Assembly (NCBI RefSeq): GCF_013364195.1
Contig: NZ_CP054918.1
Location: 3,337,001-3,401,000, forward strand
DNA from: Streptomyces sp. NA04227
GTDB lineage: Bacteria; Actinomycetota; Actinomycetes; Streptomycetales; Streptomycetaceae
Length of the DNA stretch: 64,000 nucleotides
Direction: 5' to 3'
In this document: positions 1 through 64,000 of the stretch, piece by piece
How the letters are laid out: each line of letters begins with the position of its first letter
Position numbering within the stretch: position 1 is the first letter of the stretch
Made by a program: the position numbers and the translations under genes
The notes under the pieces: model-generated
Told to the model about the DNA's origin: nothing
Seen by the model: the letters and a program-made list of their open reading frames with translations, nothing else
Databases searched by the model: none

Positions 1-39
1 AGGGGCGCTCCCGATCCGAGAGGACCGGGGGCGCCCCTT
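1..39. terminator. Strong inverted repeat, likely terminator
   Basis: AGGGGCGC at 1-8 pairs with GCGCCCCT at 31-38, with further pairing inside. It lies beyond the 3' end of the leftward YqeY-like gene and probably ends that transcript, or one entering from the left of the window. Confidence 0.6.
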
Positions 40-127
40 CTGGTGCGACGGGAGCGGCCGTACACCTGCGACGCGTGCGGCGGCGGGCACGGCGGCCGGG
101 CCGCCGCAGCGCCTCGGCCCCAGCCAC

Positions 128-187
128 GGCTTCAGCCCTGGGCTCAGCCCTGGCTTCAACCTTGGCTCCAGCCCTGGCTTCAGCCGT
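128..187. repeat. Five 12-nt tandem repeats
   Basis: Five diverged copies of a 12-base unit close to GGCTTCAGCCCT run from 128 to 187. They overlap the last codons and the stop of the leftward YqeY-like gene and extend downstream. The array is a small minisatellite and no function is apparent. Confidence 0.6.
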
Positions 188-647
188 TCGCGAGCTGCTG
201 CTTCACCTCGGCGGCGACGCGGCCGCCCTCGGCGAGACCGGCCACCTTCGGGTTGACGATCTTCATGACCTGACCCATGGCGCGCGGCCCTTCGGCGCCC
301 GCGGCCTTGGCCTCCTGGACGGCCTGCACCACGATGTCGCGCAGCTCCTCGTCGCTGAGCTGCTTGGGCAGGTACTCGTCGAGGATGACGCCCTCGGCCC
401 GCTCGCGCTCGGCCTGCTCGCCACGGCCGCCCTCGGCGAACGCCTCGGCCGCCTCCCGGCGCTTCTTGGCCTCGCGCGCGATCACCTTCTGCACCTCGTC
501 GTCGGAGAGTTCGCGTGCGCTCTTGCCCGCGACCTCCTCCTTGGTGACGGCGGTCAGGGTGAGCCGGAGCGTCGCGGAGCGCAGCTCGTCGCGCGCCTTG
601 ATCGCGGCCGTGAGGTCATCCTTCAACTTCGCCTTGAGCGTGGTCAT
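180..647 (-). CDS. GatB/YqeY domain-containing protein
   Basis: This is a 155-residue protein of the YqeY family, the small proteins related to the C-terminal tRNA-binding region of the GatB amidotransferase subunit. The family profile covers the whole length: an N-terminal basic helix (MTTLKAKLKDDLTAAIKARD), the helical core with EEVAGKSARELSDDEV, the LPKQLSDEEL segment, and the end region around MGQVMK. The size matches the family norm of about 150 residues. It is probably cytosolic; its exact role is unsettled in the family and I do not assign one. It stands alone on the minus strand, divergent from the mannosyltransferase gene. Confidence 0.9.
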   Translation of the reverse strand: MTTLKAKLKDDLTAAIKARDELRSATLRLTLTAVTKEEVAGKSARELSDDEVQKVIAREAKKRREAAEAFAEGGRGEQAERERAEGVILDEYLPKQLSDEELRDIVVQAVQEAKAAGAEGPRAMGQVMKIVNPKVAGLAEGGRVAAEVKQQLANG

Positions 648-1112
648 GCGCCCCAGTGTCGCAGGTCCGGGACGTACGGCGCGCCCGCAATTCCGGGGCG
701 GAGCGGGACGGAGCGGGGCGGGGCGCGTCGGAGCGGGACGGAGGGCGGAGAGGGCGACGCCGAGCCGTACGGCCCACCACGGACGCCGGTGACCTTACGG
801 AGCAGACGCGCCCCGCGGCCAACTCGGGCACCCCTCTCCGCCATCCGCCATTTCACAGTTGGCCGGAATTACCTCCACATCAGCGGTGACCGAACCCGCC
901 GAAAAACCGGTCAACCGGACTGTGCACCTCCACCCTGACCAGGAAACAAGCGCCCAACTCGCCCACAAATACGGGTAGATGCACACCACAACAGCCACCG
1001 GCGGGCCCGACGTACGACCTCCGCCGGACGTAAACAAGCCGACACCCCGCAGATGCCCAGCCGTGGCATCGAGGCCCGGTTTCGGCCATCGGGTCTTGCC
1101 ACTGTCTCGGCC
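648..1112. other. Divergent intergenic region with G-rich repeats
   Basis: This 465-base stretch separates the divergent YqeY-like and mannosyltransferase genes. Around 695-750 it holds repeated GGAGCGGGACGGAG-like units. From about 850 to 975 the G+C drops, which fits promoter DNA for one or both genes. I see no further gene or structured RNA. Confidence 0.5.
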
Positions 1113-2876
1113 ATGTCGGCTCTGCGCGTCCCCCTCGAACCGCGCCACTGCCAACTCCTCGGGCTGGTGGGGTCGCTGGTCCTCGCGTCGGGCGGGGCGA
1201 GCGCAGGCGCTCTGCCGATCCGTGAGGCGCTGGCGCTGCGGGCGGACCGGGCGGCGACGGGTCTGGTCGGCGTGTACTTCGGTCTGGTGCTGCTCATAGC
1301 GGCCTGGATGCTGCTCGGCCGTACGGTCCGCGGCGCCGAACCGCCCAGCCGCCGCACGCTGTTGGCCACCTTCGGGCTCTGGGCCGCCCCACTGCTCGTG
1401 GCGCCGCCGCTGTTCAGCAGGGACGTGTACAGCTACCTGGCGCAGGGCGCCATGGTCGACGCGCACATGGACGTGTACGTACACGGCCCCGCGCACCTCG
1501 GCGGTCCGCTGCCCGACGAGATCCCCGCGGTGTGGCAGCACACCCCGACCCCGTACGGCCCGGTCTTCCTCGCCTTCGCCTCGGCAGTCACCGACCCCTC
1601 CCGCCCGGACGGCGCCTTCGGGATCGCGGGCCTGCGCCTGGTCGCCCTGCTCGGCGTCGGCCTCATGGTCCTGTGCCTGCCCCGCCTCGCCCGCCACTGC
1701 GGCGCCGACGAACGCGCCGCCCTGTGGCTCGGCGTCCTCAACCCCTTGGTCCTGCTCCACCTGGTCGCCGGCGCGCACAACGACGCGGTGATGCTCGGGT
1801 TGCTCGGGGCGGGGCTGGTGGTGGCGGTGGGGGTCAGCGGTGGGGCGCGCGGGGTTGGGGACGGTGGTGTGGCTCGGGGTGGCGAGTGGGGCGGCGTGGC
1901 TCGCGGGCTCGGGGGGAGCGGCGTGGCTCGCGTGGTTGGGGGCGTTGCTCGCGTGCTTGGAAGTGTTGCTCGCGGGCTTGGGGGCGTTGCTCGCACGTTC
2001 GGGAGCAGTGCTCGTGTGCTCGGAGTCAACGGCGAGGCACGCAAGGGGGGTTCGCGGGTCCCGGGGACTACGACCGAGCGGGCCACCCCGACGTACGCGT
2101 TGCTCGGCACCGCCACGTACCCCCTGGTCGGCGCGGTGCTCATCACCCTCGCCGCCCTGGTGAAAGCCCCGGCGGCGCTCGGGCTGGTGGCGGTCGCGGT
2201 GCTGTGGTGCCGACGCCTCGACGGCCGCGGGCAGCGGGTCCTGGCCACCGCGCTCACCGCCGCGACCGCGGGCGCCACGACGGTCGTCACCACCGCGCTC
2301 ACGGGCACCGGCTACGGCTGGATCGCCGCCCTGCGCACCCCCGCCTCCCCTGAGAACTGGTCCTTGACCAACCTCCTCGGCCGCCTCACCGGCCATCTGC
2401 TGTCGGGCACCGGCCTCGCCGGATATGCGCTCCCGCTCTGGCACACCCTCGGCATGCTCGGCACCGGCACGGTCGTCCTTCTGGTCTGGCGCCGCCGTCA
2501 CACCCTCGGCACCGTCCACTCCCTGGGTCTGTGCCTCCTGGCCGTGGCCGTCCTGGGACCGGCGATCCGTCCCTGGTACGTGCTGTGGGGACTGTTCCTC
2601 ATCGCGGCCGCCGCGCCGCAGGGCCGGGGCCGCGGGGTGCTGACGATCGCGAGCGGCGTCCTCGCCCTCGCCACCCTGCCCAGCGGATTCGCCGCGGACG
2701 CCCGTCAGTTGGCGCTCGCCACCCTGGGCGGCGTACTCGCCGTGGCCGTCCTCACCTGCACCCACCTCGCCGCCCGCTCATGGCGCTCACCGTCCGGGCC
2801 GGACGACGACCGCGGCAATGGCAACGGCAACGGCCGTAACCGCACCCGCAACCCCTTCGCGGGACGCACCGCGTGA
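1113..2876 (+). CDS. mptB-like: MptB-like polyprenol-phosphomannose-dependent mannosyltransferase
   Basis: This is a polytopic GT-C protein of about 587 residues, resembling the alpha-1,6-mannosyltransferases that use polyprenol-phosphate-mannose to extend lipoglycans. An acidic loop after the second hydrophobic segment contains SRDVYSYLAQG, the usual place for the GT-C acidic motif. The motifs HTPTPYGPVF and AGAHNDAVMLG are typical of the MptA/MptB group, and about a dozen hydrophobic segments follow. The ATG at 1113 is chosen because the hydrophobic N-terminus starts shortly after it; an in-frame ATG at 1053 is possible and neither has a clear Shine-Dalgarno sequence. Residues about 245-310 form a Gly/Val/Ala/Arg-rich tandem repeat not expected in the family. 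The gene is followed by a second GT-C enzyme, so the pair probably acts in one cell-envelope glycan pathway. Confidence 0.8.
   Translation: MSALRVPLEPRHCQLLGLVGSLVLASGGASAGALPIREALALRADRAATGLVGVYFGLVLLIAAWMLLGRTVRGAEPPSRRTLLATFGLWAAPLLVAPPLFSRDVYSYLAQGAMVDAHMDVYVHGPAHLGGPLPDEIPAVWQHTPTPYGPVFLAFASAVTDPSRPDGAFGIAGLRLVALLGVGLMVLCLPRLARHCGADERAALWLGVLNPLVLLHLVAGAHNDAVMLGLLGAGLVVAVGVSGGARGVGDGGVARGGEWGGVARGLGGSGVARVVGGVARVLGSVARGLGGVARTFGSSARVLGVNGEARKGGSRVPGTTTERATPTYALLGTATYPLVGAVLITLAALVKAPAALGLVAVAVLWCRRLDGRGQRVLATALTAATAGATTVVTTALTGTGYGWIAALRTPASPENWSLTNLLGRLTGHLLSGTGLAGYALPLWHTLGMLGTGTVVLLVWRRRHTLGTVHSLGLCLLAVAVLGPAIRPWYVLWGLFLIAAAAPQGRGRGVLTIASGVLALATLPSGFAADARQLALATLGGVLAVAVLTCTHLAARSWRSPSGPDDDRGNGNGNGRNRTRNPFAGRTA
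1840..2035 (+). repeat. In-frame minisatellite inside the mannosyltransferase gene
   Basis: Diverged repeats of a GTGGCTCGNG-GNTTGGGGG-like unit encode repeated GVARxLGG-type peptides between two membrane segments. The array stays in frame, so it adds a flexible or variable loop rather than breaking the protein. Confidence 0.6.
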
Positions 2877-2897
2877 GCCTGCGCGAACGCCCCGGCC

Positions 2898-3011
2898 TCT
2901 CCTGCTTCTCCGGCTTCCCTCGCTTCTCCGGCTTCTCTCGCCTCTCCCGCTTCTGTTACGTCCCCCGCCTCTCTTACGTCCCCTGCCTTCCGTACGTCCT
3001 CGACGTTCCGT
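2898..3011 (+). repeat. Pyrimidine-rich repeats between the two GT-C genes
   Basis: Repeats of CTTCTCCGGCTTC-like and TACGTCCCC-like units fill most of the 196-base gap between the two glycosyltransferase genes. They translate only to low-complexity Leu/Pro/Arg sequence, so I treat them as non-coding and start the next gene after them. Confidence 0.5.
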
Positions 3012-3072
3012 ATGGCCGCAGCCGCCCCCTCCCTCCCCAACTCCCCGTACCGACCGCGAACGAGGTGTCCCC

Positions 3073-4455
3073 GTGACCGTCCCCACGCCCCCGGAGAACA
3101 CCCGGCCGCCGTCCCCGCAGCCCAAGTCGGCCCCGGTCTCGGGCCCGAACCCGGACCCGGACCCGGGGCTGCTGGCCTCCCCCGGCTTCCGTATCCCGCT
3201 GGTCCTGGTGCTCGCGGCGGCCAGCGCGGTCTTCCTGGTCACGGTTCCGCTCTTCCGCGACTGGTTCGACCTGCGCGTCTACTACGGCACGGTGGAGTAC
3301 TGGACCGAGGACGGCGGACGTATCTACGACTACCTCGTCCCCGGCACCCACTACGGCTTCACCTATCCGCCCTTCGCCGCGGTCTGCATGCTGCCGATGG
3401 CGCTGCTCGACTGGCCGAGCGCGGTGGTGCTCTGCCTCCTGATGAACCTCGCGGCCTCCTGCGCGATCCTGGCCTGGTCGCTCGGCGGGACGGTACGGCG
3501 CCAAGGCTGGAGTCGCTGGTTCGCCTTCGCGGTCGCGCTGTGTCTGTTCGCCCTGCTCGAACCGGTCCGGGACACGGTGAGCTTCGGCCAGGTCAACCTG
3601 CTCCTGCTGGCCCTCGTACTGGGTGATGCGTGGCTGCTGTCCACCGGCCGCGGCAAGTGGGCGGGCATCGCCATCGGCCTGGCGGCGGCCGTGAAACTGA
3701 CCCCGGCGATCTTCATCGGCTATCTGCTGATCACCGGCAGGCGCCGCGCCGCCGCGGTGGCGACCTCCGTCGCGGTGGCCGCCACCGGCCTCGCCGCCTG
3801 GATCACCCCCTCCGCCTCGAAGACCTACTGGACGGAGGCGATGTGGAACACCGACCGCGTCGGCTCCCTCGGCTACGTCTCGAACCAGTCCTGGCAGGGC
3901 GTACTGGCCCGGGTCTGCGAACCCGCCGAGCCGAGCCGGGCACTGTGGGCCTTCGGCGTGGTGCTGATCCTCGCCGTGTGGGCACATCGGGTCCGCCGGG
4001 CGGCGGCGGTCGGCGACGTACGCGCGGGCTTCGCTCTCACCGGCCTGGCCGCGTGCCTGGTCAGCCCCGTGACCTGGGTCCACCACCTGGTCTGGCTGAT
4101 CCCCGCCCTCGCCGTACTCCTCGAAACGGCCCTCCGCTCCCGCCCCGCCCCCCGCCGCCGCCTTCTGCTCCTCACCGGCGCGCTGTACGTGACGTTGTGC
4201 AGCAGCCTCGTCTGGGCCTGGCGCTTCGACTCCGACGGCGCGAGCGGCCTCCTAGGCTCCAACGCCTACGTCTGGATCACCCTCGGCCTCCTCCTCGCCC
4301 TGCCGCTGCGGGACGAGGGTCCGGCAGGGGCGGGGACGGGGGCAGGGTCAGAGGCAGGGGCGGGGGCAGGAATGGGGACGGGCACGGGAGCGGGGACGGC
4401 GGATGAGGATGGGCCGGACACGATGACGAACTCGGCTGGCGCACAGGCGAGTTGA
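3073..4455 (+). CDS. GT87 (DUF2029) family glycosyltransferase
   Basis: This is a 460-residue polytopic membrane protein of the DUF2029/GT87 family, which includes PimE-like alpha-1,2-mannosyltransferases using polyprenol-phosphate-mannose. After the first membrane segment comes FRDWFDLRVYYG, the acidic GT-C loop with its catalytic-type Asp, then HYGFTYPPFAA, typical of the family, and about ten membrane segments. The GTG at 3073 has GAGG seven bases upstream and begins a short Pro-rich cytosolic tail. The frame is open further upstream but encodes only low-complexity sequence. The C-terminus is Gly/Ala/Thr-rich and encoded by short GGGGCAGG-type repeats (about 4320-4400). Lipoglycan or phosphatidylinositol-mannoside decoration is inferred from the family. 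Confidence 0.85.
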   Translation: MTVPTPPENTRPPSPQPKSAPVSGPNPDPDPGLLASPGFRIPLVLVLAAASAVFLVTVPLFRDWFDLRVYYGTVEYWTEDGGRIYDYLVPGTHYGFTYPPFAAVCMLPMALLDWPSAVVLCLLMNLAASCAILAWSLGGTVRRQGWSRWFAFAVALCLFALLEPVRDTVSFGQVNLLLLALVLGDAWLLSTGRGKWAGIAIGLAAAVKLTPAIFIGYLLITGRRRAAAVATSVAVAATGLAAWITPSASKTYWTEAMWNTDRVGSLGYVSNQSWQGVLARVCEPAEPSRALWAFGVVLILAVWAHRVRRAAAVGDVRAGFALTGLAACLVSPVTWVHHLVWLIPALAVLLETALRSRPAPRRRLLLLTGALYVTLCSSLVWAWRFDSDGASGLLGSNAYVWITLGLLLALPLRDEGPAGAGTGAGSEAGAGAGMGTGTGAGTADEDGPDTMTNSAGAQAS

Positions 4456-4573
4456 CGGCCGAGCTCGCGACCGGGAACAGGGCCCGCCACTTCTCCTCCA
4501 GGCCCCCGCCGGGGTTTTCCACAGGCCCCCGCCCGCACTGCGGGGCTGCGGCGATGTCTGCAACGATGGGGTT

Positions 4574-5500
4574 ATGCGCGCGCGATACGGACTACCTCTG
4601 GGAATCACCGCTCTCGGCGCGGCGGGGCTCGCCTACGCCGCCGGTTTCGAGGCCCGGTCGTTCCGGCTCAGGAGAGTGACGGTCCCGGTGCTGCCGCCCG
4701 GTATGCGCCCGCTGCGGATGCTCCAGGTGTCCGACGTGCACATGGTCAGCGGCCAGCGCAAGAAGCAGCGCTGGCTGCACTCGCTGGCCGGTCTGCGCCC
4801 GGACTTCGTGATCAACACGGGCGACAACCTCTCCGACACGGAGGCGGTGCCCGACGTCCTGGACGCACTCGGCCCGCTGATGGACTTCCCGGGCGCCTAC
4901 GTCTTCGGCTCCAACGACTACTACGGCCCCAAACCCCGCAACCCCGCCCGCTACCTGTTCGAAAAGGCCGCGGGCAAGCACGGCCTCAACGGCAACCCGC
5001 CCGCGGTCGGCGTGGTCCACAACCCGTGGGAGGACCTGCGCGAGGGCTTCGACGAGGCGGGCTGGCTGAACCTCACCAACACCCGCGGCACCCTCAAGAT
5101 CGAGGGCATCGAGATCGGCCTGACCGGCCTGGACGACCCCCACATCAAGCGCGACCGCTACGCCCGGGTGACCGGCGGCCCCGACTCCTCCGCCGACTTC
5201 TCGATGGGCATCGTGCACGCCCCCTACCTGCGCACCCTGGACGCCTTCACCGAGGACCGCTACCCCCTGATCCTGGCCGGCCACACCCACGGCGGCCAGC
5301 TCTGCATCCCCTTCTACGGCGCCCTGGTCACCAACTGCGACCTCGACACCGACCGCGTCAAGGGCCTCTCCACCCACACCGTCGGCGACCACACCTCCTA
5401 CCTCCACGTCTCAGCGGGCTGCGGCACCAACCGCTACACCCCCGTACGCTTCGCCTGCCCCCCGGAGGCCACGCTCCTCACCTTGGTCGAGCGCACCTGA
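4574..5500 (+). CDS. Metallophosphoesterase with N-terminal membrane anchor
   Basis: This 308-residue protein belongs to the YkuE-like calcineurin-type phosphoesterases. A hydrophobic N-terminus (residues about 6-24) could anchor or export it. The metal-binding blocks appear in order: SDVH (Asp54, His56), NTGDN near residue 83, GSNDYYG where an Asn-Asp replaces the more usual Asn-His, and GHTHGGQ near residue 236. The substrate is unknown; YkuE-type members are linked to envelope phospholipids. It is the last backbone gene before tRNA-Pro and is probably transcribed separately from the glycosyltransferases, with about 120 bases between them. Confidence 0.88.
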   Translation: MRARYGLPLGITALGAAGLAYAAGFEARSFRLRRVTVPVLPPGMRPLRMLQVSDVHMVSGQRKKQRWLHSLAGLRPDFVINTGDNLSDTEAVPDVLDALGPLMDFPGAYVFGSNDYYGPKPRNPARYLFEKAAGKHGLNGNPPAVGVVHNPWEDLREGFDEAGWLNLTNTRGTLKIEGIEIGLTGLDDPHIKRDRYARVTGGPDSSADFSMGIVHAPYLRTLDAFTEDRYPLILAGHTHGGQLCIPFYGALVTNCDLDTDRVKGLSTHTVGDHTSYLHVSAGCGTNRYTPVRFACPPEATLLTLVERT

Positions 5501-5709
5501 CGAGCGCGACTGACCCGGGTCGAGCGCACCTGACCCGGGAACGCCTCTCTACGGGACGTACGCCCCGGCCCGCGCCGAACCACACCGCGACTCTCGACTC
5601 TCCAGGTCGGGGCCCCTCCGAGCCCCCCGGAAACCGGATTTCGTCTCCGGGCGAGGGTCCGCTAGAGTTATCGATGTCGCCGCGACGTGCTCAGCACAAA
5701 CAGCGACAT

Positions 5710-5783
5710 CGGGGTGTAGCGCAGCTTGGCAGCGCGCTTCGTTCGGGACGAAGAGGTCGTGGGTTCAAATCCCGCCACCCCGA
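5710..5783 (+). tRNA. tRNA-Pro (anticodon CGG)
   Basis: The 74-base sequence folds as a complete cloverleaf. The acceptor stem is CGGGGTG/CACCCCG with an A discriminator, the D stem GCGC/GCGC, the anticodon stem CTTCG/CGAAG with loop TTCGGGA (anticodon CGG), a 5-base variable loop, and the T stem GTGGG/CCCGC around TTCAAAT. CCA is not encoded. It is the attachment site of the integrative elements to the right: its 3' part recurs at 24.07, 26.53 and 36.77 kb. Confidence 0.96.
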
Positions 5784-5786
5784 CAG
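5741..5786 (+). repeat. attL core: tRNA-Pro 3' end
   Basis: The 46 bases from the anticodon loop through the tRNA end plus three following bases are repeated without mismatch at 26526-26571. A copy at 36774-36818 has one mismatch, and a more diverged copy lies at 24066-24111. The integrase gene starts its 3' end 130 bases to the right, the usual attL layout for AICEs. Confidence 0.9.
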
Positions 5787-5800
5787 CTAAAAACGCAGAT

Positions 5801-5834
5801 CAGGCCCGGTCTCCTTCCAAGGAGACCGGGCCTG
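5801..5834. terminator. Perfect 14-bp hairpin after tRNA-Pro
   Basis: CAGGCCCGGTCTCC at 5801-5814 pairs perfectly with 5821-5834 around a 6-base loop. It sits 18 bases past the tRNA and probably ends its transcript. Similar hairpins follow the tRNA fragments at 26.6 and 36.8 kb. Confidence 0.8.
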
Positions 5835-5855
5835 ACTCGTGTGCGGGTGCCCTCC

Positions 5856-5902
5856 GGGGAGTGGCTGGGGAGTGGATCATGGAATTTCACTCCCCAGCCA
5901 CT
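5856..5902. repeat. Candidate integrase arm sites, left end
   Basis: GGGGAGTGG occurs twice (5856-5864 and 5867-5875) with 11-base periodicity, followed by ATCATGGAA. The region also forms a 15-bp inverted repeat (5860-5874 with 5888-5902). An almost identical block lies just inside the right att copy at 26403-26431, and a degenerate one at 24161. This is the layout of arm-type sites of a tyrosine integrase; binding itself is inferred. Confidence 0.6.
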
Positions 5903-5915
5903 CCCCGCCCTCGGC

Positions 5916-7433
5916 TCAGTGCAGCGAACGGCGCTCCCGCAGGAGAGCGTCCAGCACTGCGACGGCCGAGCGCGAAGCCATCGCAAGCCGTGCGTCGAGT
6001 GACGCCTCCCACAGGTCCGTGAGCCCTTCCATGAGCCTTGCTCGCATGCCGGGAGTGATGTGCGAATAGCGGGCCTGGACCGAACCGTCCTCGTGCCCCA
6101 GGCGCTCGTCCTTGAGCTTTGGCGGGGTACCGAGATCGTCCATCGCCGTCTTGTGCGAGTGACGCAGCCCGTGGGGGGTCAGCCCATTCGCGATGGGCAC
6201 CCAGCAGGCCTCGGCTCTTCCGGAGGCGTTTCGCCCCCGGACCGGGACCCCAGGCCACGAGTCGGCCAGGACAGGAACAGGATGCGCCTCTTGCGGAGCT
6301 TTCTTCGGGTACCAGCCCGTTGCCGCAGGCCGGAACAGCCACGTGGCGAATCCCGTTCTGCGCCAGTGCGCCGCTGTCTCCGTAGGCAGACCACCACGCA
6401 CGAACCCAAGTTCCGCAATTGCAGCCTGCACCCGAAGCCGGGTCGACTCCCTCACCATTTCCGGCCTGTTGAGGACGTTGGAAACCGTTCCGGTGGAGAC
6501 TTCCGCCCGCCGAGCCACGTCAGTCAGCTTGACGCCCTGGTTGCGCGCGGAGTTGTTGACCGCACCAAGTCCGCGAAAGACATAGGTAAGACCGTGGCAG
6601 ACACACGGTTGTGGGTTGGTCCGCCGAACGTGCTCAGTGATCAGTCGCGACAAAAAGCCCGGAGTATCGACTGTGCGATATGAATCGTCCTTCGGCGGGC
6701 AGCGGTGCAGCTCTCCAGTGTCCAGCTCGTAGAGCTGCCACTCGACCCGGATTGCCGCCGGTCGTAAGAACTCGGTTTCCAGGCCCACGAGTTCGCCCCA
6801 GCGCACGCCGGTATAGCCCTTGGTCACCACACCAACGAACTCGTCGTCGCGGCCGGACAGCAGCGCCGCGCGCTCAGCGATGAGCAGGATCCCAAGCGCG
6901 TCCGTCACCACTTTCTCAGGACCTCGGTTCCGTGACCGGCCTGCACGCTTACCCCTACCGCGCCGCCTGGCCGCTGGGTTGGCGTCCCGAAGCCCTTCGT
7001 CCACGGCGTCGGCGAGGATCAAGTGAAGCGTGCCGTGCCACGTCTTCACGCTCGACGCGGCGTAGTTCTTCCTCTCCTCCTTCTCCCACGCCTGTACGTC
7101 CGTCGGCTGGATGTCGGCAATTGCCTTGTCCTCGAACTCAGGCAGCAGGTGCTCCTCGATGTGCCGCTTGTAGTTCTGCATGGTGGAAGCAGCGAGGTCC
7201 TGCGCCGCGTACCACTTATTGACGTACTCCCCGAAGGTGATGCGACCCGCGGTGGGGTCACGCCAAGTGCCAGCACGGACCTTGGCCTCCATGTCGTTCG
7301 CCGCCTTCGCGGCGTCACGCTTCGAGGTGAACCGCACCGTCTCGCCGTTGGCGTCAACAACCGTGCGAAGCACACCAGGTGCGATCCAGTACCGGCCCCG
7401 GTAGTAGTTCCGACGCTTCTCGCCGTAGCCCAC
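5916..7433 (-). CDS. int: Tyrosine site-specific integrase with internal LacI-type HTH
   Basis: The 505-residue protein catalyses integration and, with Xis, excision at tRNA-Pro. The N-terminal arm-binding part spans residues about 1-60 and the SAM-like core-binding domain about 65-150. The catalytic domain carries Arg211 (TGVRWGEL), HGLRH (His421-Arg424), LGHED (His447) and the nucleophile Tyr456 in RYSH. Between the first Arg and the HxxR box, residues about 300-347 (VKLTDVARRAEVSTGTVSNV and following) match the LacI-family DNA-binding helix-turn-helix, which normally sits at a repressor's N-terminus. The gene points toward attL and lies immediately downstream of xis, with 18 bases between. 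All catalytic residues are present, so it looks active. Confidence 0.93.
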   Translation of the reverse strand: MGYGEKRRNYYRGRYWIAPGVLRTVVDANGETVRFTSKRDAAKAANDMEAKVRAGTWRDPTAGRITFGEYVNKWYAAQDLAASTMQNYKRHIEEHLLPEFEDKAIADIQPTDVQAWEKEERKNYAASSVKTWHGTLHLILADAVDEGLRDANPAARRRGRGKRAGRSRNRGPEKVVTDALGILLIAERAALLSGRDDEFVGVVTKGYTGVRWGELVGLETEFLRPAAIRVEWQLYELDTGELHRCPPKDDSYRTVDTPGFLSRLITEHVRRTNPQPCVCHGLTYVFRGLGAVNNSARNQGVKLTDVARRAEVSTGTVSNVLNRPEMVRESTRLRVQAAIAELGFVRGGLPTETAAHWRRTGFATWLFRPAATGWYPKKAPQEAHPVPVLADSWPGVPVRGRNASGRAEACWVPIANGLTPHGLRHSHKTAMDDLGTPPKLKDERLGHEDGSVQARYSHITPGMRARLMEGLTDLWEASLDARLAMASRSAVAVLDALLRERRSLH

Positions 7434-7451
7434 AGTCCTTCTCCGATCCGC

Positions 7452-7805
7452 TCACGCAGCCAGTGCGGATTGTGTGCGAACAACCCGCCGGGGCTTCTTG
7501 GCTCGCAGCGACGCAGACGCCGAATTCGTCGGCATCGTGTGGGTCACCCGTACACGCGAACGCGTCTGGTCAGTGGGGGTCCGCTGATCTCGCAGCGGGA
7601 GCTCCTCGAAGACGAGAACGATCTCGGCGTAGTGCTCGGCGGTGAAGCGATACGCGCCACCGGCCCTCGTGAAGGGGATCCGGCGCTGGCGCGCCTGTTC
7701 CTTCACCCACCACTCCGAGCAGCCGAGTGCCTCGGCGACTTCGGCAGGCCTGAAGAGTTGGGGCAGAGTTGCGGCGGTGACACTGTGACTGCTGTGACTG
7801 CTCAT
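7452..7805 (-). CDS. xis: Excisionase-like HTH protein
   Basis: This 117-residue protein has a winged HTH of the MerR/excisionase type at residues about 15-65 (LFRPAEVAEALGCSEWWVKE, then RAGGAYRFTAEH), followed by a basic tail. AICE excisionases have this size and stand directly upstream of int. Its ATG overlaps the stop of the ATPase gene (ATGA at 7802-7805), so it belongs to the prim-pol/ATPase/xis/int operon. The first codons contain three near-repeats of AGTCAC at 9-base spacing. Confidence 0.82.
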   Translation of the reverse strand: MSSHSSHSVTAATLPQLFRPAEVAEALGCSEWWVKEQARQRRIPFTRAGGAYRFTAEHYAEIVLVFEELPLRDQRTPTDQTRSRVRVTHTMPTNSASASLRAKKPRRVVRTQSALAA

Positions 7806-8821
7806 GCCTGTCCCCCGTTCTCTCCGGGGACGACGTAGCCCCCGTCTTTCCTGATGAGTTGTGCGTCGTTGGCCATGCGCGCGCAGGTCTGGCGGACCAG
7901 GTCCGGCTGGAGACCGGTTCCTGCCGTGATCTGCTTCGGTTTGGCGCCCGGGTTCTCCCGTACGAAGCGGAGGATCGTTGCCCGGGTGTCCCCGATGGTG
8001 TGCTCGGCCGCCGGGCCTTCGAGGAGCTGCCAGGCCCCCGCCTCCGCGTAGAACCGGAGCGCGTATTCGGCTTCGTCCACATCGCGCCCGGTGACATGGA
8101 GAACCCCGTCCGCCTGGCCCCGTGCCCGCTTCAGTACGAGCGTCGCGTCGGCGGCTCCGGCGAGGCCGTTGGTGCCGGAGACCTCGGCAAGGAAGTCGTC
8201 CGACGCCGCCTTGCGGACGTGATGCACGAGCACCATGGCGATGCCGTAGTGGTCCGCGATGCGCTTCGCGTGGCCCACGGCCGCGTAGTCGGCGTCGTAC
8301 GCGGAGGCTCCGGGGGCCGAGTTGCCGCGCATCTTGGCGAACACGTCGATCACGACCATCCGCGCTTCCGGGTTCCGCTCGATCCACTGGGCGATCGCCT
8401 CGTTCCCGCCCTGGGGAAGCGGCGGGCACGAGGTGGCCAGCGTCAGCGAAGCCGGGGCGCGACCGCCCGTGCCCAGGATCTTGCGCATACGGGTCTGAAG
8501 GCGGCGCGGGGTGTCCTCCAGGGCGAGGTACAGGACCGGTCCCGCGTCCACGGGCACGCTATCCATGGCCTGCCCTCCCGCCGCGACCGAGAGGGCGAGT
8601 CCGAGGGACAGCCAGGACTTGCCGACCTTCGGAGGGCCGGCGAGGAGGTTGACTCCCTCCGAAATGATCCCGGGCACGGCCCACTTCGGGTCGGGGAACT
8701 CAGCCGCCAGGAGCTCGTCCGCGGTCCAGGCCGTGCGGATGCGTTGTTGTGCGGGCTGCAGGGGCTGAGGTTCGGCAGCCGGAGTGGAATGCAGGTGGGG
8801 CAGGTTGTGCGGGTCGTTCAC
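7802..8821 (-). CDS. RepA-like AAA family ATPase (element replication)
   Basis: This 339-residue protein resembles the RecA-fold RepA/hexameric helicase ATPases found in plasmids and AICEs. Walker A is GPPKVGKSW near residue 62, Walker B is MVVIDVF near residue 157, and an HHVRK motif typical of the family follows near residue 200. A C-terminal wHTH-like segment (residues about 275-330) may bind DNA. It overlaps the prim-pol gene upstream and xis downstream by four bases each. With the prim-pol it probably initiates element replication after excision, in place of the RepSA type of pSAM2. Confidence 0.85.
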   Translation of the reverse strand: MNDPHNLPHLHSTPAAEPQPLQPAQQRIRTAWTADELLAAEFPDPKWAVPGIISEGVNLLAGPPKVGKSWLSLGLALSVAAGGQAMDSVPVDAGPVLYLALEDTPRRLQTRMRKILGTGGRAPASLTLATSCPPLPQGGNEAIAQWIERNPEARMVVIDVFAKMRGNSAPGASAYDADYAAVGHAKRIADHYGIAMVLVHHVRKAASDDFLAEVSGTNGLAGAADATLVLKRARGQADGVLHVTGRDVDEAEYALRFYAEAGAWQLLEGPAAEHTIGDTRATILRFVRENPGAKPKQITAGTGLQPDLVRQTCARMANDAQLIRKDGGYVVPGENGGQA

Positions 8822-9717
8822 GCGGCCCTCCGCCCGGCGATGGTGCGGGGGCGCTTGGCTCCGGCCCAGAGGCCCGAGACGATCGTCCGGCGGATGTCCG
8901 GCTCCGCCAGGCCCACGCCGAGGGCGGGCGCCAGGAGCTGCTCGGTCACCTCGGCCTCGGTGAGCTCACCGCCCGCGACGAGTTGGCCGAGCGCGACGGA
9001 CGCCTGGTACAAGGCATCGTTACGTCCGCCCTCCGCGCTTCGGGCGACGCGGTCCCGCTCACCGTTCAGAGCGGCGAGCAGGTATGAGCTGTGCCTTCCG
9101 TCGGCTGTCAGCGGTACGGCGACGGGGCGCTGAGGTGGAAGGGCGGCGGGGGCGAGAAGCCGAGCCAGCCAGTTCGGAAGCGGTACGGGCGCCGTGTCGT
9201 GCACGACGGTGTACCTCTTGGCATCCACTCGGCTGCCAGCCCCAACGACATAGCCGCCGCACGCCCGGGTGTCGACCTTCCAGCCGAGGGCGCCCGCGCT
9301 GTTGCGGAGCTCCACGTCGGCGGGGGCCGTGAAGTAGAGATGGGTTCCGCCGCTCGCCGTACGGACGGTGAACGTCTCGATGGCGGAGCGCTGCCCGTGC
9401 TTCTCAGCCAGGTCGGCAAACACATCCGCGCCGTCGGTCACGGCCCGGTCGACGTTCGCCGGGGGAACGTCCCGGTCGTGCTTGGGGACGTCCAGGTCGA
9501 CGACCACGAGACCCGAAGGGCCGCAGGCCACGCCGTAGTTGTACGTCGCGGTCGACCAGCAACGGGTGATCCGGCTGGTGTCGATGGTGGCGCGCGACTC
9601 CCAGGAACGAATCGCGGGCCGCTTGACGCCGGGTACGAGAGGGAAAACGCGCCAACCGCGTTCGGCGGCGGACAGAGCGCTCCGAAGCAGGAGCGAGCGG
9701 GGTGAGATCTGGTGCAT
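8818..9717 (-). CDS. Bifunctional primase/polymerase (prim-pol)
   Basis: This 299-residue protein has the archaeo-eukaryotic primase fold of the prim-pol family. The N-terminal block RGWRVFPLVPGVKRP is typical. The metal-binding pair is in LVVVDLD (near residue 75), followed by the conserved TASGGTHLYF and the GGYVVGAGS strand. The C-terminal 100 residues are helical. It is translationally coupled to the RepA-like ATPase (ATGA at 8818-8821), and this pair defines the prim-pol class of AICE replication modules. Confidence 0.88.
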   Translation of the reverse strand: MHQISPRSLLLRSALSAAERGWRVFPLVPGVKRPAIRSWESRATIDTSRITRCWSTATYNYGVACGPSGLVVVDLDVPKHDRDVPPANVDRAVTDGADVFADLAEKHGQRSAIETFTVRTASGGTHLYFTAPADVELRNSAGALGWKVDTRACGGYVVGAGSRVDAKRYTVVHDTAPVPLPNWLARLLAPAALPPQRPVAVPLTADGRHSSYLLAALNGERDRVARSAEGGRNDALYQASVALGQLVAGGELTEAEVTEQLLAPALGVGLAEPDIRRTIVSGLWAGAKRPRTIAGRRAA

Positions 9718-9720
9718 CCT

Positions 9721-9802
9721 GATGGCACCTCCTGTGTCCTGGATGGGATGGGGAGGCCCGGGGACAGTGGGCTTCGTTGACCCGTCGGCCGCTGTCCCCG
9801 GG
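9721..9802. repeat. Upstream region of prim-pol, duplicated at 15.06 kb, with hairpin
   Basis: CCCGGGGACAG (9757-9767) pairs with CTGTCCCCGGG (9792-9802). The sequence from GATGGCAC through a GGATGGGATGGG run to TGGGCT-N5-TGACCCGTCGGCC is nearly repeated at 15061-15121, upstream of the 101-residue gene. A shared regulatory or attenuator element of the leftward operons is likely. Confidence 0.5.
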
Positions 9803-9808
9803 GCGACT

Positions 9809-10168
9809 TCAGATCTGCTGAGCGCGCCTCCAGGCGCGGTATGCCTGGCGGACGTACTCGCGCCAGTCCGCTCCGGTGCTCAGCTCCTCGCCACGACGGC
9901 TCAGGCCGAAGTGGGCGACGTCGTACTCGACGAACTTGCGGGCCGCTTCCTCGGCAACAGCGACGGCCTTCGCCGCCACCTGCGCCGAGTAGGTCGCCTC
10001 TTCCTCCAGCGCGACGCGGTCCAAGAGGGCGGCCTTCCTGAGCCAGAACTCACGGTTCGGCTCGGTGCCCGGCTGACGCCCACGTGCCTGATCGAGCACC
10101 CATCCCATCTCCGGGACGATGCGAGGAGCGCCAATGTAAGCGGGGTGTTCCGGCGATGACGCGGACAT
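9809..10168 (-). CDS. Hypothetical AICE protein
   Basis: This is a 119-residue, mainly helical protein, rich in Ala/Glu in the middle (residues about 50-95) and ending in a Trp/Arg-rich tail (WREYVRQAYRAWRR). The ATG at 10168 is preferred over 10174 because AAGGA precedes it by six bases. I do not recognise a domain. It lies between the replication genes and the small Spd-like genes, all on the minus strand. Confidence 0.65.
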   Translation of the reverse strand: MSASSPEHPAYIGAPRIVPEMGWVLDQARGRQPGTEPNREFWLRKAALLDRVALEEEATYSAQVAAKAVAVAEEAARKFVEYDVAHFGLSRRGEELSTGADWREYVRQAYRAWRRAQQI

Positions 10169-10255
10169 CCACATTCCTTTCGGTCGAGACCGTTCACGTG
10201 CTGACGGTCCTCTGCACGCCGCCAGCCCCGGGGAGTCGGCGACGACAGGGGGCCG

Positions 10256-10507
10256 TCAGCCCAGCGGCGGTTCGGCGGCGGCTTCGGGCTCGCGGACGGC
10301 GGCCGTCAGAAGCTGCCGGAGATCGGCGCCGATGACGGCGACGAGACGCTTCTCGATCACCTGCCAGGACTCGGGGTCGATCGCGAGGAGTGCCGCTACC
10401 GCAGTCGCGGCCTTGCCCTCCTCGATCGCGGTGAGCGCGTCGCGGAGCTCTGCGGCCGCCATGAGCGAGATGCCGGGCAGCGGGATCGGGATGTTGGTGT
10501 CGGACAT
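10256..10507 (-). CDS. Small hypothetical AICE protein
   Basis: This 83-residue, Ala-rich, acidic helical protein begins MSDTNIPIPLPGISLM and has a good GGAAGGGG ribosome-binding site. No domain is recognised. It is spaced 15 bases from the upstream 64-residue membrane protein, so it is in the same leftward transcript as the transfer genes. Confidence 0.6.
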   Translation of the reverse strand: MSDTNIPIPLPGISLMAAAELRDALTAIEEGKAATAVAALLAIDPESWQVIEKRLVAVIGADLRQLLTAAVREPEAAAEPPLG

Positions 10508-10522
10508 GGGCGAACCCCTTCC

Positions 10523-10717
10523 TTACGCGTTGATGTCGCGGACGGTCTCGGCGAGCGAGGCCATGACGCGGTCGATGGAGTCGGCGGCGTCGGTCCGGGC
10601 GAGGTAGAAGCCGAAGAGCAGGACGACCACGGCGGCACCGGCTCCGACCGCTTTGAAGCGGATGAGCAGGGCGACGAAGATGCCGAAGAGGACGACTGCG
10701 GAGATGGAGAGAGTCAA
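10523..10717 (-). CDS. Small membrane protein, Spd-like
   Basis: This 64-residue protein has two hydrophobic stretches (residues about 5-18 and 24-41), then a short soluble tail. Small membrane proteins of this kind cluster with traB in Streptomyces plasmids and AICEs and take part in intramycelial plasmid spread. That role here is inferred from position and shape. Confidence 0.6.
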   Translation of the reverse strand: MTLSISAVVLFGIFVALLIRFKAVGAGAAVVVLLFGFYLARTDAADSIDRVMASLAETVRDINA

Positions 10718-10741
10718 GGCGGAACCTCCTGGGGGTGAGCG

Positions 10742-10996
10742 TCAGCGGGTGCCGTCGCGGCGGAGTTCGCAGGCGAGGTTGTAGAGCCGTCGGCCGAAGC
10801 GGATGCGCTGGCCGTAGCCCTGGCAGCGGCGGCAGATGCGGCCTCGGCGGACGTGGCCCGTGTAGCGGCCGACGCGGATCTTGGAGCCCCAGCCCTTGCA
10901 CTTGAGGCAGGTGCCGAACGGGCTGACCGCGCAGAGCGCGACGTAGCAGAGCGTGATGAATATGAGGCCGGGGGCGTAGGAGAGCAGGGACAGCAC
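10742..10996 (-). CDS. Membrane-anchored small zinc-ribbon protein
   Basis: This 84-residue protein has an N-terminal hydrophobic segment (residues about 8-26) and two CxxC knuckles, CLKCKGWG and CRRCQGYG, which resemble the CxxCxGxG repeats of DnaJ. Proteins like this recur beside transfer genes of Streptomyces elements. The Cys pairs suggest one bound zinc. A second, soluble protein with similar knuckles is encoded at 20044-20262. Confidence 0.65.
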   Translation of the reverse strand: MLSLLSYAPGLIFITLCYVALCAVSPFGTCLKCKGWGSKIRVGRYTGHVRRGRICRRCQGYGQRIRFGRRLYNLACELRRDGTR

Positions 10997-11052
10997 AGGT
11001 ACCCCTCTCAGGGCAGGATTCGGCTGGATGAAGGGGATGCGGGGAAGCGGGC

Positions 11053-11140
11053 GCTAGACGCTAGTTGCCAGCTCAGAGCCACTTTGTGGCGCTAGCGGGG
11101 GTGCTAGACCTAGCGGGGGTGGCCACTAGGCCTAGCGGCG
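11053..11140. repeat. CTAG-rich repeat cluster 3' of traB (candidate clt)
   Basis: CTAG, a rare tetranucleotide in Streptomyces, occurs seven times in 88 bases. CTAGCGGGGGTG is repeated at 11092-11103 and 11110-11121, with CTAGCGGCG at 11132. The cluster lies directly downstream of traB. In studied Streptomyces plasmids the transfer locus clt, a set of short repeats bound by TraB's winged helix, lies next to traB. Assignment as clt is inferred; an operator is the alternative. Confidence 0.45.
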
Positions 11141-11147
11141 AATGTCG

Positions 11148-13361
11148 CTATGCGGCGTCGGCCCGACCGTCACGTTCCGCGAGTGCTTTGAGGATGTCGG
11201 CGCGCTTGATGCCACGCCGGTTGGCGCCCTTGCCGTCGTCGGTGCTGCCCCACACCTGGCCCGTGCGGATGCCGAACGGTTTGACGGCTGCGGCGAGTTG
11301 CTCAAGGGTCCAGTCGCCGTAGATGTCCGGCCGGAGCTCCGCCAGCCGGGACACGACGGTTTCTGACCAGACCTTCGGCTCCTCGGCGGGAATCACCGCC
11401 AGCAGGTCGGCCAACAGGTCATGTGCGGAGGCGGTTTCGGTCTCGGGCTGCTCGCCGAGTGCGTGCCCGGCGAGCGTTCCGGCCCGCTCGCGCAGGGCTC
11501 GGGCTCGGAGGGCAATGCGGTCCGCTGCCACCGCGTCGATGAACGCGGAGCGGACGATCCGCGCGTCGGCGCCCTCGCCGAGGAAGTAGCAGATGCCCTT
11601 GTCGCCCCAGGCGAACATGTTCGCCCGCACACCACGCTTGTAGGCACCGGTGCCGAGGACCATGTCGTTCTCGATCTGCCCCATGACCTTCAGGCACCAG
11701 CGGGCCGAGGCGTTGGCGCTGATCGCGGTCGGAAGGCTGTCCCGGTCCGGCCGCTGAGTCGCGAGCAAGAGCACGATCCCCGTCGCCGGGCCGCGCTTGA
11801 CGAGGTCGGTGCAGATCTCTTTGAACTCCCCTCCGTGCTTGGGGTGTTCGAACCAGACCTGGCACTCGTCCACGCCGACCACGATGGGATGCAGACCGAG
11901 GGAGCGCTTCGACGCCAGCTCGGTGGTCACCTTCGACTCCGGGCAGATGTCGCGCGGCAGCGACCGGATGACCTTCGCGCGCCTGCGCAGCTCCCCCTGG
12001 AGCTCCCGCATGTCCGCGAGGGCGTACTCGATGTCCGCATCTTCCTCGCCCGCGCGGTGCCGGTACCCGACCCGGTCGCCGACCGAGTCGAGGTCACCGG
12101 TTCCCTTGAGGTCGTACGTGTGCAGCTCGGCGCGCGGGTCGAGGGCGGCGATCAGCAGGAGCAGCCGCAGGAGGAAGGTCTTGCCCATGCGCGGGATGGC
12201 GCCGATGACGCCAGCGATGAACATGAGCGTCACGCCGACCCACCGGCCGCGCTGATCCGTTCCCCAGGCGACCGGCTTGAACAGGTCGACCGTGCCGGAC
12301 TCGGCAAGCGGCCACTTCGCGTTGGGAACCTGGGACATGTCCTGGTCCCCGACCCAGAGGCGCAGGCGGCCGGTGTGCTCGTCAGGCACTGCCTCGGGCC
12401 ACACGCATCCCAGCGGGCGGCGCAGGCCGGAGGCCAGCTTCTCGCGGCGCTCGATGACGTCGGTCACCGTGACGCCGTACGGGAGGTCGCCTTCGGCCAG
12501 CCATCCGGGACCGTCCCGGGTGATCGGTGCCGTGAAGTTGAAGCCGGGTCCGCCCTTGGACTGCGCCTGGTTGATCGCCGGGATGCCGAGCGAGCCCAGC
12601 GCACGGAGCACGATGTCGCTGGTGAGCTTCGTGGCCTTCGGAACGTCCACAGCCCTGTGGACCACCGGGTCGTCGGCCGGTTGCCCCAGCCAGCCCAGCG
12701 CCATGACGACCACGGAACCGGCCAGGGCAAGCAGCCAGCCCGGGGCCAGGACGTACAGGGCCAAGGCAGTGGTGAGGCCCACGATCGAGGCCATCACCGC
12801 GACCACGGACCGCCAGCGCACCCGGCGGTCCCGCTGCCGCGAGAGCTTCAGGTACTCGCCAATGTCCTCATGGGCGGCGGCGGCTCGCCGGAATGGCTCT
12901 CCCTCGGCATCGAAGACCCAGCGAACGGAGCCTCCGACGAAGTGAGCCGCCCCGACGGGTGCCCGGGCCGCGAGCCGCGCCCCGTACCAGGGAGTGCGTA
13001 CGGCGTGGAAGGCTGCAACGTGCCCCGCGTACGCGGCGACTCCCTTCCCGGCGGCCTTGAACTCTTGGGTCGACCTGGCCCAAGTAGGTACAACCGGACG
13101 GCGCTTGGACCGAAGGATGCGGTCCATCAGACCGGGGCTGGCCGGACCGCCCGGCTGGTCGACGAATGTGGGCTCGTCGGGGTTGGTCAGGTCGTCCTCG
13201 TCCTCGTTTCCTGCGACTGGGGCATCGTCGAGCTCCGGTCGGTCCGCACGGCGCTTGTCCAAGTCGAACACCGCGCCCTCGGAATCGGGACTCATCTCCT
13301 TCTCAAGACGGGCGAACAGCTCGCGCTCGTCGTCGTTGTTGTCCCCGTGCTTCACTGGCAC
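11148..13361 (-). CDS. traB: TraB/FtsK-SpoIIIE family conjugal DNA translocase
   Basis: This 737-residue protein is the sole large transfer protein typical of AICEs, a hexameric motor that moves double-stranded DNA between hyphae. The acidic N-terminus is followed by two membrane segments near residues 185-230. Walker A is AIPRMGKTF near residue 390, Walker B is PIVVGVDE near residue 495, and the FtsK-type ATQRPDRDSLP box follows. The last 70 residues form a winged helix (YGDWTLEQLAAAVKPFGIRT), the region that recognises clt repeats in homologues. It starts the leftward transfer/replication transcript below the DUF2637 protein. Confidence 0.93.
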   Translation of the reverse strand: MPVKHGDNNDDERELFARLEKEMSPDSEGAVFDLDKRRADRPELDDAPVAGNEDEDDLTNPDEPTFVDQPGGPASPGLMDRILRSKRRPVVPTWARSTQEFKAAGKGVAAYAGHVAAFHAVRTPWYGARLAARAPVGAAHFVGGSVRWVFDAEGEPFRRAAAAHEDIGEYLKLSRQRDRRVRWRSVVAVMASIVGLTTALALYVLAPGWLLALAGSVVVMALGWLGQPADDPVVHRAVDVPKATKLTSDIVLRALGSLGIPAINQAQSKGGPGFNFTAPITRDGPGWLAEGDLPYGVTVTDVIERREKLASGLRRPLGCVWPEAVPDEHTGRLRLWVGDQDMSQVPNAKWPLAESGTVDLFKPVAWGTDQRGRWVGVTLMFIAGVIGAIPRMGKTFLLRLLLLIAALDPRAELHTYDLKGTGDLDSVGDRVGYRHRAGEEDADIEYALADMRELQGELRRRAKVIRSLPRDICPESKVTTELASKRSLGLHPIVVGVDECQVWFEHPKHGGEFKEICTDLVKRGPATGIVLLLATQRPDRDSLPTAISANASARWCLKVMGQIENDMVLGTGAYKRGVRANMFAWGDKGICYFLGEGADARIVRSAFIDAVAADRIALRARALRERAGTLAGHALGEQPETETASAHDLLADLLAVIPAEEPKVWSETVVSRLAELRPDIYGDWTLEQLAAAVKPFGIRTGQVWGSTDDGKGANRRGIKRADILKALAERDGRADAA

Positions 13362-13383
13362 TTCCTTCCTGACGGGAGGTACG

Positions 13384-13426
13384 CCGGGGCCTGGCCCTAC
13401 CGGCCAAAGCAGCGGCCGGGCCCCGG
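13384..13426. terminator. GC-rich inverted repeat upstream of traB
   Basis: CCGGGGCCTGGCC (13384-13396) pairs with GGCCGGGCCCCGG (13414-13426) with one mismatch. It lies between the DUF2637 gene and traB, both leftward, so it could attenuate rather than fully end transcription. Confidence 0.5.
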
Positions 13427-13457
13427 TGGAACGGGAGAGTGGTCGGTGGCCGACTCG

Positions 13458-14738
13458 TCACGAGTCGGCGGTCTGGAGGGCTTCCTCCGCCGGGCTGCCT
13501 GCGGTCTCGCTGTTCACCAGTGCGAGCTGACCGGGGCCCGGGCGGACGCCCTGTTCCTTGTCGAGCTTCACGAAGACGCTGTGCACGTAACTGGGGGCGC
13601 GCGTCGCCCGCTTCGCGGTCTCACGGACGGTCAGGCCCTGTCCCCAGCACTCGTGAATCACGGCTTGGGCGGTGGCGGTCGGCAGCTTGTCCGCCTGGTC
13701 GGCCTGGTCGGCGCGAGTCTCCTCGTCGGCTGCCTCGCCACCCGGGGCACGTTCAGGTGAACGCTCCACGGTGTTCACCCGCTGACCTGCACCGACATCG
13801 GCGAAGAGCAGAGCGGGATGCCCGTTGCGGCGGATCTCGTCCGTCGCGTGCCGCATCTGGTTCCGGACCTGAGCCGCCAGTGCCGATGCCGCCGGGTCGG
13901 TGCCGAACTCCTCCCACGGGGAGGGCAGCTCGATGGTGGCCAGCCCGACGGCGTGCCGACGCGCGGCCAACTGGTCGAGCAGTGAACGGCGTTGGCGTGC
14001 ATCGTCGCCCACGGCGGCCTTGGCCACGGCGACGGAAAGGCGACGAGCCGTCCGTCGACCGCGCCACGAACCCTGTTGCTCCGGCGTCTGCTCAGCCAGA
14101 CGAGAAGCCAGCGCGACCGCACGCGCCGTGGCCCGGTCCCGGGTGATCTGGGCGGCGTCCCGGTCGCGTTCGGCGACTCCGAGACGAGAGAGAAGGCGCT
14201 CGCGCAGCTCACGTCCGATCACGGCAGTGAGGCCGTTGGACTCCGTGCCGGGCTTGCTGTGCCGCAGCTCGATCCCCATGGCCTGGTGCCACAGCATTGC
14301 CGCCATGACAGGGCCGATGAAGGCGCGGACGGTGCCACCGACGAGCCCGGACTCGGCGTACGCGGGGATGATCTGCACCCCCGTGATCACCCAGACCAGC
14401 ACGCCCGGGGCTCCCGGAGCTCCCTTCGGACCGTGGAGGTTCTGCCGAGCGAGAAGGGCCGTCGCGAACAGGGCCACCTCTGCGGCGCTGAACATCGCGA
14501 CCCTCTCGGCCACGCTCCCCATGTCGAGGAAATCCGCGGCGAACCGCCAGCTCGTGTCCGCGCTGTACGCGGTGCAGCAGACGGCGGCGAACGCCGCGAC
14601 GCGCACGGCCGGAGTACCGAGCCGTGTGCTGCGCGACAGCTTGCGCAGGCACCAGTACAGGAGGACGAGGCCCAAGAGCGCCGTTACAGCCGCGTAGAGG
14701 GTCTCGTCGCCGCTCAACGGAATCTGCGTCGACATCAT
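13458..14738 (-). CDS. DUF2637 (SpdB-like) plasmid-spread membrane protein
   Basis: This 426-residue protein has an N-terminal half with about five hydrophobic segments (residues about 10-175), matching DUF2637/Spd proteins that accompany TraB in mycelial spread. The middle is charged and helical. The C-terminal part contains an HTH-like stretch (TAQAVIHECWGQGLTVRETA), suggesting DNA or protein docking on the cytosolic side. Its ATG overlaps the stop of the upstream 101-residue gene, so the two are translationally coupled. Confidence 0.82.
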   Translation of the reverse strand: MMSTQIPLSGDETLYAAVTALLGLVLLYWCLRKLSRSTRLGTPAVRVAAFAAVCCTAYSADTSWRFAADFLDMGSVAERVAMFSAAEVALFATALLARQNLHGPKGAPGAPGVLVWVITGVQIIPAYAESGLVGGTVRAFIGPVMAAMLWHQAMGIELRHSKPGTESNGLTAVIGRELRERLLSRLGVAERDRDAAQITRDRATARAVALASRLAEQTPEQQGSWRGRRTARRLSVAVAKAAVGDDARQRRSLLDQLAARRHAVGLATIELPSPWEEFGTDPAASALAAQVRNQMRHATDEIRRNGHPALLFADVGAGQRVNTVERSPERAPGGEAADEETRADQADQADKLPTATAQAVIHECWGQGLTVRETAKRATRAPSYVHSVFVKLDKEQGVRPGPGQLALVNSETAGSPAEEALQTADS

Positions 14739-15043
14739 CAGGCGGTCCTCATCCAGGGTCCGGCGCTGACATCGGCGCCGTTCTTGACCGGCGCCAGGCC
14801 GCTCAGCGCGAGTGCGTAGTCGGCGTTCGCCGTGTCGACGGCGTGCCGCCCCCGCCGCGCTTCGAGCAGCTCGGCGAGAACCTCGCGCGCCACCTGCGAG
14901 CGGACCGCCCGCTCCTCGTCCGACTCGTGCGCCGGTCCGGCGAACAACTCACGGAAGTCGTCCGGGACTTCGTGCACTCCGAAGGCGAGTTCATCGAACT
15001 CGAAGTCGCTTCGGACCTCCTGGTTTCCGATGTAGATACGCAT
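14738..15043 (-). CDS. Hypothetical AICE protein coupled to the spread protein
   Basis: This 101-residue acidic protein (MRIYIGNQEVRSDFEFDELA at the start) has no membrane segment and no domain I recognise. It overlaps the DUF2637 gene by the ATGA arrangement at 14735-14740, so a role in the spread/transfer complex is plausible. Upstream lies the sequence duplicated from the prim-pol leader. Confidence 0.65.
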   Translation of the reverse strand: MRIYIGNQEVRSDFEFDELAFGVHEVPDDFRELFAGPAHESDEERAVRSQVAREVLAELLEARRGRHAVDTANADYALALSGLAPVKNGADVSAGPWMRTA

Positions 15044-15060
15044 GGGTCTCCTCAGACCGA

Positions 15061-15121
15061 GATGGCACAGACCGGGATGGGATGGGAGAGCCAGCGCGGT
15101 GGGCTACCTGACCCGTCGGCC
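15061..15121. repeat. Copy of the prim-pol leader motif
   Basis: GATGGCAC, GGGATGGGATGGG and TGGGCT-N4-TGACCCGTCGGCC recur here in the same order as at 9721-9790. Both copies lie just upstream of leftward AICE genes, which points to a common regulatory role. Confidence 0.5.
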
Positions 15122-15145
15122 ACCGCCGCTGACGTAAACCGCTGT

Positions 15146-15520
15146 TCAGACGTGGAACCGGCGGGGGCCGACGAGGCGGAGAGAGAGCTGGTAGGCCAGC
15201 GACACGGCAGAGAACGAGCCGAGTCCGGTCACGAACATCAGCGGCCAGTCAGCACCGAGGTCCTGGGCGGCGATGACACCGCAAGCACCGGCGAACGAGG
15301 CGAACACCAGGAACACCACGGCCATCAGGCTCCGCAGCAACGTCACCGGCGTGCTCCGGCGGGCCACAAGGTCGATGTCGCCGGGGAATGCGACGCGTAC
15401 GCCACCACCCGACGCGACGAGCGCCACGCAGACACCGTTGGCGTTGGCGGTCACCCCGGCCACCGTGCAGAGCATGCGGTCGCTGCGGTCTCGGACGACA
15501 TCGCCGATCGCGAGCTTCAT
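15146..15520 (-). CDS. Hypothetical membrane protein
   Basis: This 124-residue protein has a beta-rich N-terminal half beginning MKLAIGDVVRDRSDRML, similar in style to small KOW-like barrels, then two membrane segments (residues about 58-80 and 88-110). A GAGGGGGA ribosome-binding site precedes the ATG. It is the first gene of the leftward AICE block and is divergent from the GntR gene, so its promoter lies by the operator at 15591-15678. Confidence 0.65.
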   Translation of the reverse strand: MKLAIGDVVRDRSDRMLCTVAGVTANANGVCVALVASGGGVRVAFPGDIDLVARRSTPVTLLRSLMAVVFLVFASFAGACGVIAAQDLGADWPLMFVTGLGSFSAVSLAYQLSLRLVGPRRFHV

Positions 15521-15590
15521 CAGGGTCCCCCTCGGGAGGTCGAGCCGGGCGCCACGGGGTGGCGCCCGGGCAGTAGTCCAGGCAGGAGAT

Positions 15591-15678
15591 TCCTAAAGAG
15601 GACTTGTCCTCAAGTCCTCTTTAGGAGTTGCTAGGACTATGACGTACCCCTCCTCGGGTCGTCAAGACCTCTTTAGGA
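15591..15678. promoter_or_regulatory. GntR operator: perfect 15-bp inverted repeat plus a third half-site
   Basis: TCCTAAAGAGGACTT (15591-15605) is mirrored perfectly at 15612-15626 across six bases. A third half-site with one change lies at 15664-15678, 46 bases before the GntR start. The block sits between divergent transcripts, so one regulator could control both the transfer block and itself, as KorSA does in pSAM2. Confidence 0.7.
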
Positions 15679-15723
15679 GTCGTATGGTGAGCTTGCCTTT
15701 GGGTGACAGGAGAGTGAGCAAAT

Positions 15724-16512
15724 ATGGCGACTGCCTACGAGAAGATCGCGGGAGGGCTCCGCGCGCGCATTCGCGCAGGTGAGCTGGCCCCCGGGGACAA
15801 GCTCCCCTCGGAGGCAACCCTCGTCAAAGAGTCCGGGAAGAGCGGGCCGACCGTGCAGCGAGCTCTCTCGGTCCTCCAGGAAGAGGGGCTGATCGAGAAG
15901 CGGCACGGCATCGGCAACTTCGTCCGCAAGCCGCGCACGAAGGCCCTGCGGGACAACTGCCGCCACCAGTGGGAGAAGGACCGGGCCCGCGAGTCGGTCG
16001 AGCTCCGGAAGCAGACCGGCGCCACCGAGCACGACACGGGCCTCGAAATCGATGACCTCGTCTTCTACGCCTCATACCGCAAGACAAAGGCGACCGCGGA
16101 ACTCGCCGAGGTCTTCGGGCTCCCTGAGGGCACGCCGCTCCTGAAGCGCACCTACCGGACCCGCTACGCGGCTGAAACAGCCCCGTTCAACCTGGTCACG
16201 TCGCACCTGGTCCACAGCATGGTCGAGGGCAACGCCGATCTCCTGGACGACGCCAACGAACCGTGGCCCGGCGGCACGCAGAACCAGCTCCACACCGTCG
16301 GCATCGAACTCGATCGCATCGAGGAACGGGTGACCGCCCGCCCGCCGACCCCCGAGGAGACCGAGGAGCTCGAACTCCTCCCGGGAACTTCGGTGATCGT
16401 GCTGCGCAAGATCTCGTACGACATCAAGGACCGCGTCGTGGACGTCTCGGACATCACGCTGCCCGGCGACCGCACGGAACTGCTCTTCACCACTCGCCTG
16501 GAAAGGTGGTAA
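15724..16512 (+). CDS. GntR-family regulator with UTRA domain (KorSA-like)
   Basis: This 262-residue protein has a GntR winged helix at residues about 5-70 (YEKIAGGLRARIRAGELAPG, then VQRALSVLQEEGLIEKRHGIGNF) and a UTRA effector domain to the C-terminus. It starts at ATG 15724 behind AGGAGA. In pSAM2 the GntR protein KorSA represses replication and transfer genes. The position opposite the transfer block and the strong operator suggest the same role here. The UTRA ligand is unknown. Confidence 0.88.
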   Translation: MATAYEKIAGGLRARIRAGELAPGDKLPSEATLVKESGKSGPTVQRALSVLQEEGLIEKRHGIGNFVRKPRTKALRDNCRHQWEKDRARESVELRKQTGATEHDTGLEIDDLVFYASYRKTKATAELAEVFGLPEGTPLLKRTYRTRYAAETAPFNLVTSHLVHSMVEGNADLLDDANEPWPGGTQNQLHTVGIELDRIEERVTARPPTPEETEELELLPGTSVIVLRKISYDIKDRVVDVSDITLPGDRTELLFTTRLERW

Positions 16513-16517
16513 CCCCC

Positions 16518-17291
16518 GTGCCTGGACGCATCGTCGTCATCACGGCCGTCCACCCGCCGTCCGCGCACTTCCTGCCGGACGCGTTCAAGTCGCTGTGCGA
16601 ACAGGAACTCCCCGACGGCTGGGACTGGCACTGGCTAATCCAGGAGGATGGCAAGAGCGACCAGGTCGCGCCGCACGTCCCGGACGACCCGAGGGTGACC
16701 TTTCACCAGGGCCGGGCCGGCGGCCCCGGCACCGCGCGCACGATGGCCCTGGCGCACGCGGACGGCGCGTACGTGAAGGTCCTGGACGCCGACGACCAAC
16801 TCCCGCCGGGCGCCCTGGCCCGCGACCTCGCGGCGCTGGAGAACGCCCCGACCGTCGGATGGGCGACCTCACGCGTCCTGGACCTGCTCCCCGACGGCTC
16901 GACCGCAGGTTTCCCGGGCGACCCGGACCACGGCCCCGTCGAGCGCGGCGCTGTGCTCGACTTCTGGACGGCGAACAACTACCGCGCCCAGGTCCACCCG
17001 GCCACCCTGTTCGTCCGCCGCGAGCTGCTCCTCGCTCTGGGCGGCTGGATGGCCCTTCCGGCCTCCGAGGACACCGGCCTTCTGCTCGCCCTGAACGCCG
17101 TGAGCCGCGGCTGGTTCTCCAGCGAGGTGGGGCTCCTCTACCGCAAGTGGGAGGGCCAGGTGACTGGCCAGGCCGCGCACGTCGACCCGGCCGAGCGCGA
17201 CGCCCGCATGGCGGTCGTGGAGGCGCGGGCGCGCACGCTCGGCCTCTACGGCTGGCGCCACCCGGCGGAGGAGAACCCGGTCACGGGTTGA
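16518..17291 (+). CDS. Family 2 glycosyltransferase (AICE cargo)
   Basis: This 257-residue GT-A enzyme opens with RIVVITAVHPPS and has the nucleotide-sugar motif VLDADDQLPPG near residue 90 (DxD-type), with the acceptor-side ASEDTGLLLAL near residue 185. It is soluble, with no membrane segment. The GTG start lies five bases after the GntR stop, so the two are cotranscribed. Its end overlaps the convergent GntR gene by 11 bases. Sugar and acceptor cannot be told from sequence. Confidence 0.8.
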   Translation: MPGRIVVITAVHPPSAHFLPDAFKSLCEQELPDGWDWHWLIQEDGKSDQVAPHVPDDPRVTFHQGRAGGPGTARTMALAHADGAYVKVLDADDQLPPGALARDLAALENAPTVGWATSRVLDLLPDGSTAGFPGDPDHGPVERGAVLDFWTANNYRAQVHPATLFVRRELLLALGGWMALPASEDTGLLLALNAVSRGWFSSEVGLLYRKWEGQVTGQAAHVDPAERDARMAVVEARARTLGLYGWRHPAEENPVTG

Positions 17292-18036
17292 CCGGCACCT
17301 CGTAAACGATCTCGCAGAGGGCAGCCGGGACGACGATGTCCGCCGTCTCCACCGGCTGCCCTTTGTCGCTGTAGTACGTCCGCTGAATACGCGTCACCAA
17401 CGCGCCGCGCGGCACGCCGAGCAGGGTGGCTTCGTCGGCGTCGGCCTCGCCGGGCTCCGGCCGCTCCACGGCATGCGTGACCGCGACGCCGATCTCCGCC
17501 ATACGCTCCACGACGCCCTTCCCGGCGTACGGACCGCCTTCAGGCATGACGATGAGCGTGCCCGCCGTCAGGTCGTACGGCTCCCAACTGATCGAGAGCT
17601 GGACGGGCCTGCCGTCGGCGAGAAACTCGTACGAGGTCCGGACGCACAGGTCCCCCTCGGAGAGCCCGAGTCGACCCGCGATCTCCGGCGGGGCAGGGAC
17701 CTTGGCCTCCGTCCGGCTCTCCCAGGCCCCACGCCTGCCCAACGCCGCCATGTCCGCGCGATACGGAGAACCGCCGCGCTGCTCGCGGTGCTGCGAGCGG
17801 ACCATGCGCAGCCGCTCACGCGGCTCCGCGACGTAGGTCCCTGAACCGGCCCGCCCCTCCAACACCCCTTGCGAGATGAGGAGTTCCTGGGCCCGGCGAA
17901 TCACGTTGTCGCCGACGCCCAACTCCTCCGCGAGCTGCGCCCGCGAGGGAAGCCGGTCACCGGATGTCCATTCCTGCTCCGCCACGCGCCGCCGGAGAAC
18001 GTCGGCGGTCCGGAGGTAGGGAGGTTGCTCGCCCAT
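17281..18036 (-). CDS. GntR-family regulator with UTRA domain
   Basis: This 251-residue protein has a winged HTH at residues about 7-68 (YLRTADVLRRRVAEQEWTSG, AELGVGDNVIRRAQELL) and a UTRA domain at residues about 95-245. It is divergent from the 18115 gene, and its start lies directly beside a CTAGTNNACTAG tandem operator, indicating autoregulation. It is diverged from the 15724 regulator and probably senses a different ligand. Confidence 0.87.
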   Translation of the reverse strand: MGEQPPYLRTADVLRRRVAEQEWTSGDRLPSRAQLAEELGVGDNVIRRAQELLISQGVLEGRAGSGTYVAEPRERLRMVRSQHREQRGGSPYRADMAALGRRGAWESRTEAKVPAPPEIAGRLGLSEGDLCVRTSYEFLADGRPVQLSISWEPYDLTAGTLIVMPEGGPYAGKGVVERMAEIGVAVTHAVERPEPGEADADEATLLGVPRGALVTRIQRTYYSDKGQPVETADIVVPAALCEIVYEVPVNP

Positions 18037-18042
18037 ATGGAA

Positions 18043-18078
18043 AATCTAGTCCACTAGCTCTAATCTAGTTAACTAGCT
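18043..18078. promoter_or_regulatory. Tandem CTAGTNNACTAG operator
   Basis: AATCTAGTCCACTAGCT (18043-18059) and AATCTAGTTAACTAGCT (18062-18078) form two near-identical palindromic sites with 19-base periodicity. They lie between a GntR gene and a divergent small gene and are most likely the regulator's binding sites. Confidence 0.72.
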
Positions 18079-18114
18079 TTACTCACTGTGATTCCACTGC
18101 GACGGGGAGAGCTA

Positions 18115-18399
18115 GTGCCGACTGCCAAAGCTCGGGCCGAACACATGGCCGAGTTCCTCTCCACGGTCGGCTTCACGCCGCAACTGACGGACCACGGTGA
18201 CCACCTGTCCGTCGAGGCGGAGGTGCTGCACCCGGTCTCCTCCGAGGACTGGCAAGAGCTCGTCACCGCGCTGGACAAGGCCGACTGGTTCGGCCTCGTC
18301 GACAGCAGCGAGAAGGGCCGCAGGTTATGGGCGGCCTTCACGAAAGAAGCCTCCGTGACGGCAAGCACCGCCGTCCGGAGGCAGGACCATCAGCTTTAG
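18115..18399 (+). CDS. Small hypothetical protein with a TTA codon
   Basis: This 94-residue soluble protein starts at GTG 18115 with GGGGAGA five bases upstream; a GTG at 18088 is less well placed. It has a compact alpha/beta pattern (AEHMAEFLSTVGFTPQLTDH and following) and no known domain. A TTA leucine codon at 18325 would make translation depend on the bldA tRNA. It is divergently transcribed from the 17281 GntR gene. Confidence 0.65.
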   Translation: MPTAKARAEHMAEFLSTVGFTPQLTDHGDHLSVEAEVLHPVSSEDWQELVTALDKADWFGLVDSSEKGRRLWAAFTKEASVTASTAVRRQDHQL

Positions 18400-18411
18400 G
18401 GAGCTGACAGC

Positions 18412-18714
18412 GTGTTCGAAACTATCCGCCGACTCGTGCGCAGGGCCAGGCCCCAGCGCCTTCAGTTACCCCTCGATGCCACGCTCGGTTCGCTATCTCC
18501 GCGAGCTCGACCGGCCTCGGTACCGGCTACGTGCAGCAAGGCCTCCACGCTCCAGCGACGTCGTCGGCACGAAGAGCCGCTGGTCGTCGAAGACCAGATG
18601 CTCGTCCGGCCCTATGTGCGCACCGCCGTCGAGCGCGCTCAGCGATGGGGACGGTCGCACCCCTGTGTGCTGATCGACTGCTCACGATTCGCTGCCCCGG
18701 GGGTCGGCCAATGA
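18412..18714 (+). CDS. Hypothetical basic protein
   Basis: This 100-residue, Arg-rich protein starts at GTG behind GGGAG. Its second half (EEPLVVEDQMLVRPYVRTAV) resembles short Streptomyces proteins often found beside GntR genes, but no function is known. The stop overlaps the next ATG, supporting translation of both. Confidence 0.5.
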   Translation: MFETIRRLVRRARPQRLQLPLDATLGSLSPRARPASVPATCSKASTLQRRRRHEEPLVVEDQMLVRPYVRTAVERAQRWGRSHPCVLIDCSRFAAPGVGQ

Positions 18715-18989
18715 CTGCTCGCCAGCCGAGGCCGTACTACTCCACCGATTGCCTGATCGGTACACACAGCGTGTGCCGCGAGGCCGAGTTGAGGACTCCG
18801 GCGGCAGACCCGCCGCTGAGTCACGAGACCTGCGTGTGCAGTTGCCACCTGTCCGCCGTGCCGGTCGGCAGCAGCAGACAAGGGGTCCAGTTGATGCAGC
18901 CCCACACCAAGACCGCACGCCAGGACCGAAGTACGGGTCCGGAACCAACAACACAAGCCGGTCGCAACGCGGCCGAACAGGGGGTGTGA
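18711..18989 (+). CDS. Small Cys-rich hypothetical protein
   Basis: This 92-residue protein starts within the stop of the preceding gene (ATGA). Four to five Cys residues in its first half, ending CVCSCH, suggest a metal site. No domain is recognised. It leads into the third GntR gene with seven bases between. Confidence 0.5.
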   Translation: MTARQPRPYYSTDCLIGTHSVCREAELRTPAADPPLSHETCVCSCHLSAVPVGSSRQGVQLMQPHTKTARQDRSTGPEPTTQAGRNAAEQGV

Positions 18990-18996
18990 GTCGACC

Positions 18997-19740
18997 ATGG
19001 CAATGAGCCGACACAAGAGCATCGAAGACGCACTCCGGTCGGGAATCGGAACGGGCGTCTACGCACCGGGCGATCAGCTGCCTGCCGAGTCGGAACTCGC
19101 CAAGCAGCACGGCACCAGCGTTCCCACGGTGCGGATCGCCCTCGATCTGCTCCGGGACGAGGGCCTGGTCGAGAAGTACCAGGGTCGCGGCAACTTCGTA
19201 CGGCGCCCCTTTGAACGCCTCACCTACGCGAACGACCACTTCACCCCGGACCGCAGGGCGTCCCTGTACACCGCGCTGAGCGTGACTGTCACCAGCAGCG
19301 AACTGCGGGCAGACGATGCTCTCGCCACCATCCTCCAAGTACCGCGCGGAGAGCCGGTCATGGAGTACGTCTTCCTGAGCCGCCAAGGCACCTCACCGCA
19401 CAGCCTGGCCCGGATCTACGTACCGCTTGCCGTGGCATCCATCAGCCTGCCGGAGAACGCCCGCTCTCCCCTGGGCGACGACATCCGAGTAGGCCTGGCG
19501 GCGGTCGGCATCAAGGCGACCACGTTCGCCGAACACCTTGAGGCCCGTCTCCCCACCGAGCACGAAGCCGCGACGCTTCGCCTCGGCCCCGGATCACCCG
19601 TCCTGAGCGTCGAACGAATCGCCATGGACGACTCCGACCGAATCGTCGAAGCCGCGCTCCTGGCGCTCCCCGGCTTCCGTTCGGGAGCCGTCTTCACCAC
19701 CCACGCCCACGCCGAACAGTTGGAAGAAGCTTCCCGATGA
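18997..19740 (+). CDS. GntR-family regulator with UTRA domain
   Basis: This 247-residue protein has a winged HTH at residues about 8-72 (GIGTGVYAPGDQLPAESELA, VRIALDLLRDEGLVEKYQGR) and a C-terminal UTRA domain. An ATG six bases later (19003) is an alternative start. Its last codons overlap the next gene (ATGA at 19737). It is the third UTRA-type GntR regulator in 4 kb. Confidence 0.87.
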   Translation: MAMSRHKSIEDALRSGIGTGVYAPGDQLPAESELAKQHGTSVPTVRIALDLLRDEGLVEKYQGRGNFVRRPFERLTYANDHFTPDRRASLYTALSVTVTSSELRADDALATILQVPRGEPVMEYVFLSRQGTSPHSLARIYVPLAVASISLPENARSPLGDDIRVGLAAVGIKATTFAEHLEARLPTEHEAATLRLGPGSPVLSVERIAMDDSDRIVEAALLALPGFRSGAVFTTHAHAEQLEEASR

Positions 19741-20078
19741 TCAACGACCTGCGCCTCCTGCCCTGGACCTCGCCGGACGGCAAGGCTTGCTTCCTCAGCA
19801 CGGCTGGCCCCGACAGCAAGCTCTCCCAGATCGCGGACGAGGTCGAAGAGGCCATCACAGACGAGGCCTTGGAGGTCTTCGAAGGCGTCCAGGCCCTACT
19901 CGGCGACACCGGCACCGACGCCCATCACTTGCGCGTCGCGCTTGTGCAGGCCGCGGGTTCGCTGGACGCCATGATTCGCATCGCCGAAGTCCGTAGGGAT
20001 CAGCTCGTGCGATACACGCGCAAGGACAACGACGGAGTCGGCGATGAGCCGCAGCTCCAGGCCGATGCGTTCGGCTGA
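19737..20078 (+). CDS. Hypothetical protein coupled to GntR
   Basis: This 113-residue acidic, mostly helical protein begins MINDLRLLPWTSPDGKACFL. Such small proteins regularly follow GntR genes in Streptomyces elements, but their role is unknown. It overlaps its upstream neighbour by four bases, and the next Cys-rich ORF begins within its 3' end. Confidence 0.68.
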   Translation: MINDLRLLPWTSPDGKACFLSTAGPDSKLSQIADEVEEAITDEALEVFEGVQALLGDTGTDAHHLRVALVQAAGSLDAMIRIAEVRRDQLVRYTRKDNDGVGDEPQLQADAFG

Positions 20079-20262
20079 GAAAGCGCTCGGGGGCAGAGGT
20101 ACCGCAGACCGCCCAACCAGTTACTGCGGCTGCTGCACAGGCCACCGCGTGATCTGGTGCCCTGTCTGCGGCGGGCTCGACGGCTGCGGAATCTGCGGCC
20201 GGACTCGGGTCGTTCCGTGTCCTCGGTGTGCTGGGGGTGATCTGGAACCGGTCCGCTGGTGA
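20044..20262 (+). CDS. Small soluble zinc-ribbon-like protein
   Basis: This 72-residue protein has nine Cys residues arranged as CGCC, CPVCGG, CGICG and CPRCAGG, a double zinc-ribbon pattern close to the DnaJ Cys-rich domain. It overlaps the 19737 gene by 35 bases in another frame. It is the last gene before a strong terminator. Compare the membrane-anchored CxxCxGxG protein at 10742. Confidence 0.55.
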   Translation: MSRSSRPMRSAEKALGGRGTADRPTSYCGCCTGHRVIWCPVCGGLDGCGICGRTRVVPCPRCAGGDLEPVRW

Positions 20263-20271
20263 CCTGGCTAT

Positions 20272-20312
20272 ACAGCCGTGGCCTGGCTCTTCCCGAGCCA
20301 GGCCACGGCTGT
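20272..20312. terminator. Perfect 18-bp stem terminator
   Basis: Bases 20272-20289 pair with 20295-20312 over a 5-base loop, without mismatch. It ends the GntR/small-gene operon. Confidence 0.85.
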
Positions 20313-20455
20313 GTCTGAAGGCAACCTCTTCACAAGTTCGGGTATTCAACGGCCTCTTGCCGGTCGAATCGGGCATCGTCGTCTCACAGCAGGGCTGCAG
20401 CGGCCAGCGTAAACGCGCCCCGGCCGCAGCCCCGATCAGGGGAGACGTAGAAGCC

Positions 20456-21034
20456 ATGGAATGGAAGACCGAACAGTTCGGATCGTCCCACGAGGGACGA
20501 CCGGGCGCAGTCCTGACCGACGGCGAAGAGCCGAAACCCGTGTACTTCGACGTAGGCAGCGGAGCCAACTTCCACAAGTCCACCGACTGGTGGGTGTACG
20601 ACGGCACCTTCCGAGCACCCCGGGCAACCAACATGCGCGGCTCGTGCTCGTGCGGCTGGCGCGGCGAATCGCTGTACCCCATCGACTGGTCCGAGGTCGA
20701 CAAACGAGTTCCAGGCGCGTACGACACTTCCGGCCCCTACGAGGACTGGGAAGGGCACATCGCCAGTGTCGAGGCGCAATCCGTTCCTCTCCCCGCCGAA
20801 GTCGAGGACTTGGTGCAACAACTGGACGACAAGCTCGCCGACTTGAGCTATCAGGCACCGCTCGCTGCCCTGAAGGCCGTGGCAGCCCTGGAGCGCATCG
20901 CCGTACGAGTCGGCCGCGATGCCGCGTACGAAGTGCAGGCCGACGAGCTGTCACCTGAAACAGTCGCCAAAGCGCTCGGCCTGGCGGAAGAGAAGGTACG
21001 GTCCCGCCTTCTCCACTACAGCTTGAAGCGCTGA
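20456..21034 (+). CDS. Hypothetical soluble protein
   Basis: This 192-residue protein starts at ATG 20456 behind GGGGA. The N-terminal 100 residues include CSCGWRGE, a two-Cys element seen in short Streptomyces proteins, and the last 90 residues are helical, ending in an HTH-like stretch (SPETVAKALGLAEEKVRSRL). No enzyme motif is visible. It is monocistronic between the terminator and the convergent FkbM gene. Confidence 0.65.
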   Translation: MEWKTEQFGSSHEGRPGAVLTDGEEPKPVYFDVGSGANFHKSTDWWVYDGTFRAPRATNMRGSCSCGWRGESLYPIDWSEVDKRVPGAYDTSGPYEDWEGHIASVEAQSVPLPAEVEDLVQQLDDKLADLSYQAPLAALKAVAALERIAVRVGRDAAYEVQADELSPETVAKALGLAEEKVRSRLLHYSLKR

Positions 21035-21074
21035 CCGGCCCCGCTCACGGGTACCTACAGCGCCCGGCTTGGCC

Positions 21075-21998
21075 CTACGGAAGTTGCTCGGCGTCGACTC
21101 TGGAGAAGATCAGATCGCTCTCAGCCTCGATCGGCCCCCGCCACCGCGTGGGTACGGCCGGAGGCCCGCTTAGGGCTCTTGGGTAGCTCTCCGCGGCGTA
21201 TTCGTTCACCAGTCGGTACACATGGAATCCATGGGATGTCATGGCATCCAGCAACTCGTCTGCAGAGTCGCCGAGTTGGGCCATGCGCTCGGGAGTTACC
21301 TCCACGGTGATCTCTACGTCGTCACGCAGGTCCGGCAGCAGCGGCAGCAGCCCACGCACCACCGCACCTTCGGCCCCCTCCACATCGATCTTGATTACGC
21401 GCGCGGCAGCGATCTCAGAGCTCTCCAGCAGAGACGGCAAGGGGTGCGCGTCGACCTCAAAGACAGACTCAGCCGCACCGTCGTACGGAACAATGCTGTT
21501 GGCGCCCATGTTCGCCGAGCTGGCGAGGGTGAACTTCAGGGTCTCCTCGCGGTCGGACACCGCTGCGTTCACCGCCCGAAGGTTGCGGCAGTCGTTCAGC
21601 CGGACGTTCTGAAGCAGCCTGCGGTGAAAGTCAGCCGATGCCTCGACGGCGACTACCCGGCCGCTCTCGCCCACCAGGCGCGATGCCAGGACGCTGTAGT
21701 ACCCGATGTTTGCCCCGACGTCGACGAACCCGTCGCCAGGCCGCAGACGCCGCCGCAGCCAGGCAGTCATGTGCGGCTCCCACACCCCGAACAAGTACAG
21801 GTACCGCTGGATCAAGTCCCTTGTGTCCACGGCGAATCGGGCGTCGAGCACGGCGTCCACGACTCGCTGCCGAGGCTCATCCCGCAGACGCTCGTTCAGG
21901 AACGACCGCACCAGGTCGCCCTTGAGAACGGCTCCGGGGGTACGCCGCACGTAGCCGCGCAGGAGCGTCACGACGACGTCCGGCACTTGGCCACTCAT
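21075..21998 (-). CDS. FkbM family SAM-dependent methyltransferase
   Basis: This 307-residue protein has motif I as VDVGANIGYYS near residue 95, followed by VVAVEAS (acidic end of strand 2) and KIDVEGAE, the FkbM-family signature. FkbM enzymes O-methylate sugars, polyketides or other small molecules. The ATG at 21998 has AGGG upstream; the frame stays open for 50 more codons but that part is the conserved inverted-repeat leader. It is cargo rather than a transfer gene, and might work with the GT2 enzyme at 16518, though nothing links them directly. Confidence 0.85.
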   Translation of the reverse strand: MSGQVPDVVVTLLRGYVRRTPGAVLKGDLVRSFLNERLRDEPRQRVVDAVLDARFAVDTRDLIQRYLYLFGVWEPHMTAWLRRRLRPGDGFVDVGANIGYYSVLASRLVGESGRVVAVEASADFHRRLLQNVRLNDCRNLRAVNAAVSDREETLKFTLASSANMGANSIVPYDGAAESVFEVDAHPLPSLLESSEIAAARVIKIDVEGAEGAVVRGLLPLLPDLRDDVEITVEVTPERMAQLGDSADELLDAMTSHGFHVYRLVNEYAAESYPRALSGPPAVPTRWRGPIEAESDLIFSRVDAEQLP

Positions 21999-22033
21999 CT
22001 CGATCGCCCTTCTTCGCCGTGCACGCAAAGCCT

Positions 22034-22132
22034 GGCTGAAACACTTGGGTGTCACAGCCGTCACAGAGTCACACCTACCCTCTGACCAGGTCGAACTACC
22101 CGGCAGCAACCGTGACACCCCCTGTTTCAGCC
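22034..22132. promoter_or_regulatory. Long imperfect inverted repeat with GTCACA repeats before fkbM
   Basis: 22034-22055 (GGCTGAAACA...GGTGTCAC) is mirrored with small changes at 22112-22132. Between the arms GTCACAGCC, GTCACAGA and GTCACAC stand in near-tandem. The block is between divergent genes and could be an operator. GTCACAG repeats also occur in the first codons of xis. Confidence 0.45.
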
Positions 22133-22208
22133 TCCCATGCCCCACCAACGACGAACACTCGTAAGATCATCCAGTCATCTTTATGAGTGGGCGTTAGGGG
22201 CGAGGGCG

Positions 22209-22790
22209 TTGGGGACCAGCGAGCAGTTGGTGACCGTCGCCGCGGTGTTGCTCGGCGCGTTGACCACGCACGTGACCAACTTCCTCATGGAGCGAAGCAG
22301 GAACCGCTACCAGCTTCTCACTCGGTGGGATGACAAGAAGGTCGAGACCTACGGCGACTACGTGGAAGCCACGAAGACGAAGATCGCAGCAGCCAAGCGC
22401 CTCTACGAACAGCGCGAGGGTCTGCAGACCCTGGAACGGCACGAAGGGGACCTCCGCCACGAACTCGCCGACGCCAGCCTGGCCTGGGGCCGAGCCTTCG
22501 AACGCGTGATGCTGCTCGGCGGTGACGACGCCATCGAGGCCGGGCATGACCTCAATGCCGCTCTTGCCGAGATCGACTGGCAGGCCACCGGCGAAACCCA
22601 GGGCACGCTGGATGAATGGCGCGAGCGCAACCGCGCCGTGTTCCGGTGTATCAACGACTTCCACGAAGCTGCCCGCGAGGACCTGGGAATTCAGGGAAAA
22701 GTGAAGGGCGAGAACCACCCCGAGAGGGACCTGCTCCTTCCACCAGCACGATCACCAGACGATGACGCCACGGCTGCCGGGGCAGACTGA
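22209..22790 (+). CDS. Hypothetical membrane-anchored helical protein
   Basis: This is a protein of about 193 residues if it starts at TTG 22209. An ATG at 22137 would add 24 residues and a TTA codon, and neither start is certain. One hydrophobic segment lies near the N-terminus (LVTVAAVLLGALTTHVTNFL), followed by a charged, long-helical region probably forming a coiled coil. No domain is recognised. Proteins of this architecture are common near the right ends of Streptomyces AICEs. Confidence 0.6.
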   Translation: MGTSEQLVTVAAVLLGALTTHVTNFLMERSRNRYQLLTRWDDKKVETYGDYVEATKTKIAAAKRLYEQREGLQTLERHEGDLRHELADASLAWGRAFERVMLLGGDDAIEAGHDLNAALAEIDWQATGETQGTLDEWRERNRAVFRCINDFHEAAREDLGIQGKVKGENHPERDLLLPPARSPDDDATAAGAD

Positions 22791-22876
22791 GTTATTAATA
22801 GAGCATCTCTACGTGTTCAAGGCCCGCGCACGGCCTGGGCTCGCGCCGCTCGAAACAGATTATCAACATCAGACCG

Positions 22877-23719
22877 CTAAATAACCTCTCTCTGACCCTG
22901 CTGAGGCTGGTCTAGCTGCTGTTCTCGCATGCGCTGTTCCGCCCGCAGCCTTTCAACGGTGGTAGCGAATGACTCCATATTCGCTTCGTCATCGACATAG
23001 TTGTACGGAGCGATACCCAACTCAAGAGCCGTAATGTGCTGCTCCATGCTATCTGCCGTCTGTTGGAGGTTAAAAGCCCTCTCGCGGGGCTTAAAGTAGC
23101 CAGAAGCGGCTGTTACCACAGTGACGATAGATCCCAGAACGATCAGAATACCCTTTGCAGGCTGGGGCGGATCGTACCACGCCGTGACACCGGACACAGC
23201 CGCGGAGCCAACAAAGAGCAACCACTGCATGAAGAGATGCAGGCGACGGTAGTGAGCGGACTCAACCCGAAGTCGGGCAATCTCTCCAGGCAAGCGCTCC
23301 CTGTATGAGGATTGCCTCTCGATGGCAGGAGGAGTCAGCCTCCGGGCTTCGAGGATACGACGCTCTTCGGCTAACTCAAGATCGAGCCTCAGACTCTTAA
23401 GCGACGTCTTAGCATCTTCCCATGGCGTGTCTACGCTGAATTCGGCAAAGAATTGCACTACGGTGGCGAGTACGCAAAACGCCAGAAATCCACCGAAGAT
23501 ATTAGTGATTGCAGAGGGCACGTCGCTGTGCAGCCAGAAATAGACCTTCCCAATGACTCCCACAGAAACCGAGGAAACCAGGAGGATTGGAGTCCCATAA
23601 AGGCCGATTACCTGCAATCGACGGTTCTTTATTCGCTGCTTAAGATCAGCAATGTCTCGACGATATTGAATTAAGGCGTCGGTGGTGCTCACCTCATTAG
23701 AGGGAACCCCGATAGTCAT
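22877..23719 (-). CDS. SLATT-like (DUF4231) membrane protein
   Basis: This 280-residue protein has four membrane segments in two pairs (residues about 38-65, 72-92, 160-178 and 188-207). The second pair and following helix (YRRLHLFMQWLLFVGSAAVS, GYFKPRERAFNLQQTADSME) match the layout of SLATT/DUF4231 proteins, predicted pore-forming effectors in bacterial conflict and nucleotide-signalling systems. Base composition is clearly less G+C-rich than in its neighbours, and a TTA codon (23672-23674 on the plus strand, near residue 16) is present. No nucleotide-generating partner is next to it. Assignment is by motif memory and needs a profile search. Confidence 0.6.
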   Translation of the reverse strand: MTIGVPSNEVSTTDALIQYRRDIADLKQRIKNRRLQVIGLYGTPILLVSSVSVGVIGKVYFWLHSDVPSAITNIFGGFLAFCVLATVVQFFAEFSVDTPWEDAKTSLKSLRLDLELAEERRILEARRLTPPAIERQSSYRERLPGEIARLRVESAHYRRLHLFMQWLLFVGSAAVSGVTAWYDPPQPAKGILIVLGSIVTVVTAASGYFKPRERAFNLQQTADSMEQHITALELGIAPYNYVDDEANMESFATTVERLRAEQRMREQQLDQPQQGQREVI

Positions 23720-24065
23720 TGAGTATCCTTCCTATGCCTGCCGTGAACACGTCAGTGATGATATGCAGTCATCAGTCTCGACGCGGTGGGTTTCTTCAGG
23801 TTGGCTCTCGCGGGGCAGGGAAGGGCTGCCCAGGGTCCGCGACAGAGCGCACGGTCTCGCCAAGAGGTGAACCCAACGCGATACGTACCGCTGCTCTGCG
23901 ACCCGGAGTCCGTAGGCGCGAGGCGAGCTGATGCTTCGCCCGAGGTCCTGCGTGCCTAACTGCGTGACAACGCCGATCTGCAGCGGCGAACAAGCGCGGA
24001 CACCCACGGACCATCTCAGCAAGTGACGAGCATGTAGCAGCAAGGTGGAGCCCCTACCTGAATTG
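23720..24065. other. Intergenic region left of the second tRNA fragment
   Basis: This is about 345 bases with no supported gene. The SLATT-like gene promoter should be at its left end. No GGGGAGTGG arm repeat is visible here, which matters for deciding where the first element ends. Confidence 0.5.
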
Positions 24066-24111
24066 CTTCGGCACGAAGAGGCCGTGGGTTCAAATCCCGC
24101 CACCCCGACAG
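24066..24111 (+). repeat. Diverged tRNA-Pro 3' fragment (internal att copy)
   Basis: From 24083 to 24111 the sequence is identical to the tRNA-Pro 3' end plus flank. The anticodon-loop part has changes, including a shortened loop and a T to C at 24082. It marks a former or current element junction. Confidence 0.85.
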
Positions 24112-24160
24112 AGAAACAGCAGGTCGGGCCTTTTGCCTAAGCTGGCAGCCTCTGGGCAGC

Positions 24161-24200
24161 GAGGAGTGGATCATGGAAGTGATCCACCCGGGGAGTGAGC
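24161..24200. repeat. Degenerate arm-site block
   Basis: GAGGAGTGGATCATGGAAGT at 24161-24180 matches the left-end arm block at 5867, and GGGGAGTGAGC lies at 24190-24200. It stands 50 bases right of the internal tRNA fragment, as if it were the left end of a second, related element. Confidence 0.55.
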
Positions 24201-24493
24201 CGACCGCCTTGCAGCGCCAGCGCATACTTCCTCAGCAACGCAAGAAGGGCCGCTGCAGCGCGGCCCTTCAGCACAGCTGAGGTTGGCCAGCGTTCGGCCC
24301 CCTGGCCACTCCCGACCCCAAACCGGGCAAGGACACCGGCCGAACTCGCTCCGCCGGCTCGGTCAGTTGCAGGCGGAGAGCACACGCTCAATCATGGACA
24401 TGAGGCCTCGGATAGGGGAGGCATACTATGCGCCTACACACCTGTCGGCGGAGGTGTTCGTCTTCTAGTCCCGAGTCGAGACCTCAACCGCCG

Positions 24494-25030
24494 ATGCGCT
24501 GGCATGAGCCTGCGCCCTTCGGACTAACGCCTGCCCGCCAGTCGATGTTCAGCGGGGCCGCTGCGCTTCTGGCAGGTTTTTCGGCGGCGATCGTCGGTGT
24601 CATCGCTCAGGCCCCCAAGGAGATCCGATACCCAGGCTGGTCTCTATTTCTTCTAACTCTCGCCGCAATGTCCCTTGTTACCTGCGTGCAGTGCGGATTC
24701 AATGCGCGCGCTCTGATGTACTCGCACGCTGAGATAACGGAATGGCGGCCGCTTCCGTGGACGCAGGAAGACAGTGAGCGCCTCCATCAGGACCAGAAGG
24801 CGGAAGCCAAAAGGGGGCGAAAATGGGAACACTCGGCCGAGTGGACTTACCACATCGGGATTGTCCTACTGGCAGTTGGAATAGGGCTTGTACTTGTCCC
24901 CAGAGGGGAATCAAGCGAAAACCTACCTCGCTGGATTGCGAGTTACATAGTCGCAGCCGGAGGTGCGATGCAATTTATATTGCATCTCTGGGCCTGGCGT
25001 TTTGGGACGGGAAGAGGGAACGAATCATGA
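24494..25030 (+). CDS. Hypothetical four-helix membrane protein
   Basis: This 178-residue protein from ATG 24494 has hydrophobic segments near residues 18-38, 48-66, 116-133 and 146-165, in two pairs separated by a charged loop (WRPLPWTQEDSERLHQDQKA). Codon use is less G+C-rich than the flanking genome. No domain is recognised; the paired-helix shape recalls accessory proteins of defence or immunity modules, but this is only a shape argument. Its stop overlaps the next ATG, so the two genes are coupled. Confidence 0.6.
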   Translation: MRWHEPAPFGLTPARQSMFSGAAALLAGFSAAIVGVIAQAPKEIRYPGWSLFLLTLAAMSLVTCVQCGFNARALMYSHAEITEWRPLPWTQEDSERLHQDQKAEAKRGRKWEHSAEWTYHIGIVLLAVGIGLVLVPRGESSENLPRWIASYIVAAGGAMQFILHLWAWRFGTGRGNES

Positions 25031-25266
25031 CCGACCGCGAGTCGCAAAAAAGAAGGGAAAGGTCAACCGGAACCCGGCGAGGGAAATCCGAGGCGCGCAC
25101 AGCGGCAAAAAAAACACGGAGAACTCCGCCTTTGAAAATTAAGGGCATAGGTAAAGCGATTCGTGAGGGGAGGCGTTGTAAGCTTCACGGATCGACACAA
25201 TGCAAGGAGTGTAAGAAGTCCAAGCGGCAACGACGCTCAAAACGATCGGCCATGGCTGTCGCCTGA
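25027..25266 (+). CDS. Small, very basic protein with a Cys triad
   Basis: This 79-residue protein is about one third Arg/Lys, with CKLHGSTQCKECKK near residues 52-65 providing a possible metal or nucleic-acid-binding knuckle. It starts within the stop of the membrane protein gene (ATGA). It looks like a nucleic-acid-binding protein; function is unknown. Confidence 0.55.
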   Translation: MTDRESQKRRERSTGTRRGKSEARTAAKKTRRTPPLKIKGIGKAIREGRRCKLHGSTQCKECKKSKRQRRSKRSAMAVA

Positions 25267-25773
25267 AGGCGCGGCCCCCGTGTGAGAAGGTTGCTCCGAC
25301 TGCACGCCTGGGTGACGGGTGAGCACTGTAAGCGAGCTAAGGCTTCGGCGCCATCACCATCCGTCGCGGGTTTCGCTGTTCGACGCCCAGCCAGCATGGC
25401 TGAGGCCAGCATCGGTACAGCACACGTGCGCCTGATCGTTCGACACGCCCGCCGTCGTGGCTGACTGTCGTCGGCCGAAATACAGACGAGATCTACTCAG
25501 AAGCCATAACCGGGCCAGCAGCAGGGGACGGCATCGGCTATACAGCGCCGAGGCACAGAAACTCCAGCAACGGCCAGCGACTGGCACCTGCCCTCACGAC
25601 CTCCCGGTGGCGCATATGACCTCCAATGACCGATCTCTGTAGAACTACGGATCAGAAGGTTGCACCTCTAAAGGCGACTCGGCGCAGGATGGGCCGCCTA
25701 GAATTCATTCCTATTCAATGCCACGTAGAGCCATCGGCCGCCTGACAAGCAAGGGCACCCATCCAGATCCAGT
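25267..25773. other. 507-base region without a gene
   Basis: No open frame here has plausible composition, start signal or recognisable domain. The sequence shows mixed base composition and may be decayed element DNA. Confidence 0.4.
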
Positions 25774-26346
25774 TCAGCTCACCGAACGAACCCATGCCCC
25801 AGAAAGTATCCGGGACGCCGCGAACACAAAATCACTTTGCTTGCGAATTGCTATTTCTCGACGCCGCTCAGATTCGACCATAAGGCTATCGAAAGATTCT
25901 CCATCGAGGAGGACGTGCCGGAAACGGACGACGGCCAGTCGGTATTGCGAAAGAGATTTGTGTGCTTCCGCGGCCGCTAGGGATATCTCGACAGGCCCCT
26001 CAATGCTGACCAATGCCATATGAGGCGGCAGTGCCTGATAGAGCATTTCTGCTTCCGCAGACTCAGCGTCTACCTCGTCCCTTAATTCTTGTCGACGCGT
26101 TTCTGGAGTAACCTTATATGTGCGGATACTGAATTCACACTGCTGCATTGCCTTCATTGACCTGCTGAGAGCCTCCGCCAGCTTCGCATAGGCGATGCGT
26201 CGCGCATCACGAAGAATCCGGTCATGCTCTGCTTGTACCTGAAGACGAGTTTGCGATCGGCCCATGAGGGCGCTGATGGCGGCCGCCCCACCGGTGCCAA
26301 CGGCACCGACAGTGGCACCGAGTACGGCTGCGAGTCCTGCGTCCAT
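25774..26346 (-). CDS. Hypothetical protein with N-terminal anchor and coiled coil
   Basis: This 190-residue protein begins MDAGLAAVLGATVGAVGTGG, a Gly/Ala-rich hydrophobic anchor, followed by long amphipathic helices. This N-terminus recurs in unassigned Streptomyces proteins near element ends. A TTA codon lies at plus-strand 26083-26085. The direction is convergent with the 24494-25266 pair. No function is assigned. Confidence 0.6.
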   Translation of the reverse strand: MDAGLAAVLGATVGAVGTGGAAAISALMGRSQTRLQVQAEHDRILRDARRIAYAKLAEALSRSMKAMQQCEFSIRTYKVTPETRRQELRDEVDAESAEAEMLYQALPPHMALVSIEGPVEISLAAAEAHKSLSQYRLAVVRFRHVLLDGESFDSLMVESERRREIAIRKQSDFVFAASRILSGAWVRSVS

Positions 26347-26402
26347 AGTTGGAGTCTTGCCGATCTAAGCGGTAAGCATCAGGCGTTTAGGGCCACGACA
26401 TC

Positions 26403-26431
26403 GGGGAGTGAGCGGGGAGTGGATCATGAAA
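26403..26431. repeat. Candidate integrase arm sites, right end
   Basis: GGGGAGTG (26403-26410) and GGGGAGTGG (26414-26422) with 11-base periodicity are followed by ATCATGAAA. The block is almost identical to that at 5856-5884 and lies 95 bases inside the perfect att copy at 26526, supporting 5741-26571 as a complete element. Confidence 0.6.
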
Positions 26432-26525
26432 GCCCCGCCGAACGACGCCGCGTCAGACCAACGCAGACCAACAGCCTGACCTGCGGGGAGCGTAACCACC
26501 CAGGTGACAGCCGTCCCCGCACCTA

Positions 26526-26571
26526 GTTCGGGACGAAGAGGTCGTGGGTTCAAATCCCGCCACCCCGACAG
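26526..26571 (+). repeat. att copy with perfect 46-bp identity to attL
   Basis: GTTCGGGACGAAGAGGTCGT through the tRNA 3' end and CAG match 5741-5786 at every base. The 5' half of the tRNA is missing, so this is an attachment-site duplicate and not a tRNA gene. Confidence 0.9.
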
Positions 26572-26585
26572 AGAAACACCAGGTA

Positions 26586-26618
26586 AAGGGCCTGATCCGC
26601 ATAGCGGGTCAGGCCCTT
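26586..26618. terminator. Hairpin after the third tRNA fragment
   Basis: 26586-26600 (AAGGGCCTGATCCGC) pairs with 26604-26618 with one G-T pair and a 3-base loop. A closely related hairpin follows the fourth fragment at 36831-36867, so the two flanks share ancestry. Confidence 0.7.
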
Positions 26619-26639
26619 CCTGCGTCTCCGGTGATCGTT

Positions 26640-26680
26640 TGGGAGAAATCTGGGAGAAGATCTTGGTCGGGGTCTCCCAG
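26640..26680. repeat. Second-type arm block, TGGGAGAA pair
   Basis: TGGGAGAA occurs at 26640-26647 and 26651-26658 with 11-base periodicity, and TCTCCCAG at 26673-26680 mirrors it. The distance from the att core (69 bases) is almost the same as for the GGGGAGTGG pair at the first site (70 bases). It looks like the left end of a different integrase's element. Confidence 0.5.
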
Positions 26681-26898
26681 CAGGTGGTCGTCAAGCAGAA
26701 CCAACATGTCTCGGTTGCGGTGACCCGCACCTGCACGTTCGCGAACGACCTGTCGCCAGCGCTACCGCAGAGGCACCCCAGGACGCGGCATGGAGCGAGT
26801 GAGCGTGATCGGCAAACGCGACGTGCTTTTCAGCGCTGAGCCATATCGTCGTTTCCCAGAGCTCGAACGGGCCGAGACGATGGAGGACGAAAACCGAC

Positions 26899-29478
26899 AT
26901 GCGGGCCGAGGAATCGCACTTCGCCGACCTGGTGCAGGGACGAGCCCAGCAGTTCCAGGTGCCGCTCTACCAGCGGACGTACTCCTGGACGGAGAAGCAG
27001 CTGGCACAGTTATGGGGCGACATCCTGGACCAGGCAGAACTGGTGGGTGCGGATTCAACGGTGAGCACGCACTTTCTCGGTTCTGTCGTGCTTGCCCCCT
27101 CGCCGCAGAACGAGGCGACGTTCCCGCGCTGGCTCGTCGTCGACGGTCAGCAGCGGCTGACCACTCTCTCCCTCGCGCTCACCGCTATCCGCGACCACGT
27201 GGCCAAAGCAGAGCCGGACGAGGCAGAGCGCATCGACGAGGAATACCTCATCAACAAGCGCAAGAAGGGCGGCGATCGCCTCCGCCTGCTGCCCACCCAG
27301 GCAGACCGGCCACAGTATGCCGCGCACGTTCATGGTGGGCGGCGGGAGCAGACTTCGGGAGACAGGGTCGCTGCGGCCTATAGCTTCTTCCAGCGCAAGC
27401 TGCTGGAGCTCATGGAGACGGACGGCACTTCAGCGCCCAAGGATGTGCTGCGAATCGAGCAGGCAATCACGTCCAGACTCACGCTGGTCACCGTGACGGC
27501 GGAGCGCCGCGACAACGTGCACCGCATCTTCGAGTCGCTCAACAACACCGGGCTGAAGCTCAGTCAGGCCGACCTGCTGCGCAACTACTTGTTCATGCGC
27601 CTGCGGGCCCGCGGCGAGCAGGTGTACGAGACCCACTGGCTACCGCTGCAGAACAGCCTGAGCAACGACGAGCTCGAACAACTGATGTGGCTGCAGCTGG
27701 TCCTTGACGGAGACGACCGGGTCCGCCGCCAGGACCTGTACACCGCTCAACAGCAGCGCTTCGAAGGCGGGGCTTCAGATGGGACGCAGACAGAGGCGGA
27801 CATCGAGGCGTACATCATGGAGTTGCACCGCCGCAGCGTCCACTTCCGGAAGGTGATCCGCCCCGAAGAGGAGGCGCATCCTCTGATCCGCGGGTATCTG
27901 AAGCGGTTGCACGACTGGCAGGCCGTCGTGACCTATCCAGCGCTGATGTTGATACTCGACTGGCGGGAGCGGGGAGAAGTCGACGACGACGAAGCCGCCG
28001 AGGCCCTGTCGTACATCGAGAGTTTTCTGGTGCGACGGACGATCTGCCGTGTGCCGACGAACAACCTCAACAGGATCTTCCAGTCCGTGCCAGCGCAGCT
28101 CCCGCGGGATGTGGGCGTGGCCACCGGACTGCACCAACTCCTCTCTGCCGAGAACCGGTTCTGGCCGGATGACGAGGAACTGCGCCAGAAGATCCGTACC
28201 GCGCCCTTCTACCAGTACGGGCGGCCGAACCAGCGAAGGCTGGTGCTCCAGCGGATGGAGGAGAGTTACGACCATCCCGAACCGGTCGACTTCGCATCGG
28301 CGCAGCTGACGATCGAGCATGTGATGCCGCAGTCGCCCGGCGACGAGTGGATGCGCATGCTGAACGACGACGCCACACAGGGCGAGACGGCGGAAGAGCT
28401 GCATTCCCGGCTGCAGCACACACTCGGCAATCTGACGCTGACCGGCGTGAACTCGGAGCTGTCGAACCACCCCTTCGAGCGCAAGCAGGGGCTGCTTAAC
28501 GGCAGCCACCTGGAGATGAACCGGCGCATCGCCGCCACCGACCGCTGGGGCGCCAAGGAGATCCTGGCGCGGGCCGACGATCTCGCCGACCGGGCGATCC
28601 GTATGTGGCCAGCCCCTCTGAGCGGTGTCGGACGCGCTGAGCGCAGCCGGGACTGGCGCCTCGCCCATCAGGTACTCGCCGCGCTTCCGCACGGCACCTG
28701 GACGTCCTACGGAGATCTGGCTGCGTTCATCGGCTCAGGCGCCCAAGCCGTGGGCGCTCACCTCGCCAACAGCGAAGGCGTGGTCAACGCCTATCGAGTG
28801 CTGAATGCCGACGGCAAGATCGCTGAAGGTTTCCGATGGACCGGGCAGGACGGCGGGGACGTGCGTGCTCGGCTGAGCGCCGACGGCATCCACTTCACGA
28901 TCGCGGGTGCGGCGGACCCGGCACAGCGCCTCACCGTTGATGATCTCGCCCTGCTCCTTGAGAGTGCCGAGGGGCAGCCCGCAGAGGCGGCTGCGCCGAC
29001 TGGTCCGGCGGGGCAGGGAGACGAGACCCGAGCCGCACGGTTCCTGCGCCAACTCACGGCGGACGACGCCCCAGCGACCGTCTCCGCCGTCCACGAGCTG
29101 CTCACACACTGGAAGAGCCTCGGGGGATGGATCGGGTACGGAGCCGGCGAGGTCACCACGAGCGCGTTCCTCATGCTGGGCCAGGCTGGTGCCCCGGGCC
29201 AGGGCATCTGGCCGCTGACGCTCTACCCCGGAAGCGGGCGCGGCGGAACAGGGGAGATCGTGTTCGCCCACATGGCGAACCGTGAGCCGTTCACAGACCG
29301 GGCCTTGCGCGTCGAATTGCTGGACCGGGTGAACGAAATGGAGGACGTCTCGATCTCGGAAGGCAAGCTGGAGCTGCGGCCCAGCTTCCGCCTCTCCGTT
29401 CTGGAGGAAGACCTCAACAGGGAGAGCCTGTTCGCGACCCTGACTTGGTTCCGGGACTGCTGGGAGCGGAGGAACTGA
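26899..29478 (+). CDS. DUF262-DUF1524 protein with alkyltransferase-like domain (type IV restriction-like)
   Basis: This 859-residue protein starts with DUF262 (GmrS-like): VPLYQRTYSW at residues 21-30 and the nucleotide-hydrolysis motif DGQQRLTTL at 82-90. DUF1524 (GmrD-like His-Me nuclease) has IEHVMPQ near residue 470 and a downstream NLTLT-N block. GmrSD proteins cleave modified DNA. Residues about 585-650 match the MGMT/alkyltransferase-like fold (LPHGTWTSYGDLAAFIG, then NAYRVLNADG), where the active-site PCHR reads NAYR, so the Cys is Ala and it should bind rather than repair alkylated bases. The last 200 residues are unassigned. A TTA codon at 27010 suggests bldA dependence. It stands alone right after an att copy. 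Confidence 0.88.
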   Translation: MRAEESHFADLVQGRAQQFQVPLYQRTYSWTEKQLAQLWGDILDQAELVGADSTVSTHFLGSVVLAPSPQNEATFPRWLVVDGQQRLTTLSLALTAIRDHVAKAEPDEAERIDEEYLINKRKKGGDRLRLLPTQADRPQYAAHVHGGRREQTSGDRVAAAYSFFQRKLLELMETDGTSAPKDVLRIEQAITSRLTLVTVTAERRDNVHRIFESLNNTGLKLSQADLLRNYLFMRLRARGEQVYETHWLPLQNSLSNDELEQLMWLQLVLDGDDRVRRQDLYTAQQQRFEGGASDGTQTEADIEAYIMELHRRSVHFRKVIRPEEEAHPLIRGYLKRLHDWQAVVTYPALMLILDWRERGEVDDDEAAEALSYIESFLVRRTICRVPTNNLNRIFQSVPAQLPRDVGVATGLHQLLSAENRFWPDDEELRQKIRTAPFYQYGRPNQRRLVLQRMEESYDHPEPVDFASAQLTIEHVMPQSPGDEWMRMLNDDATQGETAEELHSRLQHTLGNLTLTGVNSELSNHPFERKQGLLNGSHLEMNRRIAATDRWGAKEILARADDLADRAIRMWPAPLSGVGRAERSRDWRLAHQVLAALPHGTWTSYGDLAAFIGSGAQAVGAHLANSEGVVNAYRVLNADGKIAEGFRWTGQDGGDVRARLSADGIHFTIAGAADPAQRLTVDDLALLLESAEGQPAEAAAPTGPAGQGDETRAARFLRQLTADDAPATVSAVHELLTHWKSLGGWIGYGAGEVTTSAFLMLGQAGAPGQGIWPLTLYPGSGRGGTGEIVFAHMANREPFTDRALRVELLDRVNEMEDVSISEGKLELRPSFRLSVLEEDLNRESLFATLTWFRDCWERRN

Positions 29479-30347
29479 ACTGGCGCGCCCAACTGCATTT
29501 GCGCGACGAGCTGTTGGGCCTGGTTGAACTGCGGACCTTGGTGAACGTACAGGCGACTCGGTTCGATCTGTGACGTCAGGCAGGCACGGCGGAGTCCCCG
29601 GCTCGGGTTCAGTACCAGTGGCTCTGTTCACAAGAACGGGTTCTGGCTCGGTTGTGTGATCCGTGCACCAACTGCGGTCACTGGCCATCGAATTGCGGGA
29701 TCCGCGCTGCACGGTACGGACCATCGCCGAGTACCTGCGGACCTGGAAGCCGTAGCCGCACGCGGCATACAGCGAAGTTCGCCTCGGCCCCTTCGCAGCC
29801 GAAACCTGTAGAGAAGGACCGTCGGGCCTTCCGTCCGGAAGGTCTCTATGTGCCTCGCCCGCGGAGCGAGACGCCCCCGGGCCCCCCTCACATTGAGGAC
29901 GGCGGGGGAACATCACGCCCGCCGCAGCAACATCTCGCGTCCGGGGCAGGGGCCCGTTACGGCTCGAGCGAAGACTCAGACCGAACCCACCGGTACGCAC
30001 CCCAAGGAACGGTGGGAACCCGGACTCAGTGCGATGGATTGTCTTGAGTGTGTATCAGTCAACCTTGATGAACAGATGTGCACGAGATCCACCAGAATTT
30101 GAGCGGGAACACACAGCTCAGGCACACTTCCCCTCGATTGGTGACGTGCAGTGTCGGTGCGGCGACAATGAGACATGGCGTCATCGATTGCGTGATCGCG
30201 TCAAGATGCCCGCTTAGGGTCGGTCGCTGGAGGGATACCGCCTGCGCGACGCACGAATGGCGCGTGGCAGGCAGGCTGCGCCTCTTCTTGTATGCCGGAG
30301 CCCTGGGGGGGCTCGGTCCTTGTGTGATCGGGAAGGAATGGAGAGTC
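29479..30347. other. 869-base region without a confident gene
   Basis: Short open frames exist, but none has gene-like composition with a start signal. A possible 30-codon 3' fragment ends with a TAG near 29757. From about 30040 the G+C falls, and the promoter for the secreted-protein group probably lies at 30040-30330. Confidence 0.4.
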
Positions 30348-30827
30348 GTGCGAAGATCGACTGCACTCATAGCAGGAACGCTTTTGCTGCTCGGGTTAGG
30401 CATGACACCGGCAGCACAGGCATCGTCATACGACGACGCGAACCTCTACAGCATGGAAACCTGCGAGTACCCTTCGGTCTCCCAGTTCAAGTTTCATCTC
30501 TACTACAACTCCGGCCAAGGCGGGTCGTACCGGAACATCGGCTACTCGGTGTACGACTTCGACCATGTTTATCCCGGTGGTAGCGACCCCAGTAGCCATC
30601 CGATCAAGTTCTGCATCATCCCAGGTGCTAGCGGCTATTGGCCCGGATCGGGGCAGCACGTCAAGAACAACGCAGCCTCCGGAGAAAACGAGCACTACAA
30701 GTACTGGGCTCGTGTCTACTACAACAGCGGCTACAAGGGCGCTCAGGACGTCATGGCCCCGTACCAGCACATCGACCGGTTCGTGAACGTCTACAACGAG
30801 AACGCCTCGTTCAGGTGGACCAGCTGA
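30348..30827 (+). CDS. Small secreted protein, I36-inhibitor/crystallin-like
   Basis: This 159-residue protein from GTG 30348 has a clear signal peptide (VRRSTALIAGTLLLLGLGMT, cleavage after AQA). The mature part (FHLYYNSGQGGSYRNIGYSV, QHVKNNAAS, YWARVYYNSGYKG, NVYNENASFRW) resembles Streptomyces peptidase-inhibitor I36/beta-gamma-crystallin-like proteins. Two Cys in the mature part could form a disulfide. A TTA codon lies inside the signal peptide. The stop is four bases from the next possible start, so it leads the secreted gene group. Confidence 0.72.
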   Translation: MRRSTALIAGTLLLLGLGMTPAAQASSYDDANLYSMETCEYPSVSQFKFHLYYNSGQGGSYRNIGYSVYDFDHVYPGGSDPSSHPIKFCIIPGASGYWPGSGQHVKNNAASGENEHYKYWARVYYNSGYKGAQDVMAPYQHIDRFVNVYNENASFRWTS

Positions 30828-30853
30828 TGACGAGGGTGCGGAGGGGAAACAAG

Positions 30854-31744
30854 ATGAAGCGGTCGATGAAAGCCCTGGCTCCGGTGGCTGCAGTTGCCCT
30901 TGCCGGCGGCGCATTCACAGTGATCCACCTCGCTGGTGACGACGGCGGTGACTCCGCCCGCCGTGCGGCCGCCCCCGCGAACGCCCCCGCCCCAGCGGAG
31001 CAAGTAGCAGAAGCGTCCGTGGGCGACCCGAACGATCCCAGCACGTGGCGTTTGCCGATCGAGGCATATGTGGCCACCAGCCAGGAAAGCCGATTGGTCG
31101 CAGTAGCGCGCGACGAACTGATCGACCAGTGCATGGAGAAGGCTGGCTACGCTCAATGGCAGCCCGCGCCCGAGCTGCCCGAGATTGGCGGGAAGACCCT
31201 GACCGACTGGCGCTACGGCATTCACGACGCAGAACTTGCGTCAACGCGTGGGTACCACCCGGCAGTGGATGAGCAGGAGGCGTACGACCAAGCGATGGAA
31301 GAGGGGGCCGTCGACGAGTCCGGGGCGCCTGCCGAGGCTGTGAAATCTTGCGCTTCCGAGGCGGACCAGGGTGTGCCGTCCGCTCAGCCGGCGGCCGCGG
31401 TCCAGGAGGTGAGCAGTGATGCCTTCGTCGACTCGCAGACTTCCCCGTTGGTCATCGATGTGTTCGCGGCATGGTCGAACTGCATGAAAGACAAAGGCTA
31501 TGCCTACAAGAAGCCGATGGACGCCAGCGATGACCCGCGGTTCAGTGATCCCGCCCAGGTGACCCCCCTGGAGATCGCTACCGCGAAGGCGGACATCGCC
31601 TGTCGTGACAAACACAGCGTAGCCAAGACGTGGTTCGACGCGGAAAGCAAAAGCCAGCGGGAAAAGATCGCCAAGCGCCTCCCCGAGTTCAACGAGGCAG
31701 CCGAGGCCGTACGCGCGGCCGTAGCTAAGGCCAAGGCTGCCTGA
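30854..31744 (+). CDS. Secreted or membrane-anchored hypothetical protein
   Basis: This 296-residue protein from ATG 30854 (GAGGGG seven bases upstream; an ATG overlapping the previous stop at 30827 is the alternative) has an N-terminal hydrophobic segment, a Pro/Ala linker, then a helical domain with several Cys (DQCMEKAGY, VKSCASEAD, WSNCMKDKGYAYKKP, ADIACRDKH). The repeated CM-KGY pattern occurs in unassigned Streptomyces lipoprotein-like proteins. It is followed by a terminator. Confidence 0.7.
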   Translation: MKRSMKALAPVAAVALAGGAFTVIHLAGDDGGDSARRAAAPANAPAPAEQVAEASVGDPNDPSTWRLPIEAYVATSQESRLVAVARDELIDQCMEKAGYAQWQPAPELPEIGGKTLTDWRYGIHDAELASTRGYHPAVDEQEAYDQAMEEGAVDESGAPAEAVKSCASEADQGVPSAQPAAAVQEVSSDAFVDSQTSPLVIDVFAAWSNCMKDKGYAYKKPMDASDDPRFSDPAQVTPLEIATAKADIACRDKHSVAKTWFDAESKSQREKIAKRLPEFNEAAEAVRAAVAKAKAA

Positions 31745-31759
31745 CGCCTGGCCATGTGT

Positions 31760-31800
31760 GGCCGCCGCAACCCACGGTTCGTCCGTGTGGTGCGGCGGCC
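31760..31800. terminator. Terminator after the 296-residue gene
   Basis: GGCCGCCGCA (31760-31769) pairs with TGCGGCGGCC (31791-31800), and the inner bases CCACGG/CCGTGTGG pair further. It separates the first two secreted genes from the large esterase gene. Confidence 0.65.
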
Positions 31801-31913
31801 TCGCACGTATGCAGTCCTCCCCTCCATGTACAGGACGCCGCCGGACCAAGAGTTCCGCGCCTGGCGCAAAGGTGTGCAGTCCCGCATGGCGGAGCACCCG
31901 ATGGAAAGGACGA

Positions 31914-34900
31914 GTGTTGAGACCCCACAGACGACTCCGGGCCTCTTTGGCCGTCACGCTGACCGGCGGGATATTAGCTAGCTTCCTGCACGCCAACGCC
32001 TGGGCCGATAACACCACCTCGAAGGCGGACCCGGCCCCGCCGCCGACGAGAACCTCACCCGCCTCGTTGCCCCCGGGCGACCGTGCCGAAATGCTGGGCC
32101 CGGAGTACCGCAACTCGCAAGACATCGCCTGGACCACCACGGGTGACGCACAAGGTTTCCATCTGCTGGCCGCGACGGAGAAGAGCGGCTACGCATGGAA
32201 GACCCTGGCTTCCCTCGCCGAACCCGGATTCGACGCAGACCAGTGGATCGGCAACGTGTGCCTAACCGGGTCTGGAAAACGAGCCGTCGTCGTCTATGCC
32301 CCGCGGACCTTCACCAACGACCCGGTACTGATGGCCCGAGGAGGGTTCACCGCAGTCGTCGACCTGGCCAGCGGACGCGTACAGAAACTCCCGGTCAACG
32401 CCTCGCTCTCCTACTACAACCCCGGCTGCGGCACGGGCGATGAGGCCATCCTCACCCAGTCCCCAGGAGAGAACAAAAAACAGACCCGCCTCATCCGAGT
32501 CAACGCAGTAACGGGCAAGTTGAGCAGGCCGATTGTCGCGCACGGCCAGATCACCTCCGCTTCCCCAGCCGACGGAGGAAAGGTCGCTGCCGCGTCGGGC
32601 CGCACACTGGTGGAAATCGACACCGCCGGACACAAGAAAACCCTCACAACGACCAAAACAGTGCCATATCGCATCAGCAAGGACAGCGACGGCGGTTACG
32701 TGTTCCTCGAACGCGTGCAGCGCAACCGCCTCCAGCAGGCGGAGACGGCGACCGTCCGCCGATGGGCAAACGGAAAATTGTCCGAGCTGGGGACGGGCCC
32801 TCTCAGCGATACCGGCCTCACGCGGCGAGGGGGAGACGTCTACCTAACCGGTGCCGTCAAGGCCGCGAAGCGCCTCCCTCAGACCGTCAGGCGCCTCAAA
32901 GGGACGAGCAGTAACGCGACCCTCTCTTCCGCAGGCACGACGGTCATTCAGAACACTGTATGGGCGGATGGCAAGGGCTCCCCGAAGTACCTGCATCCGG
33001 AACAAGCTACGGACGCCCGCTCGGTCAACATCTCTCTCACGATCCGCCGGACCGGAAAGCACACGGACTTCACCGTGACCCCGCTCCAGACCATGGCCCC
33101 GCGGTGGGAGACCTCCCGGGCCCCCTCCCCCCTTCTGAAGAGGACCCAGGGCACCAGCAATACCGGGGGAAGCGAGCGAAACGGTATCCACCTGGCGCGT
33201 GCGTATGACACCAGCGGAAGCCGTACGGAAATCGTCGAGTCCGAGCGCACGTGCTCCGTTCCACGCAACGACCCGCGTAACCAGGCTATGCAGCCCAAGC
33301 CGCGGCAAGTGGAGTGGGCCGTCGACAAAGCGATCACCGGAAAGCTGAACATCGGCGCCTCGAGGCCAGCAAATTGGAAGAACCTCGGGATGCCCGCCTA
33401 CTCACCGCAGACCCTCTTCCCCAACCCCGCACTGGAGGGCGGCGGCAGGGTGCCGGCCCAGGTGATGCTCGGCATCACTGCGCAGGAGTCGAACATGTGG
33501 CAGGCGGCCCGCTCTGCCGTGCCGGGCGTGACAGGAAACCCGTTGATCGGGAACTACTACGGAATCGACTACTACGACGGGGACAGCAGCAACGACTGGG
33601 ACATTGACTGGTCCGACGCCGACTGTGGTTACGGCATCACCCAGGTAACCGACCACATGCGTATGGCAGGGCGTGAGCACGGCAAGGGCGGCACCGCCTG
33701 GGACTACCAGAAGCAGCGCGCCGTCGCCCTCGACTACGCTGCCAATGTCGCCGCCGGGCTGCAGATCCTCGTGTCGAAGTGGAACCAGACTCGCAAAGCG
33801 GGCTTGGCCGTACACGACGGTGACCCGACCAAGCTGGAGAACTGGTTCTTCGCCTTGTGGGCATACAACTCCGGCTTCTACGAGAACGTCAACGGTAACG
33901 AACCCTGGGGCGTGGGCTGGGCGAACAACCCGGCCAACCCTGAATGGGACGCTGGCCGCACCCCGTTCATGGAGGATCGCCTCGGAAACGAGGATGCCGC
34001 CGACGCCGCCCGCCCGCAGAACTGGCCATATCCGGAGAAGGTTCTAGGGTTCGCCGCACACCCCCCGTCGTTCCTCGAATCCCCGGGCACACTCGTGCCA
34101 GCTTTCCGTGCAGCCTGGTGGAACGGCACCAGCGAGGACGCCACGATCAAAGGCTCCGCCAAGTACAACCGTGCCCGTGTGAAGCCGCCGGAGGACCTGT
34201 TCTGCGGCCCCTACAACTGGTGCGAACCATCGAAAATCGGCGACGACGCTCAAAACGAACCCGGTCAAGGCCCCTGCACGCGCACAGACTTCAAATGCTG
34301 GTTCAACCAATCAGTGCAATGGAAGAGCAACTGCAGCTACGAATGCGGCAACGAATTCTTTCGCTTCACCTCCCCGGATTACGATGCCGAGCAGGCGGAC
34401 GGCACTGCCTATGCTCCGAACTGCACGCACAACGGCCTCCCTTCCGGGTCGCTGATCGTAGACGACTTGCCGGAGGGATCTCCGTCTGTCAGGCCGAACT
34501 GCGCAAACAGTGACTGGACGAACCAAGGCTCCTTCACCTTCGACTTCGGGGCCGGAGAAGGAGGCAAGGCCCATGACGGCACTGCGGCCACCGTATGGCC
34601 GGCCAAGGTCGACCTGCACCAACTCGGCGCCGGCTTCGGAGGTCACTTCTACTTCGGCCACAGTCGCACCGACGACGCCAAGGGCAGTCGCCTGAACATG
34701 ACCGGCACGTGGAAACTCGACCAGTCACGAAGCGACTGGATGCGCGTCCTCGTGCACTTGCCAGATCATGGGGCACATTCACAGCAGGCCAAATACGAGA
34801 TTGACACCGGAACCGGTAGCTTCACCGAATACCGCCACCTCAACCAAAAGCGCCTCGCCAACGGTTGGGTATCCCTGGGTTCGTACAAGATGAGCGGAAC

Positions 34901-35897
34901 TCCCCGCGTCCGCCTCAGCACTCAGACGCGCGATGGAACCGGTGACGACGATGTGGCCTTCGATGCCGTCGCCTTCCAGCCACTCCCTGGAAAACCTCAA
35001 CACATCGCAATACTCGGAGACTCCTACACCTCAGGCGAGGGGGCGGGCAACTACTCCAAGGAGTCCGACGGCGACTACGGCACGTCCCGTTGGAACGCCT
35101 GTCGACGCAGCATCAACTCATGGGCCCGTAAGACTGCCCTTCCCGGCCAAAGCGCCACACTTGGAACGCTAGCCGACATTTTCTCAACCTCAGTCGAATT
35201 CCAGAACGTCTCCTGCTCGGGCGCCAAAACATGGCAGGTTCTCTCGGGCACCCCGATTGACGGCGACGGGAACGAGAAGTGGGGATTCGACGGAAACTTC
35301 CACGAGACGTTCCAGATCGACTCCGGGGTCCTCAACGCCGACACCAATCTCGTTGCCCTCACTATCGGGGGAAACGACGCGGGATTCCCGAAGGTGATGG
35401 AGGGGTGCGCGACCCTCGGATGCCCCTCGGATGACGACGTCAAGCAGGGCATTGACAGCGCCCTCCCAGGGATCGAACAAGTACTGCGTCAGATCCATGC
35501 CGAGGCCGTAAACGCAAAAATCGTCCTGCTCGGCTATCCCAGACTGTTCAACGAAAACGCAGGGTTCTGCCTAAGTGGTGTCGGCGGAAATGAGGACGTG
35601 AGCTGGCTGAACACGATGGGCGAGTACATGGAGAATAAGCAACAGCAACTCGTGGACTCACTCAAGCAGCAGGGCCTGCCGGTCAGTTTCGAATCCCCCG
35701 ACTCCGACTTCGAGGGCAAGCGGGCCTGTGACGACAACGAAGGAATCAACAAGATCGTGACAGCCCCGGAAGGCGACGGGGACTTCCGCTGCGAGTTCGG
35801 CGGTTCCTGGTGCGTCAGTCGCGAGAGCTATCATCCGAACGGCGTAGGCACCTCCGCCTATGCGGCGGCCTTCAGCCGCGCGGTCGGCAAACTCTAG
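31914..35897 (+). CDS. Large secreted protein: lytic-transglycosylase-like region plus SGNH hydrolase
   Basis: This 1327-residue protein starts at GTG 31914 (or TTG 31917) behind AAGGA. A signal peptide (RLRASLAVTLTGGILASFLH, ending in AWA) contains a TTA codon. Residues about 50-430 are beta-rich, perhaps a propeller. Residues about 500-680 resemble lytic transglycosylases: VMLGITAQESNMW with a candidate catalytic Glu near 525, and CGYGITQVTDHM. Residues about 850-1020 are Cys-containing and beta-rich, golvesin-like. The C-terminal SGNH hydrolase has GDSYTSGEG near 1035 (Ser), GGNDAGF near 1152, and SYHPNGVG near 1305 (His). This would combine glycan cleavage with deacylation outside the cell. 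Targets are unknown. Confidence 0.8.
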   Translation: MLRPHRRLRASLAVTLTGGILASFLHANAWADNTTSKADPAPPPTRTSPASLPPGDRAEMLGPEYRNSQDIAWTTTGDAQGFHLLAATEKSGYAWKTLASLAEPGFDADQWIGNVCLTGSGKRAVVVYAPRTFTNDPVLMARGGFTAVVDLASGRVQKLPVNASLSYYNPGCGTGDEAILTQSPGENKKQTRLIRVNAVTGKLSRPIVAHGQITSASPADGGKVAAASGRTLVEIDTAGHKKTLTTTKTVPYRISKDSDGGYVFLERVQRNRLQQAETATVRRWANGKLSELGTGPLSDTGLTRRGGDVYLTGAVKAAKRLPQTVRRLKGTSSNATLSSAGTTVIQNTVWADGKGSPKYLHPEQATDARSVNISLTIRRTGKHTDFTVTPLQTMAPRWETSRAPSPLLKRTQGTSNTGGSERNGIHLARAYDTSGSRTEIVESERTCSVPRNDPRNQAMQPKPRQVEWAVDKAITGKLNIGASRPANWKNLGMPAYSPQTLFPNPALEGGGRVPAQVMLGITAQESNMWQAARSAVPGVTGNPLIGNYYGIDYYDGDSSNDWDIDWSDADCGYGITQVTDHMRMAGREHGKGGTAWDYQKQRAVALDYAANVAAGLQILVSKWNQTRKAGLAVHDGDPTKLENWFFALWAYNSGFYENVNGNEPWGVGWANNPANPEWDAGRTPFMEDRLGNEDAADAARPQNWPYPEKVLGFAAHPPSFLESPGTLVPAFRAAWWNGTSEDATIKGSAKYNRARVKPPEDLFCGPYNWCEPSKIGDDAQNEPGQGPCTRTDFKCWFNQSVQWKSNCSYECGNEFFRFTSPDYDAEQADGTAYAPNCTHNGLPSGSLIVDDLPEGSPSVRPNCANSDWTNQGSFTFDFGAGEGGKAHDGTAATVWPAKVDLHQLGAGFGGHFYFGHSRTDDAKGSRLNMTGTWKLDQSRSDWMRVLVHLPDHGAHSQQAKYEIDTGTGSFTEYRHLNQKRLANGWVSLGSYKMSGTPRVRLSTQTRDGTGDDDVAFDAVAFQPLPGKPQHIAILGDSYTSGEGAGNYSKESDGDYGTSRWNACRRSINSWARKTALPGQSATLGTLADIFSTSVEFQNVSCSGAKTWQVLSGTPIDGDGNEKWGFDGNFHETFQIDSGVLNADTNLVALTIGGNDAGFPKVMEGCATLGCPSDDDVKQGIDSALPGIEQVLRQIHAEAVNAKIVLLGYPRLFNENAGFCLSGVGGNEDVSWLNTMGEYMENKQQQLVDSLKQQGLPVSFESPDSDFEGKRACDDNEGINKIVTAPEGDGDFRCEFGGSWCVSRESYHPNGVGTSAYAAAFSRAVGKL

Positions 35898-35903
35898 GCA
35901 GGC

Positions 35904-36416
35904 ATGACGACTGAACAACGAGGTAGGGCCGCGCCTTGGGCGAAGATCCTGGGCGCGGTCCTTCTCGCCCTCACCGCGGCACTCATGGTCTCGTTCGTCG
36001 TAGCGAACTCCCGCGCCTCCGCCAGAGAACGGGATGCCTTCGACAGCACGCGGGCCGACGCACGGCGCTTCGCAGACAGCCTCCTTGCCAAGGCCGCCGC
36101 CGACGGCCGCCCCTCCCGAGAGCAAGTGCTGGAAGCCCTCACGTCGGCAACCGGCAACATGCGAGGCAACGGCGCGCTTCACACCATGAGTTTCACAGAC
36201 AACGGAACCCGGATCGTGGCTCAGTTCTCTCGTGTGTACGAGCGTCCGCTCACTCTGTTCGGTCAGACGGAAACCATGGCACACCGCTGTTTCACCTTCG
36301 ATTTCCCTCCAGGCGCGACAGAGCCGTCGCAGGTCCGGATCGAGGCGCACGGCGCCGACGAGTCCTGCTCGGAGCTCACCGCAACGGGACAACGGCACGG
36401 CGCACAATCTCAATGA
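35904..36416 (+). CDS. Membrane-anchored hypothetical protein
   Basis: This 170-residue protein has one N-terminal membrane segment (ILGAVLLALTAALMVSFVVA), a helical stalk (residues about 38-75), and an outer beta-rich domain with two Cys (AHRCFTFDFPPGA, DESCSEL) that could be disulfide-bonded. It begins six bases after the large esterase gene and is surely cotranscribed with it; an anchor or immunity role is possible but not shown. Confidence 0.65.
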   Translation: MTTEQRGRAAPWAKILGAVLLALTAALMVSFVVANSRASARERDAFDSTRADARRFADSLLAKAAADGRPSREQVLEALTSATGNMRGNGALHTMSFTDNGTRIVAQFSRVYERPLTLFGQTETMAHRCFTFDFPPGATEPSQVRIEAHGADESCSELTATGQRHGAQSQ

Positions 36417-36653
36417 AGGAGGCCCGGCAGGGCTTGCCGCGGGCGCCGGGTTGGGTGGTGCTGATGGCCCCTGATCGGCGCGGATCATCGGCGCTGGATC
36501 TGCCGTGCCGACAACCACGTTCGGAACTCAGCTCCGAAAGCGTACGGCTGACTGCACATGAGCTGCGCTCCAGGATCTGGCTTCGTTCACCTTCAGATCG
36601 TGAACAAAACCAGTACCAGGAACTCCGCCGCGTTTCCTGTGCCTTTAGAGGTC

Positions 36654-36740
36654 TTAACAAAGGCGTTGGACGTGGCGGTGGGTGATCAGGCATGTGGCGA
36701 GGCCGAGGAAGGCTTCGTGGATGTCGTCGCGTCGTTGCCG
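36654..36740 (-). pseudogene. IS transposase 3' remnant (IS5-like)
   Basis: The minus strand encodes RDDIHEAFLGLATCLITHRH-VQRLC followed by TAA at 36656-36654, the typical C-terminus of Streptomyces IS5-type DDE transposases. Only about 27 codons are recognisable before similarity stops near 36740. The rest of the element is gone. Confidence 0.65.
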
Positions 36741-36773
36741 ATCCGGCCTGTTAACGATCACGCCCAACTCTCA

Positions 36774-36818
36774 TTCGGGACGAAGAGGTCCTGGGTTCAA
36801 ATCCCGCCACCCCGACAG
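36774..36818 (+). repeat. att copy, one mismatch from tRNA-Pro 3' end
   Basis: TTCGGGACGAAGAGGTC, then C instead of G at 36791, then identity to the tRNA end and CAG. The tRNA 5' half is missing. It marks the right boundary of the third integrated unit. Confidence 0.88.
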
Positions 36819-36830
36819 TGAAGTACCAGT

Positions 36831-36867
36831 TCAGGGGCCTGATCCGCATTGCGGGTCAGACCCCTGA
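36831..36867. terminator. Hairpin after the last tRNA fragment
   Basis: TCAGGGGCCTGATCCGC (36831-36847) pairs with 36851-36867 with small mismatches. It is closely related to the hairpin at 26586-26618. Confidence 0.65.
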
Positions 36868-36885
36868 GTGGTTTCTGGAGTTGCC

Positions 36886-36908
36886 TGGGAGAAAGCGGGA
36901 GGAGATCC
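36886..36908. repeat. TGGGAGAA-type arm block after the last att copy
   Basis: TGGGAGAA at 36886-36893 is followed by GGGAGGAGATCC. The block begins 68 bases from the att core, the same offset and motif as at 26640. It suggests the left end of yet another element whose body is missing. Confidence 0.45.
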
Positions 36909-37467
36909 GGCAATCCGCCGACGCCCCCGACGATCTTCATCACCCGGGCGGACGGTAGACGCACACCTCGAACACCCCCTGCAGACGCGGCACTTCGCGT
37001 TCACCGCACGGCGGCCCGGAGTACACGCCCAGGAGAAGCCCACCGACCCCGGCGGGCTTCTCGCTAACTCCCGACGAGCACCCGGCCACGCAAGTCTTCC
37101 TCGCCGCCCGTTACTTCGGGCGACGCCGAAAGATACACCAACGCACGACCGCGCACGCACCCGGAGGCGAGCCGACAGCGCTGCCCCGGCACCGTAACCC
37201 CTGCTAGGGCCATGCGCCAGTCCCGTCCCAAGGAGGGGGCGGCACCTGTCCACCCTCCGGGCGAGACCCGAGTGATGCGTAAAGATGCTCGAAAATAATA
37301 GTTACCGAACAACTCTTGTCATTCGGTGAAAGTGGATCCAGGATTTGGGAACTCCTGCGGCCCCCGCTTCCGGTTCCGGTTCCGGGTCGCGGAGTGGCAG
37401 CTCACCGTGTGCCCGCCGGGCCTGGGGCTGCCGTCCATGTGTTCCGTTTTCGACGCAGGAGGTGCAT
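36909..37467. other. Gene-free region with promoter of the sugar ABC operon
   Basis: Bases 36909-37260 carry no supported gene and may be decayed element DNA. From 37275 the sequence is AT-rich (GAAAATAATAGTTACCGAA). ACCGAA at 37304-37309 and TTCGGT at 37322-37327 form an inverted repeat that could bind a regulator of the downstream operon. The permease ribosome-binding site AGGAGG lies at 37457-37462. Confidence 0.5.
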
Positions 37468-38505
37468 GTGTCGGCCGATACGTCCTACTCGCCCCGCCCG
37501 GACACGCCTGCCGGTTCCGGTTCTCCGGATGTCCGGCAGGGTGTGGCCCGGCAGAGGGGCAGCAGGCGCAGGCCCGGCGAGGGGCGGAAGTCCGCCCGTC
37601 GGCAACCGCTGCGGGCGCGGCTCCGTCGCGACCGGATGCTCCTCCTGCTGTGTCTGCCGGGGATGCTCTACTTCGCGGTGTTCTTCTACGTGCCGCTGGC
37701 AGGCAACAGCATCGCCTTCCAGGAGTACCAGCCGTACCTCGGTTTCCAGGACAGCCCCTTCGTCGGCTGGACCAACTTCACGGTGCTGCTCGAACAGCCC
37801 GCGTTCTGGACGGCGGTGTGGAACACCCTGGAGATCAGCGCCGTACAGCTACTGCTCTACTTCCCGGCGCCCATCGCCCTCGCGCTGTTCCTGAACTCGC
37901 TGATCAGCACGAAGACCCGGCGGCTGCTGCAGACGGTGGTCTACCTGCCGCACTTCCTGTCCTGGGTCGTGGTGGTCGGTATGTTCCAGCAGGTCTTCGG
38001 CGGCGCGGGCACGGTCACGAGTGCGCTGAACGACAACGGGATCCACGTCGGCAACATCATGAACAACCCCGACACCTTCATTCTGCTGATCACCTCTCAG
38101 GCCGTGTGGAAGGACGCGGGCTGGGGAGCGATCATCTTCCTCGCCGCGATGGCGTCCATCGACAACACGCTGTACGAGTCGGCGGCCATGGACGGCGCGG
38201 GCTGGCTGCGCCGCATGTGGCACATCACCCTGCCCGGCATCAGGCCTGTCATGATCATGCTCTTGATCCTGCGGCTCGGCGACATCCTCTCGGTCGGCTT
38301 CGAGCAGATCCTGCTCCAGCGCGACGCGGTGGGCGCGGACGCCGCCGAGGTGCTCGACACCTACGTCTACTTCCACGGTGTCGTCGACGGCGACTGGGGC
38401 ATCTCCACCGCCGCCGGACTGATGAAGGGCGTCATCGGCTTCATTCTGATCGTCCTCGCGAACAAGCTCGCCCACCGTCTCGGTGAGCAGGGGGTCTACC
38501 GATGA
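37468..38505 (+). CDS. Sugar ABC transporter permease (LplB-type)
   Basis: This 345-residue inner-membrane protein starts at GTG 37468 with AGGAGG five bases upstream; a basic N-terminal tail precedes six membrane segments. The EAA loop reads YESAAMDGAGWLRRMWHITL, the contact with the ATPase. The sequence type (PGMLYFAVFFYVPLAGNSIA, FVGWTNF) is the LplB/YtcP-like group that imports complex oligosaccharides. Its stop overlaps the next permease start (ATGA at 38502-38505). Confidence 0.9.
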   Translation: MSADTSYSPRPDTPAGSGSPDVRQGVARQRGSRRRPGEGRKSARRQPLRARLRRDRMLLLLCLPGMLYFAVFFYVPLAGNSIAFQEYQPYLGFQDSPFVGWTNFTVLLEQPAFWTAVWNTLEISAVQLLLYFPAPIALALFLNSLISTKTRRLLQTVVYLPHFLSWVVVVGMFQQVFGGAGTVTSALNDNGIHVGNIMNNPDTFILLITSQAVWKDAGWGAIIFLAAMASIDNTLYESAAMDGAGWLRRMWHITLPGIRPVMIMLLILRLGDILSVGFEQILLQRDAVGADAAEVLDTYVYFHGVVDGDWGISTAAGLMKGVIGFILIVLANKLAHRLGEQGVYR

Positions 38506-39428
38506 GCTCACCTTCGATGCCCGCACTTCTGCGACGCCGCAACAGCACCGAGCGCCCGGCCTGGATGGAACGGCCGAGCCTGGCGACCCAGGGACTGAAG
38601 TTCCTGGTCGGGGTGGCGATGATCGTCGTGGTCGGCTACCCCTTCCTGCTCGCCATCGGCACCAGCCTCGCCACCAAGGCCGAACTCGCGGCCAACGGCG
38701 GCTATGTGCTCATCCCCGAGCACCCCACCCTGGAGGCCTACCGGGTGGTCCTCTCCGGCGGCGTCATCACCCGCGCCGCGACGGTCAGCATCGGGGTCAC
38801 CGTCATCGGAACGGCCCTGAGCCTGCTGTGCACCGTCGCCCTGGCCTACGGGCTGTCCCGGCCCGGCACGCTCGGGGGCAAGCCGCTGCTCCTGATCGTC
38901 GTCGGTACCTTCCTCTTCACCCCCGGCATCATCCCGAGCTACCTGGTCGTCCAGGAACTCGGTCTGCTCGACAGCTACGGCGCCATGGTCGCCCCGACCA
39001 TGCTCAACGCCTTCAACGTCATCGTGGTCCGGGCCTTCTTCCAGAGCGTCCCCAGCGAGCTGTACGAGGCGGCCCGGCTCGACGGCGCCGGTGAACTCAC
39101 CATCCTCTGCCGGATCGTGCTGCCGCTGTCCAAGGCGGTGATCGCCGTGGTCGGCATGTTCTACGCGGTCGGGTACTGGAACAGCTTCTTCAACGCGATG
39201 CTCTACATCAACGACCCGGACAAGCTGCCCCTCCAGGTGGTACTGCGCTCCTACGTGCTCCAGGGCGACACCTTCAACGCGAAGGCGCTCGGCGTCAGTG
39301 TGCTGCCGGCCACCACCTCGCTGTCCATGGCGGTGCTCATCCTCGCGGTGCTCCCGATCATCGCCGTCTACCCCTTCCTCCAGAAGTACTTCGTCAAGGG
39401 CGTACTCACCGGCGCCATCAAGGCCTGA
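38502..39428 (+). CDS. Carbohydrate ABC transporter permease (LplC-type)
   Basis: This 308-residue protein with six membrane segments has the EAA loop YEAARLDGAGELTILCRIVL near residue 185. It pairs with the upstream permease to form the channel. It ends with KYFVKGVLTGAIKA, the typical C-terminus of this permease class. It is translationally coupled to the first permease and 29 bases ahead of the binding protein. Confidence 0.92.
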   Translation: MSSPSMPALLRRRNSTERPAWMERPSLATQGLKFLVGVAMIVVVGYPFLLAIGTSLATKAELAANGGYVLIPEHPTLEAYRVVLSGGVITRAATVSIGVTVIGTALSLLCTVALAYGLSRPGTLGGKPLLLIVVGTFLFTPGIIPSYLVVQELGLLDSYGAMVAPTMLNAFNVIVVRAFFQSVPSELYEAARLDGAGELTILCRIVLPLSKAVIAVVGMFYAVGYWNSFFNAMLYINDPDKLPLQVVLRSYVLQGDTFNAKALGVSVLPATTSLSMAVLILAVLPIIAVYPFLQKYFVKGVLTGAIKA

Positions 39429-39457
39429 CCCCGCACGCCCGCACCCGAAGGAGAACC

Positions 39458-41110
39458 ATGTCCAGCACCCACCTCAACCGCCGCGGTCTGCTCGGTGCCG
39501 CGGGCGTCGTCGGCCTGACCCTCGCCGGCGGTGCCTCGCTCACCGGTTGCAAGACCGGCTCCGCCGCCTCGGGAGGCGGAGCCGCGGCCTCGGCCAAGGT
39601 CAAACTGCCCACGTTCGTACCGGCCAAGGTCCCCGCCCCGGACCTGGCGGGCAACGCCAAAGGCCTGGACCCGGCGTACCTGCGCTACCCCAGGAACCTG
39701 ACTCGCGGCGTCGCCGGGAAGCCGGGCGACGGGGAGCCGGTGACCTGTCTGACCGAGACCTTCACCACCGCGGCCCCGGCGATGAACAGGAACACGTACT
39801 GGAAGGAGCTGAACAAGCGTCTCGGCTCCGAGCTGCGGATGACGATCGTCAACGGTCTCGGCTCGGACGATGTCTACCGCGCGAAGTTCAACGCCACCAT
39901 CGCGGGCGGCGACCTCCCCGATCTCATGTGGTTCCCGCCGAACCAGGGCCTGAAGAACGTCCCCGCCCTCCTCGAGGCGAAGTTCCACGACCTCACCTCG
40001 TACCTCTCGGGCGACGCCGTCAAGAAGTACCCGAACCTGGCGAACATCCCCGACTTCGCCTGGCGCACCGCCGTCCTCAACGGCAAGATCTGGGGACTGG
40101 CCGTCCCCTACGGCCGTCACGGACAGGTCTACGTCGCCAACGAGGACTTCTGGAAGCCGGTCGGCGGCGTGGACTTCGCCGACGCGCAGGACTTCTTCGA
40201 CAAGGCGAAGGAACTCCTCGACACCAAGCGGAAGAAATACGTACTGGAGCCGGCGTACGTCAACCACATCGCCCAGTTCGCGATGTGGCACGGGGCACCC
40301 AACAAGTGGCGCACGGACGGCGGGAAGCTCACCCACCTCTTCGAGACCGAGGAGTACTTCGCCGCGATCGAGTTCGCCCTCAAGTGCCAGCAGGCCCAGC
40401 TCTTCTGGCCGGACCCGAACCTGCCCACCACGCTGGAGAAGATGGAGGGCGGCTTCCTCGGACTGCACGTCCAGTCCTTCCCCGGCTTCCTGAACGACAG
40501 CAACATGTACGACTGGCCCGCGAAGGTCGTCGTCCCCTTCGCCGCCGAAAAGGGGATGTCGCCCAGCTACAGCTACGGCTACGGCTCGGTGGGGTTCACC
40601 GCCATCAGCAAGCAGGTGAGCAAGGACCGCATCCCCACACTCCTGAAGGTCATGGACTACCTGAGCGCCCCCTTCGGCACCGAGGAGCGGCTCTTCCTGG
40701 ACAACGGCCTCGAAGGCACCCACCACACCCGTTCCAAGGACGGCGACGTACTCCTGAACCGCAAGGGCAATGCCGAGGTGCTCACCACCCGGCAGGCGAT
40801 CAACTTCTTCGGCAACGCGCCGCAGACGCTCTACCTGCCGGGCAAGTCCGAGGTCACCCGCTCCATCCACGCCACCGAGGTGGAGCTGATGAAGATCGGG
40901 CGCACCGACCCGACCACCGGCTACTTCTCCGACACCTTCGCGAACAAGGGCGCCTCGTCCTCGGACGCCCTCTACACCGCGGTCAAGGACATCGTGGCCG
41001 GCCGCAAGTCGCTGTCCTCGTACAAGAAGGAGGTCCTGCCCACGTGGCGGCGGACCGCGGGCGACGCGATGCGCCGGGAGTACGAGAAGACCATCGCGGG
41101 CAGCAAGTGA
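39458..41110 (+). CDS. Extracellular sugar-binding lipoprotein (LplA-like)
   Basis: This 550-residue solute-binding protein has a twin-arginine signal (NRRGLLGAAGVVGLTLAGG) and lipobox LTGC, so it is exported by Tat and lipid-anchored. Its length and the GGDLPDLMWFPPNQ segment near residue 150 fit the large LplA group, which binds oligosaccharides. The ribosome-binding site GAAGGAGA precedes the ATG. The ligand is unknown; no glycoside hydrolase is in the operon to suggest it. Confidence 0.9.
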   Translation: MSSTHLNRRGLLGAAGVVGLTLAGGASLTGCKTGSAASGGGAAASAKVKLPTFVPAKVPAPDLAGNAKGLDPAYLRYPRNLTRGVAGKPGDGEPVTCLTETFTTAAPAMNRNTYWKELNKRLGSELRMTIVNGLGSDDVYRAKFNATIAGGDLPDLMWFPPNQGLKNVPALLEAKFHDLTSYLSGDAVKKYPNLANIPDFAWRTAVLNGKIWGLAVPYGRHGQVYVANEDFWKPVGGVDFADAQDFFDKAKELLDTKRKKYVLEPAYVNHIAQFAMWHGAPNKWRTDGGKLTHLFETEEYFAAIEFALKCQQAQLFWPDPNLPTTLEKMEGGFLGLHVQSFPGFLNDSNMYDWPAKVVVPFAAEKGMSPSYSYGYGSVGFTAISKQVSKDRIPTLLKVMDYLSAPFGTEERLFLDNGLEGTHHTRSKDGDVLLNRKGNAEVLTTRQAINFFGNAPQTLYLPGKSEVTRSIHATEVELMKIGRTDPTTGYFSDTFANKGASSSDALYTAVKDIVAGRKSLSSYKKEVLPTWRRTAGDAMRREYEKTIAGSK

Positions 41111-41139
41111 CGACCGTTACCGAAGGACAGGATCCGCAC

Positions 41140-42327
41140 GTGGAAGACCTGCGTATCGGAGTCATAGGACTCGGACTGCGGAAGAACCTGGCAACCGCCG
41201 CCCACCGTCCCGGCAGGGGTTCGGTCGTGGCGGCGGTCGCCGACACCGATCCGGCCGTGCGCGCCACGGTACCCGGCGTGTACGAGGGAGCGGTGTCCGT
41301 CGAGGACCACCGGAGGCTGCTCGACGACCCGGGTGTCGACGCGGTGATCGTCGCCACCCCCGACGACACCCACGAAGCCCTGGCCTGCGCGGCCCTCGAG
41401 GCGGGCAAGACCGTCTACGTCGAGAAGCCGCTCGGTATCAGCGTCGAGCAGTGCGACACCATCCTGAGAACCGCCCACCGGACGGGCACCCGGCTCTACG
41501 TCGGCCACAACATGCGGCACATGGGCGTCGTCCGGCTGATGCGGGACCTCGTCGCCCGCGGTGACATCGGCGAGCCGAAGACGGTCTGGGTGCGCCACTT
41601 CGTCTCGTACGGCGGCGACTACTACTTCAAGGACTGGCACGCCGACCGGCGCCGTACCACCGGACTGCTGCTGCAGAAGGCCGCGCACGACATCGACGTG
41701 ATCCACTGGCTGGCCGGCGGCTACACCCGGCGGGTCAACGCCATGGGCGACCTGATGGTCTACGGCGACCTGCCGCGCCGCGCACCGGACACCCCCCGTC
41801 CGGACGGCTGGCTGCGCGAGTTCGACTGGCCACCGGCCAAGCGCCGGGACCTGCACCACATCGTGGACGTGGAGGACGTCTCGGTGATGAACATGCGGCT
41901 GGACAACGGCGTGATCGCCGCGTACCAGCAGTGCCACTTCAGCCCGGACTACTTCCGCAACTACACGGTCATCGGCACCGAGGGCCGCCTGGAGAACTTC
42001 GGCGACCGGCCCGGCGACGAGGTACGGGTCTGGAACACCGGCCCCTCCTCCTACCGCGCGGACGCCGACTTCGTGTACCGGGTGCCCGAGGCGGAGGGCT
42101 CGCACGGCGGGGCCGACGAACGCATCATCGAGGAGTTCTGCCGCTTCGCCCGCGAGGGCGGGCACACGGACACCTCGCCCGTCGCGGCCCGGATGAGCGT
42201 CGCCGCCGGGGCGATGGCGACCCGCTCCCTGCGAGAGGGCGGAACTCCGTACGAAGTGCCCGCTCTGGAAGCCGAGTTGGTGGACTACTTCGCTGCGGGG
42301 CAGCGCAAGGAGGTACCGGGGCGGTAG
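41140..42327 (+). CDS. Gfo/Idh/MocA family oxidoreductase
   Basis: This protein of about 395 residues has a Rossmann fold at the N-terminus (LRIGVIGLGLRKN) and the family motif EKPLGIS near residue 100, with Lys as the catalytic-type residue. A second conserved region follows (KAAHDIDVIHWLAGG, His/Asp pair near residue 190). It probably oxidises or epimerises the imported sugar using NAD(P). GTG 41140 follows AGGACAGGA; a GTG overlapping the lipoprotein stop (41107) is the alternative. It is the last gene of the operon, before the terminator at 42415. Confidence 0.88.
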   Translation: MEDLRIGVIGLGLRKNLATAAHRPGRGSVVAAVADTDPAVRATVPGVYEGAVSVEDHRRLLDDPGVDAVIVATPDDTHEALACAALEAGKTVYVEKPLGISVEQCDTILRTAHRTGTRLYVGHNMRHMGVVRLMRDLVARGDIGEPKTVWVRHFVSYGGDYYFKDWHADRRRTTGLLLQKAAHDIDVIHWLAGGYTRRVNAMGDLMVYGDLPRRAPDTPRPDGWLREFDWPPAKRRDLHHIVDVEDVSVMNMRLDNGVIAAYQQCHFSPDYFRNYTVIGTEGRLENFGDRPGDEVRVWNTGPSSYRADADFVYRVPEAEGSHGGADERIIEEFCRFAREGGHTDTSPVAARMSVAAGAMATRSLREGGTPYEVPALEAELVDYFAAGQRKEVPGR

Positions 42328-42414
42328 CGGAGACCGGCAGGCCCCGCGGCCATCTCCGTGCCGACACCCGCGTGGTGTACGCGCCGCTGACGGGCACCGG
42401 AGCCTGATCATCGA

Positions 42415-42450
42415 GGGTGGGCCGTCGGCTCCGCAGGCGACGGCCCACCC
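42415..42450. terminator. Perfect 13-bp stem terminator of the ABC operon
   Basis: GGGTGGGCCGTCG (42415-42427) pairs with CGACGGCCCACCC (42438-42450) around a 10-base loop. Confidence 0.85.
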
Positions 42451-42641
42451 TTACGGCAGCGGCCGGTCGCCAACCCTCGTACGTCACCGGCCTGTTGACT
42501 CTCCGGAACCCGAGGCCCCCAGCACAACAGCAGAGCAGCACGACACTGCACTGCACAGCAGAACCGCAGTAAAGACCGAACCAGTCATTCGTACCCCAAC
42601 CCCCCACGGCTTGGTCCCCTCCGCAGAAGTCCCCCCAAGGG

Positions 42642-44432
42642 ATGAGTTCGCCGCCAACGACCAAGCCGTACGGCCCGCCGGACCGAATGACGGCCGTGAG
42701 CGAGCAGACACCGGGCCCCCGCCCGGACGACCGAGAGCAGCCGGAGCCCGCCGAGCCCCCGACCCCTGAACCGGCACAGGAACCGACCCCGGAACCGGCA
42801 CCGACCCCTCCCCCGACCCCGGCCAAGAACCAAGCCCCCAGCTCCCCCACCCGGCAGCACCAGCCACCCCCCGCTCACCACCCCCGGCTCCGCTACCCCC
42901 TCGCCGCCCTGTGCGGACTGCTCGCCGCCTTCGCCTCCCTCTGTCTGGCCGAGCTGCTTGCGGGGGCGTTGCGGCCGGAAGCCTCGCCGGTGACGGCAGT
43001 TGGGGGTGCGGTGATCGACCGGACGCCGGCCCCGGTGAAGGACTGGGCGATCCGCAACTTCGGGAGCAACGACAAGGTCGTGCTTCAGCTCGGCATCCTT
43101 GTGCTCCTGGCCCTGTTCGCGCTCGTGCTCGGTCTGGTCTGTCTGCGGGCGCGTCCTCTGGGCGCTGCGGGAGTGCTGCTGTTCGGGGTGCTCGGTGCTG
43201 TTGCCGCGGCGGGCCGTCCCGCCGCCCGTGGCTCCGATGTCTGGCCCTCGGTGGCCGGGGCCTTGGTCGGGGCGCTGGTCCTCTGGCTGCTCTCCGGGAT
43301 GCTGCCCGGCGGCTCCGGGCGCCTGGGGCCCGGGCCGTCGGGCTTCGGTCGCCGTCGTTTGCTGCTCGCGGCCGGAGCCACCGCACTGGTCTCGGCGGGA
43401 TCGGGGCTGGCCGGACGGCAGTTGACCGCCTCCCGGAGGGCGGATGCCGCCGCCTCCCGCGAGGCGATCAGGCTGCCGCGGCCCGCCTCGCCCGCCCGTC
43501 CGCGCCCCTCCGGCTCCGACTTGCGCGTACGCGGCCTGAGCTCGTTCGTCACCCCCAACCGGGACTTCTACCGGGTGGACACGGCGCTGGTCGTCCCCCG
43601 CCTGAACGCCGACACCTGGCGTCTGCGCCTGCACGGCAAGGGCGTTGCCCGCGAGCTCCGCTTCGGCTACGCCGATCTCCTCGAACGCGAGCTGATCGAA
43701 CGGGACATCACCCTGACCTGTGTCTCCAACCAGGTCGGCGGCAAGTACGCGGGCACCGCCCGCTGGCTCGGGGTGTCGCTGGCCGGTCTGCTGCGCGAGG
43801 CGGGTGTCCGTCCGCCCGCGGAAGGCGGACCGGCGGACCAGTTGGTCGCCCGCTCGGTGGACGGCATGACCCTGGGCACCCCCGTCGACACCGTCATGGA
43901 CGGGCGCGACGCGATGCTGGCCGTCGGCATGAACGGCGAAGTGCTGCCGTTCACGCACGGGTTCCCGGTGCGGATGCTCGTCCCCGGCCTGTACGGATAC
44001 GTATCGGCCTGCAAGTGGCTCACGGAGCTGGAGCTCACCACTTTCGACGACTTCGACGCCTACTGGGTACGCCGCGACTGGGCACGCGAGGCTCCGATCA
44101 GGACCCAGTCCCGTATCGACACCCCGCGGCCGTTCTCCTCCCCGCGCGCGGGCGCCGTCGCGGTGGCGGGTGTCGCCTGGGCCCAGCACCGGGGCATCGC
44201 GCGGGTCGAGGTGCGCGTGGACGGCGGCGACTGGCAACCGGCCAGGCTCTCCGCCGAGGTCGGCAAGGACACCTGGCGCCAGTGGGTGTGGGAATGGCAG
44301 GCCGACTCCGGCGACCACACCCTCGAGGTCCGCGCTACGGACGGCACCGGCGCCACCCAGACCTCCGAGCGCCGGGGCACGGTCCCGGACGGCGCGACCG
44401 GCTGGCATTCGGTGGTGGTCAACGTGCCCTGA
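42642..44432 (+). CDS. Membrane-anchored molybdopterin oxidoreductase (sulfite-oxidase family)
   Basis: This protein of about 596 residues has a Pro-rich cytosolic N-terminus (start uncertain; ATG 42687 and GTG 42696 are alternatives), four membrane segments (residues about 85-260), then an RR motif and the catalytic domain. In the latter, TCVSNQVGG holds the Mo-binding Cys near residue 360, GVSLAGLLREAG and GFPVRMLVPGLYGY are typical, and a C-terminal Mo-co dimerisation Ig-like domain follows. Such proteins are extracytoplasmic sulfite-oxidase-like enzymes with an added membrane part. A fasciclin lipoprotein follows 77 bases on. Confidence 0.88.
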   Translation: MSSPPTTKPYGPPDRMTAVSEQTPGPRPDDREQPEPAEPPTPEPAQEPTPEPAPTPPPTPAKNQAPSSPTRQHQPPPAHHPRLRYPLAALCGLLAAFASLCLAELLAGALRPEASPVTAVGGAVIDRTPAPVKDWAIRNFGSNDKVVLQLGILVLLALFALVLGLVCLRARPLGAAGVLLFGVLGAVAAAGRPAARGSDVWPSVAGALVGALVLWLLSGMLPGGSGRLGPGPSGFGRRRLLLAAGATALVSAGSGLAGRQLTASRRADAAASREAIRLPRPASPARPRPSGSDLRVRGLSSFVTPNRDFYRVDTALVVPRLNADTWRLRLHGKGVARELRFGYADLLERELIERDITLTCVSNQVGGKYAGTARWLGVSLAGLLREAGVRPPAEGGPADQLVARSVDGMTLGTPVDTVMDGRDAMLAVGMNGEVLPFTHGFPVRMLVPGLYGYVSACKWLTELELTTFDDFDAYWVRRDWAREAPIRTQSRIDTPRPFSSPRAGAVAVAGVAWAQHRGIARVEVRVDGGDWQPARLSAEVGKDTWRQWVWEWQADSGDHTLEVRATDGTGATQTSERRGTVPDGATGWHSVVVNVP

Positions 44433-44509
44433 CCCCCGCCCGCTCCTCCCTTCCCCCCTCGTTCCCGCCCCCTCCCTCCTCCCCCTATCGACCACTGAAG
44501 GAGATCACC

Positions 44510-45166
44510 ATGCGTACCCACACGATGCGCCGTACCGTCCTGGCCGTCACGGCCGCCGCCGTTCTTCCGCTGGCCCTCACCGCCTGCTCGGACGACGGTG
44601 ACGACAAGAGCGGCGAGGGCGGCAAGAAGCCGGGCTCCTCCTCGGCGGCGCCCTCGCAGGACTCGCCTTCCGAGGGCACCTCGGCGATGTCCGAACCCTT
44701 CGGGCCCGCCTGTCCCTCGGTGCCCAAGGAAGGTGCGGGGTCCTTCGACGGAATGGCGCAGGCCCCGGTCGCCACCGCGGCGTCCAACAACCCGGCGCTG
44801 TCCACCCTGGTCACCGCGGTGAAGAAGGCCGGACTCGTCGACACCCTGAACAACGCCGAGAACATCACCGTCTTCGCCCCCACCAATGACGCCTTCGCCA
44901 AGGTTCCGAAGGCCGACCTGGACAAGCTGCTCGGCGACAAGGCCGCGCTGACGAAGGTGCTCACCTACCACGTGGTGGGACAGCCGCTGAAGCCGCAGCA
45001 GTTGGAGAACGGCTCCTACGACACCCTCGCGAAGGCGAAGCTGACCACGGCGGGTTCCGGCGAGTCCTTCACCGTCAACGACTCCTCCAAGGTGGTCTGC
45101 GGCAACGTCAAGACGGCCAACGCCACCGTCTACATCGTCGACACGGTCCTCATGCCCAAGAGCTGA
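44510..45166 (+). CDS. Fasciclin-domain lipoprotein
   Basis: This 218-residue lipoprotein has a signal with lipobox LTAC, a Ser/Gly/Lys linker (residues about 28-62), then one FAS1 domain. FAS1 H1 and H2 boxes are recognisable as NITVFAPTNDAFAKVP and YHVVGQ, ending VYIVDTVLMP. GAAGGAG precedes the ATG. In actinomycetes FAS1 lipoproteins often accompany sulfite-oxidase-like membrane proteins, and the two are probably an operon. Adhesion or redox-partner scaffolding is the likely role. Confidence 0.9.
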   Translation: MRTHTMRRTVLAVTAAAVLPLALTACSDDGDDKSGEGGKKPGSSSAAPSQDSPSEGTSAMSEPFGPACPSVPKEGAGSFDGMAQAPVATAASNNPALSTLVTAVKKAGLVDTLNNAENITVFAPTNDAFAKVPKADLDKLLGDKAALTKVLTYHVVGQPLKPQQLENGSYDTLAKAKLTTAGSGESFTVNDSSKVVCGNVKTANATVYIVDTVLMPKS

Positions 45167-45167
45167 C

Positions 45168-45255
45168 CCCACGGCGTACGGACACGCCACGGCGTACGGA
45201 CACCCCGCGGCGTACGACCCACGGACCCTGGGCTGGAATCACCGGCCCAGGGTCC
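45168..45255. terminator. Tandem GGCGTACG repeats and bidirectional terminator
   Basis: Three copies of a CACGGCGTACGGACA-like unit (45168-45222) are followed by GGACCCTGGGC (45223-45233) pairing with GCCCAGGGTCC (45245-45255). It lies between convergent genes and can serve both. Confidence 0.7.
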
Positions 45256-45291
45256 GCCCTCGTATTGCTGTGCCGGGGTAGTACGCGCTCA

Positions 45292-45750
45292 CTACCCGCG
45301 CGGTTCCCGCTCCCCCGCTCCCCCACCCGCCCCGAGCCCGCCGGACCCCCCGCCCCCCGGCGTGACGCGGCGATAAGCGGCGTGGGCCTGTCGCAGTCGG
45401 GCCAGGGTGGTACCCAGGAGGGCTGCGGCGAGCAGGCAGGTGAGCCAGAAGGTGTCGCGGTGTCCAGCCCAGGTGAGGGTGCCCGCGGGTGGGATGGCGA
45501 AGCCGTTGAGGAAGAGCCAGCACAGTACGGCGGTGCCGGGGGCCGCGGCGAAGTGGGCGCGCAGGCCCAGGACGGCCGCGAGCAGGGACAGGGCGATCAG
45601 GGCGAGTGAGGCACGGCCCGGGCCCACGAGGGCGTTGAGGGAACCCACCAGCACCAGTGCGCAGCCGGACGCCGCCGCCCACACCAACGAGGTGGCCATG
45701 GGCTCGGGAACCGGCCGGGCCCCGGTTCTGCGCGACACCCACTCGATCAT
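45292..45750 (-). CDS. Hypothetical membrane protein with four membrane segments
   Basis: This 152-residue protein from ATG 45750 (AAGGA eight bases upstream) has hydrophobic segments near residues 20-38, 45-62, 70-90 and 98-115. The C-terminal tail is Gly-rich. It resembles unassigned actinomycete DUF4118-like small membrane proteins without the kinase part; I do not assign a family with confidence. It is divergent from the KhtT-like gene. Confidence 0.7.
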   Translation of the reverse strand: MIEWVSRRTGARPVPEPMATSLVWAAASGCALVLVGSLNALVGPGRASLALIALSLLAAVLGLRAHFAAAPGTAVLCWLFLNGFAIPPAGTLTWAGHRDTFWLTCLLAAALLGTTLARLRQAHAAYRRVTPGGGGSGGLGAGGGAGEREPRG

Positions 45751-45818
45751 GCTCACGTTCCTTCCCGTGCTGCCCGCCCGGAGGCCGGGCTGCGGGCGCT
45801 CGTTAGGGTGTCATTAAA

Positions 45819-45834
45819 ATTTCTCCAAAGAAAT
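45819..45834. promoter_or_regulatory. Palindrome in the antiporter promoter
   Basis: ATTTCT-CCAA-AGAAAT forms a 6-bp palindrome in an AT-rich stretch 26 bases before the KhtT-like start. It may be an operator or a leader hairpin; an exact role is not evident. Confidence 0.4.
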
Positions 45835-45859
45835 AGCGGAATCGGACAGGGAGTGAGAG

Positions 45860-46345
45860 ATGGGCGCTGCGCGTATGGGCCGTACGCCCTTGCCGGGGAT
45901 CGGGGTCCGTTACGACCTGACCACGCGGGAGCAGCGTCGCCTGTCCGTGGTCGCGCACCGGGACGGATCACGGACGTTGAGCGCGTACCGCGAGGACGAT
46001 CCGGACGCCTGTGCGCTGTCCGTGCGGCTGGCCTCGGCGGAGGCGGAGGCACTGATCGACGCGCTGATGCCCGCGCACCACAGCCCGAGTCTGCTGTCCA
46101 CGACCGAGCTGGGACTGGTGGCCGAGCGGGTCGAACTGTCCGCCACCTCGCACTGGAACGGGCGGCTGCTCGGCGAGACCCGGATGCGCAGCGAGACCGG
46201 TGTCTCGATCGTGGCCGTACTGCGTCGCGCCGACGCGATCCCCTCCCCGGAGCCGGACTTCCGGCTGGCGGGCGGCGACACCCTGATCGTGATCGGGACC
46301 CGCGAGGGCGTGGAGGCTGCCGCCGCGATACTCGGGCGGGAGTGA
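45860..46345 (+). CDS. khtT-like: KhtT-like TrkA-C regulatory subunit
   Basis: This 161-residue cytosolic protein has an N-terminal domain (GVRYDLTTREQRRLSVVAHR) and a C-terminal TrkA-C/RCK domain (residues about 75-160; GVSIVAVLRRADAIPSPEPD, GDTLIVIGTREGV). KhtT binds nucleotides such as c-di-AMP in Bacillus and gates the KhtU antiporter. The stop lies six bases before the antiporter start, so the two are one operon. Confidence 0.87.
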   Translation: MGAARMGRTPLPGIGVRYDLTTREQRRLSVVAHRDGSRTLSAYREDDPDACALSVRLASAEAEALIDALMPAHHSPSLLSTTELGLVAERVELSATSHWNGRLLGETRMRSETGVSIVAVLRRADAIPSPEPDFRLAGGDTLIVIGTREGVEAAAAILGRE

Positions 46346-46351
46346 GCGGAC

Positions 46352-47659
46352 ATGCACTCCTCCGCCATTTTCCTGATCGAGTTCGGCGCGATCATCCTCG
46401 GTCTGGGGCTGCTCGGCCGGTTCGCCGGACGTTTTCGGTTCTCGCCGATTCCGCTGTACCTGCTGGCCGGGCTCGCCTTCGGCGAAGGCGGGTTGCTGCC
46501 GCTGGGCGCCAGTGAGGAGTTCGTGGCGATCGGCGCCGAGATCGGCGTGATCCTGCTGCTGCTCATGCTCGGCCTGGAGTACACGGCCAGCGATCTGGTC
46601 TCCAACCTCAAGACCCAGTATCCGGCCGGTCTCGTCGACGCCGCGCTCAACGCCCTGCCCGGAGCGGCCATGGCGCTGCTGCTCGGCTGGGGCCCGGTGG
46701 CGGCGGTCGTTCTCGCCGGTGTCACCTGGATCTCCTCCTCCGGCGTGATCGCGAAGGTGCTCGGCGACCTCGGGCGGCTCGGCAACCGGGAGACCCCGGT
46801 GATCCTGAGCATCCTGGTCCTCGAAGACCTCTCCATGGCGGTCTACCTGCCGATCGTCACTGCGCTGCTCGCCGGAAGCGGTCTGGCGGCGGGGGGTATG
46901 ACCCTGGGCATCGCCCTCGGCGTGGCCGGTCTCGTCCTGCTGCTCGCGGTGCGCTACGGCCGCCACATCTCCCGTTTCGTCTCCAGCGACGACCCGGAGA
47001 AACTGCTGCTCGTGGTGCTCGGCCTGACCCTGCTCGTGGCCGGTCTCGCCCAGCAGCTCCAGGTGTCGGCCGCGGTGGGCGCCTTCCTGGTCGGTATCGC
47101 CCTGTCCGGCGAGGTCGCCGAGGGCGCGCACAACCTGCTCGCGCCGCTGCGGGACCTGTTCGCCGCCGTGTTCTTCGTCTTCTTCGGCCTGCACACGGAC
47201 CCCTCCAGCATTCCCCCGGTACTGGCGCCCGCCCTCGCCCTCGCCATGATCACCGCGCTCACGAAGATCGCCTCCGGCTACTGGGCCGCGAAACGTGCCG
47301 GTGTCTCCGCCAAGGGCCGCTGGCGAGCCGGTGGCACCCTGGTCGCCCGCGGCGAGTTCTCCATCGTCATCGCGGGGCTGGCGGTCACGGCGGGCATCGA
47401 GCCCTCCCTCGGCCCGCTGGCCACGGCGTACGTACTGATCCTGGTGATCGTCGGCCCGCTCACCGCCCGCTTCACCGAGCCCGTCGCGATGGGCCTGGCC
47501 GCCCGGCTGGGCAGGTCCGCCGCCCCTTCCAAAACACCGGCCAAGACATCGGCTGAGGCACCCGCCGAGGCACCGGCGGACGCACTTGCCGAGTCCGGGG
47601 AGTCGCTCCCGCGGCCGCAGGACGTGGCGGAGGATCAGGACACGGTCGGCCGGTCCTGA
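46352..47659 (+). CDS. khtU-like: CPA2 cation:proton antiporter (KhtU-like)
   Basis: This 435-residue protein has about 12 membrane segments. Conserved features include the unwound-helix region after ILVLEDLSMAVYL (Asp-bearing antiporter site), the GAFLVGIALSGE segment and the late RGEFSIVIAG. K+/H+ exchange under KhtT control is the expected function, in pH or osmotic balance. The C-terminus has an Ala/Pro/Glu-rich repeat tail of about 40 residues. Confidence 0.9.
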   Translation: MHSSAIFLIEFGAIILGLGLLGRFAGRFRFSPIPLYLLAGLAFGEGGLLPLGASEEFVAIGAEIGVILLLLMLGLEYTASDLVSNLKTQYPAGLVDAALNALPGAAMALLLGWGPVAAVVLAGVTWISSSGVIAKVLGDLGRLGNRETPVILSILVLEDLSMAVYLPIVTALLAGSGLAAGGMTLGIALGVAGLVLLLAVRYGRHISRFVSSDDPEKLLLVVLGLTLLVAGLAQQLQVSAAVGAFLVGIALSGEVAEGAHNLLAPLRDLFAAVFFVFFGLHTDPSSIPPVLAPALALAMITALTKIASGYWAAKRAGVSAKGRWRAGGTLVARGEFSIVIAGLAVTAGIEPSLGPLATAYVLILVIVGPLTARFTEPVAMGLAARLGRSAAPSKTPAKTSAEAPAEAPADALAESGESLPRPQDVAEDQDTVGRS

Positions 47660-47933
47660 CCGCTGGGCCGTACCGCAAAGCCGCTCGCAGTCGGCGCCGA
47701 CGCCCCCGCCTTCATCCTCAAGTCCGTCGCCGACCGCGACCTTTTGTGCCCACGCCGCGTCCTCTACGTAGGGGCCCACCGCCACCGGCAGTCCGGTGAC
47801 CGGTTCGATCCCCCAGGGCGGCGGCGTTCGAGGGGCACTTCGACGTCATGCGAAGAAGTTCGCAGGCCGCTCGGTACGATCACATTTCCGGCTCCAGTGG
47901 AGGAGCCCGGTGAACGGGGGCAGGTGAACAAAG

Positions 47934-48368
47934 GTGTCGGTGTTGCTGGCGCTGGGCGTGACAGTGCTCGGACTCGTCGGGTTCGGTGCCTCCTGGGACG
48001 CGTACGACACGAGCCGCAAGCTGCGCAAGCGCGGCGTGCGCACCCACGCGACGTGCGTCGAGACGTCGCGGCGGCATGACAAAACGATGCTGCTCCTTGA
48101 GTACGTGGTCGCCGAGGACGGCTCCACGCGTACCCACAGCTTCGGACCGTTCTCCGATCCGCCGCTCCAGGTGGGCGACCGGACCACGCTCGTCTACGAC
48201 GCCAAGTCCCCGGACCTGGTCGCGCCGGTCGCGCCGTCCGAGAACGTCCTGTCGCCCAAGGGCCTGGGCTCGGCGATGGCCGCCTCCGCGTTGGCGTTCC
48301 TGTGCGCGGCGAGCTGGCTGACCTGGTTCTTCGTCACGTCCTGGCCGAACGGGGCGCACAAGGGCTGA
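47934..48368 (+). CDS. DUF3592 domain membrane protein
   Basis: This 144-residue protein has membrane segments at both ends (residues about 3-20 and 112-134) around a beta-rich extracytoplasmic domain (THATCVETSRRHDKTMLLLE, DRTTLVYDAKSPDLV), the DUF3592 layout. Function is unknown. It is convergent with the sigma-factor gene. Confidence 0.78.
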   Translation: MSVLLALGVTVLGLVGFGASWDAYDTSRKLRKRGVRTHATCVETSRRHDKTMLLLEYVVAEDGSTRTHSFGPFSDPPLQVGDRTTLVYDAKSPDLVAPVAPSENVLSPKGLGSAMAASALAFLCAASWLTWFFVTSWPNGAHKG

Positions 48369-48426
48369 AGATCCGCAGATCCGCGGCGGGCTCCGGGCGG
48401 CCGCCCCGCCCGCGCCGCGTGCGCGG

Positions 48427-49065
48427 TCAGCCCTCGCGCAGCGACAACCGCGGTCGCAGGAACTGCCGCCCCCGGTGGATTCTGGCCTTCGCCGTGCCCA
48501 GGGGTACTCCGGTCCGCTCGGCCACCTCGGCGTAGGTGAGGGCGGCGAGGTCGCGCAGGACGACGGCCTCGGCCAGTTCCGGGTGGGCGGTCTCCAGGTC
48601 GTCGAGGGCTTCGAGCAGGTCGAGGCGTGATCCGGCGATGACGCTGGTGGTCCGGGGGTCCGCCGCCTCCGGTGGCACGGAGGCGACCGTCTCGGCCCTG
48701 CGCTTGAGCTGCCGGTAGGTGGCACGGGCGGAGTTGGAGGTGATGACCATCACCCAGCCTCGGAACGAACCCGAGCCGTTGAAGGAACGCAGATGGGTGG
48801 CGACCGACAGGAGCGCCTCCTGGCAGGCCTCCTCGGCGTCGTCGACGCAGGGCAGCAGGCGGGCGCAGCGGCGCAGCATCAGCGGGCGGAGCTCGGCGAG
48901 CAGCGCGTCCAGCGCCCGCCGGTCGCCCGCGGTCGCGGCGGCGCGGAGGTCCTCCAGGGGGTCGGCGAGGTGGTCCGCGGTCGTTCCGGTCGTGCCAGTC
49001 GTTGCGGTCGTGCCGGTCGTTGCGGTCGTGCCAGTCGTTCCGATGGTTCCGGTCGTGCCGGTCAT
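48427..49065 (-). CDS. ECF-type RNA polymerase sigma factor
   Basis: This 212-residue protein has region 2 at residues about 50-125 (DDAEEACQEALLSVATHLRS, FRGWVMVITSNSARATYRQL) and region 4 at about 150-210 (LPEAVVLRD-like, YAEVAERTGVPLGTAKARIH). The first 30 residues are a TGTT/ATTGTT tandem repeat encoded by 9-base units, not part of the fold. The ATG overlaps the stop of the upstream membrane protein gene (ATGA at 49062-49065), so that protein may be a regulator. Confidence 0.88.
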   Translation of the reverse strand: MTGTTGTIGTTGTTATTGTTATTGTTGTTADHLADPLEDLRAAATAGDRRALDALLAELRPLMLRRCARLLPCVDDAEEACQEALLSVATHLRSFNGSGSFRGWVMVITSNSARATYRQLKRRAETVASVPPEAADPRTTSVIAGSRLDLLEALDDLETAHPELAEAVVLRDLAALTYAEVAERTGVPLGTAKARIHRGRQFLRPRLSLREG

Positions 49066-49793
49066 GCCAGTCTCCGGGCTGCTTGGCCGAGCAGGGGCTC
49101 CCACTGGACGGTCGTCGCGGGGTCACTGCTCGTCGAGGTGAGGGACAGGGCGACGAGCCGGTCGCCCACTCGTGCCAGACCGATCACGCCACGTTCGTCA
49201 GGACGCGCGCCGGGCGCCGTCCGGTTCGCGTCGGTGTCCCACCAGATGGCCCGGTCGACTCCGGACAGACGGGGTTCGTGCCGGGTGCCGGGGCGGGCCG
49301 CCAGCGCTCCGCCGCCGGGCTCGCACGCCGAGACCCGCCGGGACAGGCGCTCCAGGGCCCGTTCGGCGGCGGCGGAGTCCGGGTAACGGGCCACGACCTC
49401 GGCGGCCTCGGTCTGCAGACCCCGGTACGTGCCCGCGTACTCCTCCGCCGCGCCCTCGGCGGCCGCGGCTCCCGACAGGCAGAGCAGTCCCAGGTCCTTG
49501 CCGGCCTTGTCGTAGACCGCGGTCTGCTTCGCCGTACCCCATCCGAACCGTACGAACTCGGCGGGCAGCAGCAGCGCGTTCCGGGTGAAGGGCGGGCCGG
49601 AGGCCTCGGGGGAGGCCGGGGACGTGGGCGGCGGCGAGGAGGCCGGGGGCTTGGAGGACGTGGGGGCGGGCCCGGTCGGTGCGGCGGCGTCGCTGCCGGA
49701 TTCGAAGGGGATCGCCAGGAAACCGGCCACGCCCAGGCAGACTCCGACCGCGGCGGCCGCCCACAGGGTGCCGATGGTGGTGCTCCGCTTCAT
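49062..49793 (-). CDS. Membrane-anchored extracytoplasmic protein upstream of sigma
   Basis: This 243-residue protein has one N-terminal membrane segment (IGTLWAAAAVGVCLGVAGFL), a Pro/Ser/Thr-rich linker (residues about 35-68), then an outer domain with two Cys (LLCLSG, VSACEPG). No zinc-anti-sigma HxxxCxxC motif is present, so it is not a classical anti-sigma factor. The coupling to the sigma gene suggests it is a sensor or a target of the same response. Confidence 0.72.
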   Translation of the reverse strand: MKRSTTIGTLWAAAAVGVCLGVAGFLAIPFESGSDAAAPTGPAPTSSKPPASSPPPTSPASPEASGPPFTRNALLLPAEFVRFGWGTAKQTAVYDKAGKDLGLLCLSGAAAAEGAAEEYAGTYRGLQTEAAEVVARYPDSAAAERALERLSRRVSACEPGGGALAARPGTRHEPRLSGVDRAIWWDTDANRTAPGARPDERGVIGLARVGDRLVALSLTSTSSDPATTVQWEPLLGQAARRLA

Positions 49794-49871
49794 GCACTCG
49801 CTTTCCGTCGAGGCCCGGCCGCCCTCACTCGCTTTCCGGCGCCGTCCGAGGGGCTGCCATCATGGTGCCCC

Positions 49872-51059
49872 ATGGAAGTCATCGGACGTTATCGCGTACG
49901 GCGACGGATCGGTGCGGGCGCCTTCAGCACGGTCTGGCTGGGCAACGACGACGAGTTGGACGTCCCCGTCGCCGTCAAAGTCATCGCGGAGAACTGGCTG
50001 GATCACGCCGATGTGTGCGGGCGCTTCCTGGACGAGGCCCGCCTGCTGCGGCGGATCACCGACCCGCGCGTCATCGGCGTGTACGACATCGGCCGGCTGC
50101 CCGACGGCCGCGCCTTCTTCGTCATGGACTACGCCGACCGCGGCACCGTCCAGGACCTCTGCACCCACCCCGTCCCCGCCGCCGAGGCGCTGCTGCGGGG
50201 AGCCGAGATCGCCGACGCCGTCGAGGTACTGCACCGGCACGGCGTGATCCACCGCGACCTCAAACCGGCGAACCTGCTGCTCTCCTCCGGCCCCCACGGC
50301 GACGGGGACGGGGACACGGACGGCGCCGGGGACGCGGACGGCGGCGTCGCGGACGCCCGGGTCGTCATCGCCGACCTCGGCATGGCCAAGCGGCTCGCGG
50401 AGGCCTCCGGGCTGACGATGGCGGTCGGTACGCCGGGGTTCATGGCCCCGGAACAGGCGCACGGACAGCTCCCGTTGGACCGGCGCGCCGATGTCTACAG
50501 CACCGCGGCCGTGGTCTACGCCCTGCTGACCGGCCGCCGCCCGTTCGCCGACGAGAGCGGCATAGGCGATGTCGCGACGCGCCCGCTCCACCGCACGGCT
50601 CCGCCCGTGGCCGGTGAACTGGGCCTGCCCCCGGCGGTGGACACGATCCTACGGGCCGCCCTGGCCGGCGACCCCGAGGAACGCCCGGCTACGGCCGCGA
50701 CGCTTGCCGCCCAACTGCGGGAACTGCACGCGGAGTTGGCGAAGGCGAGCAACAGCGTCACCACCGCCGCTCCCGCACGGGGCAGCGGGACCCTGCTGCT
50801 CCCGGAACCGGGCCGCGACGAACCGACCCCGCCCGCGAACACGGTGAACCCGCCTGCGAACACCCTGAACCCGCCTGCGAACCCGCTTCCGTCCCCGTCG
50901 CAGTCTCCCTCCCTGCCCCAGTCCCAGAACCAGCCTCAGTCTCAGTCCCAGCCCCAGTCCCGAATGTCCGGCGGCAAGCTGGCCGCCGCTGCGGTCGGCC
51001 TGATGGCCGTCCTGGCAGTGACCACCTGGCTGGGACTCTCACTGCTCTTCCACGGCTGA
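49872..51059 (+). CDS. Serine/threonine protein kinase (Hanks type)
   Basis: This 395-residue protein has a kinase domain at residues about 5-270: glycine loop IGAGAFSTVW, Lys in VAVKVI, catalytic HRDLKPAN near 127, and an activation segment with MAVGTPGFMAPEQ. The DFG motif reads DLG (VVIADLGMAK), a substitution seen in some active actinomycete kinases. An Asp/Gly-rich insert (about 140-160) precedes it. A Pro/Gln/Ser-rich juxtamembrane linker and one C-terminal membrane segment follow, with no outer sensor. It is divergent from the sigma operon, 78 bases apart. Confidence 0.92.
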   Translation: MEVIGRYRVRRRIGAGAFSTVWLGNDDELDVPVAVKVIAENWLDHADVCGRFLDEARLLRRITDPRVIGVYDIGRLPDGRAFFVMDYADRGTVQDLCTHPVPAAEALLRGAEIADAVEVLHRHGVIHRDLKPANLLLSSGPHGDGDGDTDGAGDADGGVADARVVIADLGMAKRLAEASGLTMAVGTPGFMAPEQAHGQLPLDRRADVYSTAAVVYALLTGRRPFADESGIGDVATRPLHRTAPPVAGELGLPPAVDTILRAALAGDPEERPATAATLAAQLRELHAELAKASNSVTTAAPARGSGTLLLPEPGRDEPTPPANTVNPPANTLNPPANPLPSPSQSPSLPQSQNQPQSQSQPQSRMSGGKLAAAAVGLMAVLAVTTWLGLSLLFHG

Positions 51060-51214
51060 GGCAGCCCTCGAACGAACCGCGCACGGGGACCTCGCACGGC
51101 CCCCGCCCCAAGGAAGAAATCCCGAACCCCGGCGATTCCCGGCAACAAACCCCCACGTTCGCGACTCTCTCCGGGTTGAAGCGGTCACCCGGACCGCCCC
51201 ACCCGAGGAGCATC

Positions 51215-51826
51215 ATGCAGTTCCGTCACCGCACGTCCCGTACCCGCCGGGTGCGTACCGCCGTCGTCGCCGTGGGCGCCGTACTGGGCACCGCCGCGCT
51301 CACGCTGTCCGCTGCCGCCGCCGTCGGGCAGTCCAGTGCCAGTGCTGCCAAGGTGTTCCCGCACGGGACCGTGCACGCCGACGGCGGCCTGACCGCGCGG
51401 CAGGCGCCGAGCACGCACGCCCCGGCGACCTACGCCTACGACGACGGTGCCGAGATCACCGTCAACTGCAAGACCAAGGGCACCCAGGTCTCCGGCAACC
51501 GCGACTGGTACCTGGTCAGCGCCGAGGGCGACGCCAAGTGGGTCTCCGGCCGCTATGTGAAGCTCGACGGCGAGGCGGCGCACTGCGGCCCCGACGTCAC
51601 CGTTTCGGCGAAGGCGACCCGGACGACGGACAAGTACGAAGGCCCGAGCACCTCCGACCGGAAGCTCGGCCGCCTCGACAAGGGCCGGGGCACGGAGGTG
51701 CTCTGCTACACCTACTCCGGCCCCGCTTCGAACGAGAACCGCTGGCTGGTCACCCTGGACGCCGAGTGGATCCCGGCCGAAGCGCTGAAGCCCGCCGAGG
51801 AAGTCCCGTTCTGCGAACAGGCGTGA
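51215..51826 (+). CDS. Secreted SH3-like domain protein
   Basis: This 203-residue protein starts at ATG 51215 behind GAGGAG. It has a signal peptide (residues 1-45, ending near SASA), then two SH3-like repeats (GTVHADGGLTARQAPSTHAP, YVKLDG; and VSAKATRTTDKYEGPSTSDR, WIPAEAL). Two Cys per repeat suggest disulfides. Bacterial SH3 domains bind cell-wall peptides. It appears monocistronic. Confidence 0.8.
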   Translation: MQFRHRTSRTRRVRTAVVAVGAVLGTAALTLSAAAAVGQSSASAAKVFPHGTVHADGGLTARQAPSTHAPATYAYDDGAEITVNCKTKGTQVSGNRDWYLVSAEGDAKWVSGRYVKLDGEAAHCGPDVTVSAKATRTTDKYEGPSTSDRKLGRLDKGRGTEVLCYTYSGPASNENRWLVTLDAEWIPAEALKPAEEVPFCEQA

Positions 51827-52180
51827 CGCACACCGCCGCCACGAACCGGCCGCACACCTGACACACACCCGACGCGCACCTGACGCACGAGGCCCGCCCC
51901 GGGGAGTGCACACGACGTGCGTTCCCTGGGCTCGGAGGCAGTCACAGATTGAAGACCCGGCGGGCGAACGCCCCACATGTCCCCTTCATCTCCCGTACGG
52001 ACAAAGTCCAAGTCCGGCGCCACTTGCGTCCATGTGCACAGCCTTCGGGAGGATGCACGCTGGCTCATGCCGGTCCCGCAGCGGTGTGCACGGCCCCGTG
52101 ACCAGGTCTGTCGATCTGGAGTGAGCCATGGAGAGGAGCTGCCGCAGTCCGGCTCAGCCCCCCACGACGAAGGAGTACCT
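51827..52180. other. 354-base leader region
   Basis: No gene is supported. Short ACACCTGAC-type repeats lie at 51850-51890. The promoter and leader of the ricin-domain gene are expected here; AAGGAG before its start is at 52170-52175. Confidence 0.4.
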
Positions 52181-54031
52181 GTGTCAGCTCCGCGAAAGAG
52201 GAAAGCCGTGGCGCTTGTCGCCGCGGCGCTCACCATTGCCGGTGGTGGCGCGCTGGCGAACGCCGCCGAGCCGTCGTCCGCCGCGAAACCGGCCGCCGCG
52301 AAACCGGCCGCCGCGGCCGCTGCCGAGTACACGGTGAACGTCGGGGAGAAGGGTTCCTGGACGCACCCGGACGACACCCCGGCCGGGACGTACATCGACA
52401 AGGACGGGACCTTCTACTTCCAGCAGGCGCACGCGCTCTACGGGGCGTCCGACAAGCGCCAGTGGGACTTCTTCACCGGCAAGGACTTCGACTCGGCCAA
52501 GCGGTCCGCCGAGATCAGTGACGCGGTGAACCCGGCCAACGACAAGGACCGGAACAACGACACCACTTGGCGCTGCAACAACAGCGTCACCGGCAAGGAG
52601 TCCACGGATCCGCCCGCGGGATCCAGCTATGCGCACCGCAACTACTGCGACCTGGCGGGCGTGTGGGTCGACCCGGACTCCGGTGACTGGTACGGCCTGG
52701 TGCACAACGAGTTCACTCCGCAGCCCTTCGGCGACGGACTGCACTACGACGCGATCGACTACGCGGTCTCCAAGGACAAGGGCAAGACCTGGGACATCAA
52801 GGACCACGTCCTGACCTCGCCGTACAGCACCAAGCGCGACGACTCGGCCGCCTTCCCGGAGAAGACGTACCACTACGGCGACGGCGACCCGCGCCTGTAC
52901 GTGGACACCGCCTCCGGCTACTTCTACGTGTATTACGGCTCGCGCATCGTGGACAAGGGGAAGGGGGGCAGCTGGAAGGCGTTCCACGCGCACGTGGCCC
53001 GCGCCCCGATCTCCGAGAAGATGGCGCCCGACTCCTGGCAGAAGTGGTACGACGGCAAGTGGTCCGAGCCGGGCAAGGGCGGCAAGGAGAGCAACATGGT
53101 GCCGGTCGGCGCCGACAGCTCCACCGGCTACACCCCCGTCGACAAGGAGTACGACCCGGCCAACACCGGCACCGTGACCGAGCAGGTCGAGGCAGGCAAG
53201 ACACCGCCGACCTCGCCGCTGTTCGTCATGGACATCACCTACAACGCCCACCTGGGCCTGTACATCGGTGAGCCCCAGGCCGTCGACCAGAGCGGCAAGG
53301 CCCCGCAGCAGTTCTACGCCACCGACGATCTGTCGAAGCAGCAGTGGAAGCTGATCGGCGACACCGGCTCGTACACCAACGCCTCCTGGTACCGCTGGTT
53401 CCTCGACAGCAAGAACAAGACCAGCTCCGCCATCGTCGGCAAGGACTTCCGTTCCTACTGCTCCTTCGGCTGCTCGGGCGACTCCGCCAGCGAGTACATC
53501 AACCTCAGCATCGACACCAACTCGCCCGCCGCCCCGATCACTTCGGGCAAGACCTACCGCGTCGCCAACGGTGACGGGCGCGTCCTCGCCCAGGCCAACG
53601 GCGGTTCCGGCACCACCTCCGTGGACAGTGCCGCCGCGTCCGGCCGCGCCGCGTGGACCTTCACCTCCAACGGCGACGGCTCCTACCGGGTCGCCAACTC
53701 CGCCACCGGCAAGCTGCTCGGCGTCGATTCCGCCTCGACGGGCAGCCGCGCCTGGGGGACCAAGCCCACGGTCGCCGCGGCCGGGAAGAAGGGCCCGTCC
53801 GTCGGCCAGCAGTGGTTCGTGGTGCCCGGCACCTCGGACGGCAAGCCCAACGGCACCTTCCGGCTGGTCAACCGGTACAGCGGCCTGGTGGTCGGCCTGT
53901 CCGACGACTCCGGCCGCGCCGCCGAGACGACGCCCGGTCGTACCTGGGACGCCGCCGCCGGCAACAGCGTCGGCGGTGGCCGCACGGCCGCCGAGCAGAC
54001 CCTGACGCTGACCCCGGAGGACGGTTCCTGA
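52181..54031 (+). CDS. Secreted hydrolase-like protein with ricin-type lectin domain
   Basis: This 616-residue protein has a signal peptide ending near ANAAE and an AKPAAAKPAA linker. The core (residues about 45-440) has sialidase/GH43-like propeller features: YCDLAGVWVDPDSGDWYGLV, YAVSKDKGKTWDIKDHVLTS (an Asp-box-like turn) and DGDPRLYVDTASGYFYVYYG. Residues about 445-610 form a ricin beta-trefoil (YRVANGDGRVLAQANGGSG, GSYRVANSATGKLLGVDSAS, FRLVNRYSGLVVGLSDDSGR). It is likely an extracellular glycan-binding or glycan-cleaving protein. The catalytic residues cannot be named with certainty. Confidence 0.78.
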   Translation: MSAPRKRKAVALVAAALTIAGGGALANAAEPSSAAKPAAAKPAAAAAAEYTVNVGEKGSWTHPDDTPAGTYIDKDGTFYFQQAHALYGASDKRQWDFFTGKDFDSAKRSAEISDAVNPANDKDRNNDTTWRCNNSVTGKESTDPPAGSSYAHRNYCDLAGVWVDPDSGDWYGLVHNEFTPQPFGDGLHYDAIDYAVSKDKGKTWDIKDHVLTSPYSTKRDDSAAFPEKTYHYGDGDPRLYVDTASGYFYVYYGSRIVDKGKGGSWKAFHAHVARAPISEKMAPDSWQKWYDGKWSEPGKGGKESNMVPVGADSSTGYTPVDKEYDPANTGTVTEQVEAGKTPPTSPLFVMDITYNAHLGLYIGEPQAVDQSGKAPQQFYATDDLSKQQWKLIGDTGSYTNASWYRWFLDSKNKTSSAIVGKDFRSYCSFGCSGDSASEYINLSIDTNSPAAPITSGKTYRVANGDGRVLAQANGGSGTTSVDSAAASGRAAWTFTSNGDGSYRVANSATGKLLGVDSASTGSRAWGTKPTVAAAGKKGPSVGQQWFVVPGTSDGKPNGTFRLVNRYSGLVVGLSDDSGRAAETTPGRTWDAAAGNSVGGGRTAAEQTLTLTPEDGS

Positions 54032-54131
54032 ACGGGTTCGGCCCAGTCGGGGGCTGAGACCCGGCCCTTGGGTCCGACCAAGAGGGATCCGACACAGAGG
54101 GATCCGCCGAAGACGGGTCCGCCGAAGAGAT

Positions 54132-54174
54132 GACGAGATCCCGCCCGGTCACGGTGACCGAGCGGGATCTCGTC
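54132..54174. terminator. Bidirectional terminator between convergent secreted-enzyme genes
   Basis: GACGAGATCCCGC (54132-54144) pairs with GCGGGATCTCGTC (54162-54174), with inner pairing of CGGTCAC/GTGACCG. Confidence 0.85.
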
Positions 54175-54208
54175 GTTCCTGCGTCTTCGGGCGCCTTCAG
54201 GTGACGGC

Positions 54209-56353
54209 CTACGGCACCACGTCCTCCTTGTACACCTCCACCCCGTACAGCGAATAGCCGTACGACGTCCCCCGCCCGGCGAGCAGGAGACGGACGTAAC
54301 GCCCCTTGCCCGCAAGGCCGTTGAGGGATTCGGTGCCGCCCCGCCCGTCGGTGACGGTGCGCAGGGTGGTCCAGTCGGTGCCGTTGTCGGAGACCTGTAC
54401 CTGGTAGGCCTTCGCGTACGCCGACTCCCAGGTGAGGCGGACACTGCCGACGCGGTGGGCGGTGCCGAGGTCGATACGGAGCCACTGGGGGTCGGTGCGC
54501 AGGCTGGACCAGCGGGTGCCGGGTTCGCCGTCGACCGCGTTGAGTCCGCTGAACTGCTCGACGCCGCTGATGGTGCCGTCGGAGGAGAGCACCGGTTCGA
54601 CGCTGGAGACCGCGACGGGGCGGTGCGCCGCGAGATCGCCGCGCGGCGCGGTCACCGGCCAGCCGGGGGCGTGGCCCACCGCACCGATGACCTGCTGGTA
54701 TTCCGCATACGTACGGACAGGCCGGGGGGAGCCCCAGAGCTGCTGGGCGAGTACCCGCAGGGGTTTCACGAGCCCGCCCGCGACCTGCTGTTCGCTGTCC
54801 ACGGCCGGGTTGTCGCACCACACGTGCAGGGCCGAACCGCGGTTGCGCGCCGGGTCGGTGAGCGTGCCGCCGTTGTCGAAGAGGTCCGGGTGCCAGTCCT
54901 CGTAGAGGCGGGTGGTCGGGGGCTTGTAGCGGCCGAGTACGTAGTAGGTCCAGGAGCGGGACTCGTTGGTGAGGGTGTGCCCGCGGTCGGCCAGGGCCTG
55001 CGGGGTGATCCCGGCACGCGACCAGTTCTCGACGTGGATGCGTGCCCGCGGGGCGAGCGTGCCGTCGTCGGCGTGAATGCCGTCGTTCCACATCCGGGTC
55101 GTCTTGCCGTGCGAACGGACAATGCCGTCGGCCCAGTTGACGAAGCCGTAGTAGGTGTCGGCGGCTCTGGCGCGGGGCCCGTAGTGCTCCTTCGCGTAGG
55201 CGGCGAGCTGCGGGAAGGCGGCGTAGTCGGTGACGTACTCGTCGGCGCCGATGTGGAACCAGGGCGAGTCGGGAAACAGCGCCGCGTACTCGTCGATCAG
55301 GTCCTTCAGGAGCGCGTACGCGGCGGGTTGGGTGAGGTCGATGAAGCCCTTGGGCGCCTTGCCGTCCTTGTCGCGCAGTTGGAGCTCGGGGTGCGCCGCG
55401 AGCACCGGCGCCAGGTGGCCGGGCATGTCGATCTCGGGCATCACGGTGATGTGGCGGCGGGCGGCGTACGCGACGAGGTCGGTGATCTCCGCCTTGGTGT
55501 AGTGCTGCGCGGAGACGATCTCGGGGTGCCGTTCGCTCTCGACGCGGAAGCCGAGGTCGTCGGAGAGGTGCAGATGCAGATGGTTGAGCTTGAGGTAGGC
55601 CATCTCGTCGATCTGCTGCCGCAGCCAGCCGGGCGAGAAGTACTTGCGGCCGACGTCCAGCATCAGCCCGCGCTCCGGCTTGCGCGGCCGGTCCACGGCG
55701 GAGCCCGCGGGCACGGCGGCGCCGTCCGCGAGCAGTTGCAGCACGGTACGGGTGGCGTGGAAGACGCCGTGCGCGGTGGGCGCGGCGAGGTCCAGGGTGC
55801 GTCCCGCCGTGAGGGTGTAACCCTCCTTGCCCAGGCGGGAGTTGGGGGCGGCGAGCGTCAGCGTGAGGTCGCCGGTGCGGGCGGCGGAGGGCACGGCCGT
55901 GACCACCGGTACGCGGATCCCGCTGCGTTCGGCGAGTTCGTCCACGAAGAGCCGCGCCTCGTCGTGGAGTCGCTCCGCCGCGCCGGGTGCGAGCAGCAGC
56001 CTGCTCTCCGGACGGAGGGTGTACGAGCCGGGGTTCGAACCGGAGGCGGCGGAGCGCCACTCCTGAAGTGCCGGGATCGTGACGGGCGCGGTGTCGCCAA
56101 CTCGCCCTTCCGGTACGCCTGTTGGGGTCGCCGCCGAAGGGAGTGCGCGGGCGGCCGCCGGGGTGGCCGTGACGGTGAGGGCGGCGGCACCCAGGGCGGC
56201 GCCGAGTTGGACGACGGTGCGACGCCGGACGGGGGAGCCCGTGGACGCCGGGGCGGCGGGGGAAGCCGGGGAAGTCGAAGTGACCGATGACGTCGAAGTG
56301 ACCGGTGAGACCTCGGAGTTCGGGAGTGCGGGCCGGGGTTCGGGTGGGTTCAC
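54209..56353 (-). CDS. Secreted GH20 beta-N-acetylhexosaminidase with F5/8C domain
   Basis: This 714-residue protein from GTG 56353 (GAGGACA upstream) has a signal region with RRRTVVQLGAALGAAALTVT, a Tat-type motif. GH20b lies at residues about 90-205. The GH20 catalytic domain (about 210-560) opens with RGLMLDVGRKYFSP and has HLHLSDD and the acid/base pair in HIGADEY (Asp371-Glu372, the substrate-assisted mechanism). A C-terminal F5/8 type C/CBM32 domain (about 585-714) follows. It removes terminal GlcNAc or GalNAc, probably from chitin oligomers or glycoproteins. It is divergent from the beta-helix gene. Confidence 0.93.
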   Translation of the reverse strand: MNPPEPRPALPNSEVSPVTSTSSVTSTSPASPAAPASTGSPVRRRTVVQLGAALGAAALTVTATPAAARALPSAATPTGVPEGRVGDTAPVTIPALQEWRSAASGSNPGSYTLRPESRLLLAPGAAERLHDEARLFVDELAERSGIRVPVVTAVPSAARTGDLTLTLAAPNSRLGKEGYTLTAGRTLDLAAPTAHGVFHATRTVLQLLADGAAVPAGSAVDRPRKPERGLMLDVGRKYFSPGWLRQQIDEMAYLKLNHLHLHLSDDLGFRVESERHPEIVSAQHYTKAEITDLVAYAARRHITVMPEIDMPGHLAPVLAAHPELQLRDKDGKAPKGFIDLTQPAAYALLKDLIDEYAALFPDSPWFHIGADEYVTDYAAFPQLAAYAKEHYGPRARAADTYYGFVNWADGIVRSHGKTTRMWNDGIHADDGTLAPRARIHVENWSRAGITPQALADRGHTLTNESRSWTYYVLGRYKPPTTRLYEDWHPDLFDNGGTLTDPARNRGSALHVWCDNPAVDSEQQVAGGLVKPLRVLAQQLWGSPRPVRTYAEYQQVIGAVGHAPGWPVTAPRGDLAAHRPVAVSSVEPVLSSDGTISGVEQFSGLNAVDGEPGTRWSSLRTDPQWLRIDLGTAHRVGSVRLTWESAYAKAYQVQVSDNGTDWTTLRTVTDGRGGTESLNGLAGKGRYVRLLLAGRGTSYGYSLYGVEVYKEDVVP

Positions 56354-56850
56354 GGGCTGTCCTCGTGTCCTCGGGTCCTCATGGGTTCGTGGGTTCGCTT
56401 CGGCGGCGGCTCGGACGGGGCGGGCGGTGCAAGTGACGGCGGCGGCGCGGGTGTAGGCGCTGCGGCGACGGTGGCGCGAGTCGGCGGGCGAAGGCTTCGG
56501 AGACAGCCCACCGAGGTACCGACCTCGCCAGAATTTCTGCGTGATGCTGATCAATTAAGGCCGTTTCAACGCATGTTCACTCAGCCACTCGCCCATGCTG
56601 GGCCGCCCACTCGCACCCGTCAAGCACCCTGCACCAACAAGACATCCGACCAATCTTCCCCGTGATCGAGGACTCACGGGAACTTCTGCCGCATACCTTG
56701 CGAGCAACTCCCCGACGGCTCTAGCGTCCTGGGGCATTCATCCGATGTCTATCGAGTGCCTGCCCGATGCCTGCCCTATGGCTGATCGATGCCTTCTCGA
56801 TGGCTGTTCAACGCCTGCCCGAAGCCCGTCTCCCTTCCTGGAGGCTCCTC
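56354..56850. other. 497-base divergent promoter region
   Basis: No gene is supported. It lies between the divergent GH20 and beta-helix genes. Around 56745-56815 a GATGCCT/GATGGCT-like motif is repeated several times in the leader of the rightward gene. Confidence 0.4.
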
Positions 56851-59166
56851 GTGCCCCGCCCAGCAAGACCAGTCAGCGTCCTCCTGACAGTCGCCGCGAC
56901 CACCCTGGCCGCCTGGCTTCCGACCTCGCCCGCCGCCTCGGCCGATGACCGGCAGCCGCCGACCGTGTATGCCGCCCCGGACGGCAGCGGAACCATCTGC
57001 TCCGCCCAGGCGCCCTGTTCCCTGGAAGGCGCGCGCGCCAAGGTGCGCGGCCTGCTGCCCACCGCCACCACGGACCTCAACGTGCTTGTCTCCGGCGGAA
57101 GTTACCCCCGTACCGAAGCCTTCGTGCTCGGCCCCGAGGACTCCGGGCGGGACGGCCGCACCGTGACCTGGAAGGCGCGGCCCGGCACCGGACGGCCGGT
57201 GCTCGACGCCGGGCGTCCGGTGACCGGCTGGACCCGGTCGGACGACGGGCGCGGCATCTGGAGCGCGCCGCTGCCGGACGGACATGTGCCGCGCCAGCTG
57301 TACGCGGACGGCGAGCGTCGCCCGCGCGCCGCCGGATCCGGATGCACCGCCGCCGCCTGTCCGGTGAGCGAGAAGGGCGTCGCGGGAGTGTCCGAGGCCA
57401 CCGGGGTGCCGCGGTTCGCGCACCCCGAGGACCTGGAGATCTCAGTCAAGATCCGCTGGCGCAACTACCGTTGTGGCGCCACCGGCCTGAACGGCGCCAC
57501 CCTGGAACTGGAACAGCCCTGCTGGACCAACGCCCGTTCCGGCACCGGCCGGGTCGGCCCGTACTGGGACAGCACCGCGGTCGACTCGGCCAAGTACAAG
57601 GGGGTGGCGTTCTTCGAGAACGCCTACGAGCTCCTCGACCGGCCCGGCGAGTGGTTCGCCGACCCGCGCACCCGCACCGTGCACTACATGCCGGCCACCG
57701 ACGGCGCCGACCCGAACCGGGAGCGGATCACCGTGCCCGGAACCGAGACCCTGCTCAAGCTGCGCGGCACCGCCGCCGATCCGGTGCACGACCTGCGCGT
57801 GAGCGGCCTCGGTTTCCGGCACACCTCGTGGCACCAGCCCTCGACCGCCGAGGGGTACGCCGGCGCCCAGGCCGGGCTCACCCTCACCGGCGCCACCGGC
57901 CCCGAGGACCAGTCGGGCCGCTACTACACCAAGCCCGCCGCCGCGGTCACGGTGACCGCCGGACGCCAAGTCACCGTGTCGGACGGCGAGTTCACGCATC
58001 TCGGCGGGGCGGGCATCCGGCTGGAGGGCGGCACCAGCGCCTCCTCGGTCGTCCGCAACCGCTTCGGTGATCTCTCCAGCGGCGCGGTCTACGTCGGCGA
58101 CACGGACCCGGACCCGGAGCCCGGGCTGACGGCGGCGGACGACACGGTCGCGTACAACGTCGTCCGGGACACCGGGGTCGAGTTCACCGACAGCGTGGGC
58201 ATCTGGGCGGGCTATCCGCTGCGGCTGCGGGTGGACCACAACACCCTGGACCGGCTTCCGTACAGCGGTATCAGTGTCGGCTGGGGCTGGAACCAGCCCG
58301 AGGCACAGGAGTCGGTGATGCGCGACAACAACATCACCGGCAACCGTCTGACCAACGTCATGATGCCCTCCTCCCGCCAGCACGACGGCGGCGGCATCTA
58401 CACCCAGGGCGCGCAGCCCGGTTCGGTGATCTCCGGCAACTACGTCAACCGCAGCGAGTACGGCGGCACGGAACGCGACGGCAACGGGATCTACCTCGAC
58501 GAGCAGAGCTCCCACTTCCGGGTACGCGGCAACGTACTCACCCGCGTAGGGGGCAAGTGGGTCTCCAACTGGGCGAGTTACGGGATCGACAACCGGGCCG
58601 AGGGGAACTGGTCGGACGTCCACGCCCCGGCCCTGTCCGGGCAGGGCAGCGCCATGACCGGCAACCGCACGGGCCTGACCGCGCTGCCCGAGGAGGCCCT
58701 CGATGTCGCGCGCGCGGCGGGTGCGGGCGATGTCCGCGAGGTGGAGCGGATCGGCCGGGACCGGGTGCGCGGCACGGGTGTCTCCCTGACCCAGTCGTCG
58801 ACCGCGAACGGCGCCGCCGCCGGCCGCGCCGCCGACGCGGACCCGTTCAGCAACAGCCTGACCACCGCACAGCGGGACCCGTACTGGCAGGCCGACCTCG
58901 GCAGCACCGGACGGGTCGGCACCGTCGAGGTGGTCAACCAGGGCGCGGGCCCGCTGGCCGACTACTACCTGCTGCTCTCGGACCGCCCGCTGACCGAGCC
59001 CGGCCTCGACGCGGCACGCGGGCAGTCCGGCGTCCGCACCATCCACGTGACCGGGAACACCGCGTACCGCGATGTCGTGGAGGTGGACGGACCGGCGCGG
59101 TACGTACGCGTCCAGCTGGCCGGGGAGCAGGCGCTCGGGCTGACGGAGGTGGCGGTCCGCCCGTGA
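56851..59166 (+). CDS. Secreted right-handed beta-helix protein with C-terminal discoidin-like domain
   Basis: This 771-residue protein from GTG 56851 (GGAGG seven bases upstream) has a signal peptide ending near AASA. Residues about 40-610 are a parallel beta-helix with family features (DGSGTICSAQAPCSLEGARA, WRNYRCGA, NAYELLDRPGEWFADP, GGGIYTQGAQPGSVISGNYV). This sequence type occurs in GH141-like and related polysaccharide-degrading enzymes. The last 110 residues look like an F5/8C carbohydrate-binding domain (TVEVVNQGAGPLADYYLLLS). The substrate is not known. Confidence 0.82.
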   Translation: MPRPARPVSVLLTVAATTLAAWLPTSPAASADDRQPPTVYAAPDGSGTICSAQAPCSLEGARAKVRGLLPTATTDLNVLVSGGSYPRTEAFVLGPEDSGRDGRTVTWKARPGTGRPVLDAGRPVTGWTRSDDGRGIWSAPLPDGHVPRQLYADGERRPRAAGSGCTAAACPVSEKGVAGVSEATGVPRFAHPEDLEISVKIRWRNYRCGATGLNGATLELEQPCWTNARSGTGRVGPYWDSTAVDSAKYKGVAFFENAYELLDRPGEWFADPRTRTVHYMPATDGADPNRERITVPGTETLLKLRGTAADPVHDLRVSGLGFRHTSWHQPSTAEGYAGAQAGLTLTGATGPEDQSGRYYTKPAAAVTVTAGRQVTVSDGEFTHLGGAGIRLEGGTSASSVVRNRFGDLSSGAVYVGDTDPDPEPGLTAADDTVAYNVVRDTGVEFTDSVGIWAGYPLRLRVDHNTLDRLPYSGISVGWGWNQPEAQESVMRDNNITGNRLTNVMMPSSRQHDGGGIYTQGAQPGSVISGNYVNRSEYGGTERDGNGIYLDEQSSHFRVRGNVLTRVGGKWVSNWASYGIDNRAEGNWSDVHAPALSGQGSAMTGNRTGLTALPEEALDVARAAGAGDVREVERIGRDRVRGTGVSLTQSSTANGAAAGRAADADPFSNSLTTAQRDPYWQADLGSTGRVGTVEVVNQGAGPLADYYLLLSDRPLTEPGLDAARGQSGVRTIHVTGNTAYRDVVEVDGPARYVRVQLAGEQALGLTEVAVRP

Positions 59167-59200
59167 ACCGGGCCTGCCGCCCGTGAACCGGGCCTGCCGG
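59161..59200. repeat. 20-bp tandem duplication over the stop codon
   Basis: CCGTGAACCGGGCCTGCCGC occurs twice in tandem, at 59161-59180 and 59181-59200 (last base differs). The first copy includes the TGA of the beta-helix gene. Confidence 0.75.
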
Positions 59201-59427
59201 ACGGCCAGTTGAGAGGAGGGAGACGGGGAGAGGCCCGGGCACGGGCACGGTCCTCTCCCCGTCCCCCCTGCGCGCGCGTGGGCGCGTACCCGCGTGATCC
59301 ACGTCTCCCGGAGCCGCGGATTCCGTCCGCCGGGCAACCCTCGCACCCCGTTTTGCCTCTTTCCAGCTGAACTTCCCCACATCCCCCGACACAGTCATGG
59401 GTCCGCGAGGACCGGGAAAGGGACCAG

Positions 59428-61443
59428 ATGGCGCGCGTGAGACTTCCGGGGCGGACCGCTGTGGCGATCGCCCTCGTGGGAGCGGTCGTGGCGACCGCAC
59501 CCGCCTTCGCCGCACAGGCGGGAGCCAAGGAACCCGCCGCGGCGGGCGGGCAGGCCGACCTGCGTGCCGACGTGAACCGCGACGGCAAGGTCGACGTCAC
59601 CGGCGGCAGCGACACCGACGGCGAGGACGGCTGGACCGTCGGGCGCGGTGCGGTGTTCCTGGCGAACGTCGACGACGACGCGAAGCGCTGCCGGACGACC
59701 GGCGCGAACGGCAAGCCGCTCGGTGACGCCGAGCTGGCGAAGTGCCACGACGGCGCGGACAGGAAGGTCAACGGCTCGGCCGACGCCGCCGACCTGGCCC
59801 GGGTGCGCAGCGTCCCGGCGAAGGAACTGCGCGACGGCGCCACCGGCAAGCTCGCGCTGACCGGCCAGGGGGCGGGGCACGCGCGGCTGTTCCTCAAGCG
59901 CGCGGGCGCCTGGCAGCCGGTGACCGCCACCACCAAGCTGACCGCCGCCGAGCTGCGCTCCGGCGTCGAACTCGGCATCGAGGCCACCGATGTCGTGCGC
60001 GACAAGGCCGTCTGGGACGGCACCGCCGTGGTCGCGCTCACCGTGAACCCGGGCGGCGGCGCCAAGCCGACCACCGACCGCGTCACACTGCGCACCGCCC
60101 CGCTGCTCACCCACCACCACCTCCAGCGGGCCCAGCAGGTCCTGGTCACCGAGATCAAGGGCGACGACCCGTACGCGCGCGAGCAGCGCAAGTTCGTCAA
60201 GTCCCTCGCGGAGGAGGTGAAGAAGGCCGGTATCACCGCCCCGCTGGTGAAGTTCACCCAGTACGGCGACCCGTGGGCGCAGGACTTCGTGGAGCCCGCG
60301 TACGCCACCATGGCCGGGCCCGGCGGCAAGCCGCAGGGCATGCGCGTCATGCTGCGTTCGGCCCAGCCCACCCGCGAGGCGGGCAAGGAGCTGTTCGGCA
60401 AGCTGCGCGGACCGGGCGTCGGCGTCGTCCAGGTCACCGGGGTGAAGGACTCCGAGGAGGAGACCCTCAACTCGATGGGCAACCTGGAGACGATCCCGCC
60501 GTACACGCTGGGCGGCCGCTCGTACCCGGCCGGGCGGATCATCATGGGCGAGCGCAAGGACACCGGCTCCAAGCCCGCGAAGGTGATGCGCACCCTGCTC
60601 TCCTCGCAGGGCATGCAGGACCCGCTGCTGCTCGACACCTCCTGGCTGCACGTCGGCCACGTGGACGAGTTCGTGCAGTTCCTGCCCGCGGACACGCCGC
60701 GCGGCTGGCGGCTCGGCATCGCCGACCCCGAGGCGGGCATGCGACTCCTGCGCGAGGCGAAGGAGTCGGGACACGGCGGGACCCGGGTGTTCTCCAAGCA
60801 GGGCACCAAGGACGCTCCCGTGCCGAAGGAGACCATCGACCAGGCCCTCGCCTCCAAGTCGCTGCGCGCCGACAACGAGCTCGCCGCCAAGCGCATCGCC
60901 GCCAACCTGGAGATCCTCAAGCGCGAGACGGGCGTCACCGACGCCGAGGTCGTCCGCGTGCCCGCCCTGTACACCCGCGGCTCCGAGTCCCGCGAGGGCG
61001 GCGCCCGCATGCCGCGCCTGACCCGGCTCGGCGCGGGCCAGGCGGTGCCGGACGCGGCGGACGAGTACGGGCAGCTGCGTGACTCCTGGACCGAGCACCG
61101 CGCCCCGGGCCGCGCCGAGGCCTCCGGCGCGCGCTCGGCCGCTCCCGGTCAACAGGCGGGCGCCGAGGAGCCGTTGATGACGAGCGCCTATATACCCGGC
61201 GCCGTGAACGGCGTGGTGTTCGGCCCGGGCCGCTATCTCGCGCCCCGCCAGTGGGGCCCGGTGATCGACGGCAAGGACATCTTCACCGAGGCCGTCACCG
61301 CCGCCTACCGCACGGCGGGCATGGAGGTGTCGTACATCGACGACTACGCCACCTACCACCTCGGCATGGGCGAGGTGCACTGCGGCACCAACACCCTGCG
61401 CGACATCTCGGCACCGTGGTGGAAGGGGCGCGCCCGCTCCTGA
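59428..61443 (+). CDS. Secreted protein-arginine deiminase
   Basis: This 671-residue protein has a signal peptide (VAIALVGAVVATAPAFAAQA) and then the protein-arginine deiminase layout: an N-terminal beta domain with calcium-like DVNRDGKVDVTGG, and a C-terminal five-bladed guanidino-modifying fold. Candidate catalytic residues match the vertebrate PAD set: Asp286 in WAQDFVE, His411 and Asp413 in HVGHVDEF, and Cys652 in GEVHCGTN. It would convert protein arginine to citrulline outside the cell, perhaps calcium-dependently. The length is close to animal PADs. Such secreted bacterial members are little studied. Confidence 0.9.
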   Translation: MARVRLPGRTAVAIALVGAVVATAPAFAAQAGAKEPAAAGGQADLRADVNRDGKVDVTGGSDTDGEDGWTVGRGAVFLANVDDDAKRCRTTGANGKPLGDAELAKCHDGADRKVNGSADAADLARVRSVPAKELRDGATGKLALTGQGAGHARLFLKRAGAWQPVTATTKLTAAELRSGVELGIEATDVVRDKAVWDGTAVVALTVNPGGGAKPTTDRVTLRTAPLLTHHHLQRAQQVLVTEIKGDDPYAREQRKFVKSLAEEVKKAGITAPLVKFTQYGDPWAQDFVEPAYATMAGPGGKPQGMRVMLRSAQPTREAGKELFGKLRGPGVGVVQVTGVKDSEEETLNSMGNLETIPPYTLGGRSYPAGRIIMGERKDTGSKPAKVMRTLLSSQGMQDPLLLDTSWLHVGHVDEFVQFLPADTPRGWRLGIADPEAGMRLLREAKESGHGGTRVFSKQGTKDAPVPKETIDQALASKSLRADNELAAKRIAANLEILKRETGVTDAEVVRVPALYTRGSESREGGARMPRLTRLGAGQAVPDAADEYGQLRDSWTEHRAPGRAEASGARSAAPGQQAGAEEPLMTSAYIPGAVNGVVFGPGRYLAPRQWGPVIDGKDIFTEAVTAAYRTAGMEVSYIDDYATYHLGMGEVHCGTNTLRDISAPWWKGRARS

Positions 61444-61486
61444 GCACACGGCGCGGGTCGGCTCTTGCCCGCGCGGAAGTCGGTGC

Positions 61487-61525
61487 CCGACGGCCCGGCG
61501 GCACCTTGCGCCGCCGGGCCGTCGG
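61487..61525. terminator. Perfect 16-bp stem terminator
   Basis: CCGACGGCCCGGCGGC (61487-61502) pairs with 61510-61525 over 7 bases. It ends the deiminase transcript. Confidence 0.85.
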
Positions 61526-61777
61526 CTTGATGTTCGCCCCCGCAACCATTGGGCGTGCGAAAGCCGTTGCGCAGAAAGAGCGCGCATTGTCACCGTGAGA
61601 CTTCGCACAGCTCACAGGCGGTAGATGGACATGCCATCGAGGTAGGGATGGTGCGGTCGCACATTCGCGGACACGCAGGTGCGGAGGGGGACGCAGTGCA
61701 GGCGGCGCCGCTCCCCGTCAGCGGCTCCGCGAGGGGCCGTCCCGTACCCCGACGCCTGCCCGAAGAGGGATGACACC

Positions 61778-62890
61778 GTGTCCGTACCCACCTCCGCCTC
61801 CACGTCAACTCCCCTGCTCCCGCCCGCTGTTGAGCCCCGCGACACCGGGGCCGCGTCCGCCGTCCCGTCGTGGCACGGGGACGACCAGGAGTGGTGGGAC
61901 TGGTACATGACGCTCGCCGACAACACGACGGACAGCCGTACGGACGAGGGGGCCACGGCGCCTTCCGAGGCGGCGATCTCGGCCGAAGTCGCCGCGCTGA
62001 ACGCGGAGTTGGCCGCCCCGGACTTCGTCCCTACCGACGCCCACGCCACGGCCGGGCGGAACTCCGCCGCCGAGGTGGCCACCGAGGAAGAGGTCCTGCG
62101 GCATCTCAACTCCCCTTATCCGCTGAAGAGTCGGCACCTCGCCGCCTACCGGCGCCAGGGGTTCGTACGGCTGCCGGGGGTTCTCGCGCCCTCCGTGGTC
62201 GCGGCGTTGGCGCGGCGGGCGGACGAGTTGCTCGACCGGGCGCACGGAGGTCCGCGTCCGGGACGCTTCCTCGCGCTCGAACAGCTGTGGCTGACCGACG
62301 AGTTGATGCGCGCCGTCGCCCTGTCGCCCCGGCTCGGCGCTCTGGCGGCCCGGCTCACGGGCGCGGACCGGGTGCGGCTGTACCACGACAACCTCCTTTC
62401 CAAGGAGAGCGGTTGCGGCCGTACGCCGTGGCACCGGGACGCCGACCACTACCCGCTCGACACCACCGCGCTGTGCACCTCCTGGGTCGCCCTGCACGAC
62501 ATCCCCGCCGAGATGGGCCCGCTCGCCTGCCTGCCGAACGGCCCGACCGCCGTCGAGATGCGCGCCGTGCCCTTCACCCTCCTCGGCACGGACTACGACC
62601 GGCGGCTCCGGTCCGTCCTCGACCGCACGGGCGGTGCCCCGGACGCCACTCCGTTCCGCGCCGGTGACGTGTCCTTCCACTCCGCCGCCTGCTTCCACAC
62701 GGCGGGCCCCAACCGCACCGGCACCCCGCGCCGTGTGCTCTCGTCGACGTACTACGCCGACGGCACCCGCGTCAGCGCCGAACCCACGCTCCTGAGCGGC
62801 GCCTGGACCGACTTCCTGCCGGGCGTGGCCCCCGGCGAGAGTGCCGTGTCCCCGCTGAACCCGGTGGTCGGCACCCAGCCACAGCCGTAG
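61778..62890 (+). CDS. Phytanoyl-CoA dioxygenase family protein
   Basis: This 370-residue Fe(II)/2-oxoglutarate oxygenase starts at GTG 61778 behind AGAGGGA. The core opens with YRRQGFVRLPGVLAPSVVAA. The metal site is His219 and Asp221 in WHRDADHY, with the distal His in SFHSAACFHTAGPNRT near residue 307, where an Arg for 2-oxoglutarate follows in TPRRVLSS. The N-terminal 110 residues are low-complexity. Family members hydroxylate small molecules, including antibiotics and osmolytes; the substrate is unknown. Confidence 0.85.
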   Translation: MSVPTSASTSTPLLPPAVEPRDTGAASAVPSWHGDDQEWWDWYMTLADNTTDSRTDEGATAPSEAAISAEVAALNAELAAPDFVPTDAHATAGRNSAAEVATEEEVLRHLNSPYPLKSRHLAAYRRQGFVRLPGVLAPSVVAALARRADELLDRAHGGPRPGRFLALEQLWLTDELMRAVALSPRLGALAARLTGADRVRLYHDNLLSKESGCGRTPWHRDADHYPLDTTALCTSWVALHDIPAEMGPLACLPNGPTAVEMRAVPFTLLGTDYDRRLRSVLDRTGGAPDATPFRAGDVSFHSAACFHTAGPNRTGTPRRVLSSTYYADGTRVSAEPTLLSGAWTDFLPGVAPGESAVSPLNPVVGTQPQP

Positions 62891-63077
62891 CCCGGACCAC
62901 CCGCGCGTCCCCGGGCCCCGGCCTCCGGACCCGCGGCGACCGGCCGTCCCCGTGGCCGGGAACGAGCCGACGCGGGACATCCCACCGCCCGCGCACCCCC
63001 GCTGCTAGCCTGCCTCTCCGATTCCTCACCTTTGACAGGTATTGCGGCGAATTTCCCCTGTACCACTGGGAGTGCGC

Positions 63078-64000
63078 GTGAAGATCTCCTGCGTCGGCGG
63101 CGGCCCCGCCGGGCTCTATTTCTCGATCCTGATGAAGCGGCAGGACCCCTCGCACGACCTCACCGTGTACGAGCGCGACCCGGCGGGTTCGACGTACGGC
63201 TGGGGCGTGACGTACTGGTCCGGGCTGCTCGACGCCCTGCACCGCGGCGATCCGGAGACCGCGCGCGCCATCCGCGACGCCTCCGTACGGTGGAGCGACG
63301 GGCTCGCCCACGTCCACGGGCGCACCACCCGTCACCACGGCGACGAGGGCTTCGGCATCGGCCGCCGCCGCCTCCTGGGCATCCTCGCGGAGCGGGCCGA
63401 ATCCCTGGGCGTACGGCTGGAGTTCGGCCGCGAGGTCGGCGCGGACGAGGTCGACGGGGGCGATGCCGACACAGGCGCGGACGGTCCCGCGGCGGCCGGG
63501 TCCGTCACGGCCGGGGCGGATCTGGTGGTCGCGGCCGACGGGGTCAACAGCGTGCTGCGCGGGCGGTACGCGCGGGAGTTCGGCAGCGAGGTCGCACGCG
63601 GCCGCAACACCTACGTCTGGCTCGGCACGACCAAGGTCTTCGACGCCTTCACCTTCGCCTTCGTCCCGACCGAGCACGGCTGGATCTGGTGCTACGGCTA
63701 CCGGTTCGACGAGGAGCACAGCACCTTCGTCGTCGAGTGCGCGCCCACCACCTGGTCGGGCCTCGGTCTCGACCGGGCCGACGAGGCCGAGGGACTCACC
63801 CTCCTGGAGAAACTCTTCGCCGAACCGCTGGACGGGCACCCGCTGATCGGCCGGGCACAGCCGGACGGCGCCGCCCAGTGGCTGAACTTCCGCACCCTGA
63901 CCAACCGCCGCTGGCACCACGGCAATCTGGTCCTCCTCGGCGACGCGGCCCACACCACGCACTACTCGATCGGCGCGGGCACCACCCTCGCCCTGGAGGA
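63078..64000 (+). CDS. FAD-dependent monooxygenase, salicylyl-CoA 5-hydroxylase-like (cut by window end)
   Basis: The first 307 codons are present, from GTG 63078 with GGGAG five bases upstream; the frame stays open to base 64000. FAD motif GGGPAGLYFSILMKRQD lies at residues 5-22, the second FAD motif LLGDAAHTTHYSIGAG near residue 290, and DLVVAADGVNS near 155. The start (KISCVGGGPAGLYFSILMKR) is typical of salicylyl-CoA 5-hydroxylases and related aromatic CoA-thioester hydroxylases, which may carry a C-terminal oxidoreductase domain outside this window. Confidence 0.85.
   Translation, partial: MKISCVGGGPAGLYFSILMKRQDPSHDLTVYERDPAGSTYGWGVTYWSGLLDALHRGDPETARAIRDASVRWSDGLAHVHGRTTRHHGDEGFGIGRRRLLGILAERAESLGVRLEFGREVGADEVDGGDADTGADGPAAAGSVTAGADLVVAADGVNSVLRGRYAREFGSEVARGRNTYVWLGTTKVFDAFTFAFVPTEHGWIWCYGYRFDEEHSTFVVECAPTTWSGLGLDRADEAEGLTLLEKLFAEPLDGHPLIGRAQPDGAAQWLNFRTLTNRRWHHGNLVLLGDAAHTTHYSIGAGTTLALE

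Follow-up and report, generated by a model that had tools for sequence, protein, structure and literature searches.

The stretch analysed here (the window, 64,000 nucleotides) carries several copies of the 3' end of one tRNA-Pro gene, and the question was how many mobile elements they delimit and which integrase each of these elements belonged to. The preliminary description divided 31 kb into three units accreted in tandem (a near-complete AICE, a 2.4-kb remnant and a 10.3-kb unit without an integrase) and suggested that the last unit may be mobilised in trans by the AICE integrase. In tandem arrays at tRNA genes, near-identical cores alone cannot assign units to integrases. Our preferred reading of the sequence, to which we give a probability of about 0.78, is that one tRNA-Pro(CGG) gene is followed by a stack of two elements that share their target and differ in arm type: element A, which is AICE-like, and unit B, a decayed element of the GGAGAA class. 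The flanking arm types suggest that A and B had different integrases.

A plain scan of both strands of the window, allowing up to 10 mismatches, found four copies of the 46-bp core (5741-5786), all on the plus strand (Table 1). In 100 first-order Markov resamples of the window (plus strand), no chance match had fewer than 16 mismatches and the mean of the best matches was 19.9, compared with 0, 3, 0 and 2 of 46 in the observed copies, so that all four tRNA-Pro 3' ends are real. The coordinates given for them earlier were correct; the single mismatch reported for copy 4 arises from a count over 45 bp from 36774. The cores are near-identical because all are copies of the same tRNA gene. The other tRNA-Pro gene of the genome (TGG anticodon, L004) was rejected as the origin of copy 2, which has 9 mismatches to that gene versus 3 to the CGG gene. 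The hairpin that follows the tRNA is probably a terminator.

Table 1. Features of the tRNA-Pro locus (positions in the window)
Feature	Position	Strand	Evidence or remark
tRNA-Pro (CGG), attachment gene	5710..5784	+	ARAGORN; Rfam RF00005
att core copy 1, within intact tRNA gene	5741..5786	+	reference copy
Perfect hairpin 3' of tRNA	5800..5835	+	17-nt inverted repeat
Left arm of A, GGAGTG type	5856..5906	+	GGGGAGTG, two direct and two inverted
Tyrosine integrase, 505 aa	5916..7433	-	Pfam; predicted model
Excisionase-like protein	7452..7805	-	TIGR01764 25.0 bits (below cut-off, 28.8); phrog_1840 6.4e-11
AAA_25 ATPase, probable replication helicase	7802..8821	-	PF13481 4e-37
Prim-Pol primase/polymerase	8818..9717	-	PF09250 2.4e-45
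FtsK/SpoIIIE-like protein, possible TraB	11148..13361	-	phrog_1358 2.6e-21; NCBIfam TraB 23.1 bits (cut-off 800)
Cargo: family 2 glycosyltransferase	16263..17291	+	PF00535
GntR/UTRA regulator	17281..18036	-	
GntR/UTRA regulator	18997..19740	+	
Cargo: FkbM-type methyltransferase	21075..22148	-	
att core copy 2, internal remnant in A	24066..24111	+	3 mismatches
Degraded GGAGTG-like half arm behind copy 2	24151..24175	+	30% mismatch to type consensus, above calling limit
Right arm of A, GGAGTG type	26404..26428	+	121 bp before copy 3
att core copy 3, A right end and B left end	26526..26571	+	0 mismatches
Hairpin 3' of copy 3	26586..26618	+	
Left arm of B, GGAGAA type	26641..26664	+	0% mismatch to GAA consensus
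GmrSD-type restriction protein with alkyltransferase-like DNA-binding domain	26899..29478	+	PF03235 3.9e-36; PF07510 2.9e-28; PF01035 4.3e-8; PADLOC
1379-aa protein, golvesin C-terminal and GDSL hydrolase domains	31758..35897	+	
att core copy 4, B right end	36773..36818	+	2 mismatches
Hairpin 3' of copy 4	36831..36867	+	
Degenerate GGAG arm-like repeats at about left-arm offset	36877..36910	+	pattern match G000 3373800-3373891; 38% mismatch to GAA consensus, not callable

The tRNA-Pro(CGG) locus was compared in 19 genomes of the same genus, in which about 14-24 kb behind the tRNA was scanned and an extra core was accepted at up to 9 mismatches. The cores are not conserved backbone: 11 of the 19 genomes have no extra core and 8 have one or two. 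Among the genes of the window, only the upstream one was present in all 19. Behind the tRNA, one gene lies within reach in 8/19; it is about 3.5 kb from the tRNA in G018, and the window homologue is about 87.6 kb away. Cores and locus comparison together support tandem accretion at a single tRNA-Pro gene, as originally proposed. The ABC transporter genes to the right of 36.8 kb were tried as a conserved right flank and were not usable; two of the four closest homologues were checked, and these lie on a different contig from the tRNA (G002) and about 197 kb from it (G031).

Units were assigned by paired 11-bp repeats resembling integrase arm sites, which lie at the element ends at +115 to 118 and -121 to 122 from the core start and occur in four types (GGAGTG, GGAGAA, GGAGCC and TGGAGAA). 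Of 37 elements, A included, 3 were not callable; left and right types agreed in every one of the other 34, compared with a mean of 11.7 and a maximum of 23 in 20,000 shuffles; GTG-type elements with both arms number only two. Elements entered this count where the genome had a second core in reach. One core was found in each of G236, G357 and G207, and the second core of G192 is far off on the other side; sites L177, L184, L185, L206 (a duplicate of G034) and L207 were left out. Tandem junctions in this set often join differing arm types, from which no avoidance of same-type neighbours is claimed. The order seen in the window recurs in G314, where a GGAGTG element adjoins the tRNA and is followed by a GGAGAA element with its own GGAGAA-class integrase. 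The types are probably not interchangeable in the cell; integrases may cross-react between them. The att scans of the arm and element surveys used a best-match regular expression, which may pass over a weaker copy that precedes a better match. Copy 2 of the window was missed in this way, as was the tRNA copy in two loci; the window cores, the 19 same-genus loci and the integrase-less loci were recounted by plain scan.

By these repeats, element A covers 20.8 kb (5741-26571) with GGAGTG arms at both ends. Unit B (26526-36818) has both cores, an intact GGAGAA left arm and a GmrSD-type gene, and an arm-type consensus scan found no right arm before copy 4; this arm may lie elsewhere or be dispensable. 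Pfam searches of the scanned ORFs found neither integrase nor transfer genes in B, as is characteristic of a CIME. No integrase match in B was better than E 0.5 and no integrase fragment in 22-64 kb better than E 0.04, in agreement with the earlier view that the last unit lacks an integrase. The repeats beyond copy 4 may mark the left end of yet another element, now decayed. On the preferred reading B consists of the left end and cargo of a GGAGAA-class element from which the integrase, any transfer genes and the right arm have been lost, and A, which lies next to the tRNA, was probably the last to arrive. At present B would be able to leave only in company with A, through recombination of the tRNA copy with copy 4, or not at all. 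Movement of the whole 31 kb as one composite by this route, that is accretion with cis-mobilisation, is an alternative that we consider unlikely. Two tandem AICEs of Frankia are described as excising singly and together (PMC3218068), and CIMEs are described as moving by accretion and cis-mobilisation (PMC7563491). However, with two mismatches and no right arm, copy 4 makes a poor right end, and the 5741/26571 pair is better formed.

Of the earlier description, the tandem accretion is supported, and the border of the first unit probably needs revision. It is better drawn at 26571, because the GGAGTG arm at 5857, which had gone unnoticed, has its partner at 26404 and copy 2 has none. An older, smaller remnant (24066-26571) would have been absorbed into the right end of A. 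The earlier drawing, which ends A at 24111 and keeps the 2.4-kb piece as a remnant in its own right, appears unlikely. The half arm to the right of copy 2 is what would be expected for a left end, but the arm-type consensus scan found no right arm to the left of copy 2 (24066), copy 2 has diverged from the tRNA core, and the partner of the left arm of A lies beyond it. A may have ended at 24111 in the past; this is less likely for the present mobile unit. The 24066-26571 piece could also own the arm at 26404, that of A having been lost, and A would then be a composite with matching ends.

Element A, drawn as 5741-26571, has a site-specific integrase, att repeats in a tRNA 3' end and a replication gene (Prim-Pol with AAA_25). 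Prim-Pol is an accepted AICE replication type. A is AICE-like, and its excision is predicted. The FtsK-like protein has no Pfam match and only a degenerate Walker A motif.

The integrase of A has a core-binding domain and the catalytic R-K-H-R-H-Y set (R211, K248, H421, R424, H447 and Y456, invariant in 55 aligned sequences), and is apparently intact. A LacI helix-turn-helix at about residues 303-345 lies inside the catalytic domain, between K248 and H421. Residues 1-62 form the N-terminal domain, for which the model predicts a b-b-b-a fold at 2-54; most structural rows begin at about residue 60. In 38 integrase-arm pairs, MI/H with arm type was 0.63 for residues 1-62 compared with 0.37-0.48 elsewhere, and the nearest neighbour on residues 1-62 gave the arm type in 38/38 cases compared with 32-35 for other parts of the protein. 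The LacI helix-turn-helix is not supported as the arm reader, its MI/H (0.39) being no higher than elsewhere. Four of 42 integrase rows were omitted from this set (L126, L147 and L159, no att found; L154, gene past the stretch end with the frame lost). One GGGAGCC match sufficed for the GCC type, and L149 and L152, each with a single clear repeat, were counted. When integrases more than 85% alike elsewhere were excluded, residues 1-62 were right in 32/38 and other parts in 9-12. Held-out cases were predicted in 13/13 by residues 1-62 and in 11/13 by the rest of the protein, the held-out integrases having 0.82-1.0 identity to known ones over residues 1-62 and so lying close to them. These 13 were scored by eye from 20 loci, of which five had no att in the stretch and two had diverged integrases with a new arm type.

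From this covariation, residues 1-62 probably bind the arm repeats. The covariation is not independent of descent, because arm types partly follow the clades of the integrase tree (4 changes, with a minimum of 3). We regard it as improbable, though, that the types are mere labels of descent with no role in recognition. Such labels would fit the clustering on the tree and the loss of advantage under strict exclusions (above 80% alike, 16/38 for residues 1-62 and 14/38 for residues 63-490; above 75%, 11 each). Against this, the likeness over residues 1-62 is 0.79-0.82 among the three GTG integrases and 0.46-0.56 between these and other classes, whereas over residues 63-490 the values are 0.75-0.76 and 0.70-0.74. 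Moreover, L214 and L221 combine GAA-like residues 1-62 and GAA arms with a remainder nearest to GCC integrases.

A broader proposal is put forward tentatively, at less than even odds. An integrase family sharing one attB would have diverged into classes of arm site, each recognised through roughly the first 60 residues; this code would permit non-excising stacks and decide the rescue of integrase-less ends, and the LacI insert would add DNA contact or control. Units like B would then stay where they are until they meet an integrase of their own class. Arm repeats at set distances from the core, together with the integrase N-terminal domain, could serve as a readable address for element ends, absorbed remnants and the mobiliser of orphans. 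If confirmed, the coexistence of same-site elements becomes directly testable.

Among 392 genomes searched, 147 bear arms, 62 of them without a family integrase. Of 40 loci that bear arms and lack a family integrase, 31 showed no second core in the stretch scanned, which was 2.9-20 kb long (below 10 kb in four). Matching arms at both ends without a recognised family integrase occur in G034, G088, G116 and G174, and in G368 with an 83-residue integrase fragment. Even with these relatives and with border cores 0 and 2 bases off the tRNA core, excision of B as a satellite in trans by the integrase of A, as suggested earlier from the close border match, is not supported and is improbable, since the sole arm of B is GGAGAA, the integrase is GGAGTG-class and no right arm precedes copy 4. 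That integrase is the one full-length member of this family in the genome, so mobilisation of B by it alone is disfavoured; the genome search with this family also showed one distant relative (L011, 24% over residues 36-261).

The preferred stack of A and B has parallels in known systems, cited here from excerpts of the papers. Like AICEs described in Streptomyces and Frankia, tandem arrays among them (PMC9513070, PMC3218068), A combines tRNA 3'-end integration with integrase, replication and FtsK-like genes and accretion at one tRNA gene; it differs in its weak TraB assignment and in the LacI insert, and the excerpts make no use of arm sites to tell tandem elements apart. B, like Streptococcus CIMEs (PMC7563491), is decayed, bears cargo and att cores, and is separated from the target gene by the intact element (compare rule iii of that paper). 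Unlike them, B yielded no right arm, which puts a working attR in doubt, and its arm class differs from that of its neighbour. Dehalococcoides ssrA islands (PMC3146451) also stand in tandem at a single RNA gene, an integration module is missing from some, and they were proposed to be cis-mobilisable; theirs is a serine recombinase, and the excerpts describe no arm-type classes. From the arm-binding-domain tyrosine recombinases of lambda and Tn1549 (PMC8138268), the integrase of A is set apart by the LacI helix-turn-helix that lies between K248 and H421; the main text of that paper does not contain the term LacI. A literature search, with most subscription journals outside its coverage, found no report joining arm types with accretion, and the term "LacI family" in none of the papers that it listed.

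As a side remark on whether the cargo between left arm and integrase might be a defence hot spot, it includes type IIG enzymes, Avs2, viperins and a type IV enzyme (PADLOC and Pfam; 88 proteins, 3 from the window and 85 of 86 picked cargo ORFs). A LacI regulator gene is named in a figure legend on Frankia AICEs (PMC3218068). Public annotation often names this integrase family, of which the wider set comprises 1287 proteins, as LacI regulators, so that surveys by name could miss these elements.

The window is a portion of one 7.89-Mb contig, and the 46-bp 3' part of its tRNA-Pro(CGG) gene was found at four sites (copies 1-4, table) with 0, 3, 0 and 2 mismatches. Among 100 resampled sequences, no chance match came closer than 16 mismatches. 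The four tRNA-Pro repeats of the preliminary description were correctly recognized. For comparison, 19 genomes of the same genus were located via the same upstream gene, and 14-24 kb was fetched from each. Within these stretches, no extra core was present in 11 genomes and one or two were present in 8. In a search with 42 window proteins, the upstream protein was matched in 19/19 genomes and the other proteins in few. Examples are a 72% match to the integrase in G035 and matches to the Prim-Pol and FtsK-like proteins in G020; from unit B, only the GDSL domain was matched (~30%). The absence of extra cores from 11 genomes and the scarcity of protein matches indicate that the units behind the tRNA are acquired DNA. 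A homologue of the gene closely following the tRNA in some relatives (G000:C1:3430364, in the window's own genome) lies ~87.6 kb from the tRNA, so that the intervening DNA exceeds the 31 kb originally described.

Features of the tRNA-Pro locus, in window positions
Feature	Position	Strand	Unit
tRNA-Pro(CGG)	5710-5784
Core copy 1	5741
Core copy 2	24066
Core copy 3	26526
Core copy 4	36773
Element A (AICE-like), proposed extent	5741-26571		A
Integrase, excisionase-like protein, AAA_25, Prim-Pol, FtsK-like protein	within 5.9-22.8 kb		A
Two GntR/UTRA regulators, glycosyltransferase, FkbM methyltransferase	within 5.9-22.8 kb		A
Unit B (cargo)	26526-36818		B
GmrSD-type protein fused to alkyltransferase-like DNA-binding domain (PF01035, residues 591-647)	26899-29478	+	B
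Golvesin/GDSL protein, 1379 aa			B

Copies 1 and 3, like the left ends of related elements, are followed by paired NNGGAGNN repeats with 11-bp spacing, which resemble integrase arm sites and lie +115 to +118 from the start of the core. Right-hand cores, in the window and in relatives, are preceded by a pair of this kind at -121 or -122, and a hairpin followed each of copies 1, 3 and 4. In the window, GGAGTG repeats make up the left arm next to the tRNA as well as the right arm preceding copy 3, and copy 3 is followed by a GGAGAA arm. Behind copy 2 stood a degraded GGAGTG-like half arm, and copy 4 was followed, at roughly the offset of a left arm, by a degenerate GGAG pair. By this arm code, element A would reach from copy 1 to copy 3 and be paired with its own integrase. 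The three units first described (an AICE, a 2.4-kb remnant and a 10.3-kb unit) thus needed one change of border, as the right arm matching the left arm of A sits before copy 3 and none was found before copy 2.

Unit B would originally have been a GGAGAA-class element; the preferred interpretation is that it has decayed and remained behind A. The earlier suggestion that the AICE integrase mobilizes it in trans is disfavored, since its arm is GGAGAA versus GGAGTG in A and no right arm was found before copy 4. The same order was seen in another genome (G314), with a GGAGTG element by the tRNA followed by a GGAGAA element carrying its own GGAGAA-class integrase. A single full-length member of the integrase family is encoded in the window genome; the second-best integrase-like match had 24% identity over residues 36-261, and no trace of a second integrase was found in 22-64 kb of the window.

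The integrase was present in 102 of 392 genus genomes, the window's own included (E <= 1e-40), from which 40 integrase loci were fetched, along with 40 further core sites. Among 37 elements examined, including A, left and right arm types agreed in 34/34 with both arms callable (15 GCC, 12 GAA, 5 TGG and 2 GTG, abbreviating GGAGCC, GGAGAA, TGGAGAA and GGAGTG), although these are not 34 independent events because many elements are related. Shuffled pairing gave a mean agreement of 11.7 and a maximum of 23/34 in 20,000 trials. The left arm of G043 and the right arms of G314-2 and G177 were not callable.

Orphans like B, lacking a family integrase, are common. The left-arm pattern occurred in 147/392 genomes, 62 of them without the family integrase at 1e-40. 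Forty of these 62 were read further; a second core was found within the fetched stretch in 9 and not in 31, and in 4 of the 9 (G088, G116, G174 and G368) the arms at the two ends matched. The G116 second core has 6 mismatches, and the G368 orphan retains an integrase fragment. One additional such element, in G034, also had matching arms.

Across 38 integrase-arm pairs, residues 1-62 were the most informative on arm type (MI/H 0.63 versus 0.37-0.48 elsewhere; LacI part, 0.39). The nearest neighbor on residues 1-62 gave the correct type in 38/38 cases, compared with 32-35 for other parts, and in 32/38 compared with 9-12 when proteins >85% alike elsewhere were excluded. At >80% and >75%, exclusions that left certain integrases without any same-type partner, residues 1-62 scored 16 and 11 of 38 against 14 and 11 for residues 63-490, which argues against over-confidence in residues 1-62 as the arm reader. 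Of 20 held-out loci, 13 had a readable left arm of known type; residues 1-62, whose identity to the closest known counterpart was 0.82-1.0 here, predicted 13/13 and the remainder of the protein 11/13. A new arm, of GGGTGT repeats with unchanged spacing, accompanied two diverged integrases (L224, L225). In a tree of the 38 integrases, GTG and TGGAGAA formed supported groups, GGGAGAA was not one group, and 4 type changes were needed.

For the main reading, in which A is stacked before a decayed B of another arm class, we estimate a probability of nearly four in five; confidence is held down by the 75% exclusion result and because the survey of the genome covered one integrase family. An array in which an AICE-like element has accreted with a decayed neighbor is ordinary in kind. 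Accretion of AICEs at tRNA genes is known, as are defective AICEs that may be mobilized (PMC9513070, PMC3218068). CIMEs are known as well, together with a rule by which decay is greatest in the units most distant from the target gene (PMC7563491). Arm-binding domains are a known mark of mobile-element integrases (PMC8138268). The tie between arm-site classes and the integrase N-terminal domain would be the unusual, testable detail. A narrow literature search found no report of arm-type classes in accretion arrays or of a LacI insert in an integrase. The attP arm sites of pSAM2 have reportedly been the subject of earlier work.

Relatives of the Prim-Pol (46 and 45% identity) and FtsK-like protein (70 and 69%) occur in elements of G020 and G284, respectively, which carry a different arm-repeat kind, GGGGGCCAAAC; the integration module was therefore probably exchanged. 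The PF01035 part of the GmrSD-type protein is 46% identical to a cargo protein in another locus (L154). By eye, 36640-36772, directly left of copy 4, has the appearance of an insertion-sequence remnant; a Pfam scan of a single nearby ORF (36376-36693) gave no match.

The integrase of A (5916-7433, - strand) belongs to a family whose catalytic domain contains a LacI helix-turn-helix and whose members often carry the name LacI-family transcriptional regulator in public annotation. Among the 120 listed relatives are proteins from Streptomyces, Micromonospora and other actinomycetes. In 39 loci with att (from L124-L163 and G035 (L077, L076), window included), core and integrase gene were separated by 1.5-9.8 kb containing cargo in 31, and by ~160-175 bp in 8, including element A. 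Cargo between left arm and integrase includes restriction, Avs2, viperin and other defense-like proteins. At least two more groups of integrases also use this tRNA-Pro gene; their arm-like repeats are of other kinds, GGGGGCCAAAC and TGCGTGNCTA (L079, L081, L087, L088, L157).
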